Shown in pieces: positions 1 to 64,000 of a DNA stretch of 64,000 nucleotides. How positions within the stretch are numbered: position 1 is the stretch's first letter; each line of letters opens with the position of its first letter. The stretch is taken from contig NC_089275.1 of assembly GCF_963678975.1 (NCBI RefSeq), positions 17,682,220 through 17,746,219 of the forward strand. The letters are read 5' to 3'. Below the pieces are notes generated by a model. That model saw only the letters and a list, made by a program, of their open reading frames with translations, was not told where the DNA came from and searched no databases. The DNA comes from Dysidea avara (lineage: Eukaryota; Porifera; Demospongiae; Dictyoceratida; Dysideidae). The position numbers and the translations under genes were made by a program.

Positions 1-47
1 TGACTGCTCTATTAGAGTATTTAGATCTGACTGCTCTATTAGAGTAT
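1..47 (+). repeat. Two direct copies of a dispersed 20-bp motif
   Basis: The 20-mer TGACTGCTCTATTAGAGTAT occurs at 1-20 and 28-47, followed by GATCT-like bases. About 20 exact or near copies occur in the window on both strands, usually as direct pairs 21-33 bp apart. The core CTCTATTAGAG is an imperfect palindrome. Confidence 0.85.
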
Positions 48-60
48 ATCGATCTTTTAA

Positions 61-168
61 ACAGGTATTCAGGGGGCCCTTCATGGGGCCTCCTGGGGCC
101 CCTTTCAGGCTGGGGCCCGGGGCAAAATACCCCAGTCCCCCCCCCCCCCCCCCCCTGTGGGCGGCCCT
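61..168. repeat. End of a hAT-like non-autonomous element with poly-C run
   Basis: GC-rich stretch with a 19-base C run (about 137-155), ending in GGGCGGCCCTG. This resembles the CAGGG-type termini of many hAT-derived short elements. Its partner end would lie outside the window, so the assignment rests on the terminus alone. Confidence 0.4.
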
Positions 169-1105
169 GATTGTTGGGAATCAATGTCACCAAGAGTTCA
201 TAATATCCCTCTACACTAATATTATGAACTCTTGATGTCATTTGCAGCAATTCTACAGTCAAATTGGTAGCCCATTAGATTAATTTGCAAACATAATTAT
301 GATCTTTTGCTTATATGAAAATCCACCCAGACTTCGAAATATGCACTATTCAAAATTTAAAATATTCAAAATTCAGAGTTTGCCTCTTCAGCAAAAAATT
401 TCTGCTTTGAAAATACATTGTAACTCACTATATGTATATGGTATCAGTAAATTTCCATACAGTGTATCTCTAGAGGGTATTGCATCCAAAATATTGCAAT
501 AAATAATGTATATAGAATTTTAAAGATTGTTGCTGGTGCAATCCCCTCAGAGCAATATTCCAATAACTGAGAAATAGGGGGTGAAGTGAGTTTCTGAAGA
601 CATTATGAATGCCAAGGCTATATGGGATAAACAACTGAAATGGCATAAAAGCGTGTATAGTGTTCCAAATAGTGCATTAAAGGTATCAGTATACAATTAT
701 ATGATTTTCAATTGTCACAGGAAATAATACAGTACATGTAAGTACATACATAGCCATGAATGTGTGTGCAATATCAACTTAAGTTAAAATTTCACACTAC
801 TCTCTATACAGGTCAAATGTCTAATCCATTATATGTTATTCTTGTGACTTAAAATACATGTACATACAACCCCATACATATACATCATTCATTAAAGTGT
901 TTATACAGAACAAATGGCACTACAATTGCTAAAAGGTATAACTGTACTGGCGTTAATACGTAAATTATTAATGTATGTTAATTTGAGACCTGGTATAAGT
1001 TTGAAATACAACATTTACATATTTCTGCTACAAGGCTCTACAGCCCTGACGTCAAAGGGGCAGCTGTTTATAGGGCACTGGCCAGAATTCAAGACAACAT
1101 TATTA
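169..1105. other. Intergenic; one small hairpin
   Basis: AT-rich DNA with no convincing coding sequence. A short inverted repeat at about 193-231 pairs AAGAGTTCATAAT with ATTATGAACTCTT around a 12-base loop. Nothing else recognised. Confidence 0.6.
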
Positions 1106-1142
1106 TGATAAGCAAAATTTTGGATACTTTGTATTTGGATCA

Positions 1143-1319
<177 letters not shown>

Positions 1320-2095
1320 TTACATGAAATTTAGTTTACCGAATAGATATTAAGTAGTAAGTACTATACATACGTACCTGCATATACACAGGTATTATAA
1401 CTGAACTATGTATGTAAGAACAACCCAACGTATCCATGAAACCATCTGATTTCAAAGAAAAAGTTCAGGGTACATATCTTATGAACCCTGGCTGGCCATG
1501 TATGGTACATTTAAGTTAAACCATGGCTGCACTTTAAATGTATCGTGGCCTTGATGTGGGAGCAATACAACCAATTTCTTTATATAGAAATTAAAGCCAA
1601 AATTGATTGTGGAAATTTATTAGTGGTCAAAGTGATGAAAGCCTTGCTTCCGATTTTGCATTCTACAGCACTCGCAATTTGTCACCCTTGCCATACTACG
1701 AGTTGAGAGACATTGATTTAAGGTGAAAACTATTATACATAACATATTAATGGGTGGTTAACCACACTTTTAAATATGCACCACGCCTACTTCTGAGTAA
1801 CATGAGATAACCACTTTACAGTGAAGCTAACCCCTATGGATATTTGGTAAATGTTGAAAACAGTCTGTAAAATGATGCAGTGGCTTTATAAAATATTTGT
1901 AAAATCACATAACTGAACTTTTCCATGATATCTTAAGGACTTGCCTGTCCATGTTAACAAACGTAGTCACAATGTTAGCTGCTGCTGACCCATAATTGAA
2001 TTTACAAGTTGGTCTATACAATAAATTCAACTATCGGTTTTACATTGACTTGGGTGATTAATCGCTCACAGGCTAGTAGCTGGCAATTGGCATAG

Positions 2096-2209
2096 AGTTG
2101 TATCATGTTCCCTCATGATTTGCCTGATATGTACACCCACGCTCTCAGGCCTGCGGCCCTCAAGCTTGGGTGTACATATCAGGCAAATCACTTGGCCCAT
2201 GATACAACT
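2096..2209. repeat. Foldback repeat in ALDH copy A intron
   Basis: Inverted arms of about 42 bp (2097-2138 and 2168-2208), both containing TTGCCTGATATGTACACCC or its complement. Related TGCCTGATATGTATGCCC sequences occur near 3892-3950 and 27610-27660, so this is a small repeat family. Confidence 0.7.
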
Positions 2210-2233
2210 ACTTATTTAATGAGAGTGTAGTAT

Positions 2234-2355
2234 AGGTAATCACACACATTTGAGTGCAATTAGGGAATAATTGTATGAGTAACAGTCAAAATTGCATGAG
2301 ACGAAGTCGAGTACAATTTTGGCAGTTACGAGTACCAAATGTGTGTGATTGCCTA
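2234..2355. repeat. Short inverted-repeat element
   Basis: GGTAATCACACACATTT at the left end is matched by the inverted AAATGTGTGTGATTGCC at the right, about 120 bp apart. Non-coding and MITE-like; the family is not recognised. Confidence 0.55.
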
Positions 2356-3470
2356 CTAATCACATAGTGACCACCCTTCATGGTTTGTAGTACACATTCC
2401 AGTTCTATGTGGCCATTAACTTCTACTAGGTGATTGCATCATTATTCGTTTACTACATCATTTGTTGTTATACTTAAAAGGCTTCTATTGTCAGCTTATT
2501 TGATTGGTTATTCATTATATCACTTTTTAGTTGTACTTAAAAGGCTTCTGTAATTCTGCTTTTTTAATTGGCTACTTTACACTGCAATTACAAAAACAAG
2601 GCCATGCGATTTGAGATTAACTGCACTCCTACTATTAGGACTAATGTATGGCAAACTAAATCACTATGTGATTACTGATTAGTATTGAAAAAAGATGCAA
2701 GAACATCTAAAATTGTTAAAAAAGACATACTGCACTAGAATATAATTTGATGTACACATCACTGCAGCTACATTTCATTGACCATCACATCATTTTAGTT
2801 AAGTACTAAAGCATGTATTCATACATAGCATAATGTCTAGTATATGTACTACAAAAATTAAAGTGGTTATAAATAAACATGTAACACTTTCACACTTCAG
2901 ATCAAAGGAGCCGCCCAGACTACATTTTGTATGTAGCCCAGCTAGCTGGAAATGTAGCCTGGGCTAAATCTGGGCAGCTATTACATAGACGTTAAGGCCA
3001 AAATCAATTGTGGGGATCAATTAATGCTCACATGATTAGTATGCACAACTTGGATTTTGCCATCAAAACCACTCACACAGAGACAGTTTGTTATCTATGA
3101 ATTGGAAAGCATTGGGCTAAGGTGAGAACTAGTGCTATAGCTTATTCACCACATGTTTCTGAATATGGACCACACCCCACATCATGAAGTTATGAAGTAA
3201 GCACTCTACAACCAAACTTACCTATCTAGGCCTTAAGTAAACTCCATAATTATTCCATAAACGATTTAATATCACTGATTAAAACATTATAAACTTGCAT
3301 AACCTAGAAATTCTCCATAATATCTCTAGGATTTGTCCTTTCTTTGTAACCAAAACATACTAGCTGCTGACCCATAATCAACTTTTTAGGCATGCATATA
3401 TAATACATCCAGTGGTTACACTTGTATTGGCTTGGTAGACTGATTGCCTTGTCTAGGCTATGAACCTGAT

Positions 3471-3872
3471 TAGGCTCCGGCCTATTATACTCAAAATTTT
3501 GCCTATTATGCTCAAAATTATGCTTTCAAATTCAAGATTATGCCCTAGAACTGACTGTTTTATTAGAGTATATCAGCCTTTCCTGACTGCTGTATTAGAG
3601 TAAGTGACTGCTCTATTAGAGTATCTTGATCTTATTTTCTGCAAAGTGTGAATAACCAACAAAGAAACGGTTTAATAAGTTATATTATGTGTTTTTAAAC
3701 ATGAAATGCACTAATAATACTATTAGCAGTGAATGTTTGCTTTATTTCAGGTGCGCGTATTGCATATTTTAATTAATTTTCAAATATCGTCCCTATTATG
3801 CTGGCATTATGCTTGATGCTTTTGGTCACCTATTATGCTTTAAATTATGCCGGCATAATCAGCCGGTGCCTA
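3471..3872. mobile_element. Non-autonomous hAT-like element with 8-bp target duplication
   Basis: Ends TAGGCTCCGGCCTATTAT and, inverted, TAGGCACCGGCTGATTAT. It is flanked by AACCTGAT (3463-3470) and AGCCTGAT (3873-3880), an 8-bp duplication with one mismatch as expected for hAT. The paralogous ALDH intron near 27575-27590 keeps the empty site (AGCCTGAT once), so the boundaries are well supported. No coding capacity. It carries three copies of the TGACTGCTCTATTAGAG motif (3552, 3584, 3605). Confidence 0.8.
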
Positions 3873-5125
3873 AGCCTGATACATATTATAGCTGCCTGAT
3901 ATGTATGCCCTTGGGCCTGCGGCTATCAGGCAAAGCCCTCAACAACTATTTCATGTCATGAACACGAATTAGAATGGCTGAAATATAGCCACTGTTAATC
4001 CAAACACTAGTTTGTTATGCTGGCGAAACACTATTTGTACTATTCATCATTTTAAACAAGACATCACAGTATAACGAGTGTATAGACATGTTTCCACACC
4101 GTCCAGTACCTCCATAATGTTCTTAAGCATGTAGACACACATGACACAGTCACATTCGCATACCATCAAACTGAACCAGAACATCATTAACTATGAAACC
4201 TCCTGGTGAAGTTCTTGTGGACAACATCTTCTGGACTTGTTTATTAGTAGTAAAGGCATATATCACCAGAAGTTTCTCCCTGCATGTTAATACAAGTACA
4301 CTACCCAGTTTATGTACACAGTGTACACTGACTTTGCATTGATGTAGTCTGTGGCACCATCAAGGTCATCTACTGTAACTATTGGTAGTATTGGTCCAAA
4401 TATCTGAAAGTAGAGAGATGGAAAGTATTATACACTTACCAATATTATCCCCCACTTCCCCTCCTCCTGGGAAAGGTCAGAATTTAAAATTTAAAAATCT
4501 AATCCCTGACCATTGGGGACACAATGAGTGTCAAATTCCCACCCTGTGTACTTTGTGAAACAAATTATTTTTGCAGGAAGTGAATAGCCTGTATAGTTAA
4601 ACTAACACTAAAAAAATTATAATATCAAATTTCCCACTAGAAGGTCATAAGATCTATAAAGTCGAATTGGATCAAATCTCCCCACTATTTCCCCATGTAT
4701 GTGTAAGGGGGTAGTGGAGCTTAATGTTGTTCGGTGAATAATATACATTGTGTATGCATGTACTGTATAAGCACAACGCACTGATGATGCTACATACTGT
4801 AGAGCAAAAAATGGCCACTTTATTTAATAATGGAGGTACCACCCTATTTTAGCAGCCATGTTTTAAGTAGGTCCTAAGAATGGTTTAGCTGTACTTCATG
4901 ACCCATTAACAAGGGCACCTCAACATTATGACTACATACGTATATGACACATACAGTGTGTACATGTGCATGTCCCTCACTTCGTCTTCCATTATAGCAT
5001 CAACATTTTTCACATCAGTGATTAGGGTGGGTGCAATATAGAGATCATCCTTGTCTGATTCCCCTCCCATCACTGTCACCATCCTTGGGTAACCTCTCAA
5101 CATGACTACATGTATAAATAATGTA

Positions 5126-5333
5126 CAGTAAAGACCTCCCTTAACAAACTGTACAAAGTATGGACAAGTGAAATAGAAAAAAACCTCTACGTATAGCAAG
5201 AACAAAGATTTGGTCCCAACAAATCTGACTACATACATTTTTACCTCTGAAAGTGGAAAATGATAGCAAAAATGGGACAATTTTTTTTGGTCCTAAAGTG
5301 TCCATTATGTACAGGTTTCACTGCACTCTCATA
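5126..5333. mobile_element. pogo/Tigger-like MITE
   Basis: Begins CAGTAAAGACCTCCCTTAAC and ends GGTTTCACTG, the degenerate CAGTGGAACCTCT inverted ends of pogo/Tigger-type short elements. A related copy sits at the matching place in the second ALDH block (28833-29020), so it was present before the segmental duplication. Confidence 0.6.
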
Positions 5334-5690
5334 AATGTACCAGTTTCATACCTCACTTCAATGGGAAGAAAAGGTGTATAAATGCCATATATGCAGTGTT
5401 GCAGTAATGAGCTAGGGATATCAGAAAAAAGGCCTTGCAGTTGATCACAACTAAAAGCAAGTTTAATGCTATAATATACACTATCTGGCAAATAACGAAT
5501 GATGTACTGGTGTGGTGCACCAGCTGTTGGTATGAAGAATAGCCGGGCTACTAAGAGACACCATACACACTATGACTCTATACAATATGTGGACATTTTT
5601 GTGAAAGTGGATATCAAATGCTTTGAAAGGTAAGTACACCTTCTTGAAAATTGTGTTGAGTAAACTAACAGAGATCTTACTATGTACATT

Positions 5691-6351
5691 AAGTATATTT
5701 AAATGGTCATACAGGTAACATTTGGTGCAGAAGGTGCTCTTTTCACATGCAAATCAATGATTTACACTGATAATCATCCACACACTACTGGACCTATTTT
5801 CTGTGCTCTTTTTTGGATGTAGTCCGACCTTCTTCAGGTCTCAGACCACTCTGGCTCGGCTGCATACAGCTCATGTGAATTTATAGGCAGTTAATAAGTT
5901 ACATGTTTTCTGTGCCTGTTGCAATTGCTCTCATCAGCCTTCAATTGTCTTTTCCTTTCAGTTGTTTGCTATACCCTGTACTACACATATCCACTACCAC
6001 TCACTATTCCTATTCTATCAACTGTTTATTAATAGCTGGACAAAAAAACCTGCCAAAATTGTCCATATTTAGGCAATATAATGTAGTTGTATACTTTACC
6101 ACTTACCAGTCAAATGAATAAATGTTCTACACTCCATGGCTAAATTCATGGAAATCTTTATTACATCATATGGTTCATGATATTCACAGTGAGAAATTCA
6201 CAAGTGCGGCTTTAGCACTGACAAACTTTGATCAATTGAACACTTCTAAACTGTATGCCTAGGCTTATATTTGAAAAAGGGCCTTAATGTACATTGTACG
6301 TAAATACACTGTTGCACTACTAAAAAGATGAATTGACAGTAGCTAAAATTA
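5691..6351. other. Intergenic, nothing recognised
   Basis: Homology with the second ALDH block ends at about 5690. From there to the fibrinogen-related promoter I see AT-rich DNA without a supported gene or repeat. Confidence 0.5.
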
Positions 6352-6466
6352 GTACACAATTTGTCATTATTAATTATGTAACTGTTACTATATTTAGACA
6401 CACAAATAGTATAAAAGTACTACCTGTCAGTCCTACCATATTACTAGTAACTGATTGTTGTATACA
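6352..6466 (+). promoter_or_regulatory. TATA-box promoter of fibrinogen-related gene 1
   Basis: A TATAAAAG box lies at 6410-6417, 50 bp before the ATG at 6467, leaving room for a short leader. The 6352-6439 segment reappears inverted at 7681-7760, downstream of the gene, and in degraded form without the TATA box at about 23545-23608 before fragment 3. This suggests the promoter travels with the gene copies. Confidence 0.55.
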
Positions 6467-7237
6467 ATGGCAAATCTTAAATCATTAGTAGTTCTAGTTA
6501 GTCTAGGAATAGTGTTGGTTGATGGAGAGTGTCAAACTAATAGTGGACCTATTGACAACTGTTGTTGTCTTGGTTACAATAACAACAACTACAATGTAAA
6601 AAGTTCAGGAGTCTACACCATTGGTAATTTCTGTGGAGTGAAATGTTCCAATGCTAGAGTATATTGTGATACTACCTCAGGAGGAGGAGGATGGACTGTT
6701 ATTCAGAGAGGACAAGATGGAAGTGTTGAATTTCAGGAAAGAGTCTGGGTAGAATATGAAGATGGATTTGGTGGTCTCACTGGAGAATTCTGGCTTGGTC
6801 TAAGATCAATGAATTGCCTGACCAGCCATGGAAATTGGGAATATCGAATAGACTATCAATTACCTAATGGAACAAAATCTTATCTTCACTATAAGCAGTT
6901 TGCAGTGGGACCAACTGAGGACCAATATCAACTAACCATATCAGGATTTGATAGTGTTGGACTGACTGATCCTTTTATTAGTGATGATGGTAGCTTACCA
7001 TATTCTTTAAATGGATCAAGATTTACATCTCGTGATCGAGATTATGATAATGCTCCTGGTGGTAATTGTGCAAATGAAAATGATGGTGGATGGTAGTACA
7101 ACAATTGCAGTGTGATGTTACTCAATAGAAATTATGGTCAGTTTTATATACCTCTTAATCATAAGTACTACCGTCCTATATTTTTGGAAATGAAAATCAG
7201 GTCAATGGCTTGTAACATTAGCTATAATGTAAGCTGA
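6467..7237 (+). pseudogene. Fibrinogen-related secreted protein, copy 1, with in-frame TAG
   Basis: Single-exon gene starting [14 protein letters not shown], a clear signal peptide ending near VDG-EC. A Cys-rich stretch (CCC) follows, then a fibrinogen C-terminal domain: [50 protein letters not shown], and SRDRDYDNAPGGNC. I start at the ATG at 6467, which is shared by all four copies. The reading frame ends at TAG (7094-7096) where copy 4 has a Trp codon (GGWWYY). The frame then stays open for 46 more sense codons to a TGA at 7235-7237, with recognisable domain end (FLEMKIRS). It is therefore either a young nonsense allele, a pseudogene, or a rare read-through case. Such domains usually bind acetylated sugars outside the cell. 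Function here is inferred from family only. Confidence 0.8.
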
Positions 7238-8072
7238 GCTACATTACATAAAATGTTTAACACCTGTATTGTACTCATGTATGTATAGCTAGGTAATCCA
7301 TAGTTATATACTGTGCGTAATTGCACTATTAACACTATACACACCTTATTGACTCAATTATTATTATTATTATTGAGATGTTTATAAACGTACACTGATT
7401 TAATTGCTTTATGAATTTTAGAAAATAACTGCAACATATAAAATGTTTGCAAACTATATGTAGCTATAGTTCCAGGTATACTCTTGAATTTCTGCATCAT
7501 TGTAAAAACCAATCACCATAAGTTTTATTAGATAATCATACTGTTATTATCTTATCATGAAAAGCAGTATTGCAACACGAGTGACTTAATCTGTGTAGAG
7601 TACATCTTTCCTGACTACATACATACAGTTGAACATAATTAACAAGTAAATGTGAGGCTCATGTGCATGAGTATGACCTATGGAAGTACTGACAGGTAGT
7701 ATTTTTACACTGTTTGTGTGTCTAAAAATAGTCGCAGAATTAATGATTACATGTTGTACAATTTTTAGGCCAAAATTGTGTATTCATCCCCTGTGGTGTA
7801 TCATATGCATATAAATGTCTGTACATACGTAATACATTTGGAATTATGGACAAGTATACTATAGATTGACAGTGAGATTGTATGCACTTATTTGCTTGAT
7901 TGTCTATAGTTATGATCATATTGTGTGGAAAATTTGTTGAAATTGGCTTAATGAACTGACCCTGGCACTATCCAGTGCCTTGTGAATAGTAGATTCAATA
8001 TCTCTTTACCAAACTACCAGAAGACTTGTTGATATAACTCATAATCAGCCCATGGCAGCTGGCACATAACTA
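7238..8072. other. Intergenic with inverted copy of the FReD promoter
   Basis: Contains an (ATT)n microsatellite at about 7361-7376. At 7681-7760 there is an inverted copy of the segment lying upstream of fibrinogen-related gene 1 (6352-6439). Otherwise nothing recognised. Confidence 0.55.
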
Positions 8073-8457
8073 TAGTATGTTCACGTTGAGCTGAATCCTC
8101 AAAAACGTTTAATAACTCATGGATGCAATTACACACGATCTTGAAATTTGGCTCATTTGTAGTACTGCTTGACCCGCTAAAAATATTTCAAAACTATTTT
8201 GTTCAAATGTCTGACATAATATTTACGGCCAATCAAAAATTTCACAATACATTTCCTATGGGGAAGCCATATAACTACAGTGTCCATTACAGCCCTTTCC
8301 CAAACTTGTAATGGAGCCAAATCGTACATGTCTGTTGTTGACACCTTTGCTGTTACCAATAATCATCTGGTTGGCTGAAATGTTGACTCTGTTGAGAAAA
8401 AAATCCACTTTTAATTTTTAACTATTTTTCAGGATTCAGCTCAACGTGAACATACTA
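8073..8457. mobile_element. TA-flanked MITE, family copy A
   Basis: Perfect inverted ends of about 30 bp (TAGTATGTTCACGTTGAGCT and complement), flanked by TA on each side (8071-8072, 8458-8459), as for Tc1/mariner-type insertions. Related copies lie at 22551-23187 and 23794-24145. No coding capacity. Confidence 0.75.
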
Positions 8458-8649
8458 TAGTCAATAATTACTCCATCAATTTTGCTAAACACATCTTCAG
8501 ACAACTTACTGTAATGCAAAACCATGCTCACATCATTGTACACTCAGATGCTTTATTACTACACTTATTGCAATTGTATAGCTTCATACACCAGGGCAAT
8601 ACAAGTATGGAAAAGTGCCAAAAGTATATTGTAATGTACAAACTGTTTC

Positions 8650-9098
8650 TAGGGGTGGGCGATACCAGAAAAGTTTGCTTCGATATAATTCCAAGTACTT
8701 TAGTACTTTTGTTATTGTTATTAATACTTTACAGTGAACAGCACTGAAGGTCTGACAGCAACGTGTGCTGCAGCCTTAGGATTACCTAACCTAATTTCAA
8801 GGACTTAGACTTGTGACTTTTGTGTGTAGTAGCCAATTAGTGAACCTCGTAGTGCTGAAACTTTCTCAATGATGACTGGTGGGTTGAATAAAGCTTGCAT
8901 TATACGTAGTACAGTAATGGCTGAAATATTTGGTTTTTTTAGTGTTTGCATTCGTAACACACGCACAATGCAAGCAAAATTATCACATGATCACCAAGTA
9001 TCCAAATTTCCGATTCTTCATAAAAAGTACTCAATACCAAAGTATCAGACATTCTGGTATTGGTATCGATATTTTAATACTTGTATCACCCACCCCTA
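8650..9098. mobile_element. Non-autonomous hAT-like element
   Basis: Ends TAGGGGTGGGCGATAC and, inverted, TAGGGGTGGGTGATAC, both typical of hAT. Flanking 8-mers ACTGTTTC (8642-8649) and GCTGTTTC (9099-9106) match at 7 of 8 positions. The interior is AT-rich with no protein. Confidence 0.75.
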
Positions 9099-9106
9099 GC
9101 TGTTTC

Positions 9107-9299
9107 TAGCCAAGCAACAGAACTACATGAAGCCTTACAAGACTAATGGAAAAGCATGTTTGTGGTTACGCGTGAAAAACACAGAGAAATACAGAACAAA
9201 GTAAAGAGGTACGAACAGTATGAAGCTAAAATAACTAAATTGTCACTCTACTATTGTTGATACAAGTAATGTTACTCATGTTCTTAAATCAATATAATA
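9107..9299. other. Intergenic
   Basis: Short AT-rich spacer between two small transposons; nothing recognised. Confidence 0.4.
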
Positions 9300-9550
9300 T
9301 GTGACCGGATTTGCAAAAAGGTACCTTTTCCACACATTTGACATACCAGCAAACAAAATGATGTAACACTTGACTCCTTATACTGATTAACTTGCTCTTA
9401 GTATCAAAATGTAGCCAGATACTGTAGCTACATGTATTGAAACGTTCAAGCAATTCTATGCCATAATCAAAAAGTTATGAAGCTTTAAAGTTCACAAAAT
9501 GAGTCAAATTGTGTGTGTGAAAAAGGTACCTTTTCGCAAATCCAGTCACA
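9300..9550. mobile_element. TA-flanked MITE (TGTGACCGG ends)
   Basis: Left end TGTGACCGGATTTGCAAAAA and inverted right end TGTGACTGGATTTGCGAAAA, with TA on both sides. Single related ends occur near 17632-17655 and 30760-30775, so this is a dispersed family. Confidence 0.7.
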
Positions 9551-10140
9551 TATATACTTCTAGTTAATTCACAACAAACAACATCTGTGTGGTTAGCTCT
9601 TTACAGAGTGCACTCTGGCCAGCCACACAGTCTCACAGTTCTCTACATAACTTCATTTCTGGACCTTCAAGATTTGATAGAGGCACCATGGAGGCACTAA
9701 TAAAACTACATGATGCTTTTTGTACCCCACAAGTCAAAGTAATACTGGTTAACAATACATTTTGCATTCATAACTGACAAGCACAAGTAGGCTGGTGTTG
9801 ATACTTCAACATCTGAGGTTTAGTGTTGTGGGGACCACAATCATAAACAAATAACACTACACTTGCAAGGCTGCTCTGAGTTATTTAGTCATGACTAGTA
9901 ACCATGGCTCCAACACAGTCATTTGCACAACAACCTTAATACTGCTTGCACATTAATGTACACTATAGCTACACTCATCATATACTTCAGACACATAAAT
10001 ATACAGAAACTTTAAAACTTCACAATTATTTGCCTTGCACTTAGGTGCATGCTCAGCAATTATACCAATAACTGATTGTTATTATATTATATTTTATAAT
10101 TGTAAGACTCATATGCATAAGCATAGTACAATGATTAGTT
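9551..10140. other. Intergenic, nothing recognised
   Basis: AT-rich DNA. The stretch at about 10080-10135 (TTATAATTGTAAGACTCATA and following) recurs at about 48465-48525, marking a dispersed repeat of unknown type. Confidence 0.45.
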
Positions 10141-10240
10141 ACAAATTAAATTAGAATGTAAGTAAATAAGTAAGTAAATTAATTAAGTATAAGTAATTAA
10201 GTAAGTAAATTAATTAAGGATAAGTAATTAAGTAATTGAA
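10141..10240. repeat. Short AAGTAATTA-type tandem repeat
   Basis: Degenerate tandem array of AAGTAAAT/TAATTAAG units, including two near-identical blocks of about 42 bp. Non-coding. Confidence 0.7.
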
Positions 10241-10384
10241 GAGATCACTAGTGTACAAGTGTAGAGAATTGTTGTAGAGTTGGTGCATTGACAGTGACAC
10301 TTGGTAAAGCATTCCACTGAGGGACTACTCGTGGAAAAAAACTGTACTTATAGCTATTAACTGTTGAAGATATTGTTGTATACA

Positions 10385-10588
10385 ATGGTAAATCTTATAT
10401 CATTAGTAGTTCTAGTTAGTCTAGGAATAGTGTTGGTTGATGGAGAGTGTCAAACTAATGGTGGACCTATTGACAAATGTTGTTGTTTTGGCTACAACAA
10501 CAACAGTTACAACTACAATGCAAAGAGTTCAGGAGTCTACACTATTGGTAACTTCTGTGGAGTAAAATGTTCCAGTACTAGAGTATAA
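10385..10588 (+). pseudogene. Fibrinogen-related gene, copy 2, 5' fragment
   Basis: Starts ATGGTAAATCTT and encodes the same signal peptide ([15 protein letters not shown]) and Cys-rich segment as copies 1 and 4, up to CGVKCSSTRV. Similarity ends abruptly just before the fibrinogen domain core, where a stop follows. The remainder is missing. Upstream similarity covers only about 16 bp before the ATG, so the copy probably lacks the TATA promoter. Confidence 0.8.
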
Positions 10589-10829
10589 CAATTTTGCCAG
10601 GAGGAAGAAATTATTTATGCTTCATTATAAGGGATTGTACTAGAGCCCCTTACAGTATTTCAGATGTTACACTAGTGAGCTGTTTAGGATGATGATGATA
10701 AATGCTGGCTCAAAATGTTTGGCAGTGTAGCAGTTGGTGTTTCTGTGATTTATAAGATGTGATGTAGCAGCAGCAATATAGTGAGAAGCTCCACCTAGAT
10801 AAAATTTAAAAATTTGTGTTTTTGGTTTA

Positions 10830-10992
10830 CACTGAAACCTCTCTAATCTGACACCTCTGTAATCTGATGCTGTTTGTATACCAATTGAAAAAGACTTTTT
10901 CTTCGTAATACTACCTCAATAATCTGACATCCTTGCTAATCCTACCACAATTTTCTAATCTCAATGAGTGTCAGATTATAGAGCATTCACTG
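10830..10992. mobile_element. pogo/Tigger-like MITE
   Basis: Ends CACTGAAACCTCTCTAATCT and, inverted, CAGTGAATGCTCTATAATCT, with TA immediately outside both ends. The interior repeats AATCTGACA-type segments. Non-coding. Confidence 0.7.
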
Positions 10993-11149
10993 TATAGCTA
11001 TCCAGATATTTTGCAACTTGATGGTGTTTTATGTAGAATCTAGTAAAGATTTTAAGCAGCTGTTGCATGAGAGGTGAAGTAGAATTTTTGATATTTAGCT
11101 TTCTGCAATTACATTAAACTTTTTTTTGAACAATGCATGCAAGTTATTG

Positions 11150-12775
11150 GCGAATGCTGGTAGTTAATGGGCTTTACATCACCAGTCTGGATATGGTGTT
11201 CTATTAGTTTTGTTTTGCCTGGTTTGGAGCTAAACACATCCTTGAATTCTGTTATAAAATCACTAAGGTCATTCTATTGGGATGTTGTTAACTGCTTTCC
11301 AAATAACGGTGTACCAAGCGTGGGTTGCCAACTAGGGAAATCTTCATCAAGGGAGCATTCATTTACTTGTTCTGCTAGATTGACTACTTGTGATCGTGCA
11401 ACTGGGTACCATTTCTTTAGCATGTTGATATGGAAAACATGTACATGCTTACGCTTTCAATGATCATGCATATCAACACAGTAATCCACTGGACCAGTTT
11501 TTTGGATTATAGGGTAGGGACCCTGCCATTGTGCTAGCAACTTGTTACTATCTGTTGGTAAGAGTACTAGTACTTGGTCACCAATAGCAAGTTGCCTATA
11601 GCATGTATTATCATCATACCATGCCTTCTGTGCCTTTTGTGCATCTTGCATATTTTCTGCCACTAATGAGCGCATTGTGTCCAGCTTATCACGGATAGAT
11701 AGTACATAAGAGACTACACTTTCCTTACTCTTTGAGTTAGCTTCCCAAGATTCTCGCAGTACATCCAATGGTCCTCTGACCTGTTTGGCATAAAGCAACT
11801 CGAAAGGTGAAAACCCTGTTGATGATTGAGGAACTTCCCTGTAGGCAAATAGAAGGAATGGAATCATCTTTTCCTAGTCACATCCTTCTTTTTGTTGCTA
11901 ATTTCTGGAGCATACTCTTTAAGGTCTGGTTAAATCTTTCTACCAGGCCATCTGTTTGTGGATGGTAAGGGGTAGTCCTGATTGGGTGGGCATGTAGCAT
12001 TTGGTACAATTCTGTTAAGAGCTGTGATGTAAAGTTACTGCCTTGATCAGTAAGTATTTCACCAGGTATTCCCATTCTTGAAAACACACCAATCAATGCT
12101 TCTGCAATGTGAGATGCATCAGTTGAATGCAGTGGTATGGCCTCTGGATATCTGGTGGCATAGTCACAAATCGCTAGCACATACCTCTTACCCGAGCGAC
12201 TGCGAGGTAAGGGTCCAATGATATCCACTGCAATACGTTTGAATGGTTCAGACAAAATTGGCAAAGGTATCAGTGGAGCTTGTTGGCCATGATGACGGGA
12301 TGATTTTTGAAAAATTTCACACTGGCAGCAGTATTCTGCTACATCCTTGTAAAATTACAGCCAGTAGAACCAATGTAATATTCGCTGTGCTGTCTTGTCT
12401 TTACCCAGATGACCAGCTAAGGGGATGGTATGAGCCAAATGTAGCACTCCTGGATTACATCCTTCTGGAAGTACCAATTGTTCAATTTCCATCTCATTAG
12501 AATTCTTCTGTGGTGGCACCCACTTCCTGCACAGCAACCCATCTTTCTCAAAGAATTGTTTGCTAATCCAATCAAAGCTGTTTTTCATACCTTTCCAAAT
12601 CTTCTCTAGTGTAGGGTCAGCTTTCTGTAGATTTCTTAACTGTTCCAATGATACATCAGTCAGAACAGCTGTTTCAGATGGTACCTCTTTATAATGTTCA
12701 TTTTCTTGTATGAAAAATCCACTTCTTTTTAACTGTTCCACAGGACTTAGCTGGATATGGTGTTTTGTCACTATA
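11150..12775 (-). mobile_element. Ty3/Gypsy LTR retrotransposon fossil (pol fragment)
   Basis: Minus-strand pol remnant of a Ty3/Gypsy-class element. Parts recognisable in order: integrase zinc-binding region, integrase catalytic core (with the LTDQGSNFTS and TTPYHPQTDG signatures), integrase C-terminal region, then a segment like the stretch that normally precedes reverse transcriptase. Finding that segment after integrase hints at the integrase-before-RT order known for Gmr1-like elements. No LTRs, gag, protease or RT core are seen. The element is broken, with several breaks, and is truncated at both ends. Age is moderate: domains are still easily recognised. It directly abuts the first ankyrin exon at 12777. 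Confidence 0.85.
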
Positions 12776-13834
12776 GAATGGTTGGACTCCTTTGCACATT
12801 GCTGTACGAAATGGCCATGTTGAAGTAGTGGAGATGTTAGCCAAGTCAGAAGTAGATATTAATGCAGCTACTAAAGTGAGACAAACTTAAAATGCTTTTG
12901 ATCACAATCAAAGCTAAATCTTAATTATTCACTATAGAATGGAGTAACTCCTTTACATCTTGCTGCAGAAAATGGCTACACTCAGATAGCAGATCAAAGA
13001 AAACAAATATCAGTGCTACTTTAATAGTAAGGCAATAATGGCTATCTACTCTTGAGAGTGTGTTTGACACCATAGAAAGGATGGTCTCCTCTACATATTG
13101 CTGCACGAAATGGTCATACTGAAGTTGTAAAGCTACTGATCAAGTCAGGAGCAGATGTTAACACTTCTAATGAAGTTAGGCCTTATTTAACTATTCTTAT
13201 TTTTGTACCGTGTGTTGTTTCGTTTTGTACTTGTTGCCTAGTAATTGTGTTTGCCTAGTAATTGTGTATGTGGATTGTATGTAAGGATATCACCTTGTAC
13301 AGGCATCTGTTTTTTGTGCATCCCTTAAGCAATTTGATAATAATAATATTTTTATTCTAGGATGGAATTTTTATTCTAATATGTTTATTCTAGGATGGAA
13401 TAACTCCTCTATATTCGGCTTCACAAAATGGCCATACTCAGGTAGTGGAGATGTTGATCACATCAGAAGGAAATGTCAATGCTTCTACTAAAGTAGGTTC
13501 TATCAAATGACTTTGAGCAAAGGATGCTTGTTATTTGTTATAGGAAGGAGTGACTCCTTTACATCTTGCTGCAGAAAATGGCTACACTCTAATACTGGGG
13601 ATGTTAATCAAGTCAAAAGCAAGTGTTAATGCTACCACTAAAGTAAGGCAATTATTTGCTGTGTCACAATACCATTGTAACACCTCATAATAAATAATTA
13701 AGTGGATTTCACAATATTTCCACTCTACAATTAACAAATTCAACTTGTGTTGTTATGCAATATGTACAAGGAATTAGGAATCAGAAATATAAGTAGTGAA
13801 GCAACGTAGGTCACTTACACCTGAGGACCTACCA

Positions 13835-13894
13835 GTGAACATTTAATCCCTAATTCATTCTATACACATGACTGAATTAGGGATTAAATGTCCA
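13835..13894. repeat. Short inverted repeat in ankyrin intron
   Basis: GTGAACATTTAATCCCTAATTC pairs in inverse with GAATTAGGGATTAAATGTCCAC after a short loop. Related ATTTAATCCC plus AAGGAAGGTTG segments occur near 30330-30370 and 36032-36160. Confidence 0.6.
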
Positions 13895-14040
13895 CTAATA
13901 CGTATATTTTCAAGTACATGCACCCTCCCTTGTTTCACCACTTCTTATACCTAATAGAACTTAAAATTCATGATTTTTCCTTGTACTGTATCATAATTAC
14001 GACTGATGAACCCATGCATACCACATCAAAGAAAGAATGG

Positions 14041-14269
14041 TGTCAGAATTGTTAATGTTTTGTCTGAATTGTTAATGTTTGGTCAGAATTGTTAATGTTT
14101 GGTCAGAATTGTTAATGTTTGGTCAGAATTGTTAATGTTTGGTCAGAATTGTTAATGTTTTGTCTGAATTGTTAATGTTTGGTCAGAATTGTTAATGTTT
14201 TGTCTGAATTGTTAATGTTTGGTCAGAATTGTTAATGTTTGGTCAGAATTGTTAATGTTTTGTCTGAAT
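14041..14269. repeat. 20-bp minisatellite, 11 units
   Basis: Eleven head-to-tail 20-bp units of (G/T)GTC(A/T)GAATTGTTAATGTTT plus a partial one. Two variants, GGTCA and TGTCT, are interspersed. It lies in the intron before the last ankyrin block. Confidence 0.95.
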
Positions 14270-14877
14270 GCATGCATGTCCCAACTATCCAAATGATGGA
14301 TCATTTGTTAAAGAGTACAACATGTTGCATAAACAGGTATAAATATACAATATTTATGTAACAGCCACAGCTTTGGTATATCTTTGGTAACTGAATAATT
14401 TGTAGCATAATAGAAATTGGAATAACATAAAATACTAAGATTTCCTATTTTGTTGGCATCACACCAGGTCATGTGCCATACAAGATGCTATTGTGATATT
14501 TCTTTTCACAAACAAATGAATTGTATGACTTCATAGCCAACCTTCCTACTGGAATTTGCACTACACTGAGAAGGTTGTGGTAGACTGTTAGCATACTTAT
14601 TTCTATTCATACATGCTAGGCTGGTGATGTAGCTCTACATATTGCATCAAGAAGAGGACATCTTGTGGTGATTGAAATGTTGGTAAAAGCTGGAGCTGGT
14701 ACAGTATTTATTTAACCAACAAAGTAAATCATGATTATCGTACATATAATGCTGTTCTACACTTACAAGTTTAGTTTAGCCAAAAAGGCTTCCACACATA
14801 TATAATTATTTAGTATTCTAATTACAAATTAACTTTGGTCTGTAAAGAATTCATTATTAGCCTAAAATTTGCACATA

Positions 14878-15072
14878 CAGTGGAACCTCTCTTAATTAAC
14901 TCTCCAAATTAAGGACACAATAGAAAAAACCTCCATAATAAGGACAAAAATTTTGGTCCCAACAGGTCTAGTCAATACATTTTTACCTCTGAAAGAGGAA
15001 AACCTCTATATTACAGCAAAAAGTGGCCAAAAATTCTGGGTCCCAAAATGTCCATAATAGAGAGGTTCCACT
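14878..15072. mobile_element. pogo/Tigger-like MITE
   Basis: Ends CAGTGGAACCTCTCTTAATT and, inverted, CAGTGGAACCTCTCTATTAT, with TA on both sides. The interior has further GGACA...CCTCTA repeats. 195 bp, non-coding. Confidence 0.8.
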
Positions 15073-15109
15073 GTAATTTTTATAGACTTTAGAGTGAATT
15101 TTAAAAATG

Positions 15110-15900
15110 TTGACAGATCAAGACACACGGTAGTGTGTCGTGCGGCCCAAGAAGCCGGCGCGTAACACCCGTGAGTATATTGACAGGAAGAAAGAAAACG
15201 CAATTTTCGCACCTCCGTAGCTCTGTGCTTCCTTGATGAAACAAGACGATTTTTGCTGTGGACATTCCCTCCAACTGCAGCACTCCACATTCCAAATTTG
15301 AGCGAATTCGCTTCGCGCGTTCCCGAGATATGCGACTTCAAAAATTGGCTCAGTTTCTTCGTTTTTTCTTTTTCTTGTCGCACACTTACAAAAACTGCTA
15401 TAAAACGCGAACGCGTTATCCGATTGCCTTGAAATTTGGCACACAGAAGGGGGATATAAAGGCGCATCTCGGTACCAACTTTGGCTGGAATACGATAAAC
15501 AGGCAAAGAGTTATGAGCGATTATTAACGAAAAATAACACCAATATGTTGTCACGCCTACAGGGTAAACCGCGTATGGGAAGAAGCTGAAAATCGGTGGG
15601 TGAATAGGTTAACTATTGAACCTCAAACCTTTTGTGGTTTGAAAGAAATCGAGCTAAAAACCAGGAAGATACAACGAAACAACCAACAGTGTGTAACAAT
15701 TACGCAATCGAGATCAGCTAATAAAAAAACGACTGCTTGCCACGCCTACCAGATAAACCGCTTAAGGTAATGCTTTGAAAATCGTTGTACAGATGGAGTA
15801 ATCATCTTAGAAAGGCTCATCAATGGTGTAGAAGAATCAGACTTAAAGCCACGGAGTTATAACACGAAATCCAACTTGGTGCGGCATGTGCGAGATCGAG
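15110..15900. repeat. GC-richer repeat-like block of unknown type
   Basis: Base composition is clearly richer in GC than the surroundings. Two related segments containing CACGCCTAC.G.TAAACCGC and a downstream GAAAATCG are spaced about 187 bp apart (15553 and 15740), suggesting an internal tandem duplication. Open frames on both strands overlap with no family resemblance, so I do not call a gene. The block ends with the dispersed TACTCTAATAGAGCAGTCA motif (15901-15937). Probably part of a larger repeat family. Confidence 0.45.
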
Positions 15901-15937
15901 ATACTCTAATAGAGCAGTCATCCTAATAGAGCAGTCA
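15901..15937 (-). repeat. Dispersed TGACTGCTCTATTAGAG motif pair
   Basis: ATACTCTAATAGAGCAGTCA at 15901-15920 and a shortened second copy at 15922-15937, in minus orientation, preceded by AGATCGAG as in other copies. Confidence 0.85.
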
Positions 15938-17545
15938 CCCTGAAGAGAATTCAAGAGATCAGCTAGAAATAAGAAACCTGTATAGAGATCAGCTACACAC
16001 AAGTCACCCTGTAGAGAGATCAGCTAGAAGAAGTTACCTTGTAGGGAGTTCATGCAACTATGGAAAGAGATAGTTCAGCTAGAAAAAATCACCTTGTAGA
16101 GTTCAGCTACAAAGAAACCACCATGTAGAGAGTTCTACCTTGCAAAGAGTTCAGCTACAAAGAAATCATCATGTAGAGAGTTCAGCTACAAACAAATCTC
16201 CCTATAGAGAGATTAGCTAGAAGAAGTTACCTTGTAGAGAGTTCAGCTACAAAGAAACCATCATGTAGAGTGTTCAGCTACAAACAAATCTCCCTGTAGA
16301 GAGATCAGCTAGAAGAAGTTACCTTGTAGAGAGTTCGGTTTCAAACAAATCACACTGTAGAAAGATCAGCTAGAAGAGGTCACCTTGTAGAGAGTTCAGT
16401 TACAAAACAACCACCATGTAGAGAGCTCAGCTACAAACTAGTGACCTTGTAGAGACATCAGCTAGAAGAAGGTACCTTGTAGAGAGTTCAGCTACAAAGA
16501 AACCATTCTTTAAAGAGCTCAGCTGCAAACAAATCACCTGTAAAGAATTCAGCTACAAATAAATCACCCTGTAGAAAGATGAGCTAGAAAAAGTTACCTT
16601 GTAGAGAGTTCAGTTACAAAGAAACCACCATGTAGAGAATTCAGCTACAAACTAGTGACCCTGTAAAGACATCAGCTAGAAGAAGTTACCTTGAGAGAGT
16701 TCAGCTACAAAGAAACCATTATTTAAAGAGCTCAGCTGCAAACAAATCACCTATACAGAATTCAGCTACAAACAAATCACCATGTAGAGAGATCAGCTAG
16801 AAGAAGTTAACTTGTAGAGAGTTCAGCTACAAAGAAACCATCATTTAGAGAGTTCAGCTGCAAACAAATCACCTGTAGAGAGTTCAGCTACAAACAAATC
16901 TCCCTGTACAGAGATCAGCTAGAAGAAGTTACCTTGTAGATCGTTCAGCTACAAACAAATCACCCTGTAGAGAGATCAGCTAGAAGAAGTTACCTTGTAG
17001 AGAGTTCAGCTACAAAGAAACCACCATGTAGAGAGTTCAGCTGCAAAGAAATCACCCTGTATAAAATTCTGCCACGAACAAATTGCCCTGTAGAAAGATC
17101 AGTTAGAAGAAGTTACCTTGTAGAGAGTTCAGCTACAAAGAAACCATTCTGTAAAGAGCTCAGCTGCAAACAAATCACCTGTACAGAATTCAGCTACAAA
17201 CAAATCACCCTGTAGAGAGATCAGCTAGAAGAAATTACCTTGTAGATAGTTCAGCTACAAACAAATCATGCTGTAGAAAGATCAGTTAGAAGAAGTTACT
17301 TTGTAGAGAGTTCAGCTACAAAGAAACCATTTTGTATAAAGAGCTCAGCTGCAAACACATCGCCTGTACAGAATTCAGCTACGAACAAATCACCCTGTAG
17401 AGAGATCAGCTAGAAGAAGTTACCTTGTAGATAGTTCAGCTACAAACAAATCTCCCTGTAGAGAGATCAGCTAGAAGAAATTGCCTTGTAGAGAGTTCAG
17501 CTACAAAGAAACCATCATGTGGAGAGTTCAGCTGCAAAGAAATCA
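15938..17545. repeat. 31-bp satellite-like tandem array with higher-order structure
   Basis: About 52 tandem units of 30-31 bp based on GTAGAGAGTTCAGCTACAAA. Three variants recur in order: one with GATCAGCTAGAAGAAGTTAC, one with AAAGAAACCA(C/T)CAT, one with AACAAATC(A/T)CCCT. They form an approximate 92-bp higher-order period in several stretches. The unit length is not a multiple of three and frames close quickly, so it is non-coding. Confidence 0.95.
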
Positions 17546-17817
17546 CCACTACCCAAATTTCAAGGCAATAGCTCTTTCCAATCTGAAGTTATCAATTGTC
17601 AAAGTTGGCAAATTGGATGTGTGTGGAAGGCCCCTTTTTGCAAATCCGGTCACATATGTATTATATATATAATTTGTACATTTACTGATAAAATATTTAA
17701 AGTATATCTACTTCATCTTTACTTCTTCCTGTAGTAAAGAAAAAAAGCATAGGTTAAAAAAGTCCCAAAGCTGGCCATAGGCCGGCTTTGGGGTATACAA
17801 ATACAAAAAGAAATAAA
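17546..17817. other. Spacer with a MITE end and a small hairpin
   Basis: Contains one TGTGACCGGATTTGC-type end in minus orientation (about 17632-17655) and a hairpin CCAAAGC.GGCC..GGCCGGCTTTGG near 17765-17791. Confidence 0.5.
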
Positions 17818-18138
17818 ATCTAATCCAAAACAGCCAAGCTGTAAAAAAAGTGTGCGGCCCTCAGAAAGGCTATGGTGAAAAAAGATGTGAAATCCAAGGT
17901 GGCGGCCAAGAAATGGCTGTGATGGTAGGTTAATGGTAAAAATTTTAATAATGACAATTCAGGTAAATTTTGTGAAGCGGCACAAAAATTCACCTGAATT
18001 GTCGTTATTAAAACTTTTACCATTAACCTACCATCACAGCCATTTCTTGGCCGCCACCTTGGATTTCACGTCTTTTTTCACCATAGCCTTTCTGAGGGCC
18101 GCACACTTTTTTTACAGCTTGGCTGTTTTGGATTAGAT
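17818..18138. repeat. Long near-perfect palindrome (foldback element)
   Basis: Arms of about 157 bp meet around a seven-base loop near 17978. They match almost base for base, from ATCTAATCCAAAACAGCC at the left to GGCTGTTTTGGATTAGAT at the right. Both arms therefore encode the same peptides on opposite strands, which are not genes. A foldback-type MITE is the likeliest source. Confidence 0.9.
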
Positions 18139-20068
18139 TATATTTTGACTATATATCTCAGGGAAAACAAAATCTTATCAACTGTTTGCAAGTATTTGGA
18201 AATGCTGGCATTCAGTATTTAGAGTATAATAGCTTGTCAAACAGTCAAAACTCGACTATCATATCATACAGGTGCATGCTGACAAGCTAATTCAAGTAAT
18301 ATGCTGCATGCTACTACAGCAAGTGACAAAAGTTAACTGAAGTCTGTTTTGTCCTCAGGGGACAGCGCATGGTGGTTGAATATCTGGCAATATATAATCC
18401 ATGGAATAACTTATAGAGCACATGCTTCCTGACTTCCTGTAAGGCCCGGAAACTTGATTACTCGTTTCTCTTCCACAAAAATTTGGATTTCTATGCAGGC
18501 GGGAGGTCGCTTTTCATTATTCATTATTAGAGAAAATACAAGCTGTCTGTTACTATAAAGGTTAGCTAAAGTCTTTTAGAACTAGTACTTATGTTTTACC
18601 ACCGTTTCTGAGGTGCAAGTGACATTTGCTGTGCTGTAAAATGATAACCAACCTTCAGCACTAATGAAATTAGAAGTGGTGGAGTAAAACAAGATGTGGG
18701 TGGGGATGAGAAACAATTAATCAAGTTTGCCTGGCCTAACAGTGGTATAAGGTGAATTGTCCACCATCCAAACAATGCTGCCAATGCAAGAAGTACTGTA
18801 TGCTCTAATCCAATTATTGAGTATATCTTTATGAGCTTCATTTATGGCCACTCCAGCTGTTTCTTGCCCCATGAATTTAAGTTGGGGTGGATTCAGGAAC
18901 AATGAACTTTACTGACTGTTCTATTAGAGTATCTCCATATATGTACCATGTCAAATGTTTGCTAGTGAAAAGCTACATAATTTGTAATCATGACCTGAAA
19001 GTTAAATTCAGCATAAAAATATTATTTCTGTGGGTTAATATATATGTATTTCTGAATCCGGCTGCCAATGTAAGCATATTGCTATGATTTCACACTCTCT
19101 GAAAAGATGGATAGCTAGCGGACCGATGACACAATTTACAAATTGTAGTGGCCCGCTCAACCAAACTCACCAATTGTAATACATAATTGATTGAACTTAC
19201 ATTGTCATGCAAGTGATGAATTCTGACCTGTGCTGTGTTCAAAAAAATCATATTTTACTATCAATGTAACCTTTGTAGGCTATCTTACTTCTTAGGTGAT
19301 ATCTGATACTCATAACAGTGAGTGAAATTCCCATGTAAAAATATATAGCTTGGTTGTACAAGGGCATGTCCATGAAAGAGAAAGCAATGGTGACGAAAGA
19401 GCTGATATCTGTGCAGCCAAGAATAATAGCTGTAATACAGCTATACAGTAGCTAAATTTTACTAAAATCTAACATTTGTCCATCATTGACTTGTGCATTC
19501 CTAATTATGTATATTCACTTTAACCCCAATTGGATAGTAATTTGATCACTTTTTTCTCAAATCACTAGCCAATCAGAGCTACAATATTATATGAATACGC
19601 AAGACTACACAAGTCATTGATAAAGGACCAACGGTATAAAATATATGTAGTTAGTTTCATTCTTGTCTGCACCAGATATCAATTCTTTTAGTCACCAGGT
19701 AATTTACTGTTTTGGATTTCTCTTTTTTGTATAGCTAAGTTGCTTTGAGGATATAGAAGTTTACCTCTTTCAGAGGTAAAAATATTTGGAGTCCAACCTG
19801 TTGGGTCTAAAATCTCTGTCTATATTGTGGAGGTTTTTCAGTTGTGTCCTTAATTCAGGAAGTTTGTTAGCGAAGCCCTACTGTACAAATGAATTGAGTG
19901 ACTACCTTACTTTCTCTGCCCTACTAAAAGACAACACAAATTATTGCATTGTACAGATACTGTATGCATGTGCACATGATCTGTATTTAGTTCAACAGAT
20001 TACCAATACAAGAAGCAGTACGGTGTGGATAATATCATATTGTCCATTACTTTATAAAAGAAGTTAAA
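18139..20068. other. Intergenic; one dispersed motif copy
   Basis: AT-rich with no supported gene. One TGACTGTTCTATTAGAGTAT copy lies at 18913-18932. Segments at about 19755-19880 resemble the interior of the pogo-like MITEs (ACCTCTTTCAGAGGTAAAAA, TGTGTCCTTAATTCAGGAAG). Confidence 0.5.
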
Positions 20069-21625
20069 ATGGATATTACTCAGTTAGACCAGGTGTGTTT
20101 AGTTGACTGTTTGGATCATGGTAGACTTATACATGCCATAAATAATTGCTTTATTTTTCACATTAGACCATAAGACCAATCAAGGTAATAAATCATGCAG
20201 TCGTGTGATTTGCTTTACTTTCATACAAAAGAGATGAAAATTTCCATGCAAAATTTTTATATGATTTATGCTGAATATATTTACTATGATTTTATATGAC
20301 TGCTTTTAAAACTTTTGCAGCACCATTAGTGGCAGTAGTAAGGAAGATTGTCAGCCATGCACATTCATTTATATTTTATATATCTGTTTTAACCAGGGGC
20401 ATCAGAGTAAAAGTCAAAAATTAATGGTAAGGTTCAGTCTTAGTGCTGCCAAAGACAGTATAGGGGGACCTGACGGCAGACAATAAGTACTGCATGTTCA
20501 CTACTTTATAGTTTTGGCTAAATTGGCTTCATCAAGTTTGTTTATTTCAGTCAAAAAGTGGTGAGGCTCTGGCCTCAATGGTCGCACCTACTCTGACACA
20601 CTGATGCCCTTGGTCTTAGCTGAAAGCCAATAGCTGAAGGAAATAGACCATATAGCTAATGTTTAGAGTTTTGGCTAGTTGATAAAAGTTATTTGTGTGT
20701 AAAAGTTATAATTCTTTTGTGTAAGTAACTATATACGTAGTATGAAAAACATTATTAGTTATGATTAATTGCATAGCTAATACACAGTGATCTATAATAT
20801 ATATTCTTCCTAGACTACACAAATACAAATTAGAAGAATGTCAAAACTTCGTACACAAATGCTTGGCCAGTTAATTATGGTATGCACTATTGTGTGTAGA
20901 TGTTCTTTGATGTGTTGCTATTCCAGAGATAGACTCTGACCAATCATCTGATACTCATTCCAGTGGAAGTTCAGGTCATGAATCAAGCGATACCGAAGGT
21001 ATGTGAGAACTACTGAAGTAATGCAAACATTTACTTGTGACGCATGACATTATATATCATACTCTTTGTAGAGGAATAGCCAAATCATGCAGGTGAATAA
21101 AGAAACAATTTTTTATTGCAGTTAAATTTATACTTGCCACTATAACAAATGTATTTGTACAGTACATAGTTTTGAAACGCTATTATTCATCCATATTATT
21201 TCATTATATATTATATAGATCAGGGGCATATGAAGAAGGGTTTCCAAGGGTTTCAGGGAACTCTTGTTGAATTTCGCATGGCAATCGAAGTTTACCCTAT
21301 AAACACCATTTCATTGGCAGCACAAAAGTTAGTGTGTAAAAAAACAGTACAACAATAACATGAAACTTACGTTGAAGGATGTACACATAGGCCCTCTTGA
21401 AAAGATAGAGATACTAATAGAGCAGTCAGGAATATACTTTAACAAAGCATGCATATGCATAATAATTTTGTTAACAGATTCAAGAAAAAGGAACTTCACT
21501 GTTCAAAATGTAGTGTATTGAGTTGCAGCACTGCATTTGTGCAGTGTAGACCGGACATTAGTGCAGGAAATGCAGGCAATGCAATAGATTTACTGCCTGT
21601 GATAATCAATCCAAATTGCACATAA
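20069..21625 (+). CDS. Possible seven-exon gene, unrecognised small protein
   Basis: Proposed exons: 20069-20092, 20167-20184, 20397-20426, 20814-20879, 20929-21002, 21072-21092 and 21478-21625. All have AG before and GT after. The phases agree throughout, giving 381 nt and a 126-residue product from ATG to TAA. It begins MDITQLDQ, has a basic stretch (RRMSKLRTQ), a Ser/Asp-rich segment (SDQSSDTHSSGSSGHESSD) and a Cys-rich end (CSKCSVLSC). No family is recognised. Two exons are only 18-24 nt, and the fifth uses the less obvious of two nearby acceptors. The last intron holds a repeat motif. This is inference from splice-site logic only; RNA evidence is absent. Confidence 0.33.
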
Positions 21626-22550
21626 CCATTTTTATAAAGATTTCAAACCATTATAACTTACCAAGGATATGGTCTTTAATTCATTGCCTAGCTCTCTTGA
21701 GACAAGTGGGAGATTGAAATGTAGTCACAGACACATGGCTATGCTACAACTAAGAATGAACAAAGTATTAAAAAAAATTGTGAATTTTTAGGGTTCCAGT
21801 GATATAAACATAGTGAAACAAGATTATTATTTATGTGAATGATAGTGCTGATAGTAGCTATTACACTCAAGGTTAGTTTTAAGAGCTGTCTTTTCTGGGT
21901 AGTGTGGAAAGTTTGAATGGTGATTTGTGGTCTTGCATTGGTAAAAATCTGGCCAGATGATGATCACTGGTGCACTGGCCTGTTACAAATGGTGGCTAAA
22001 CATTTTCTGTGTTGATTCTGCTGCATATCAGCCAGTAGAGTTATGCAATCTCATGTATATGAACATCAATTGTGGTCTCCCTCCATTTTGAAATCTAGTT
22101 CATCTCTCAGTTTTGAAGTCTACCTCTCTCGTCAGATTTTCTCTTCCTTGGCAGGAAACTGTGTACAAGCAGCTACAGCCTACAAGTGCTAGAAATTCTC
22201 TGAAAAGTTTAAATTGATGCATCTCTTGTGTATATAAATTAAATTTTATACACATGCCCAGGAAAATCCCTACATTACAATTGGCATGTTATCACCATCT
22301 ATCTGTACAATGCTATTGTATGTACAAAATCCCTATTTTGAGATTGAAAAGATAATAACATGTCAATTTATGGATTTCCCACATAGCCATAGTGTTGTAG
22401 TAGTTACCATCATCCATATTGTTTGTTTAACCACAGAATAATGCCGGAATTATTCATTATGTGTGCCACATTTGGCTCATCACGATTAATTTTGTACATG
22501 ATGCTTTTGTAAAGTGTGCAAAGAGAGGGAACAATAAACATGGGTATATA
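21626..22550. other. Intergenic, nothing recognised
   Basis: AT-rich DNA between the possible small gene and a MITE; no supported coding or repeat structure. Confidence 0.45.
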
Positions 22551-23187
22551 TAGGATGAGCTGAACTCTCAAAAACATTAGTGACAGGGCCTGTGAAGACA
22601 GCTCACGTGGGCACAAACTATACACTGTCACATAACAGGATATATCTCAGCATTAGAAAAGAAATTTGCATTTGGTAACTGGACAGGTGTTATTAAACCA
22701 ATTAAACATTGAGGCCATTGAAGTGGGGCTAAAAATTGTATGGCCATAGCGCAATGGAAAGTTATGAGTGGTGAAAGTTTGTAAAAATAGGCAAATTTTG
22801 TGTGCCCACATGCCCTGTTTTTGCAGGCCCAGACATTTTATTAATTATATAACTCAAAGATGAAATTACACAAATTCTTGAAACTTGGCTCAATAGTATA
22901 GTACTGTTAGTGTTTGATGCACTAAAAATATTTCAAAATCTTTTCATTCAAATGTCTGACACAAAGTATAATTATTACTTCATGGCCTATCAGGAAACTA
23001 TAAAAGTACACAGCTTGTTTGTCTTTTCCTGAACTTTTGATGGAGCCAAATCACACATGTCTGCTCATGACACCAGACACCTATGCTGTCACCATTAATC
23101 ATCTGGTAGGCTGAAATGTTAATTTCCTTGAAAAAAAAAATTTTTAAAGATGTTTTTTCAAGTCTCAGCTCAACTTGTACATACTAT
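22551..23187. mobile_element. TA-type MITE, family copy B (longer, degraded)
   Basis: Left end GATGAGCTGAACTCTCAAAA and right end CTCAGCTCAACTTGTACATA match the family at 8073-8457. The interior is about 250 bp longer, so it is either a longer relative or holds a further insertion. Confidence 0.6.
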
Positions 23188-23624
23188 GGTTATCCTGGAG
23201 ACCTGTTAGCTGGTACCTTACCTGTATAATGGGTAATTCCATTGTATATAATTCCAGTAATAGAGCATGGAGATATACATGCATACACCTGAGAAAGCCA
23301 CATCACATTGAATCTGAACATAATGTCACAATATTATGCTGGCTTCTTCATCTGTGTACTTGCTACACTATGTGTCTTACAATTTAATCCTATACTGTAC
23401 TTTAGCCAGAAGTTTTTCTATACATGTAATCAAGCTTAGCTTACTGTAAAACTGCACTCATGAATTTCCCTCCATGTATTAGTAGAGTACAAACGCGCAC
23501 AGTATATTACATTGATGGATGCATATGATTGTATTGCATTTGTATAATTATGTAACTGTTACTATATTTATACACACAAACAGTACCTGTCCTACCATGT
23601 ACGAGTAACTGATTGTTGTATACA

Positions 23625-23790
23625 ATGGCAAATCTTATATCATTAGTAGTTCTAGTTAGTCTAGGAATAGTGTTGGTTGATGGAGAGTGTCAAACTAATG
23701 GTAGACCTATTGACAACTGTTATTGTCTTGGTTACAATAACAACAACTACAATGTAAAGAGTTCAGGAGTCTACACTATTGTGGAGTAAA
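23625..23790 (+). pseudogene. Fibrinogen-related gene, copy 3, 5' fragment
   Basis: Starts ATGGCAAATCTTATATCATT and encodes the family signal peptide and CQTNG segment up to SSGVYTI. It then skips 9 nt relative to copy 1 and ends where the MITE at 23794 begins. Upstream 23545-23608 matches the copy 1 promoter but lacks the TATAAAAG box. The fibrinogen domain is absent after the MITE. Confidence 0.8.
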
Positions 23791-23793
23791 ATA

Positions 23794-24145
23794 TAGCATG
23801 TACAAATTGAGCTGGATCCTAAAAAACAGCTAAAATGAAAAAGTTCATTAATTTTTCCCAAGAAAAGTAACATTTCAGCCAACAAGGTGACAGTAAAGCA
23901 GACACATGTGGTTTGGCTCCATAACAAATTCAGAAGAGGGTTGTTAATAGACACATTCTACATAGAAAATGTATGATAAAATTTAGATTGACCATAAATA
24001 TTGTCAGGCAATTGAACGAAAAGATTTTGTAATATTTTTAGTGGGTCAAGCAGTACTACAAATGAGCCAAATTTCAAGATCATGTGAAATTGCATCCATG
24101 AGTTATTAAATGTTTTTGAGGATCCAGCTCAATGTGTACATACTG
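23794..24145. mobile_element. TA-type MITE, family copy C
   Basis: Ends TAGCATGTACAAATTGAGCT and, inverted, CAGTATGTACACATTGAGCT, with TA outside both ends. It is inserted at the end of fibrinogen-related fragment 3. Confidence 0.7.
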
Positions 24146-24898
24146 TAGGAAGTATAATGCATGTGGTAGAAAACTACTGAGTACGACAGTACTTGAGAAA
24201 AAGAAGTTAAGGGAAGTGAATATAATAACGCACACCTTAAGATTACACATCAGTAGCCACTCTATATGTAACCGTACACACACCATTCATCATATCAATA
24301 TATAAAAATTAATAGTCACAGTGCAGTACATGAAGTAAAACATAAATTATAAAAAACACCATTCACTGAATTTCAGTTAGAAGAAAGAGTATCCAAGACG
24401 CTGAAAAAGAGATAAATACTGTATGTATTTGCTTTTATATCTGTATAGTGTATACTAGTCAAATAGGATGAATAAATGTGTACATTCACTAATAAAAGAC
24501 CCTGCAGTACCTATATACTGACACATTTGATCATAAGGTGTTGAATTACAATTACACTGCTAAATGTTGCATGAAAATTTTACTGTAATTACACAAATTT
24601 TGAGTGAGGATGCTTTCAGTGTAGCTCGCATTTTGTTTTGAAGTGGTGATAGTTACAGTTTCCTAACTTTTACCAAGGCAGCTGTCTTGGTTGCCTCAAT
24701 GGTAGTTATGTCACTGTTTATGTAACTGTTTCCTGGAATAGTTAGCACCAGAGAACAAAAGATCAAAATGTTTTAATGGAGCAGTCACCTATGTACAACT
24801 CTAATAATAGAGCAGTCAGATTTGCTGTGCCTTCCTAAATTTTCTGGCTACGCTTTTGATACAATTTTGTGTTACAAAAATACATGTACTGCACGTAT
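24146..24898. other. Intergenic; dispersed motif copies
   Basis: AT-rich, no gene seen. Degenerate minus-strand copies of the dispersed 20-mer lie at about 24774-24787 and 24799-24818. Confidence 0.45.
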
Positions 24899-25460
24899 AT
24901 TAGGGATCATGGAGGTTTGGTTTCCTGAACAAAAATATCACCAAAAAACCAGCCTTAACAATACCATCCTGGGTATAACCAAGCCCAAACATGCCTTCAG
25001 TACGACCCTAAACGCTTCCAACAGATTGCTACAATTTTTTTTGGTTGAACAGTGGAATTTTCCACTGACTAACTGCCTGCCTACCTGATGCCTTAAGGCA
25101 AGCGTAACTCAATAATGGCTAAGGCTATGGGCCTGACTTTTCACTGTTCGGCGTTGCTTCATCCCAAGATGTGCCTTTTGGCATAGTGCAGTACGTAAAA
25201 TGCACGCAACATTGACTTACGTTTGTCCTACTTTGTATATTATTTCTTTTTGCTGACAGCCCAAGATGTAAATTCACAGTAGCTAGTGCAATGTATGGCT
25301 TCCCTATGCTTGTGAATTTTAGGTCTTCTGTGCAAGTTCTTTTTGTCTTGTGGTGAACAGTGTTGATTTCTAAAATATTTCTGTGGTTAAGTTTGGCAGT
25401 GAGTTGCGTCTGAACAAATAAGGCTTTAAAGCATGGACCTTACAAAAAGGGGTGAAAAGT
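24899..25460. repeat. Interspersed repeat family, copy 1
   Basis: Begins TTAGGGATCATG and includes AACCAAGCCCAAACATGCCT, GATGCCTTAAGGCAAGCGTA and GATGTGCCTTTT. The same order of segments occurs at about 35339-35770 and in part at 36975-37140. The class is not clear (SINE-like or MITE-like). Confidence 0.6.
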
Positions 25461-26429
25461 GGTTATCAAAGTTTTTTTAAAACAGAAAAAGAAAATATTT
25501 GTTGAAATTGGCCCACCTTAGGATATAAACCTTTGGCCATCATGAAAAGGTTAAAAAGTTGTACTTTAAGGCTCATGCTTTACCCACAGTGCTACAAAGT
25601 CAACCAATCAAGGAAAGGGGGCAAATATAACTACAAAAGATCAGTTGGTAATTCTTTAGGCAATACTGGATTTTCTTGCTGCACTTTCAATAGCAGTTGT
25701 TGAGTGGTAAGGTAACAATTATAATGTCGTAGTGTTTAACCATATAAATTATCAGAATATCAGTAAATTGGTGCACCAGAGGGGAAATACAATAAACAGT
25801 ATATGCAGTTTTAAAGATTATTGGGTGCATGCAATATGGATATTACCAATATTCTGATTATTGGCATATTGGATTAATGACAATTGGATTACTGATTCTG
25901 ATACTGATATTTTGTTTGTAGTAGTGAGTTTCATCTGAACATAGTTATGGATACTGCAATAAATGTTAATGGGTTATCAAGTTTTTTGTAAAAGTAAAAA
26001 CATTAAAATTTTGCTACTTAAAATTTTCCTGAAAGCTACGAAATCATGCATGTACGCACGCACGAATGAACGAACGCATGTACACACAAATACAAACTGT
26101 AAGGTCCAACCAAGTTTACAAGAACTACATTAAGTGTTTATGTTTACAGTTTACTATTCATGCAATATGCACACACATATGTACATACACAGCCCACACA
26201 TTACAAACAATAAATAACTTTACCCGTAGACCAAATGCCACCATAACAGCAATAAAACATAACATCACTGCTTTGCGGAAATAGCTTCGTCGTTTTATCT
26301 TAGGAACAATCAGAGAACTAGCAATTTTTAAGTTCCTGGTAGTAAAAGGTGGATATCGAACGCTACAGGAAGACACATGTAAAAAAAACATACGTAAAAT
26401 GGTGATTGGTCAGGATTCAAGACAAATTA
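25461..26429. other. Intergenic, nothing recognised
   Basis: AT-rich DNA downstream of the ALDH stop codon, including a short CGAACG/ACGCACG-rich patch near 26053-26085. No supported gene. Confidence 0.45.
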
Positions 26430-29400
26430 TTATGGTAAGCAAATTTGGATACTTGGTGTTTGGATCACATGTACAGGTATATACCTCATTAATGGTTCAG
26501 TTATAGAGGTAGTGATATAACAAGCCTTCTTGTGAGAGAAGGTATCAAATCCAAATTTGCCATGGTAGGCTCCTTGTCCACTGTTACCAACTCCTCCAAA
26601 TGGTAGAGTGAGAACTATAACACAGCAAACAAGTTGAACAAAATTTTACACAAAATTAATTTTATAGAATAGATGCTACGTATTTGTACCACACATACTT
26701 GCATATACACAGGTGTATATACTAAATTATGTACGTAAGAACAACCCAATGTATATGTACCATGAAGCCATCTAACTTCAAAGGCAAATTTCAAGGTACA
26801 TATCTTATAAACCCTGGCTAACCATGGTACATTCAAGTTAAACCATGGCTGGCCATGGTACATTTTACATGTACTATGGCCTTGATGTGGGAGCAGTACT
26901 GCCAATTTCTCTTAATAAAAAGTAAAGCCGAAATTGATTGTGGGAATTTATTGGTGGTCAAGTGATGAAAGCCACGCTTCCAATTTTGCATACTACAGCA
27001 CTCGCGATTTGTCATCCTTACTATGAATTGAGAAACGTTGTTTTAAGGTGAGAACTATTGTTATAGCATATTAACAAGTGGTTCACCACATTTTTAAATA
27101 GATGTTAAGGCCAAAATCAATTGTGGGGATCATTTAATACTCACATGATTAGTATGCATGACTTGGATTTTGCCATGAAAACCATTTAGACAGATAGAGT
27201 TTTGTTACCTATGAGTTGAAAAACATTGGGCTAAGGTGAGAACTAGTGCTATAGCTTGTTCACCAATTGTTTCCGCTTGTTTCCGAATATGCACCACACC
27301 CCCCATCATGAAGTTATGAAGTAAGCACTCTACAAGCAAACTTACACCTACCCGGGCCTTAAGTAAACTCCATAATTATTCCATAAACAATTAATAGCAC
27401 TGATTAAAACATTAAACTTGTATAATCCAGAAATTCTCCATAATATTTGTCTGATATTTGTAACCAAAATGTACTAGCTGCTGACCCATAATCACAAGTT
27501 TTAGGCATGCATATATAATACATCCAGTGGCTGCACTCATATTGGCTTGGGTGATTATTTGCCCTGTGCAGGCTATGAGCCTGATACGGATGGGAATTGC
27601 TACATATTAGCTGCCTGATATGTATGCCCTTGGGCCTGCGGCTATCAGGCAAAACCCTCAACAACTATTACATATGTTATGAATTAGAATGGCGGAATTA
27701 TTGCCACTGTTAATCCAAACACCAGCTTGTTATCCTGGTGAAATACTATCCGTACTATTCTTTACTCGAAACAAGACATCGCAGTATATGGACATATTTC
27801 CATACTTTACAGTACCTTCATAATGTTCATAAGCATGTAGACATACATGGCATACGTTCACGTACCACCAAACTGAACTAGAACATCATTAACTGTGAAA
27901 CCTCCTGATGAAGTTCTTGTGGACAACAACTTCTGGACTTGTTTATTAGTAGTAAAGGCATATAACACCAGAGGTTTCTCCCTGCATGTTAATACAAGTA
28001 CACTACCCAGTTTATATACACAGTGTACACTGACTTTCCATTGATGTAGTCTATGGCACCATCAAGGTCATCTACTGTAACTATTGGTAGTATTGGTCCA
28101 AATATCTGAAAGTACAGAAACGGAAAGTATTAATTATACACTTACCAATATTATCCCCCACCTTCCCCTCCTCCTGGGAAAGGTCAGAATTTGACATTTC
28201 AAAAATCTAGTCCAGGGACACGATGAGTGATAAATCCCTACCCCGTGTACTTTGTGAAACAAATTATTGTTGCAGGAAGTGCATAGCCTATAAAGTTGAG
28301 CTAGCACTAACAATTTTTGTTATGTCAAATTCCCCAATAGTAGGGCAATCTATAAGGTCAAATTGGATCAAATCCTCCCACTCTTTCCCCATGTACGTGC
28401 GATGGGGTAGTGGAGCTTAATGTTGACAGCTGAATAATACAGTGTATATGTTGTATATGCATGTACTGTATAAGCACAACACACCGATGATGCTACATAC
28501 TGTACAGCAAAAAATGGCCACTTTATTTAATAATGGAGGTACTGCCCCATTATAGCAGCCATGTTTTAAGTAGGTCCCAAGAATGGCTTAGCTATACTTC
28601 ATGACCCATTGACAAGGGCGCCTCAATAATATGACTATATACATATTTAACACATACAGTGTGTGCATGTATATGTGTTCCTCACTTCATCTTCCATTAT
28701 AGCATCATCATTTTTCACATCAGTGATTAGGGTGGGTGCAATATAGAGATCATCCTTGTCTGATTCTCCTCCCATCACTGTCACACCATCCTTGAGTAAC
28801 CTCTCAACACGACTACATGTATGAACAATGTACAGTACAGACCTCCCTTAACAAAGTATGGACAAGTACAATAGAAAAACCTCTACATATTGCAAGAACA
28901 AAGATTTGGTCCCAACAAATCTGACTACATACATTTTTACTTCTAAAGGTCAAAAATGATAGCAAAAATGGGTCAAAATTTTTTTGGTCCCAAGGTGTCC
29001 ATTATGGACATGCTTCACTGCTCACTTATAGATGTACCGGTTTCATACCTCACTTCAAAGGGAAGAGAAGGTGTATAATGCCATATATGTAGTGCTGCAA
29101 TAATGAGCTAAGGATATCAGAAAAAAGGCCTTCCAGTTAGTCACAACTAAAAGCAAGTTTAATGCTAAAAATACACTATCTGGCAAGCAACGAATGATGT
29201 ACGTACTGGTGTGGTGCATCAGCTGTTGGTCTGAAGAATAGCGAGCGACTAAGAGACACCATACACACAATGACTCTATACAATATTTGTATGTGAAAGT
29301 GGATATCAAATGCTTTGAAAGGTAAGTACACCTTCTTGAAAATTGTGTTCAGTAAACTAACAGAGATCTTACTATGTACACTGATTGTTGTATACAATGG

Positions 29401-32400
29401 CAAATCTTAAATCATTAGTAGTTCTAGTTAGTCTAGGAATAGTGTTGGCTGATGGAGAGTGTCAAACTAATGGTGAACCTATTGACAACTGTTGTTGTCT
29501 TGGCTACAATAACAACTACAATGTAAAGAGTTCAGGAGTCTGGTAACTTTTGTGGAGTGAAATGTTCCAATACTAGAGTATATTGTGATTCTACCTCAGG
29601 AGGAGGAGGATGGACTGTTATTCAGAGGAGACTGGTAAATGGAAGTATTGAATTTCAGGCAAGAGATTGGATAGAATATGAAGATGGATTTGGTGATCTT
29701 ACTGGAGAATTCTGGCTTGGTCTAAGATCTATGAACTGCCTGACCAGCCAAGGAAATTGGGAACTTCGAATAGACTATCAATTAAAGAGTGGAACAAAAT
29801 CTTATCTTCACTATAAACAGTTTGCAGTGGGACCAACTGAGCACCAATATCAACTAACCATATCAGGATTTGATAGTGTTGGACTGACTGATCCATTCTT
29901 CAGTGATGGCAGTCATCCACGTGCGTCATTGAACAGAAAAGCATTTACGTCTTGTGATAGAGATAACGATAATTCTCCTTTTGGCAATTGTGCACTTGGT
30001 AAAGGTGGATGGTGGTACTATAGATGTAGCAGAATGGAGCTTAATGCAGACCATGGTTATGTTAGGATGCGACTTGATCACACAGACCACTATCCTACAT
30101 TTGTTGAAATGAAAATCAGACCACTGGATTGTAACATTAACTGAACTTAACAACACCCTGTACATATAACTTCACCTTCCTTGTGTGATTGCAGCATAGT
30201 ATCTATAGCTTCGTAGAGTAGCTGACCATGCAGCAAAACATGTAACTTCCACTATTTTGCTGTTATTTTACTACAAGTATAATATAAATTTTACATTTGA
30301 GTGGAGATCATAGAAATAAAAAGCAATGAAACAAGGAAGGTCATCAGATACACAGGTGTACTAGTAGATATTTAATTCCTACTTTAGTCATATACAGCCC
30401 ATCAATAATGAAGCCATTGTGAAGGCGATTGTGAAGGATACTAGATGTATCGGGTACTGGGTTGGATATAAACTGTGTTATTGATATGGCAAAGCTTTGT
30501 CTGAGTCCTAGTACGTCGTTATGTATCATGAAAAAGCTAGAGTATTGCAATTTTGAAATGTATTGCAGATCACTAAAATAATTACAGGGAAGCAAGTACA
30601 GTGTACGGGTTAGTGTTGCACTGCTGAAATAATGTTGATGTTCTGTTAACCAATATACCACACCAGTGATTAAAAGTGCCACACTTGATATACCACACTT
30701 TGTGGTTACTCTTACAGTACATGGTGAACTTCACACATTCCACGAATTACTTACCTAAATGTGACCGGATTTCACATAACAAGGCTTCCACACACACAAA
30801 ATCAAACTTACGTTTTTACCAGAAATGGATTGCTGGCCTAATACACTATCACATTCCACACTGTACTTCCTTCAGGACTGGCAAGTCTGGTTTCTGTGGC
30901 AGCTTTCTTCCGACCCTGTCAAAGCCACGAGTGGGAGATTGGCGCCATTGAATGGCCATGGCTTTGTGATAATGGTGTGTAGTGAGCTGGGACTTCACAG
31001 AGAGCTCACCAATAGTGTTCTCGGTCAATTTGGAGTGATTTGAGGGCCATGGAGAGCCCAAACTTGGCCTCTGGATTCCAATCGTCTTCTTACTCCATTT
31101 TATACCCGTATATTAAGACCACCATCCACCCCCACCCTCCCACCCTATTACTATCACCTGTGATATTATTACTCACTCGAGAAAAGCTGCCCAAAACAGG
31201 GCTAATTTTGGGTATCAGAAATGTATACACCCACTCAGTGATAGCTAGTAAATAGATGCATACTTGGTGCAAATTTTGTTTGCACAGCTGTAGGCACTGG
31301 GAAGTTATTACACAATGATTACTTAAAATCGCCATATCTCCTAACGAAGTTTTGTGCGTCGAAGCCGGGTTTTGTCAAATTCAGTCACAAATGGTAAACA
31401 AGTCAGGGGTGTACCAAGGGGGGTTTCAGGAAACCCTTCGGATTTTACACACTACTTGAAACATTAAGAAATTGTAGGTTGATTTACGTAGGCATTAAAG
31501 ACTTATGTACATACATATATTTACTTTTTAGACTGACTTGCAGGGGCGTACGCAGGAATTTTGAAAATAGGTTTCCACTGCAGCTAAGTGACTGTTATAT
31601 TAGAGTGTTTATATTGCCTGACTGCTTTATTAGAGTATCTCAATCTCTTCACTAACATCATAATTCAGAATAATGCTATAAGTGTTGCTATCAGGTGAGA
31701 AATTATTATTTAACTAAGATAAAGGTTTACATTGTGTCCATGATAGATTCCAGATTCTGGAAACCTGAAGTTTCAATACACTTATAGCATTATTCTGAAT
31801 ATGATTTTAGTGAAGAGATTGAGATACTCTAATAAAGCAGTCAGGAAATATAAACTACTTTAATATAACAGTCACTTAGCTGCAGTGGAAACCTATTTTC
31901 AAAATTCCTGCGTATGCCCCTGCAAGTCAGTCTAAAAAGTAAATATATGTATGTACATAAGTCTTTAATGCCTACGTAAATCAACCAACAATTTTTTACC
32001 TTGGTTGATAAGTGGATTGTTGATGAACTTGTCTCCTTTGTGAACATCACGAGTATATGTGTGTGACATCACTACAGACTCTAATCCATCAATGATTCTA
32101 CCGCTTTCAATCACTAACAGGTACTGTTTCACTGTATACTGCTACTGTATCTCTAATTACTTTTTCTACATACTGAAATGTAGAATGTTACACAATTACT
32201 TCAGATAAGACTCTTGGGATCGTATATGTGTGTGTGTGTGTGTGTTGTGTGTGTGTTGTGTGTGTTTCATTCATATCCCTTTCTAAGCATGTTATGGCTA
32301 TATAATATTTTCAGGCTGATAAACATAGTCGATCCGGTATGGTACAGTACTGCATGCCTGTCTTTCAACAAATTTTCCTAGACATCTCATTACAAAGGAA

Positions 32401-35400
32401 CGATTTATAGTGGCAGCAGTGCTACAACAATAGCTGACAGTATATGTAATGCTGGAGTCGATGCATTTATAAACATCATTTGGTACACATGAGCATGTAC
32501 CTCTTAGTCTAAATAAATGCATATATTTGTATCTGCTGCTTTTTCTGTCATGATGACTAAAATTAATAAAGAAGAATGGACCGCTCAAATGCAACATGGG
32601 TCTTGCACGAGTGCAAGCGATTAACATGTGAAATGATGTTGCATTTGAATGGTACCATAACAACCTACCATTATTGTCATGATCCCTACTAGGTTGAAAA
32701 ACTATTAAATTTTGACACACATGCAATTATGACTAACTTTCACCACCACCGACACACTGTTGTACAGATGAACAGCATTAGTAGTGTTGCACATGTAACT
32801 TACGTGAAGTGACGTTCATTGATGACCCTTGCATATGATTTACTGGTTCTGGGATCCTGTTAAAAGATATCTAAATAGATTTTATTGACAAACATGCTCA
32901 AGACATTTGTATAAGTGTAGGTTAGAGATCTAGCACAGGATCTTTATGGAATTTAAAAAAAAACTGAAGGAGGTGTTTAAAACACAAAGATATGAGGGCA
33001 TGGTATCTAACTGACTGACTTAGATAATGGTATCATTTTATATGGGTACTGTAGGTGGAGTCATTGTAGGATTGGATTAGATGTTATTTTAAACTCCCCA
33101 CACAATGTTAAGGTAGTGCAGAACATATTATACTTTTGTTGAATAGCTGAAGAAATAAACTCGCACTTAATTGCTGCTTCCTAAAGTTAGAAGTGGAACT
33201 GAGAGCAGTGCTATAGCAAATGTGTATACACATCAACAAGAAAATCCACGAGTTGTATGAGTGCCATTTGATAAAAGTGTAAGTAGTTGCAATTCCAGAG
33301 AACCAGAAACCCCCTCTGAAAATTTCTAGATCCGCCCCTGTAAAACCATAGATTATCGAGAGTCCCCTATATAATCTATGCTAAAACCATACTGTATTCA
33401 ATGGGATACTTGCGGAAGACTAACCACTCACCGCTGTAACAATATCTTGAACAATATCTTGAACAATATTCACTCACTGATGAACAGTGTGTACTACACT
33501 TTCAGCATTTAGAAAAATGGCAAGTAAAAATTTGGCGAATCCATGCATACTCGCCAAATTCGCCAAAATTTTCTCCTGCTAAAATTTTCCGCTATACGGT
33601 ATTACATCAAGGTGCTATTGAGAGTATTATATTACAACACATTCAGTTTTCGGATTAATACTTGTATGTACATGTACAGTACAAAAATTAACAACTGCAC
33701 TGCATACACAGCAACCCTATTTTCACTCTAGATATACAGTAGCTACACTGTGTATTTATATGTGGACGTGTGCACATGCACTACACACAAGCACACACAC
33801 GTACACACGTATGTATTATACGCATACACAAACAATATACACACATTACACTACTCACTTCTCCATAGAACTCCTTCACAGCAGTCTTAATACTGGCCAC
33901 AAGGTCATCCTTCACTGACTTCTGACACAGAACATAATCTGGAGCCAAACAAGTTTGACCAGCATTGAGGTACTTGCCCCAGGCAATACGCTTGCCAGCT
34001 ACTTTAATGTTAGCACTTGAGTCCACATAACATGGGCTATAAGTAACAAAGTACCATATTAGCAAATCAACTACCGTCTATTGAATTTAAAATACTATTT
34101 AAATATTGTTGACGTGTTTAGTATATCAGTTATAGAAAGAAGTACACCAGTATATGCAATTCCACTACAATGCAATTCCACTACAACAATCCTTTACATT
34201 GTGTTACGTATGTATGTACCAAATAGCAAACACTAGTACGTTAGTGCATCCAGTTGCAGTAAAAGATAAGATAGTGTAGTGAAAAAACAGATTCTACTAA
34301 TGACAGTACCAAAACATATGTACAGTAAGGAGCGTACATTTTGGGAATTTTGTACGTTCTTCTTGCAGCAAAGCCACCCTTAAAATCCTCTCAGTAATGT
34401 ACTGTGCAGTAAGAGATAGCAGAAACAATTTAGAGGGAGTATTAGTAGATTTACAGTACTCTGATGCACATGATTCCATTGTAATTGATTATAATTGTAA
34501 CAATCATAGTCAGCATTTAGGAAATGACTCAAGATAGGTATTATGTGAGTAAGGGGAGAGGACAACAGCGTATCTCAGACTTACATTTAAACCTCTGCTA
34601 AAACTCAAGGGTGATGTGTGACCAACCTCCTCCACTGTTACAAGATCGTGTTGTTGCGCTATGATCACAGCTATATTTAGGCCCCCCTTGACAAACTCTC
34701 TCCCCTCATCATACACCTCATGGTCTCAAAGAAAAGTTCAATCCTGACACCTCAGTATCAAACTATTCTAATGGGCAAATAATTGATATTGATAAATTAT
34801 TGTTCCCAGAGCAGTTCTTAAGCCACCCTACATTTCTGTAGCTTTCATAGCTAAGATACTTATCGTGAACATGACAAAGCAATTCATAATACGAAATGCA
34901 CTTTGTACATTTTTGTGACAGAACTAGTTGCTCAGATAACCACCGGTGCAGAAGTCCCACCTTTTATTTCTATCTTACCAAAGAAGAAGGTATGGTGTGT
35001 TGTTACTGTATGTGTAACTGTGCAACCAAACAAGGAGCTTGAAATTGGTAGCATTATAGAGAGATTACTCTAATAGAACAGTCACTTTTAAGTCATTTAG
35101 TTCTTTACCTTTTCCCACCCATTTCCAAGGTTACTGGTGTCAGGTGTTCAGCAGCAGCCTTCATGATGATCTTTCCTACTCCACTACTACCAGTATAAAT
35201 GATGTGATCAAACTTCTCCTTGAGTACTGCCTGGGCCACTGGAATACCTCCTGCTGCCACTGAATAGCACTCCTAAACAATGTGACAAGAAGAACAGTAC
35301 TGGAGTTGGTTAGTAGACTGTAGCAGTAGTACTGTTGTATTAGGGATCATGAAGAACTGGGCTTTTCTGGCCAAAATTGTCATGACAACTTGTCAACATT

Positions 35401-38400
35401 GGTAAGGCACAGCCAAGCCCAAAAACGTCTTCAAACCAACCCCAAACCCTTCCAAAACGTTACTATGAAATTTTCTATTTAACAGAATTTTATGCTGATT
35501 ACTGACTGGCAAACTGATGCCTTCAGCTAAGCGTACCTCAACAATGGATAATGCTACAGGGTTAATTTCTTCACGCTTTGTCCTGACATGTGCCTTTTCA
35601 CCAACCTCAGTACATACAATACACCCATCATGGTCTTGCCTTTGTCCTCCTTTGTGTTCCAGTACTTTTCACTGACAACGCAAGGTGTCGATTTGTGATA
35701 GTGTGATGGAGCTTCCCTGTGGCTGTGATGGGACTTCCCTGTGGCTGTGATGGCTATTATGCTTATCGCCTGTATTAATTGCAGAGATACTTCTCATACT
35801 TGGTAATGCTGTGTAATGGGCGGAGCATAGTTAAAAACAAAACATACTGGCCACCTTCCTTTCCGTTATGTAAGCAATTGTTGGGGTGCAAGTTCTGATG
35901 CAGAGTTACTTTTATAGCAAGCCCGGTGCCATAATGCAGTATGTGCAGGCTCGTTTGTTATAATTATGTTATAAAAAAGTAAACAAACAAAGCAGAAGGA
36001 AAACTTAATAGGATTAGGGATCAAAAAAAGCAGTGGAACAAGGGAATAGCTAAAAAGTACAAGGAAGGTTGCCTATACCTGCAGATATACTAGTGGAGAT
36101 TTAATCCCAATGGTTTTAGACTATATCTGCAACCTTCCTTGTTTCACCACTTTTAGCTATGCAGTATATGTTGTAGAGTTCTGTTAGAGTAGCAAACGCA
36201 CATACATGTATAAATAGAGTATTTTCCACTACTTTCGAAACTATACAGGTTAGCACATGTACGTATATATACCGGACACTCATTGCTATCAATGCAAAAT
36301 GGCCAACATGAAAGCAGAGCAGCTAGAGTTGTTACCCACATGCACACACACTTTATACAGACACAATTACAATAAAATTATTATCATGTTTAATAACTTA
36401 GAGAAAAATACAATGGAGAGTCAACTATCTGAACTAAAGTGGTGAAGAATGTTCAATTGCACAATTTAAAAGTACACACTGTCTCTGTGCAGGCCAGCTC
36501 AATACAAAAGAGTCCATAAACATGCTATTCAGCTTTACAATTACAATGCAAACTCTGATCAAAATACTCCAATTGAGAAGCCATTTTGGGATTCGGATAA
36601 TCAACATCAGATAATGAACTTGTTGTGTTGACACGTGCATCATACAGTACTATCGTACGTATAGTAGAGACGGCAAACGTGTGGGTGTGGCCTGTGATAT
36701 AATATAACCCAAAAACCTGCCTCAATTTTTCCTCACAGCATCATGACAGTACTATACACAGGGAAATTTTGATGTCAGAAAAATTTGATGAATTTGACGA
36801 ATCGGTTTAATTCGTCAAATTTAAATTCATCAGATGTTTATAAGCACCTTAAAAAGTACAGGTATTGTCTACAATTTTTGGATTTTCGTCAACATTTTAT
36901 TCATCAAATCTGCTGAAATGTGAATTCGTCAAATTTTTCTTACGTACGTCTAAATTTCCTTGCGTACGGTATTGGTTGGGTAAAATTAATCCCAAAAGTA
37001 TCTTCAGATCAACCTGAAATGTTTCTGTCAAGTTGCTACAGATTTTTTTTAAAATTATTCAACAGAATTTTCTACTGCCTGCCTGCCTGACGTCTTCAGT
37101 CAAGCGTAGCAGAAAACTGGCTATAGCTACAATGAGTGCACTATTGTTTAACCTTTTATCCTTCTTTACCATGGTCATCAGTCAAGGTTCACCGCTGATA
37201 GTGTTAATAGACTACAGTAGGACTTCCATCCATATAATATTGAGACTGTTTTTGTGAAAAGTAGGCTATTTAGTGGTCATGAGCTTACAAAAAAGTTCAC
37301 AAACAAGTATAAGAGCACAGTAGGGATATTCACTTCTTATTGTTTTACAGTATTTGGACATTACGTACTACTCCGATCCAGCTTGTTTCAGTACTTTTTT
37401 ATTGCAGCATTATACACTGTCCCTAATCTAATTTAAAATTCCTATTTTTTTCTTCTTCTTGTACAATATGTGAATATGTGATACTCACAGGGTCCAAGTA
37501 TTGAGGGATCAGTTCCATCATCAAATTAGATGTGTGTGTAGACACATCACTAGGCTTCAACAATACTACATTACCTATGGACATTATAACAACCTATAAC
37601 ACTGTAGAATATGTCCTATAAAAACATGTGGATAATAATTCTGTGTACCTGCATTAAAGGTGGACTCAAATACACACGTGGATATTTCATACCATACAAG
37701 GTATACATACATAAGGTCAGTTTAAAACATCCAAACATCTGGATACTAAATTTGACATTTGCTGAACCCTATAGAATATTTCAAAGTACTCTAATAGAAC
37801 ATACAAGTACAGTGGAACATATGCTTCTCTGCAACAGACATTATATATTTATTTCTGCCAAGCAGTGTTCTTTGATAAGGGATGTAACAACTACTAATAG
37901 TGTTGATTTGGGACCTAATAAATGTCCTTTATAGACATTGGTAACAATCTGTCCTTAAAGAAATGGTTCCACTGTACTATAGTTGGCATAGAAAGCTACC
38001 ATAACTCCATTGGACACAACTTATTGTTATTGTTACATACAAACATGGTTGGGGACACTTGAATATTTCCATCCTTTCTAGTGAAATATGTTTAGTAATG
38101 TGTGGGACGGTAACTACCGTATAGCCAAAATATTTTGAAAGGGAAGATTTTGTGGTTTTGGGGGTTACCAGTGAAAATTTTATCCTTGAAATATTTAGTC
38201 TTGCATACAGTCTAATACATTTTGGGAGTGCTTGCAAATCCGTGAAAATTTTAGACTATAATAATATTATGGTAAAGCTCAATCAGCATAAAAAGTCTCA
38301 AGTCATGCAAAACTGAACATATGCATGAGATTGCCTTAGATTAAGGTTACGGGTTAGGCGCTTAATAATAGGTTATTATTTTTCGATGCGCGATAATGGT

Positions 38401-41396
38401 TGATGCAATATTGGCACGAAACTCGAGCAGATGTTAGTGAGAAGATTGTTAACTTTAAAGCGTTATAAATTATAGCCACGTATTAATAGCGGAGGAATCA
38501 TACAAAGTGAGTGTTAATAATTTACTGCGGAAGATAGTCAAACGTAAAATTAAGTCCCCGCAATATGGTTGAACCAGCGTTAAGCGCTACTGCTTAAAGT
38601 GATTATTATTCATCAAAAATAGCAGCTGTCAGCCAATTAGTACTAATTTTTTATGGCTGTGTTAATGGGTGGTTAAATTATCTAGGTCCTGTCGTGGAGA
38701 CTTTGTGGGAAAACTGACTAGAGGCTGGTTAGTTATCGTATCTTTCAAAGATAATGGAGATTAGTTCTTCTACGGAAATACCGCGAGTGCACTACAGTGC
38801 TGTTACAATCGGATAACAACTAAATTCGTCCATGAGGACCTAGAAATCACTTAGTAATAGCTTATTAACGCTAAATATCATGGTGTGGCTTCCCATGAAA
38901 CCTGGTTTTTGATGAATAGCAACTCAACAGTTTCGCTGTTTAGTGCCTGTACTTCTGTACAAGCGCATCCCTTGTGAGTGTATCGCCGCTTTAGGTATTA
39001 CTTGTACGTTAATAGACCATCTTAATTTAGTGTGTTCTTCCATGCAAAACGGTTAAAACAGAACTATAAGCAAAGCGCCTACAAAATTATTTACTGGGTA
39101 ACCCGTAACCTTAAGAATATACACAACACAGCTACAACAAACAAAACATATGTACCAGCAGCAATAGCAGCAGCTACGGGTTGGATCAGTACCACAATGG
39201 GATAGTTCCAGGAGCTAATCACACACACTACCCCGAGGGGTTCCCGTTGGATGTATATGGAGTTAATCATGTCAGTCATGTCCTTCTTGACGTACTCCGG
39301 CTTCATCCACTCATCCAAGTTGTTAATGGCCGTCACTAATTCTGCCTTGGTGGAGAAGAACTCTCCCAACATTGACTCCTCCTTGCTCTGAGATAAACAA
39401 CAAGATATACATGAATGGTGTGTAAACATTGTACCACATGCAGTATTGTTTCACCTACAGAGAGACGTACTGATTTCGGACCAATGTACTATTACATAAG
39501 GATACTGTGGACAAGTGTTGATTATCAAAGCTTCACATTTCAGGGTGTCATGTTTGATGAAGATGTCACTGTACATACCTCAATAAAAGGTTAAACTATT
39601 CAATCCATTACATTAAAAATAAAATTTAATGCAACATACTCACAAGTCACAAGCTAGGGTGAGCATGCGTGCATGGGGATCAAGTCATAGATAACCAACA
39701 CATTCATAAGACACGTGTCCATGACTCCTATGCACATCACATTTTACAACAGAAAACTACACACAAGACATACAGAGGCCAAACAAAGTTTTAGTTACAT
39801 TATGTTATGAACAATTAATACCAGAAAACTCTAAGATAATCTGTTGTGGACAATCATGCATAGCTGACTCAGACTGTACAAGTAGTACTTTACAAACACA
39901 ACAGACAACACTAACCCTTCTCAGATCATTATAGATGGCAGTGGCTATTTCATCTTCCTTCTCTTCCAGCATACGAAGAAGACACTTGAGTTGATGTAAC
40001 CGATATTGCTTAGGTCGAGTCTTGCCAGTGTTGAAGGCTTTCCTCAACTTAGCCACCATCTAACAAGTAACAGTAGTAAAACATCTACTGTACACACTGT
40101 ATGTCATGTACTACACAGCCACACAGGTATACACATGTAGGCGCAGTAAGTAGCTATACTGTATATACACTGTACATGCACATATTTCTAGTCACTACAT
40201 CATTCATTTTAAGGTCTATACTTGTGTGTATTTCTTTAGTTGACAACAAAGTATCTAAATAATACTGATTTCACAGAAATCATTTCAGTATGTACATGTG
40301 TGCTGGACCCCTCAGTTTGGCTATCAGCCATGTTCATGTGCAATGATTCCAGCAGGTGTAAGAGATGGCCATAGAACCTTGGCTCAGTGGTTAACAAACG
40401 CATAACTGATCAGTACAAGTACGTACTGCATAATAGACGGTATGTATATGTTGACCCAGTTCCAAAGTTATGCACCTATCAATATCCCCTACATAACCCC
40501 TCCCTAGTTTAGCGTGGCTAGGCCCTACTGTCTGCACTGTGCTTATCAATTGAAGGTCCTATATGTGAGAAGATCTGGTATAGTTCCAACACCCTGAGCT
40601 TTTTCAGTGTTGCAGACAGTTAGCGAATGCCTGACAGTAAGCTACCAACCCGCAATATGACGTGTTGTGATACAAGTCAGCCAGGTCTTCATTATTACCT
40701 CACAGTGTCAGAACAACTTTAATTGATATTCAAACTATACCAGACTTTCTCGCAGCTAGACGCTTACAATCGATAAGTGCAGTGCAGAGAGTAGGGTCTG
40801 GTCACGTGAGACTACCCCCTCCCGGGCACAGTGGGGGAATGGTGGGGATTTGACTTTTTAAAATATCAAATTCTCCACCCTTAGTGGTCAAATCCCCCAT
40901 GTAGCAACAATAGACATTAGGAAACAGGATAATTCTTCTGTAGCTTGCAAGTTAAACACACACACACACACCAAAAATTTCGAACAGTCAAATGCCCCAT
41001 AATGGGGCAGAATTTTAGATCACATCAGGCCCCAATAGGAGTGGTGGAGCTTAATATGGATAAGTGCATTACAATTATATAAAGTTTTAGCAGTTTAGAT
41101 GAGGAGTGTGGGGGTTTGCCATTTATGGGCCTATGGACTGGGCTAGGCGCGCCTAGCTAGGCTGCCAGTGATCATGTAATGCAGGCTGCTTCTATTGAAT
41201 CACTAGAATTAAGTGCACTAACTCATAACCACACCATATACACCCGTCCAGTCGTCTTTGCAAGTGTACGTTTAGAATACTCGAGATGTACGGTACAATA
41301 TAACCTCACCAGTTCACAAGTTAATACGTACACACGCTGTTAATTAGTCCATACCTCAGGGACGGCGCTTGGGTCTACTTCTTCTAGGGCAGCCAT
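26430..41396 (-). CDS. ALDH3-family (fatty) aldehyde dehydrogenase, complete 11-exon gene
   Basis: Oxidises aldehydes to acids with NAD(P)+. Exons from the 5' end: 41355-41396, 39916-40059, 39156-39387, 37489-37574, 35109-35272, 33859-34036, 32804-32856, 28686-28812, 28035-28105, 27866-27981 and 26430-26614. All introns are GT-AG and the phases agree, giving 1398 nt and 465 residues, a usual ALDH3 length. Landmarks are N123 in SSWNYPI, E218 in TLEMGGK and catalytic C252 in [11 protein letters not shown]. Their spacing equals that of mammalian ALDH3A1. Also visible: [23 protein letters not shown] and [17 protein letters not shown]. The C-terminus lacks the membrane anchor of ALDH3A2. The start is 190 bp after the ADAR stop on the same strand. 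Introns hold a fibrinogen-related copy on the other strand and several transposons. A broken duplicate of exons 8-11 lies at 1140-5105. Confidence 0.93.
28833..29020. mobile_element. pogo/Tigger-like MITE in ALDH intron
   Basis: CAGTACAGACCTCCCTTAAC at the left and GGACATGCTTCACTG at the right. Orthologous in position to the element at 5126-5333, so it predates the ALDH segmental duplication. Confidence 0.6.
29397..30144 (+). pseudogene. Fibrinogen-related secreted protein, copy 4, nested in ALDH intron 7
   Basis: Starts ATGGCAAATCTTAAATC with the family signal peptide and Cys-rich segment. Near 29540 it lacks 8 nt present in copy 1 (between GGAGTCT and GGTAAC), which shifts the frame. From about 29557 to the TGA at 30142-30144 the fibrinogen domain is intact in one frame: [54 protein letters not shown] and [12 protein letters not shown]. 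This gives the family's normal C-terminus that copy 1 loses to a stop. It lies on the strand opposite ALDH. A downstream start would make a cytosolic domain without signal peptide, which is unlikely to be useful. Most likely a recent pseudogene; an assembly error is the alternative. Confidence 0.8.
30145..31469. other. ALDH intron 7 sequence, dispersed repeat ends only
   Basis: Contains a TGTGACCGGATTTCAC MITE end near 30760 and an AAGGAAGG repeat piece near 30330. No exon is supported between ALDH exons 7 and 8. Confidence 0.45.
31470..31993. repeat. Long foldback element in ALDH intron 7
   Basis: Arms of about 216 bp (31470-31685 and 31778-31993) are inverted copies around a 92-bp loop, with the symmetry centre at 31731.5. 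Each arm contains a hAT-like CAGGGGCGTACGCAGGAATT end (at 31541 and, inverted, ending at 31922) and two copies of the TGACTG..TATTAGAG motif. The high identity implies recent origin or gene conversion. Confidence 0.9.
32227..32267. repeat. (TG)n microsatellite
   Basis: Run of TG dinucleotides with two TTG interruptions within ALDH intron 7. Confidence 0.9.
33347..33380. mobile_element. 34-bp CATAGAT mini-element, 7-bp target duplication
   Basis: Starts CATAGATTAT and ends ATAATCTATG, little more than two inverted ends. Flanked by GTAAAAC (33340-33346) and CTAAAAC (33381-33387), which match at 6 of 7 positions. Lies in ALDH intron 6. Same family as 48539, 49991, 50265 and 52086. Confidence 0.7.
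35339..35770. repeat. Interspersed repeat family, copy 2 (with partial copy 36975-37140)
   Basis: Shares TTAGGGATCATG, CAGCCAAGCCCAAAAACGTC, GATGCCTTCAGCTAAGCGTA and ACATGTGCCTTTTC with 24899-25460 in the same order. It lies in ALDH intron 4. Confidence 0.6.
36032..36160. repeat. Inverted-repeat MITE
   Basis: GTGGAACAAGGGAATAGC...CAAGGAAGGTTGC is mirrored by GCAACCTTCCTTGTTTCACC, with ATTTAATCCC inside. Related to the short inverted repeat at 13835-13894 and a piece near 30330. Confidence 0.55.
36757..36975. repeat. MITE-like repeat with TTTGACGAAT segments
   Basis: Begins ACAGGGAAATTTTGATG and ends CTAAATTTCCTTGCGTACGG. The interior contains several inverted ATTCGTCAAATTT copies. A related TTTGGCGAA hairpin lies at about 33530-33570. 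Within ALDH intron 4. Confidence 0.5.
37812..37974. mobile_element. pogo/Tigger-like MITE
   Basis: CAGTGGAAC at the left and, inverted, CAGTGGAAC at the right, each with TA outside. 163 bp in ALDH intron 3. Confidence 0.7.
38345..39110. mobile_element. TTAA-flanked element (piggyBac-like target) in ALDH intron 3
   Basis: Inverted ends GGTTACGGGTTA, each flanked by TTAA (38341-38344 and 39111-39114). 766 bp with no recognisable transposase, and GC content higher than the intron around it. Its right edge is about 41 bp from ALDH exon 3, at the splice-donor side. Confidence 0.75.
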
Positions 41397-41586
41397 AAAG
41401 ACCTACCGTACTGCACGCTCGAGCTAGTAATTAACTGTAGTATTTGGGTTGTATTTCAGCAAATAAGCAAATTTACAATATCCACAATAAAATACAGAAA
41501 TAATATTGCAAATACTAATAAATACAATAATACTCTACAATCCGTAAAACAATATTTACAAGTACATCTAAACCATACAACATTTA

Positions 41587-44196
41587 TTATACGAAGATAC
41601 CCTTTTGTCTGTCTATAGCTGCCTGGTCAAATTTCTCTTGCTCTTGTGGTTTCCTCATCCAAACTCCATAACCTTTCCTCTGACACTCAGTATAAAGACT
41701 CACCTTGGCTCTCTGAAAGTCAGCTGCTTTTGACTTCACCTCTTGATAGTCAGAGCCATCTGCTAAATCAGGTCGATTGGCTACCTTGCATAGCGATAAA
41801 AATTCAGCATAGAAACTTAGCTTTGCTATTCGTGATACTGCCTTTGCATTGGTGGCTTTTATTGCTCCAGGCATTACAGGTCTCCCAACGCCACCATCTA
41901 ATACTTCTACACTGTCATCTCCAATAGTCCAGTTAGTGCTTTGAGCATTGGTCTTGTCTGTGTGTCTTTTCATGTCGTCACCGCCAACAACTCTGCCCAG
42001 TGTTGGGTGATTGACACGGAAGTTTGGAGGAAGGTCAGCAATGTCCTGGAATCGGCAGCAAACAGCCCTTGAAAGGTGACCATGATGGTGTAGACTACCA
42101 AGAGTGAGTGAGCTCATATAAACTGGACACATAAAGTGACTCAAAAGTGCTCCCTGTAAACCAAGCACATTCCAACGAGCAACCTTATCACTGCATGACA
42201 TGGTACGTAGTCGTTCTCCCCTCATTATTCCATCCCAGGTTTGCTCAGGTGCAGCATTCTCAACAGGAATTGTTCCCTCACCTCCCTCCATCTTGGTACG
42301 TAAAATTCCATGAAGTTTTGTACTAATGGTAGGATTGTGCTTACCATCCAGTGGAGGTTCTTTCTGATTATCGTAGCCATCACCTCTGGAAAACTGGGCC
42401 CCATCACCACACGGAGCCGTACTGATGTACAAATGGAACTTGATAGTATCCTTCACCATAGCTAGACCACTACCATCACTGCTAAATATAGTATAATCAG
42501 TATTGGGGTCACTGTAGAACTTGTGTAGCTGAGAGAAAAAAAATCGTCTGAGAGAACGTCTGGCTACAACTTCAGCATGCATATCATTTACAACATGTCC
42601 TTCCAAACTTAACTTGTTACCTTCAACACATCTGGTACCTGATCCCATTGAGACAACTTGCAAAGTATCACTGGACGTGTCCTCCATTATGAAACATGCT
42701 ATCACTTTTCTGCCAGGCATCGGGGTGGCCACACTTTGTAATGCTTGCTGGAAATGATCATGGCTCAGTTTTGTAATTTTGTCAGCAAATGTAACACTAC
42801 TTTGTCCAGCTGCAGCAACACCACCAGGGGTACTAAAAACTTTGACAGCAGTAGTAGTAGTCTGTAATTCAGCATCTGTCACAGCCCTTAGAGCTAGATC
42901 AGCTGCCATTCTTCTGGCCTCCTTTTTATTAGTGGACTCAGCCTCAAATCTGTAGGTACCAAAACAGGCTGCCACCACAAAATGTTTACGATGAGGGGGA
43001 CCATATTCACGGACTTCAACAAACTTTAGTTCAACCTTTTTACCCTGACAATACTCTGTAAGTAAACTGATGGGATTTCTGTTCATATCATTGACTACAC
43101 TGGCTAGCGCAGGTCCCTTCATAGGATTAAAACCACCGGTTAAAATTCCCGTTACGTTCATACCTGGAGCACTAGTGCCGGTTGACAATGATGCTTGACT
43201 TGAAGCTGTTAAATCAGAACCACCTTGGTTGGTATCCATTAAAGAAGATGGGGAGTTACTTCCATTGGAACTTTCACTGATTAGAGACCATAATGGAGGA
43301 AATCTTCCCTTCGTACATGACAAAATGCCATCTTTCTGAAGCTGGTGTAATGTTGGGTTTACTTCATTTCTAGACTTCTTCCCAATACCTAGGGCAATAT
43401 CAAGTGGTGTCTTAGGTTCAGGGTCACTATGCAATAATTGCAGTATTCTACCCTGTAAATCATCTGCTGGTAATTTACTAACTTCTGTGTTTATCTGTTG
43501 GGTAGTGTCAACATCCATATCCTCCGCAGGAGCATCTTCATACTGTTGAGCAACAAATTGTAATTTCTTAAGCTGATCTCTTTGTAAAGAACTGAGGCTA
43601 TTACTACTAGAAGAGGAACTACTACTTGAATTTGTCTGGACCTCCAGTTCCCACACTGGCGTCCCCTTGGATTCATTCTTAGAAACTAATCCTTCTTTCA
43701 TCATGGCGTAAAGCAGAGAATTAGCACCTTGTCTTTTAATACCCACCATCTGACCAAGCTGCAAGGCAGTAGAAGGCTGTCTACAATCTTTCATAACTCT
43801 CAACAAATTCTTCTTGATGTCAGGAGGGGGGGCATCTGACATACTGGTAGGAGTTAGTGTATAGCCGTGTGAAGTATGCACCTTTCCAGGGCCACCGTGA
43901 CGGGAGCTATGCGACTGCGCCAACGGTGGTTGCCATGAACGAAGGAGACCACGGCCATGTCCGCTCGTCCCAAATTGTGAAGCAATAGGTGCGCTTTTAA
44001 TAGAACTAACTTGGCACGCCTTCCACATAGGAGGTTGTTCTTGTATTTTCACTATAAGTCCATTCTGCTGCATGAGATATAAGGTTGGATTGACTTCTTT
44101 TCTGGTGACAAGTCCAACACCCTTGGCGATTTCCAGCGTGGTAGCCGGCCTGCCACTACTGGTGATAAAGTTCAGTATCTTCTTTTGTAAATCCAT
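41587..44196 (-). CDS. ADAR: ADAR, double-stranded RNA adenosine deaminase with three Z-alpha-like domains
   Basis: Intronless gene for 869 residues that converts adenosine to inosine in double-stranded RNA. Three winged-helix Z-alpha-like modules lie at about 1-60, 125-184 and 246-305. The first two keep the Asn/Tyr/Trp set used for Z-nucleic acid recognition (N36/Y40/W58 and N159/Y163/W182). The third has N280 and W303 but H284 in place of Tyr. One dsRNA-binding domain lies at about 374-440 (NPISLLTEYCQGKKVEL, then NKKEARRMAADLAL). The deaminase domain (about 505-865) has the zinc and proton-shuttle motifs H540-A-E542, PCG with C596, and SCSDK with C668, all expected residues. Low-complexity Ser linker at 190-199. 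The start ATG gives the first module complete. Divergent from the quinone reductase, 265 bp away. Vertebrate ADAR1 has two Z modules and three dsRBDs, so this architecture differs. Confidence 0.97.
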   Translation of the reverse strand: MDLQKKILNFITSSGRPATTLEIAKGVGLVTRKEVNPTLYLMQQNGLIVKIQEQPPMWKACQVSSIKSAPIASQFGTSGHGRGLLRSWQPPLAQSHSSRHGGPGKVHTSHGYTLTPTSMSDAPPPDIKKNLLRVMKDCRQPSTALQLGQMVGIKRQGANSLLYAMMKEGLVSKNESKGTPVWELEVQTNSSSSSSSSSNSLSSLQRDQLKKLQFVAQQYEDAPAEDMDVDTTQQINTEVSKLPADDLQGRILQLLHSDPEPKTPLDIALGIGKKSRNEVNPTLHQLQKDGILSCTKGRFPPLWSLISESSNGSNSPSSLMDTNQGGSDLTASSQASLSTGTSAPGMNVTGILTGGFNPMKGPALASVVNDMNRNPISLLTEYCQGKKVELKFVEVREYGPPHRKHFVVAACFGTYRFEAESTNKKEARRMAADLALRAVTDAELQTTTTAVKVFSTPGGVAAAGQSSVTFADKITKLSHDHFQQALQSVATPMPGRKVIACFIMEDTSSDTLQVVSMGSGTRCVEGNKLSLEGHVVNDMHAEVVARRSLRRFFFSQLHKFYSDPNTDYTIFSSDGSGLAMVKDTIKFHLYISTAPCGDGAQFSRGDGYDNQKEPPLDGKHNPTISTKLHGILRTKMEGGEGTIPVENAAPEQTWDGIMRGERLRTMSCSDKVARWNVLGLQGALLSHFMCPVYMSSLTLGSLHHHGHLSRAVCCRFQDIADLPPNFRVNHPTLGRVVGGDDMKRHTDKTNAQSTNWTIGDDSVEVLDGGVGRPVMPGAIKATNAKAVSRIAKLSFYAEFLSLCKVANRPDLADGSDYQEVKSKAADFQRAKVSLYTECQRKGYGVWMRKPQEQEKFDQAAIDRQKGIFV

Positions 44197-44461
44197 TTTT
44201 GAAGATGTGAAAATTACTCACGTTAAGACAGAAATGCGAAAAGCGTAGCCAGTACAATTTCTAGGAGAAGGGAATGCCCAGTGATGAATGGCACGTGATG
44301 TCTGTGTATACTAGCCCACGTGACTTTATATGTCGTCGCGATTTCTGTCAACGTCTTCAAAAGTAAGTCTCGTACACTCCGAGCACACTTCACAATAGAC
44401 TTTAAACCTTGCGTTTGCATACCACTTACTTGTTGACGTTTTTCAGGTTATTCAAACTCTG
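44197..44461. promoter_or_regulatory. Divergent promoter between ADAR and quinone reductase; 5' UTR intron
   Basis: 265 bp separate the two start codons on opposite strands. No clear TATA box is seen. On the reductase side a GTAAGT donor at 44363 and a TTTTTCAG acceptor ending at 44446 outline an 84-bp intron in the leader. The fragment at 63644 begins at that same acceptor boundary (GTTATTCAAA). Confidence 0.55.
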
Positions 44462-45427
44462 ATGAAGGCAGTGCGAGTGGAAGCATTCGGTGGACCCCAA
44501 GTTTTGCAAGTCAAAGAAGTGCCTATTCCCAAACCAGTTGACACCCAGGTGTTGCTAAAAATTAAATCAGTTGGGGTCAACCCCGTAGAGACCTACATTC
44601 GTGCTGGAGCTTACGCCAACAAACCCAGTTTACCATTCACACCTGGTAAAGACTGTGCTGGAGTTATAGAATCTGTTGGTAGTGAGGTTACACAAGTTAA
44701 GCCAGGAGACCGGGTGTTTACGGGGAAAGCTATCACTGGTGCATATGCTGAGTATGCTATTGTAGATGCTAGTGATGTTTACAATCTTTCATCATCGCTC
44801 ACATTTCAGCAAGGGGCTGCACTAGCTGTCCCATATCTCACAGCTTACAGAGGTCTGTTTCACAAGGGAGGTGCCAAACCCGGACAAACTGTATTGGTCC
44901 ATGGAGCTAGTGGAGGTGTTGGCATTGCAGCTGTCCAGCTTGCTAAGATACATGGACTAACAGTTATTGGGACTGCGGGAACAGACAAGGGTACAGAGTG
45001 TGTGAAAAGGGCAGGTGCGGATTATGTGTTCAACCATCGTGAGGCAGACTACTTGAAGAAAATAGTCGAGGTCACAGGTGGAGTGGGACCAAACCTTGTT
45101 TTTGAAAATGCTGCCCACATCAACTTGGGTAAAGATTTAGAAATACTTGCACCTGCTGGACGTGTCGTCGTGGTTGGAAGCCGAGGTCCCATTGAGGTCA
45201 ATCCAAGAGATACAATGAGAAATGAATCATCTGTAGTTGGAGTAATGTTGTTTCGAGCTACCAAAGATGAACTTGCTGAAAGCCATGCAGCCATTCAGGC
45301 TGGCATGAAAGCTGGTTGGCTACAACCGATAGTAGGAAAAGAGTTTCCACTTGCAGAAGCTGCCGCTGCTCATGAAGATATCATTAATGGACAAGGTGCC
45401 ATTGGTAAACTAGTACTTAATGTATAG
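44462..45427 (+). CDS. Zeta-crystallin-like NADPH:quinone oxidoreductase
   Basis: Single-exon 321-residue member of the MDR superfamily, quinone oxidoreductase (CRYZ) type, which reduces quinones with NADPH in the cytosol and needs no zinc. Seen: N-terminal MKAVRVEAFGGPQVL, GVNPVETYIRAG, PGKDCAGVIESVG, the nucleotide-binding motif VHGASGGVGIAAVQLAK (about 143-159), then GRVVVVGSRG, and a terminal GAIGKLVLNV. Length is normal for the family (about 320-330). It ends 188 bp before the convergent kinase gene. A broken copy lies at 54038-54790 and a 5' fragment at 63644-63903. Confidence 0.93.
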   Translation: MKAVRVEAFGGPQVLQVKEVPIPKPVDTQVLLKIKSVGVNPVETYIRAGAYANKPSLPFTPGKDCAGVIESVGSEVTQVKPGDRVFTGKAITGAYAEYAIVDASDVYNLSSSLTFQQGAALAVPYLTAYRGLFHKGGAKPGQTVLVHGASGGVGIAAVQLAKIHGLTVIGTAGTDKGTECVKRAGADYVFNHREADYLKKIVEVTGGVGPNLVFENAAHINLGKDLEILAPAGRVVVVGSRGPIEVNPRDTMRNESSVVGVMLFRATKDELAESHAAIQAGMKAGWLQPIVGKEFPLAEAAAAHEDIINGQGAIGKLVLNV

Positions 45428-45615
45428 TAAATGGTTACAGTTATTTAAGTACGTACTTATTGTTGTTTTAACACAAAATAGATTGTAACAGCATGAATGA
45501 TGCAATAATGTTGCAGATGTAATACTTATAAATGGTTATAGGTTACATAATCATGTGCATTTACTACGTATATAAGTATCAACAATACAAAACAGTGATT
45601 ACATGAAAAAGCTAT

Positions 45616-48210
45616 TCAAATTGTCAGTTTGTGTAGTTTAACATGTCCCCATCCACGCCAAGCAGAAGAAAATTCAAAAATACTGGCATGACCAGCCATG
45701 GATAGCCAGCACCCTCTGGTCATGTCTGGAGTATCACATTCTATGTGATGCCAGTGACAACATCGGACATCATAATACCATGTCCTGTCGATATAATAAC
45801 TGGACATACGTGTTGTCTGAGCAATGCTTAATGCAAACAGGTAACCATTATGTAGAAAAATATAGTGTGCACCTTTTAAAGTTTGAGTTAAAAGAAGCGT
45901 GTGACTTTCTGTATCTACTGACATGTCAGCAGATGATAAATTGGCTGCTTGACTGCTACAGCGTTTCAGTACAGTGTCAAAAATTTGTTTTATGTCTATG
46001 TAATACACTATCTTCTGGGTAGCACTACAAACAAAAAGTTTACCCGCCAGAACAATGTAACTGTTTACTGGGGAGCTTTCCACCAGTGCACCTTCTGCAG
46101 ACGAAAGTTTAAACAACATCCAATTGCAAATACTGTCAGCATGGACCCACATCACACTGCCGTCTATCACTAACAAGAAAGATTGGTAAGTCAGGATTAG
46201 CGGGTTTTTCAAGTCACCGCCAGGAAGTGGTGGAATTGATGAATAGGCCCAAGCACGGTCAACAAGCAGTAAAAATTGCTTTTGTTTTTTCAGGCCAATG
46301 ATGCTATTCCCAAAACAACCAATACAAAGAATACCATAGCCACTAATACCCATCGAGCCACTTATTATAGTGAACTTTCCGTTCTGTGGATCACAACAGA
46401 CCATGGTCCCCATGTGTAACTGTTTTTGGTTCTTCAGATATAAATCACACAGAAAAAGAATTTTGGAGTCGTGATATATTAGTGTCACATTTTTGTCAGT
46501 CATAGAACTACCAGGAAAAGATTTGATGCTGTGTAGTGTTGTGGCTGTGCCACTAACCGGCTGCAAGTCAATTTCTTTATGAAGTTTAATTGTGAGATTA
46601 GTAAGCACAGATCTGGAACACGATATTCCCTACATATATAGAAACAGCATGTAATATCACTCAAAACAAATATACGATACATACCATGTGAGGAATCAAA
46701 AGATCTTGAAGCAACTTGGTATACTGATCTTGTATTGCTCTGGTTTGATCTTCATTTTCAACAACCTTTTGTTTTAAAGTCTTTACAGTATTAATCCATT
46801 GAGTGTTATTTTTTTCTAATTCACTTTTTTTGGCACGTAGCTGTTTGTCCTTAGTTTCTACTTCAACTGACAAAGCAGATACTTGGGTATTTAATTTCTC
46901 TACGGTATCAGAAAGACTTTCCTTTTCTTTCTTCAGCACTAAGCAATCCAAATTAGCATCTATCAACTGCTGCAAAGTATTAGTATGTTTTTCTGTATGC
47001 ACAACACTGGAAAGTCTTTCGATTTCATTTTGCTGATGCTGAATGACAGTACGCAACCTAGAAATTTCCTGAGCCAATGCAGTCTTTTCATCTTCAAGTA
47101 GCTTGTTGGTCTCTCTCAAGTCTTTAATGCTTGAGGTTTCAATTTTTTCCAATTGCAATCTCTCGATAAATTTTCTTTCAACTCTAGACCTCTAGCCATT
47201 TCGTCCATTGTTTGTTGCATTGCTCTGGTATTCCTTGCATTGTACTGAATTTCCAAGAAGTTATCATCTTCAATTTTATATCTGGCAGTCTCTACATCAA
47301 TTTGTGCAAGAATTTCACATGATTTTAATCGCTGTTTTGGATCCACATGCAAGCATTTTTTAAGCGTTTCTCTAACACAGAAACCCTCACCAATTTCATC
47401 AGCATGGCATCTTTCTAGATCAGTAAAAGCTGAGCCATCATCTTTGTGTAAACCATGTTGAAGAGGCCACTTGCCTGAGAATACATGAAACCCCAGAACC
47501 CCATACGAGTACACATCAACTTCTGTGCCATAGTGAGGGTGCTTTTTCAATGCTTCTGGGGGCATGTATATCACAGTTCCTGGACATTGAGTTGACAATG
47601 GTTTTGTTAAGTATTTGGCCACACCAAGGTCAGCTACCTTGGCAGTCATACTGAATGTCAACAAGACATTCTTTACTGTAAGATCACGATGAACTATTGG
47701 GGGGTTTTGGCAGTGAATGTAAGCCACAGCTCTGGCAACGTCTTGTAGAATGAAAAGCTTTGTGGAAACTGGAAGTTTCTGCGATTCAGGTGAATCATGT
47801 CTATATTGCATTAAACACTGCTCAAGACTCTTGTACATCAATTCCATTACTAACAGTGGGTATGGTGAACTGTCTTTAAAATAAATCCCAATGAAGCGCA
47901 CGAAATTTGGGTGGTGAATTTTGCTCAGGATTTTTATTTCTTTACAAAATTCGTTCACCAAATACATCGACTCATTTTCACCGTGACTGATCTCTGATTC
48001 ATCATCTGGTAAAAGAGCCGAATGCAATTCCTTGGCTGCGCAGGGTGTTCCACAGTATTTGATCTTAGTGATGGTGCCGTAACTTCCGGAGCCAATTTTT
48101 TCGTTGCTTTCTTCGTCAATATATTCTTGTGGCAGTATAAAAGGACTCAATTCGCGTTTGACTTTTTCTACACTGACAATACTCGCCTCGATACTCATCC
48201 ACTCCTCCAT
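45616..48210 (-). CDS. Protein kinase with coiled coil and C-terminal domain, copy A (one apparent frameshift)
   Basis: Starts MEEWMSIEAS. Tyrosine-kinase-like fold at about 35-300: glycine loop G40-S-G-S-Y-G45, lysine K60 (CAAKEL), HRDLTVKN with D176 and N181, DLG (194-196) in place of DFG, and YMPPE. These suggest an active kinase. A Leu/Glu/Lys-rich coiled coil follows, then after a 55-bp intron (46630-46684) a roughly 330-residue C-terminal domain with repeated beta-strand-like segments (GKLFVCSATQKIVYYI, GYLFALSI) that may be a propeller. Compared with copy B, the frame shifts near 47150-47165, at the junction of kinase and coiled coil. The product is then a 364-residue kinase, unless this is an assembly error. 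Style resembles expanded sponge cytoplasmic kinases; the substrate is unknown. Tail to tail with the quinone reductase. Confidence 0.85.
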
Positions 48211-48531
48211 TGTTTCCGAGATTGTTTCTCCAAGCCTCGTGTTTCACCATAGATAACGTTAGTCTCGTGCCCAGCTGGGCTCGCGCTAATGGGTGGGGTC
48301 TATTCTACGGAACGGAATGCTTTCTCAAATTGAAGCTTGCAGCTTACCATTGCTGTACAAGTTATCGGTGGCACTTCCAGCAGGTAATCAAACGTACCCC
48401 AAGAAAGATAAAACGAATTTAAGGATCGATTGTGGGTTCTTGTTGGTTGTCATTAGTATTATTATTATTATATTTTATAATTGTAAGACTCGTATGCATG
48501 AGCATAGTACAATGATTAGTAACGAAGTAGA
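48211..48531. other. Upstream region of kinase A, with a dispersed repeat
   Basis: GGGGTCTATTCTACGGAACG at about 48296 recurs as GGGGTCTATTTTACAGAATG at about 48930, part of a local direct duplication. 48465-48525 matches the repeat near 10080-10135. Confidence 0.5.
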
Positions 48532-48538
48532 GTTCTAC

Positions 48539-48564
48539 CATAGATTATAAGTCTAGTATCTATG
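48539..48564. mobile_element. 26-bp CATAGAT mini-element, perfect 7-bp target duplication
   Basis: Begins CATAGATTAT and ends AGTATCTATG. Both flanks are GTTCTAC (48532-48538 and 48565-48571). It is too short to hold anything but its ends. Confidence 0.75.
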
Positions 48565-48571
48565 GTTCTAC

Positions 48572-49990
48572 TAACTGTGGGAACAGCTGACTCAACTTAA
48601 TGTGTTCATCTTCGGATGTATCAAGTAGGGAACTTAATGCATGACTTGTTTTTACTAGTATGTGAGTTGTTTTTGCTTACTTTGACTTCAGAATGTACAG
48701 TCTGGGGCCCAGCCTTTCTAATCGGCATAAATCAGTATGTAACTACACTACAAAGGAAACAAGTATGGTGACAAGCTTAGTCTAAGCAGAATTTAACGGA
48801 ATTTTGTGCAGTGTGTAAGGAGCAAACATTCAGATACCTCAAGGAGGCTATATTATGTGAACATCAATGATTCATTAACAGAGTAGTGGACTAATGCCAG
48901 ATATCTCAACCTGAGTAGTGACCAGGATGGGGTCTATTTTACAGAATGGAATGCTTTCTGAATTAAAACTTGCAGCTTGGCTAGCCGCTATAATTGCTGA
49001 AATTGAATTTTATCAGTGGAACCTCCAGGAAAATGGAATAGAATAATAAAATATTAATAGCTGTCTCATGCAGTGATTGTTCTACTACCTGATATATCAA
49101 GCAGGTCTCTTCAATCCATTTATTGCATGACCAAGGCAAGTTTTGTTACTACAATACAGTATAGCCGATTGGATGTCAGTTGTTTCTGCTAATCTTGACA
49201 AGCCATAAATAGTTTAGAAGACCACTCAATTTCTTCAGTTTCAGAGCATAATATCCACAGAGAAATTAACTAGAAAGTTACTGGTGACAGGAAAAGGCTA
49301 GGTGATCATGACTTTATTCAGTCTAATAAACAGAATATATGGTTGATTGAGGGAGGTATCACTTTCAGAATGTTCAGACGACCAGTGATGAGATGCATGG
49401 ATTCATCAAATTTTTGTTGCGGTTGGAGACATTATCTAAAAGCAAACTGACTGTATAATATTAATTCACTTTCTTTATATTTTCTCAATTTTGAGCCTGT
49501 ATACAAATAATTAAATTTTTCTTAGTTAATAGAAATCCTAGAATAAGATGGGAGAGAAAATTTATCTTAGCTTACCTATACTGTACAACTTAAAGGAAAA
49601 TGAAAAAAACATACAGACAAATCAATAAAATTAGTACAACTTTGAATTACAGATTTAAATACTTAATATGAATTAAAGCCTTTAGATAATTGTTGCTCCA
49701 AAGCAAAATTGTAGATGGAAAAAACAAAGACTGGTGAGATCTTGGTTAATTAATGACAGTGGTTGGAGTGATAAAAAGGGTAGTAACTTCTTGTTTTTGA
49801 ATAGGTTGCAAAGTGGAGGTACAAATCAAAATGGGATATCAATTTCATTATGAAAAATTTGTATACATAAATAATCTAGCAATACTGTATTCACCACTTA
49901 AATATGCTACAACAGTGTCGGTACATTGGCAGTCTACCTTGAAATCTCAACTCTAGAGTAGGTCCAACACAGAGCAGCACGCACTGTAAC
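48572..49990. other. Intergenic, nothing recognised beyond the local duplication
   Basis: About 48925-49150 is a diverged direct copy of about 48290-48680. No coding sequence is supported. Confidence 0.45.
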
Positions 49991-50022
49991 CATAGATAAT
50001 AGAATATACTCTATTATCTATG
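49991..50022. mobile_element. 32-bp CATAGAT mini-element, perfect 7-bp target duplication
   Basis: Begins CATAGATAATAGA and ends TCTATTATCTATG, a near-perfect hairpin. Both flanks are CTGTAAC (49984-49990 and 50023-50029). Confidence 0.8.
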
Positions 50023-50264
50023 CTGTAACAAACACATGTGATCCCACTGTAATTTCATGGATAAGCTGGACTGAGAATCACTTGAAAATAGACAAACAAA
50101 TTTAACCTGTTTTGTTTGAAGTGAAGCATGTGAAATGTTACACTTAAGAAATCCTAGGATTCTTAGGCGGTATGTAATTAATGTGAGAGTTCCATTTCAG
50201 GTCTGACTAGAATTATTGCCCACCGCGCTAATGCGCAAACACCGTCTGGTGACGCAAGTTTTAA

Positions 50265-50707
50265 CATAGATAGTGTACAGACAAGTATATACCCGGGATT
50301 GGAATCATCTCACGTGAGCCCATTAACTTCAATACAAACGCGTTCGCCGGATCATTGAAATACACCATTCACAATACGTTTCTGTAAAATGTCAATATAT
50401 GAGAGCGTTCGTTTAGTTGTTGGTAAGCCTTCCTCGCGAAAGGGGGTGGTTAATTAGCGGTAGGGCCTGGTTTGTAGGTGTGTCTCAATGCGGCTGGCCA
50501 TGGGCTGGCCAATGCGTAGCCACCATTGCCGAAGGAACCAGACTTATAGCGCACAGCAACTAACTATTAGTGTTTGAGGAAGTACCCACAAAGAGTAGAA
50601 CTAGTCTTCTGTGAGATAAATTCGAAGATATTGCTACTTCCGGTAACAATGATCTGGCACGAAAAACCGGATGATTCCAATCCCGGGTACTTGTCTGTAT
50701 ATCTATG
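50265..50707. mobile_element. 443-bp CATAGAT-family element, perfect 7-bp target duplication
   Basis: Ends CATAGATAGTGTACAGACAA and, inverted, CATAGATATACAGACAAG. Similarity of the ends extends about 45 bp, through CCCGGGATTGGAATCATC. Flanked by GTTTTAA (50258-50264 and 50708-50714). No protein. Confidence 0.8.
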
Positions 50708-50832
50708 GTTTTAATAAGCGTAACCAGCTGTAATAAAGATACATTAGCGGAACCGGAATCAGGAACGGAATGGAATAACTAAACCAGGTGAAGAAGAAAC
50801 CAAAGCTGAAACCCTGAGGTTTGCCTGTTAAC

Positions 50833-51925
50833 AGGCTAAAAAGTTTTCTATCTGGCAGGAAACAAAAGGTTGTAGTTAATGGACAGTCATCATCTTGGTG
50901 TGATGTGCGTAGTGGTGTGCCACAAGGTTCTGTTTGGGTCCATTACTGTTTAATGTCTACATAAATGACATAACAACACAAATCAGTAGTCCTATCTTAC
51001 AATTTGCTGATGACTTAAAGATGTTCCACATTATCAATGATGCTACTGATTATCACCAGCTGCAGCAAGATATAAACAATTTAGTTGCTTGGGCAAACAA
51101 GTGGCAATTGAATTTCAATGTGTCTAAATGCCATCTATTGCATTTCGGCAAACCACATAACTATGGCAGTTACAGCATAAATGGAATCCAGATTTCTCCG
51201 AATGACTCCATCAAGGACTTGGGCGTTATTGTCGATAACCAACTAAAGTTTCATGAGCACGCTGATTCTGTTGTTATGAAAGCAAACCGTACATTGGCTA
51301 TTATACGGAAGTCCTTCAATTTCACTGATAAGACAATGTTTCTTAGCCTTTATAAGTCATTGGTGAGACCGATCATTGAATATGGTAATGCTATTTGGGG
51401 GCCACATTATATCCTTGATCAACAATCAATTGAAAGTGTGCAACGACGGTTTACCAAGTATTTGTTTAACTTTAATGATCTACCATACTCAGAACGTTTA
51501 TCAATATTAGGTTTGCCATCCCTGCAGTATCGTCGCTTACGAGGTGACATGATTCTTATTTATCGAATGATTTATAATGACATTGGACTCGAGCTATCTG
51601 ACTTCTTTTCTACCAATACATGCAGTTCTACCAGGGGCCACGCAAACAAATTTTTAAACCATGTGCTGTCACCCGGCCAAGATCAAACTTTTTTGCAGTA
51701 AGGAGCATTAATGTATGGAACAATTTACCAGAGAATGTGATTGCAGCCCAATCTATCAACAGTTTTAAAAACCTACTGGATCAACACTTCTCCTCACAAA
51801 TGTTTACTATCGATCATGACTGGTAGCTAATTTAAATTATGTTTGATTTTATTTTGCTAGCTATAGAATAGGATCATATACAGGCATTGCCTATGTATCC
51901 TAAATCACTAATACTAATACTAACA
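50833..51925 (+). mobile_element. 5'-truncated LINE (CR1/L2/Jockey-like reverse transcriptase)
   Basis: Encodes the C-terminal half of a non-LTR reverse transcriptase: SGVPQG, GPLLFNVYINDI, the catalytic FADDLK, then thumb and tail with RSINVWNNLP. The frame is interrupted by a missing base just before GPLLF (about 50932) and by another shift near 51690. The 3' end carries a short (ACTAAT)n tail at about 51906-51923, as in CR1/L2-like LINEs. A dead, truncated copy. Confidence 0.88.
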
Positions 51926-52085
51926 ATGCGGTTTATTCTAGGATTTCTCCTTTGGGGGGGGGGGGGGATCAGGAATTTGGGGGGTGACCAGGTGAAAGTC
52001 TGCTATATAGTTATCCAAGTTCACAACTAGTCTGGCGGCGCCCGCCCCTTCGCATAGAGTAAGGGTCTGGTACGCTTAGTATCAC

Positions 52086-52923
52086 CATAGATAATAGAGT
52101 AAAGGGATAGGAAACGCAAGCGATTTCCGGTTTGATTTCCGTTACGCATGACTTGATAGGACAAGACAGTTTTGTGCTCAAGCATGAGAATTAGTGTTCT
52201 AAGCAGCGTAAATAGTAATCCAACAGACTACAGCAAGTATTTAGGCCTATGTGAGAGATTTTGGCGAGAGAATTCAGACCGTAGATTTTGTAACAAAGCG
52301 TATCGCATTAACCGTGGTTGTTACACGCTGTCACACTTTCGCTCATAGTACCTTCATGCCTCGTCCATACCGCTTCTTTTATAGCCGGTTCCACTTTCGA
52401 ATCTTGTGGTAAGCTAGGCGTGTCACCAACACAGTCCTTTACCGTTGCGTTGTACTGCAAGGTGGTTTAAACTTTTGGTTAAAAATGGAAGATACTTAGT
52501 CGTTTCTTCAAGCAACAGTTCCTGTTTTGCTCCGATATTTCCTCTGGTTCCCTCTGTTAACTGGTAAGGAATAGGTTTATCACAGTTAAAAGGATAGAAT
52601 ATATTTACGAAGAAAATAAAGTGGTTTAAAGTAATTTTTGGGCCGTTTTTTTCACTTTCAATCTCCTTTAATTTTGCGTATAACTTCCTTGAGGGTTGGT
52701 ACCATCCTATTTCCCTCGATTACTTAGTTGAGTTCACTGTAGCGAAGTTTCACAGTCGTTAGTTACAAAATTCTGTCGTTACAACAATTTGTTTCTCTTT
52801 GATACAAGCGCAGCAAGCGTAACGAGTATGTTCGTGACGTAATACACGAAATTCCAATAGAAGTGTACGTATTTTGTGACGTCACGTTATTGCGTTTCCT
52901 ATCCCTTTACTCTATTATCTATG
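52086..52923. mobile_element. 838-bp CATAGAT-family element nested in the MULE-like element
   Basis: Ends CATAGATAATAGAGTAAAGG and its exact inverse (about 35 bp identical, through GATAGGAAACGCAA). Flanked by GTATCAC (52079-52085 and 52924-52930), a perfect 7-bp duplication. Longest member of the family here; still no recognised transposase. Confidence 0.85.
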
Positions 52924-53167
52924 GTATCACCGAGTTGTTTGAACGTAATGACGTAACGAAAATGGTCTTAACGGAAGTGCCTCGCCCACAACTGTGGCAG
53001 AGATATTGAACTTTCTTCGCCTTTACACAGGCTATAGTGGATTGGTCTACTTTTATAGAATACGTATGTCTCCCTACCTAGAAAATCAGAGCGTAACCCG
53101 GGTTTTTCGCGTATCAAACAAGGCTAAAAGCCCTTCCCGAAATAACACTTTCTTCTCTTTGTTCTTT

Positions 53168-53624
53168 AGGCCCCTATTTGGTGATTTATTAGTTTCTCAT
53201 CCACCGCCCGCATCCTTCTTAAGCTACCGCATGGTAAGCCATTATTTACTCTGTGCATGCTCAGAAGAACACGTGATACCAAACTGTTATAATTTTTTGT
53301 TGATGAACGCTAAAATGCGCTATGTATCGCCAGGAGAACTGTTGTTTCCATAGCAAATTGCTGCAGTGCCAGTTGCAATCGTGCTCTATCGACTTCATCA
53401 AAGCAGGCTTTCAGTTGACTGTCTAAAAACAGTTGGCAATCACGAAAAGTAGAATCAGCTGGTGAAGGAAATGTTTGTAGTAAGAAAGAAAGACAATTTG
53501 GACAAGGTCTGTACATCAGCGTGTTAATATTATAAAATAATGGCATAATGGTAATACCCTCCCGCCCGCATCATAATAATTAGAAAGGCTGGATGAGAAA
53601 CTAATAATCACCGAATAGGGGCCT
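53168..53624. mobile_element. Inverted-repeat element nested in the MULE-like element
   Basis: AGGCCCCTATTTGGTGATTT at the left is matched, inverted, by AGGCCCCTATTCGGTGATTA at the right, with arms of about 36 bp ending in TTAGTTTCTCATCCA. Target duplication not clear. Confidence 0.65.
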
Positions 53625-54037
53625 TATTACTTAACTCCTTTTGTTTCTTTCAGTACTGTTAGGGCATTTGATTCATTCTTTTGACGTAACATAACAAAAA
53701 TGCGTTGATTAAGCGTGGAGCGTTCTGATTGGTTGCACCAGTTTTTGGTAATCCAGTACAACTCCACTATGCTAAGCATACCAGACCCTTACTCTATGCG
53801 AAGGGGCGGGTGCCGCCAGACTAGTTCACAACTATGTTAAACACTTGAAATAGTTGCTAAACACTGGTTAGTCATTTAATTAAGGCTGTGTCATGAGTGT
53901 TGATTTTGATATTTGTGATTGGGTGAAGCCAGATTGTATGATCAGGCTTTCTGAGATTAAATCTGGGGGGTATTTGTGGTGACTGTGCATGCCATTTTGA
54001 AAGTAGAATTTTTTACAAATTACACTGTCTGAGATTG

Positions 54038-54790
54038 AATTCACACCTGGTAAAGACTGTGCTGGAGTTATAGAATCTGTTGGTAGTGAGGTTACACAAG
54101 TTAAGCCAGGAGACCGAGTGTTTACAGGGAAAGCTATCACTGGTGCATATGCTGAGTATGCTACTGTAGATGCTAGTGATGTTTACAATCTTTCATCATC
54201 GCTCACATTTCAACAAGGGGCTGCACTAGCTGTCCCATATCTCACAGCTTACAGAGGTCTGTTTCACAAGGGAGGTGCCAAACCTGGACAAACTGTATTG
54301 GTCCGTGGAGCTAGTGGAGGTGTTGGCATTGCAGCCTAAGATACATGGACTAACAGTTATTGGGACTGCGGGAACAGACAAGGGTACAGAGTGTGTGAAA
54401 AGGACAGGTGCGGATTATGTGTTCAACCATCGTGATGCAGACTATGTTGAGAAAATAGTTGAGGCCACAGGTGGAGTTGGACCAAACCTTGTTTTTGAAA
54501 ATGCCACCCACATCAATTTGGGTTGGTAAAGATTTAGAAATACTTGCACCTGCTGGACGTGTTGTCGTGGTTGGAAGCTGGGGTCCCATTGAGGTCAATC
54601 CAAGAGATACAATGAGAAATGAATCATCTGTGGTTGGAGTAATGTTGTTTCAAGCTACCAAAGATGAACTTGCTGAAAGCCATGCAGCCATTCAGGCTGG
54701 CATGAAAGCTGGTTGGCTACAACCGATAATAGGAAGAGTTTTCACTTGCAGAAGCTGCTGCAGCTCATGAAGATATCATTACTTAATGTA
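54038..54790 (+). pseudogene. Quinone oxidoreductase, copy B, broken
   Basis: Over 90 percent similar by eye to 44639-45427. It starts at the codons for FTPGKDCAGVIESVG, so about the first 58 codons and the promoter are missing. It has an 11-nt deletion inside the nucleotide-binding motif (after GGVGIAA), a 4-nt insertion near NLG, and loss of most of the final codons for INGQGAIGKLV. It cannot make a working enzyme. It marks the left edge of the reductase-kinase segmental duplication. Confidence 0.92.
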
Positions 54791-55005
54791 TAGTAAATGA
54801 TTACCATTTTTTATGTAGCTATATACAATTTTTGTTTTAATGCAAAATAAATTGTAACAGCAGGAATGACACACTGTATAATGTTGCAGATACCTCCTAT
54901 AAATGGTTATGCTAGGTAATCATGTGCATTTACTACATAAATGAGTGTTAAAAGTACAAACAGCAATCACTTGATAAAGCTACTCAAGTTATTTTTATAT
55001 CACTA

Positions 55006-57613
55006 CTACTTTACAGTTGTCAGTTTGTGTAGTTTAACATGTCCCCATCCACGCCAAACAGAAGAAAATTCAAAAATGCTGGCATGACCAGCCATAGATA
55101 GCCAGCACCCTCTGGTCATGTCTGGAGTATCGCATTCTATGTCATGCCAGTGGCAACATCGGACATCATAATACCATGCTCTGTCAATGTAATAACTGGA
55201 CATACGTGTTGTCTGAGCAATGCTCAATGCAAAGAGAGAACCATCATGTGCAAAAATGTAGTGTGCACCTTTTAAGGTTTGAGTTAAAGGAAGCGTGTGA
55301 CTTTCTCTCCCTATTGACTTGGGTAATGGGGCAGATTCTTTGCCTTGCTGGTCATCTGGTAATGGGTTGGCTGTTTCATCCCTGCAGCTTTTCAATACAG
55401 TGTCGAATATCTGTTTTATGTTTATGTAATATACTGTCTTCTGGATAGCACTACAAACAAAAAGTTTACCCCCTAGAACAACGTAACTGTTTACTGGTGA
55501 GCTGTCCACCAGTACATCTTCCGCAGATGACAGCTCAAACTTTGTCCAATTGCAGATACTGTCACCATGCACCCACATCACACTGCCATCTACCACTAAC
55601 AAGAAAGAGTGGTAAGTCAGGATTACTGGGTTTCTTAGGTCACCACCTGGGAGTGGTGGAATTAATGAAAATTCCCAAGCATGGTCTACAAGTAGTAAAA
55701 ACTGCTTTTGCTTTTTCAGGCCAATGATGTGTTCCCAAAACAACCAATACAAAGAATATTAGAACCGTTAAGTATAGTGAAATTTCCATTCTCTGGATCA
55801 CAACAGGCCATGGTCCCCACACGTAACTGGCTTTCGTTCTTGAGGTATAAATCACACAGAAAAAGAATTTTAGCATCATGATAAAGTAGTGTCATGTTTT
55901 TGTCCATCATAGAACCACCGGGAAAAGATTTGATACCATGCAGTGTTGTGCCTGTGTCACCAACTGGCTGCAAATCAATTTCTTTATCAACTTTAATTGT
56001 GAGGTTAGTAAGCACAGATCTGGAACACAATACTCCCTACATACACAGAAGCGGTATGTAATCTCACTCTACAAATATACGTTACTTACCATGTGAGGAA
56101 TCAAAAGATCTTCAAGCAACTTGTTGTACTGATCTTGTACTGCTCTGAGCTTGTCTTCACCTTCAATGACCTCTTGCTTTAAGGTTCTTACAGTATCAAT
56201 CCATTGGGTATTGTTTTCTTCCAATTCACTTCTCTTGGCACGGAGTTGTTTATCTTTATTATCCAATTCAACCGACAGAGTAGATATTTGGGAAATCAAT
56301 TTCTCTACGATGTCAGAAAGGTTTTCCTTTTCTTGTGTCAGCGCAAAGCAACACAAGTTAGCCTCACGTTCTGCATCTATCAACTGCTGCGAAGTAGTAG
56401 CATGTTTTTCTGTATGTGCACCACTGGAAGGTTTTAGGCTTTCATTTTGTTGATGTTGAATAACAGTACGCAATCTAGCAACCTCTTGTGCCAATTCAGT
56501 CTTTTCATCTTCAAGTAGCTTGTTGGTCTCTCTCAAATCTTTAATACAAGAGGTTTCAATTTTTTCCATCTGTAATTTCTTGATAAATTCTTTACTAGAT
56601 TTTAGATCTCTAACCATATCAGCCATTGTATCTACCACCATTGCGTAGTTCCTAGCATTGTATTGAATTTCCAAGAAGTTACCATCTTTAATCTCATATT
56701 TGGAAGTTGCTGCTTCAACTTGTGCAAGAATTTCACATGCTTTTAATCGCTGTTTTGGATCCACATGCAAACATTTTTTAAGCGTTTCTCTTACACAGAA
56801 ACCCTCACCAATTTCATCAGCATGGCATCTTTCTAGATCAGGTAAAATAGAGTCATCATCTTTGCGTGAACCATGTTGAAGAGGCCACTTGCCTGAGAAT
56901 ACATGAAACCCCAGAACCCCATACGAGTACACATCTACCTCTGTACCATAGTGAGGGTCTTTTTTCAATACTTCTGGGGGCATGTAAACCACAGTTCCTG
57001 GGCATTGAGTTGACAAGGGTTTTGTTACGTATTTGGCCACGCCAAGATCAGCTACCTTGGCAGTCATACTGAATGTCAACAAGACATTATTTACTGTAAG
57101 GTCACGATGAACTATTGGGGGGTTTTGGCAGTGAATATAAGCCATAGCTCTGGCAACATCTTGTAGAATGAAGAGCTTTGTGGAAACAGGAAGTTTCTGC
57201 GATGCAATTGAATCATATCTGTATTGTACCAAACACTGCTCAAGACTCTTGTACATCAATTCCATTACTAACAGTGGGTATGGTGAATTACCTTTAAAAT
57301 AAATCCCAATGAAGCGCACGAAATTTGGGTGCTGGATTTTACTCAGAATTTTTATTTCTTTACAAAACTTTACTACATACATCTCCGACTTATTTCCACC
57401 ATGACCGAACGCTAATTCATCTGGTGAAAGAAGCGAGTGCAATTTCTTGGCTGCGCAGGGTGTTCCACAGTACTTGATCTTAGTGATGGTGCCGTAGCTT
57501 CCAGAGCCAATTTTTTCGCTGCTTCCTTCGTCAATGTATTCTTGTGGCAGTACATAAGGACTCAGTTCGCGTTTGATGTTTTCTACACTCGCAACACTTA
57601 TCCACTCCTCCAT
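55006..57613 (-). pseudogene. Protein kinase with coiled coil and C-terminal domain, copy B
   Basis: Paralogue of 45616-48210 with start MEEWISVASVE at 57611-57613. Kinase and coiled coil are in one open frame of about 514 codons. Glycine loop GSGSYG, CAAKKL lysine, HRDLTVNN, DLG and YMPPE are all present. The intron 56037-56089 (53 bp) matches that of copy A. The C-terminal domain then shifts frame near 55735 (CIGCFGN followed by a different frame, GLKKQKQFLLL), where one base is missing against copy A. Thus copy B keeps kinase plus coiled coil but loses the last domain. Its upstream DNA differs from copy A, so it has another promoter. A truncated working kinase is possible. Confidence 0.85.
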
Positions 57614-58103
57614 TGTTTCACTCGAGGTCACTCAGGCGCAGCTATTATATATATTCATAAGTCACGGGCGCACAACGAATCCTTTAAACAACCCGTTCGC
57701 GGCGAGCTACGGGTTGGCTCGACTTTAGTCTCGCGCCGCCCGCCCCTATACGAAGAATAGGGTCAGTGGAGAATCTTAGTACCTACAAGTGTGCAAGCTG
57801 GAATGTTGATTGCATTACGTAACTAGAATTACGTAAACATGTAAATGATTATCGAACTATAACGGCTTGGGTATGATCGATACTTAAATGCATCGAATAA
57901 TGGCGTGTATGATTCCACCGTCTGTTCCACGTTGCTTACTGTGTGGCAATCGTATAGCGCGGATTCCACAAAGCGAAGAAACATTAGTCATGGAGATGGA
58001 CTCGTGACGATTTATTGATGAGATGCTTAAGTGATGAATCGCTCAACGACGAGTGTAACGAGCTGCGGAGTGTCTATTTGGATAATTCTGAAGTCGTGTG
58101 ACG

Positions 58104-59557
58104 CAGGCCCGTAACCAGGGGGGGTTCGAGTGGTTCGGACGAACCCCCCACCAGGATTACCAATTTTAAAAAAAAGTTTTAAGCTGGCGTATAAGACATG
58201 GACAGCCGAAAGGTAGAGAGGGGCTATATATATGTAGGGCACTGAAGGCTGCTCTGAGGTGTTAATTAAGGTGGAGCTAAGCCCCACCTCTACACAACTA
58301 AAATATAGGTGGGGATGAAATTTGCTAAAAAGATCGATATACTCTAATAGAACACTCACTAAAATACTCTAATACAATAGTCACTCAAATACTCTAATCA
58401 TTCATGGTTAAAGCTTTCAAACAATTAAGACCAAGCTGAACCTCTTCTATATAGTGCTTATCTGAACACCGTGCTATACCTATTTTTCAGATTTGTATAG
58501 TTGTGGCTAAAATCATCAGATTAGCTACTATTATTAGTAAAGTGTAGACAACCCAAATTATTAATTTGTGGCTCCTTAATGAATTGTACTGATGTAGCTG
58601 AAGAGGTCTGTGTTTTATATAGCTGCTAGGTAACAAATAGTAGTTACTGCTTAGTATACCTGAGAAATGCTTGTGTGCATGTAATGCTCTTGATGTTCAG
58701 TTAAATATTTAGTGCTGGCCTGCTAACTATATATAGCAAGGAAGTTCACAATTAAAACTATCTGCATATATTTGCAAAGTCCTAGCTCTTTCGCTGATGT
58801 GCAGGGGTGTATATGGGCAGGCATGCATGGGGTTCTGGAAACTCCCCTCTGAAAATTCAAGCTAAAATAGCTGTAATAATATTGACAAAGGACTAAACAT
58901 ACAATAAGAAATCATAAATCAATGTAATTTTGAAGTATTTTATTGTTTAAAATGTGTGGGGGGTATGCCCTAAGACCCCTGCACTTATGATATAGGAATC
59001 ACCACCAAATATGTGAACCACCTTGGAAAAATGTCTTGTGTATTTAGCTATGTACTTGCATGTGCATTGTAAGCCTACTTAGTCTCTGTCCTAAGAAACC
59101 ACAACATTGTACAGTACAGCCAAGAAGTCACATGTGACCTAGATAGCTCATGTCACTTAAGTGTGACACAAAGGAATAATAGCTATTGATTGAGTAGAGG
59201 AGTACTGAGCAAAACACCAATAATAGATAGTAAATGTATAACTTCATGTGTTGATTATTTCAGTGTATAGAAGCAATGTATCTACTAAAATTAACCCAAG
59301 CATGTGCAGTTGCTGCACATACTGAAGTTGAGATTAACTTCAAATTATACAGTATGTCAGATTTGAAGGGATTATAGTCAAAATTATACACTTACAGCTG
59401 CTCTTTAGTGTGTACTATCAATTTTAGACCATTTAGGAGAGGTCAAATATTAAAGTGGTGTCAGCGGCTGGGGGCTGTGCCCCCAGACCCCTGCTGCCAT
59501 AAACGCCTACCATGTCAAAGTCAAACCCCCCTTTGACAAATCCTGGTTACGGGCCTG
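58104..59557. mobile_element. Non-autonomous element with CAGGCCCGTAACCAGG ends
   Basis: Perfect 16-bp inverted ends; hAT-like by their CAGG start. No clean 8-bp duplication is seen (GTGTGACG against GTGCAAAA). It carries dispersed-motif copies (58339, 58364) and G/C-rich subterminal runs. No protein. It separates two pieces of the unrecognised gene. Confidence 0.7.
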
Positions 59558-59653
59558 GTGCAAAAGTAGCTGCTATAGCTACTTCCTTAAATAAAATAAT
59601 AAAACTCAGTAACAAAGGATCAGATTTAAATGAACGTCTAAAAGACATTGTAA

Positions 59654-60044
59654 TGCACTTGTCAATTTCATGTCCCACCCCCCCCCCCACACACACACCC
59701 CAGGTAGGGATTTGACATTGCTTCTTGTCCCCAACCCTGGGGCAATTGACAGTTGTCCAATTCACTGACTGATTTTCGGTAGTTGCATTTCTAAACAATA
59801 AAATCGCATTTACTATAATTTTACTAGCTACAGGGCAGGTTTATTACTAGCCACATGCATGAAATATGCGCTTAGTCATCCTTGAGGTGTTGTCGAATCC
59901 CCTACTATGGGGGTGGGAACATAGTGGAGATTTGACAGCTGATTTGCCCCAGTAGTGGGGAATTTGCCACCACGATTTGTCAAATCCCCTGTATTCCCCC
60001 ACCCTCCCGGGGGTGGGGGGTGGGGCATGAAATTGACAAGTGCA
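59654..60044. mobile_element. PIF/Harbinger-like MITE with TAA target duplication
   Basis: Ends TGCACTTGTCAATTTCATG and its exact inverse, flanked by TAA (59651-59653 and 60045-60047), the TWA-type 3-bp target of Harbinger elements. The interior has repeated AAATCCCC stretches. It sits immediately after a GT splice donor (59650). Confidence 0.75.
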
Positions 60045-61439
60045 TAAGCAAATCATTTTTCTTATTTTAGATCAAGTCCAGTCATACTTCAGTTGAACAA
60101 ATTCCAAAAAAAGAGGGCTATTACAGACAGCAACTCAGTAGTCGTGTAGCTAAATCCCCACCCAGAAAAAAGCTCAGAAAGAAATATCCAAATACTCCAA
60201 CAACAAGATTCATAAACACTACAGTGCCACTGGATGATCAGTGGTTCAACATCCATGGCAGTAAGGAAATATTTTTATTGTTGCATATGCTAACTAATGA
60301 ATGGAGTCAGTGCTTGTGTGTTATCTGATGCTTGTAATAGTTTTGCCATGGGACTTACCAGCACATAGTTATAGGATTTGGCAAGATCTAATGAAACAGA
60401 TTGTAGCTTGGGAAGATTTATATCGCACAAACGCTATACGTTGATATACATGCATGCAGTAAAACAATCCTGTTATAATGGTGGTACACAAGTCCATGTG
60501 TTATAGCTACATAATAAAAGCCACTGCTTATATATAATAGCTGCATGCTCTGCACAGTATAATTAGCTATTTGAGTGTTAAGTAGCTATGCACATGTTTA
60601 CTTTCTCTTCCAACTACAGTTTGAGAAAAGCAGAAAGAGATCTAGAATATTCAGGATCACAGATTCTCTGAAAAAAATAGGAAAATCTGTTGCCATACGG
60701 AGGCGGAAGTCTATTGCATATCAAGTTATGATGGATAAATGTTTGCAGGGGCGGATCTAGGATTTATAAAAGGGAGGGGCTAACTCAAGGTACTAATCTC
60801 TTGGGTAGAGGTGTGCGAAGCATGCTGGAACTAGGGGGGTCTGGAGGCATCCCCCTAGGAAAACTTTGAAAAATAGATGCTAAAATACTGCAATTTGGAG
60901 ACATTTCCACATAAAATTCATAATATTTTCTGCCTGTAGATATTTTATATACTGCCTTTAGATTATAGGTATGGCTCTCTGAAGCATCTTGCTAATGGAA
61001 AAGTTTGGGTAGGTACAGACAACTAAGTACATGATGCACCCCTCTCACAATTGCACAACACTGAATAGGCGCATGTTAGAATAATAATGTTGAAAGTGGA
61101 AAATCTTGAAATTTTAACAATACAAGGTTGAATCTGAGAGCATTTTCAATGGAAATTGTGTACCTGAATTAAGTATTGCCATACAAGTTAACTACACAAG
61201 TAGATGAATGAAGCCCTTTAAACAGACCAATGCACTTCATTGTATGTATAGGTGCAGGCAGATTTGGAAAAATTCCATAACAGAACCAACTACATGTTTC
61301 CAGTGAATGTTCTATTAGAGTAGTTAGCTGACTGCTCTATTAGAGTATCTCGATCTTGTACACCTCCAATGCTGATCCGGGTCCTTGTTGCATAAACTTT
61401 AGCATAAATCCACTGAAAATACCTTGGAAAGATGTTTAT

Positions 61440-63480
61440 AAGGTGGTTTTATGAGTATTTATATTATTAGTGATCATATAATTATGCTAAGACAAAATTT
61501 CATTATAATACTCAGCATATTACACAAGAGAAAGCTGAAACATTGAACAACCAATTTTTTACTTTCTTTACAGATGAAAATACTTCATTCTCAAACTTAG
61601 AACCCACTTTTCCACTAATTGGAAGTCTTAGTTTTTCTACTAAAGGAATTGAAAACGTTTTAAACAATCTGTCTACTAATAAATCTCCTGGACCTGACTG
61701 TATCCCTAACTTTGTACTAAAACTCTGTAGCTCAATCATTGCTCCAGTACTCACTGCTTGAAGGTTCTTAGTTTACTAATTTGTTAAGATGCCTTACTGT
61801 AGTTATACTGATAGTAAAGTGTCAGTAAACTTAAGTATATGGAACATAATTATTTAAACTCTCAGTAAAACATCAGTGAATGCGGGTTTACTGAAAAACT
61901 ACTAAAATAACAAACAATTAACTGTTCCATATACTGGGGATATACCACTGTAGTAAACTAAGAAACTTCAAGCAGTGACTGCAGGTAATTTTCACTCAAA
62001 GCCTTAAAAATCATACACTTCCTACTGACTGGCTATCTGCTAACATTGTACCGATCCACAAAAAGGGTAACAGAAACTTGGCATCAAACTATAGGCCTAT
62101 TTCTCTTACATCTACATGTTGTAAAGTAATGGAGCATATTGTATTTCATTTCATAATGGAACATCTCAACAACAATAACATCATTAATAAGCATCAACAT
62201 GGTTTCAGGCCTTCTCATTCCTGTCAAAGTGAGCTACTGCTACTAACCGATGAAATTCTTAAAGCTATGGACGAAAAGAAACAAGTAGATCTGATCTTTT
62301 TAGATTTTTGCAAAGCCTTTGATAAAGTGCCACATAGACGGCTATTAAACAAACTAAAGCACTATGGAATTACTGGTAACCTTGTTAAATGGATAGAGCA
62401 ATGGCTGACTAAAAGAAACCAACAAGTAACTCTAGAAAATCATGTGTCAAGTAAACTACCTGTAAAGTCTGGAGTTCCACAAGGAACCGTATTGGGACCT
62501 CTCATGTTTTTGTTGTACATTAATGACATTGATGAAAACATTTCCTCAACTGTTCGGCTATTTGCTGATGATTGCGTTATGCATAGGATAATTGATTCCA
62601 TAGAAGATTCATTGTGCCTTCAAAGAGACCTCAGTATCATTCTTAACTGGACTAAAAAGTGGCAGATGCAATTGAACATTGACAAATGTGTAGCATTAAG
62701 GTGTACAAGATCAACATCTCCCATTAATTATGACTATAATTTAAATGACGAAACTCTTCAAGTAACAGAACAACATCGATACCTGGGACTTATTTTTCAT
62801 GAAAGCATGCAATGGTCGCATCAAATTCAAGCTATGTGCATTAAAGCAAACAGATCCTTAAATTTTCTTCAGCGCAACTTAAGTAAATGTAGTAGTAATG
62901 TCAAGCAAAATGCCTACATTACCATTATAAGAGTATGCAGCTTGTGTCTGGGACCCTTATCATGAATACTTAATATATGACATAGAAAAAATCCAACGAC
63001 ATGCTGCAAGATGGGTCCTTTCTGATTTTAGTTGGTACAGTAGTGTGACAGATATGTTGAACTTCCTTGAATGGCCAACCCTACAAGAGAGAAGACACAT
63101 TAATAGGTTAAGCCAATTTCACAAAATTGTTCATCAGCTTACTCCTTTCATACAGCTACCATCTTATTTCTTACCAACTCAGTATCCAACTAAACAGCTT
63201 AATCAACATTGATTTATCATCCCAGTCAGTTCCACTGTATCATATCAGAAAAGTTTCTTTCCGAATACTTTAAGAGAATGGAACACTTTACCTAACAACT
63301 TTATTGAAGAGCAATCCACAGAAATTTTTACCAACCACCTTGTCATCACACAATAAATAATTTTATGTATGCATGTATCAGATGTATGTGTTAAATGTTT
63401 TCTTTTGTTTGTAATTACCTGGGTCAATTATCAGCTATGCTGTCTCGACCCAGTATATAATCATAAAATCATATTGAACA
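61440..63480 (+). mobile_element. LINE (CR1/L2/Jockey-like) reverse transcriptase, 5'-truncated
   Basis: Reads NLSTNKSPGPDCIPNFVLKL, then after an inserted MITE (61752-61977) NYRPISLTSTCCKVMEH, HQHGFRPSHSCQSELL, DFCKAFDKVPH, SGVPQGTVLGPL, and the catalytic FADDC. Frame breaks follow near 62940 and a stop lies near 63210; the tail includes REWNTLPNNF. No endonuclease is seen, so it is 5'-truncated. The left limit is approximate. Confidence 0.88.
61752..61977. mobile_element. 226-bp CACTA/EnSpm-like MITE inside the LINE
   Basis: Ends CACTGCTTGAAGGTTCTTAG and, inverted, CACTGCTTGAAGTTTCTTAG, flanked by ACT on both sides (61749-61751 and 61978-61980). Removing the element and one ACT restores the LINE frame (PVLQVIFTQSLKN), which confirms the boundaries. 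CACTR ends with a 3-bp target fit CACTA/EnSpm. Confidence 0.85.
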
Positions 63481-63643
63481 AGTAAAGCCTAATGTGAAGG
63501 GGGAGGGGACTTCAGCCCCCAAAGCCCCCCCCCCCCCCCCTTGATCCGCCCCTGGTTTGGTGCAACTAATTGTTGCCAAAATTGATAATCGTGTTAAAAA
63601 AAGAACTTGCAAATTCTGCCTCCGAGTACATCAAACAATTTTA

Positions 63644-63903
63644 GGTTATTCAAAGGCAGTGCGAGTGGAAGCATTCGGTGGACCCCGAGTTTTGCAGTTC
63701 AAAGAAGTGCCTATTCCCAAACCAGCTGACAATCAGGTGTTGCTAAAATAAAATCAACTCCATAGTGACTTACATTCATGCTGGAGCTTACACGAACAAA
63801 CCTAGTTTACCTTTCAGTCCTGGGAAAGACTGTGCTGGAGTTATAGAATCTGTTGGTGGTGAGGTTACACAAGTTAAGCCATGAACCGGGCGTTTACGGG
63901 GGG
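63644..63903 (+). pseudogene. Quinone oxidoreductase, copy C, 5' fragment
   Basis: Matches the reductase from the leader acceptor boundary (GTTATTCAAA) through KAVRVEAFGGPRVLQ to VTQVKP. It lacks the start codon region (CTCTGATGA is absent) and has a stop soon after NQVLLK plus further frame changes. Similarity ends at about 63903. The first bases continue in frame from the preceding unrecognised gene (TILGYSKAVRVE), so a chimeric transcript is conceivable. Confidence 0.85.
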
Positions 63904-64000
63904 GACCTTACTATAAAACATACATCCAAAAATTCAGTAGAAAAAAATCCAGCAGAAAAAGCAACTAGAATGATCAAATCTATAAGAAATCTTGACTACG
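63904..64000. other. Nothing recognised
   Basis: Short AT-rich end of the window. Confidence 0.5.

Follow-up and report, generated by a model that had tools for sequence, protein, structure and literature searches.

P-superfamily relatives and the five units of the window

Several described members of the P superfamily resemble the transposons analysed here. The P element of Drosophila melanogaster also has CA...TG ends; its staggered cut is long (17 nt, PMC7776569), as the cut here would be. Its excision scars consist of the target duplication, at most one overhang per end, microhomology or filler, and the second duplication (PMC2895639); the junctions in Table 1 of that paper are of the same build as those found here, and one microhomology product was recovered 14 times. 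However, Drosophila P has an 8-bp duplication and a 17-nt overhang; whereas the duplication here is 7 bp, and the scar arms reach up to 18-26 nt and track an internal core. The whole transposase of Drosophila P also comes from one gene, unlike the arrangement that appears to exist here.

The Drosophila transposon Galileo, also of the P superfamily, shares with the present elements mostly 7-bp duplications and a palindromic target consensus, GTANTAC (PMC4168063, PMC2775673). As described, the TIRs of Galileo are long and Foldback-like, and it carries a THAP domain; whereas the ends of the elements compared here are alike over only about 20-36 nt, and no THAP domain was found in the nine ORFs scanned, from three elements. 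Pdre2, the zebrafish THAP9 element, is likewise a P-superfamily member with ends that start with CATA (CATACCTGTCAAC, PMC10983969); its reported 8-bp duplication and its end sequence are different. The P-MITEs of Anopheles gambiae are short non-autonomous copies with P ends (PMC1562414), comparable to the 443- and 838-bp units described below, but the duplications reported for them are 8 bp and they are far larger than the tiny units.

The window (the whole 64,000-nucleotide stretch analysed) contains eight CATAGAT/ATCTATG pairs spanning 14-1500 bp, of which four have an exact flanking 7-mer and five have one with at most one mismatch. In 100 dinucleotide shuffles of the window, the mean was 0.72 pairs, and no pair had an exact 7-mer or one with at most one mismatch. 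An earlier note on this DNA had described five CATAGAT...ATCTATG units with 7-mer flanks. Their coordinates and ends were confirmed (34, 26, 32, 443 and 838 bp), and the flanks are perfect in four of the five, the unit at 33347-33380 being mismatched. The features are as follows.

33347-33380, no strand assigned: 34-bp tiny unit without the GGGAT core, read as an excision scar
33340-33346 and 33381-33387: flanks of the 34-bp unit, GTAAAAC and CTAAAAC
48539-48564, no strand assigned: 26-bp tiny unit without the core, read as an excision scar
48532-48538 and 48565-48571: target site duplication (TSD) of the 26-bp unit, GTTCTAC
49991-50022, no strand assigned: 32-bp unit, interpreted as the scar of an excised member of the 838-bp element's family
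49984-49990 and 50023-50029: TSD of the 32-bp unit, CTGTAAC
50265-50707, no strand assigned: 443-bp non-autonomous P-type element, from its ends, TSD and cores
50258-50264 and 50708-50714: TSD of the 443-bp element, GTTTTAA
50295-50304, plus strand: left GGGATTGGAA core of the 443-bp element, from the sequence and the real-end pattern
50675-50684, minus strand: right GGGATTGGAA core of the 443-bp element, from the sequence and the real-end pattern
52086-52923, no strand assigned: 838-bp non-autonomous (MITE-like) P element, with ends matching the L041 element
52079-52085 and 52924-52930: TSD of the 838-bp element, GTATCAC
52104-52113, plus strand: left GGGATAGGAA core of the 838-bp element, behind an outer segment of 18 nt
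52896-52905, minus strand: right GGGATAGGAA core of the 838-bp element, behind an outer segment of 18 nt

The ends of the 838-bp element are 88% identical over 106 bp and 93% over 68 bp to those of L041, a 5.56-kb transposase-bearing element; ten pairs of ends of this type, 827-845 bp apart, were found on C1 among the matches listed. In the 443-bp element, the GGGATTGGAA core is preceded by outer segments of 30 nt (left) and 23 nt (right), and the 23-nt end recurs at at least two places on C1 among the matches listed. One arm of the 32-bp unit corresponds to 18 of the 19 nt of the real end CATAGATAATAGAGTATAA, and the other arm matches 13 nt. For the 34- and 26-bp units, two of the three window scars, no convincing parent end was found. 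A search within the window found no empty copy of the window's own insertion sites.

The family very probably belongs to the P superfamily and makes 7-bp duplications, with the 443- and 838-bp units as non-autonomous copies and the 26-34 bp units as excision scars; most of the approximately 2800 similar units in the genome are probably scars too. The observed basis of this reading is the presence of transposase domains, the 7-bp duplications, the limit of the arms at the core, scars made from two different parent ends, one site that occurs both empty and with different scars, and an excess of microhomology.

Transposase genes, abundance and target sites

The CATAGAT family comprises cut-and-paste DNA transposons of the P superfamily. 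Elements of 4.9-7.4 kb with P-type transposase domains are bounded by the same ends and by 7-bp duplications. The PF21787 profile gave 151 genome matches (150 of 447 candidates were scored), and a CATAGAT end with a GGGAT core was present in all eight of the seven-kb transposase loci read. Both ends and a perfect 7-bp duplication were found in L038, L039 and L041, and also at C1:55570727-55578116, which contains the PF21787 hit of L032. The domains of the P-type RNase H fold (PF21787 and PF21789) both lie inside these ends in L038 and L041, and 6p5a, a structure of the Drosophila P transposase, was matched by the L038 ORF (E 3.8e-4). The earlier note had suggested looking for an autonomous copy with the same ends; for the 838-bp unit, L041 carries transposase domains between such ends. 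The idea of an undescribed family was borne out as regards one transposon family; it fails as an undescribed superfamily, the units being a set of P-superfamily families with a published precedent in Galileo.

Assignment to another superfamily with 6-8 bp duplications (Dada, hAT or Mutator), or to an unclassified one, has a negligible probability. Such an assignment might be suggested by the uncommon 7-bp duplication and by the many units, most of those read, that lack coding capacity. However, P-type RNase H domains are located inside the same ends and the same duplications (the search covered P-type transposases), and the combination of GTANTAC with 7 bp has been published for Galileo (PMC4168063, PMC2775673).

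The C-terminal domain of the transposase appears, from its sequence, to be a separate antisense gene (ORF2). A fold search with the ORF2 model (pLDDT 70) gave nothing at E<=0.001, and therefore the link to the P C-terminal domain is one of sequence only. The GTP-binding insertion domain had no Pfam hit in the nine ORFs that were scanned for THAP, where the stretch between the RNase H parts was scanned partly.

Units of 24-54 bp are abundant in the 550.8-Mb genome, with 2800 forward matches to the pattern CATAGATN{10,40}ATCTATG versus 97 for the reversed-pattern control. The counts by length bin (231, 530 and 861 forward versus 8, 15 and 43 in the controls) were made with a one-letter filter and are unsuitable as a length histogram. 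The expected excess of 7-bp flanking repeats was present: the repeat is exact in 25 of the 50 first-listed units and has at most one mismatch in 29, versus 0.245 and 0.71 expected from swapped flanks; several of these units have a common flank, and not all are independent. The other 21 have no 7-bp duplication within one mismatch. An exact 8-bp repeat was found in none of the 50, which indicates a duplication of 7 bp, not 8. The 7-mer was also exact in 31 of 40 further units (34 E and 6 D, hand-chosen from two scar families, some at a common site). Among ten element-like end pairs picked blind to their flanks, eight have a perfect 7-bp duplication. Only this subset is a test; the 13 perfect duplications in 15 full-size elements are partly by construction, three elements having been found by a scan that required the duplication and two being the window elements.

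When the perfect sites are pooled over both strands (54 distinct ones, of which four lie in the window), T at position 2 and A at position 6 are present in 72% each, and G at position 1 and C at position 7 in 48% each. The palindromic preference GTNNNAC proposed earlier is thus real but loose. A 7- or 8-bp duplication with a palindromic GT...AC preference, as is typical of the P superfamily, is found here.

The core and the limit of the arms in the probable scars

The real ends are composed of CATAGAT, a spacer and a GGGATWGGAA-like core. The pattern CATAGATN{6,30}GGGATNGGAA gave 738+733 matches versus 1+3 for the control, and the core is present in both long window elements. Since the ten end pairs were chosen by a core-containing pattern, only the transposase loci (eight) and the long window elements (two) count as evidence for the core. 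The core might be what the transposase binds. The 24-54 bp units, unlike what is expected of MITEs, almost never keep this conserved core of the full-size ends.

Scar arms of at least 15 nt were available for 36 end types. In 16 of them the arm reaches within 1 nt of the core, at core distances from 18 to 26; no arm enters the core by four or more letters in any of the 36. The overruns of one to three letters are G's, which could also be supplied by the partner arm. Eighteen scars in this comparison were picked for long arms; all places of families D and E were covered separately, and the limit at the core holds in all 65 E and 26 D places. For many scars the library of real ends, which is partial, contains no parent: 139 of 328 arms have less than 13 nt in common with the listed ends. 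Two simpler schemes were discarded. Any short unit can be split into 17+17 nt minus an overlap; unit length was dropped as evidence, and the arms were compared with real ends. A fixed 17-nt cut was rejected, as the arms of family E, which the pattern required to have 19 nt or more, extend over 19-23 nt, and a 26-nt end is matched over its full length by one arm.

The tiny units might also be extreme internal deletions from aborted gap repair, in which copying from the sister is followed by end joining and the arm length reflects synthesis, not the cut. Wild-type flies in the excision assay of Drosophila P are reported to yield products that arise mostly from incomplete synthesis and subsequent end joining (PMC2895639), and units like the 443-bp one may have been made in this way. 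However, synthesis would be expected to extend the arms to variable points within and past the core; whereas among the 41 rows of short units (<=73 bp) in which GGGAT lies 6-24 nt inward of the tip, GGGATNGGAA is present in only three, all of 58-63 bp, and no end type has an arm four or more letters into the core. This origin of the tiny units is very unlikely.

As excision scars, the tiny units could be formed as follows. The transposase would cut the two strands at different places, one at the tip of CATAGAT and the other within the end, on the outer border of GGGATWGGAA. Both host flanks would keep their copy of the target duplication, and each would finish in a 3' overhang, about 18-26 nt long, derived from the transposon end. 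These overhangs would then be joined by the cell through annealing of short microhomology, through trimming followed by flush joining, or through insertion of a few filler bases. The product would be TSD, left outer arm, filler in some cases, right outer arm and TSD, which resembles a perfect minute transposon. The strand polarity, the exact cut positions and, by analogy with Drosophila, the repair pathway are those that we infer. The scar arms of 18-26 nt are unlike a fixed 17, and the stagger derived from them, which would track the core, might be new in comparison with the 17 nt of Drosophila. The chances are about even that the core places the inner-strand cut and gives 3' overhangs from 18 to 26 nt between families, that the transposase consists of two convergent genes (catalytic and antisense C-terminal), and that the scars record this together with the end-joining choices of the host.

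P excision scars are known from fly crosses; this genome appears to contain thousands of natural ones together with their parent elements, and therefore cut position, target choice and end-joining outcomes could be read by counting. If the scar reading is true, the genome preserves a natural record of how transposons were excised and how the DNA was repaired. Because the tip-to-core distance differs between families, the way in which the P transposase sets its long stagger becomes testable. Very small perfect "transposons" with target duplications should be regarded with caution, as they can be repair scars.

Joins, recurring units and empty sites

Families D and E were collected by patterns requiring an arm of 16 or 19 nt, and their units combine parent arms. 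The E joins include 23 overlapping, 19 flush and 23 with filler, and the 65 places hold 43 distinct sequences. One 46-mer of exactly 23+23 nt was counted as overlapping; its CCC/GGG join reads both ways.

Microhomology of at least 2 was found in 17 of 39 independent clean E joins, versus 17.2% expected (p=1e-4), and in 15 of 36 joins of a strict set (p=5e-4). Five E products are present at three or more different sites, and each of the five has 1-3 nt of microhomology; two E products that lack microhomology are each found at two sites. Identical units of 26, 31, 33 and 37 bp are found at unrelated sites with different perfect duplications, and the units recurring in this way mostly coincide with predicted microhomology joins. 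The junctions keep both duplications, have arms no longer than the overhang, and contain microhomology or filler, as in Drosophila-type P excision; the scars themselves are the source of the overhang length, and the duplication is absent from 21 of 50 units. Identical tiny units were also considered as mobile copies, which was rejected; many have one common flank (sites X, Y and Z), and therefore lie inside other repeats.

The earlier note had proposed that one transposase mobilises units down to 26 bp with minimal end requirements. A P-type transposase would then recognise the outer 13-20 nt only and move 24-50 bp units as micro-MITEs, which would agree with the exact 7-bp duplications and with the recurrence of identical units, flanked by different duplications, at sites unrelated to one another (for example, a 26-mer at five sites). 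However, these units have no core, whereas each of the eight transposase loci has one at an end; the E units are diverse, and those at three or more sites are microhomology joins. According to PMC1562414, the end sequences required by Drosophila P are 138 bp and 216 bp long, and the Anopheles P-MITEs keep <100 bp of P sequence per end. Mobile micro-MITEs are highly improbable. Mobilisation of 26-bp units is unsupported, since the tiny units lack the GGGAT core and their arms match the parents only up to it. Minimal end requirements for the 26-34 bp units did not hold up either; their joins, microhomology and filler resemble Drosophila P excision junctions.

No site with a full element in one copy and a scar in another was found. 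The empty sites with a single 7-mer that had been predicted were seen in paralogous repeat copies. At site X, six of the 40 scored copies (of 87 candidates) have an extra 32-47 nt and 34 do not; the four copies read among these 34 are the empty site with one GCTCCAG. Different scars, of 28 and 40 bp, occur at this site, and site Y has three scars (31, 35 and 25 bp) with the same duplication.

CATAGAT units in the window and in the whole genome

The five CATAGAT...ATCTATG units claimed in the earlier note were all present in the window with those ends (33347-33380, 48539-48564, 49991-50022, 50265-50707 and 52086-52923); the 7-bp flanking repeats are exact in four and differ by one base in the fifth. 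No such flanked unit was found in 100 dinucleotide shuffles of the window. In the whole genome (550.8 Mb, 108 contigs), the pattern CATAGATN{10,40}ATCTATG gave 2800 matches, compared with 97 for the reversed-pattern control. The expected excess of exactly 7-bp repeats was also observed: among the first 50 units in listing order, some of which share flanks, the repeat was exact in 25 and had at most one mismatch in 29, against chance expectations of 0.245 and 0.71 when left and right flanks were swapped between units. None of the 50 had an exact 8-bp repeat, and 21 had no adjacent 7-bp repeat even with one mismatch allowed. Another 40 units, of which 34 were picked from family E and six from family D, both of them groups of tiny units sharing a parent end, had the exact repeat in 31 cases. 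The target preference pooled over 54 distinct sites was T2 72%, A6 72%, G1 48% and C7 48%.

Genes in the window include one for a fibrinogen-C protein and one for an ADAR-type deaminase carrying z-alpha and dsRBD domains, a content that would point to an animal. The window also holds the following features:

Window 47119-48243, minus strand: long reading frame, protein kinase by Pfam
Window 56069-57631, minus strand: similar long reading frame, about 9 kb apart from the first
Window 50913-51698, plus strand, and 11881-12354, minus strand: retroelement fragments, reverse transcriptase and integrase core

The two reading frames look like a local gene duplication; the Pfam scan covers the first copy.

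P-type elements and the anatomy of their ends

The search for PF21787 (P-type RNase H domain), in which 150 of 447 candidates were scored, found at least 151 matches. Eight of these loci, selected to differ in open-frame length, were read as 7-kb pieces; every one contains an end composed of CATAGAT, a spacer and a GGGAT core. The transposase-bearing copies sought inside such ends do exist: in L038, L039 and L041 both ends are present, with a perfect 7-bp duplication. L040 likewise has two ends, with no matching duplication observed, and in each of the remaining four loci the piece read shows one end. By Pfam, L038, L039 and L041 all contain PF21787, and L038 and L041 contain PF21789 as well; the L038 frame also matches the Drosophila P transposase structure 6p5a (E 3.8e-4). 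Duplications of 7 bp are already known in the P superfamily from Galileo (PMC4168063 and PMC2775673).

The ends of L041 (5.56 kb) and of the 838-bp window element are 88% identical over 106 bp and 93% over 68 bp; because the ends are nearly identical, the window element is a non-autonomous relative. Its interior matched none of the eight transposase loci. At least ten end pairs among the C1 matches listed are spaced 827-845 bp, and therefore the 838-bp unit is a member of a non-autonomous family of uniform size.

The real-end pattern CATAGATN{6,30}GGGATNGGAA gave 738+733 matches (control 1+3). Ten end pairs were drawn from this listing; eight have a perfect 7-bp duplication, and one (C1:55570727-55578116, 7390 bp) encloses the PF21787 match of locus L032. 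The outer segment from tip to core is 13-30 nt, mostly 18-25, among 64 distinct ends, most of them from the first matches listed and a few from elements read. It is 26 nt in L037, and may differ between the left and right end of one element. Slight core variants are GGGATATGAA (L037 and L039) and GGGATTAGAA (L042). A motif near ATCCGCACCTCC, about 45-70 nt inside the ends of L038, L039, C1:34020148 and C1:55393662, is possibly an internal transposase binding site.

Tiny units as candidate excision scars

GGGAT lies 6-24 nt behind the tip in 41 rows (36 places) of short units; only three of these rows hold GGGATNGGAA, all 58-63 bp long. The 64 distinct ends, plus four from L036, L037, L040 and L042, were compared with 164 tiny units and 18 added for long arms, the arm being the part that matches a parent end. 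An arm of at least 15 nt was found for 36 end types. In 16 of these the longest arm stops within 1 nt of the core, at core distances of 18, 19, 20, 23 and 26 nt, and in none of the 36 is the core entered by four or more letters. Extensions of 1-3 letters are G's, which the partner arm could also provide.

Family E (core distance 23, 19-nt arm demanded) comprises 71 rows, or 65 places after merging the two strands of five units and dropping one overlapping row. Its joins are overlapping (23), flush (19) or have 1-19 nt of filler (23). They include one unit of 23+6+22 nt and one of exactly 23+23 nt, classed as overlapping since its CCC/GGG join can be read in either way. In family D, where a 16-nt arm was demanded (34 rows at 26 places), some scars combine both parent ends, which differ and measure 20 and 19 nt. 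The same kind of scar occurs at five places in family A and two in family I. The apparent tiny unit at L040:768-815 adjoins a full-size element of the same end family.

A P-type staggered cut, its inner cut falling at the core edge, would excise the element, and end joining would then close the break. This is the most likely course of events. The products are what was observed; the strand polarity, exact cut site and repair pathway are inferred. In Drosophila P the overhang is 17 nt and the duplication 8 bp (PMC7776569 and PMC10983969); the scars here are consistent with 7 bp and with overhangs of roughly 18-26 nt, tracking the core.

Occupied and empty states were compared at site X, which lies inside a repeat (40 copies scored of 87 candidates). 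Six copies carry an extra 32-47 nt, and the other 34, as reckoned from their match spans, differ in length by -14 to +12 nt; four of the latter were read and have an uninterrupted site with a single GCTCCAG. In further copies the site holds either a 28-bp scar flanked by a perfect duplication or a 40-bp scar whose duplication is damaged. At site Y, three different scars occupy one duplication.

The earlier note had one transposase moving units down to 26 bp. Identical tiny units do recur at unrelated sites that differ in their perfect duplications, and one 26-mer is present at five such sites; the repair reading also predicts this recurrence for microhomology joins. With one triplicate and one pair each counted once, microhomology of at least 2 nt is present in 17 of 39 clean family E joins, where random trimming would give 17.2% (p=1e-4); leaving out three places that are composite or lack a duplication gives 15 of 36 (p=5e-4). 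Each of the five family E products that recur at three or more different sites shows 1-3 nt of microhomology, and two products without it were found at two sites each. P excision junctions have been described in flies, and one microhomology join turned up 14 times in Drosophila (PMC2895639, Table 1).

A second gene in the P-type elements

L038, L039 and L041 each carry a second open frame, about 330-370 aa long, that runs antisense to the catalytic gene and converges with it. Among 38 loci searched (30 being 3.4-kb pieces), it is present in seven of the eight 7-kb loci, and is opposite in strand to the catalytic gene in all 15 loci showing both.

Second (antisense) genes, convergent to the catalytic gene
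L038:5104-6210, minus strand
L039:5127-6119, minus strand
L041:5670-6782, minus strand
L036:6313-6999, minus strand
L040:1155-2057, plus strand

The gene is kept between divergent elements (54% and 29%; five members aligned). The fold search with a structure model of its protein (pLDDT 70) gave no significant match. Pfam Tnp_P_element_C matched three of the five members weakly (best E 0.073), the member shown falling below the cut-off. The second-gene profile matches 6p5a_B (135 residues) with E 1.8e-4, over two stretches that are each non-significant alone. Chain B is presumably the C-terminal domain of Drosophila P transposase, and this sequence resemblance suggests that the transposase might be divided into two genes. 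Literature searched by title and abstract start gave no description of a split P transposase, a natural genome-wide P scar set or a core-anchored variable stagger, which is weak evidence, as most subscription papers lie outside it.

Six PF21787 matches (C1:7468398, C5:34524798, C9:4264984, C9:8917767, C10:17951891 and C10:21590089) have the same scores and open-frame length (464 aa), as if they had multiplied recently.
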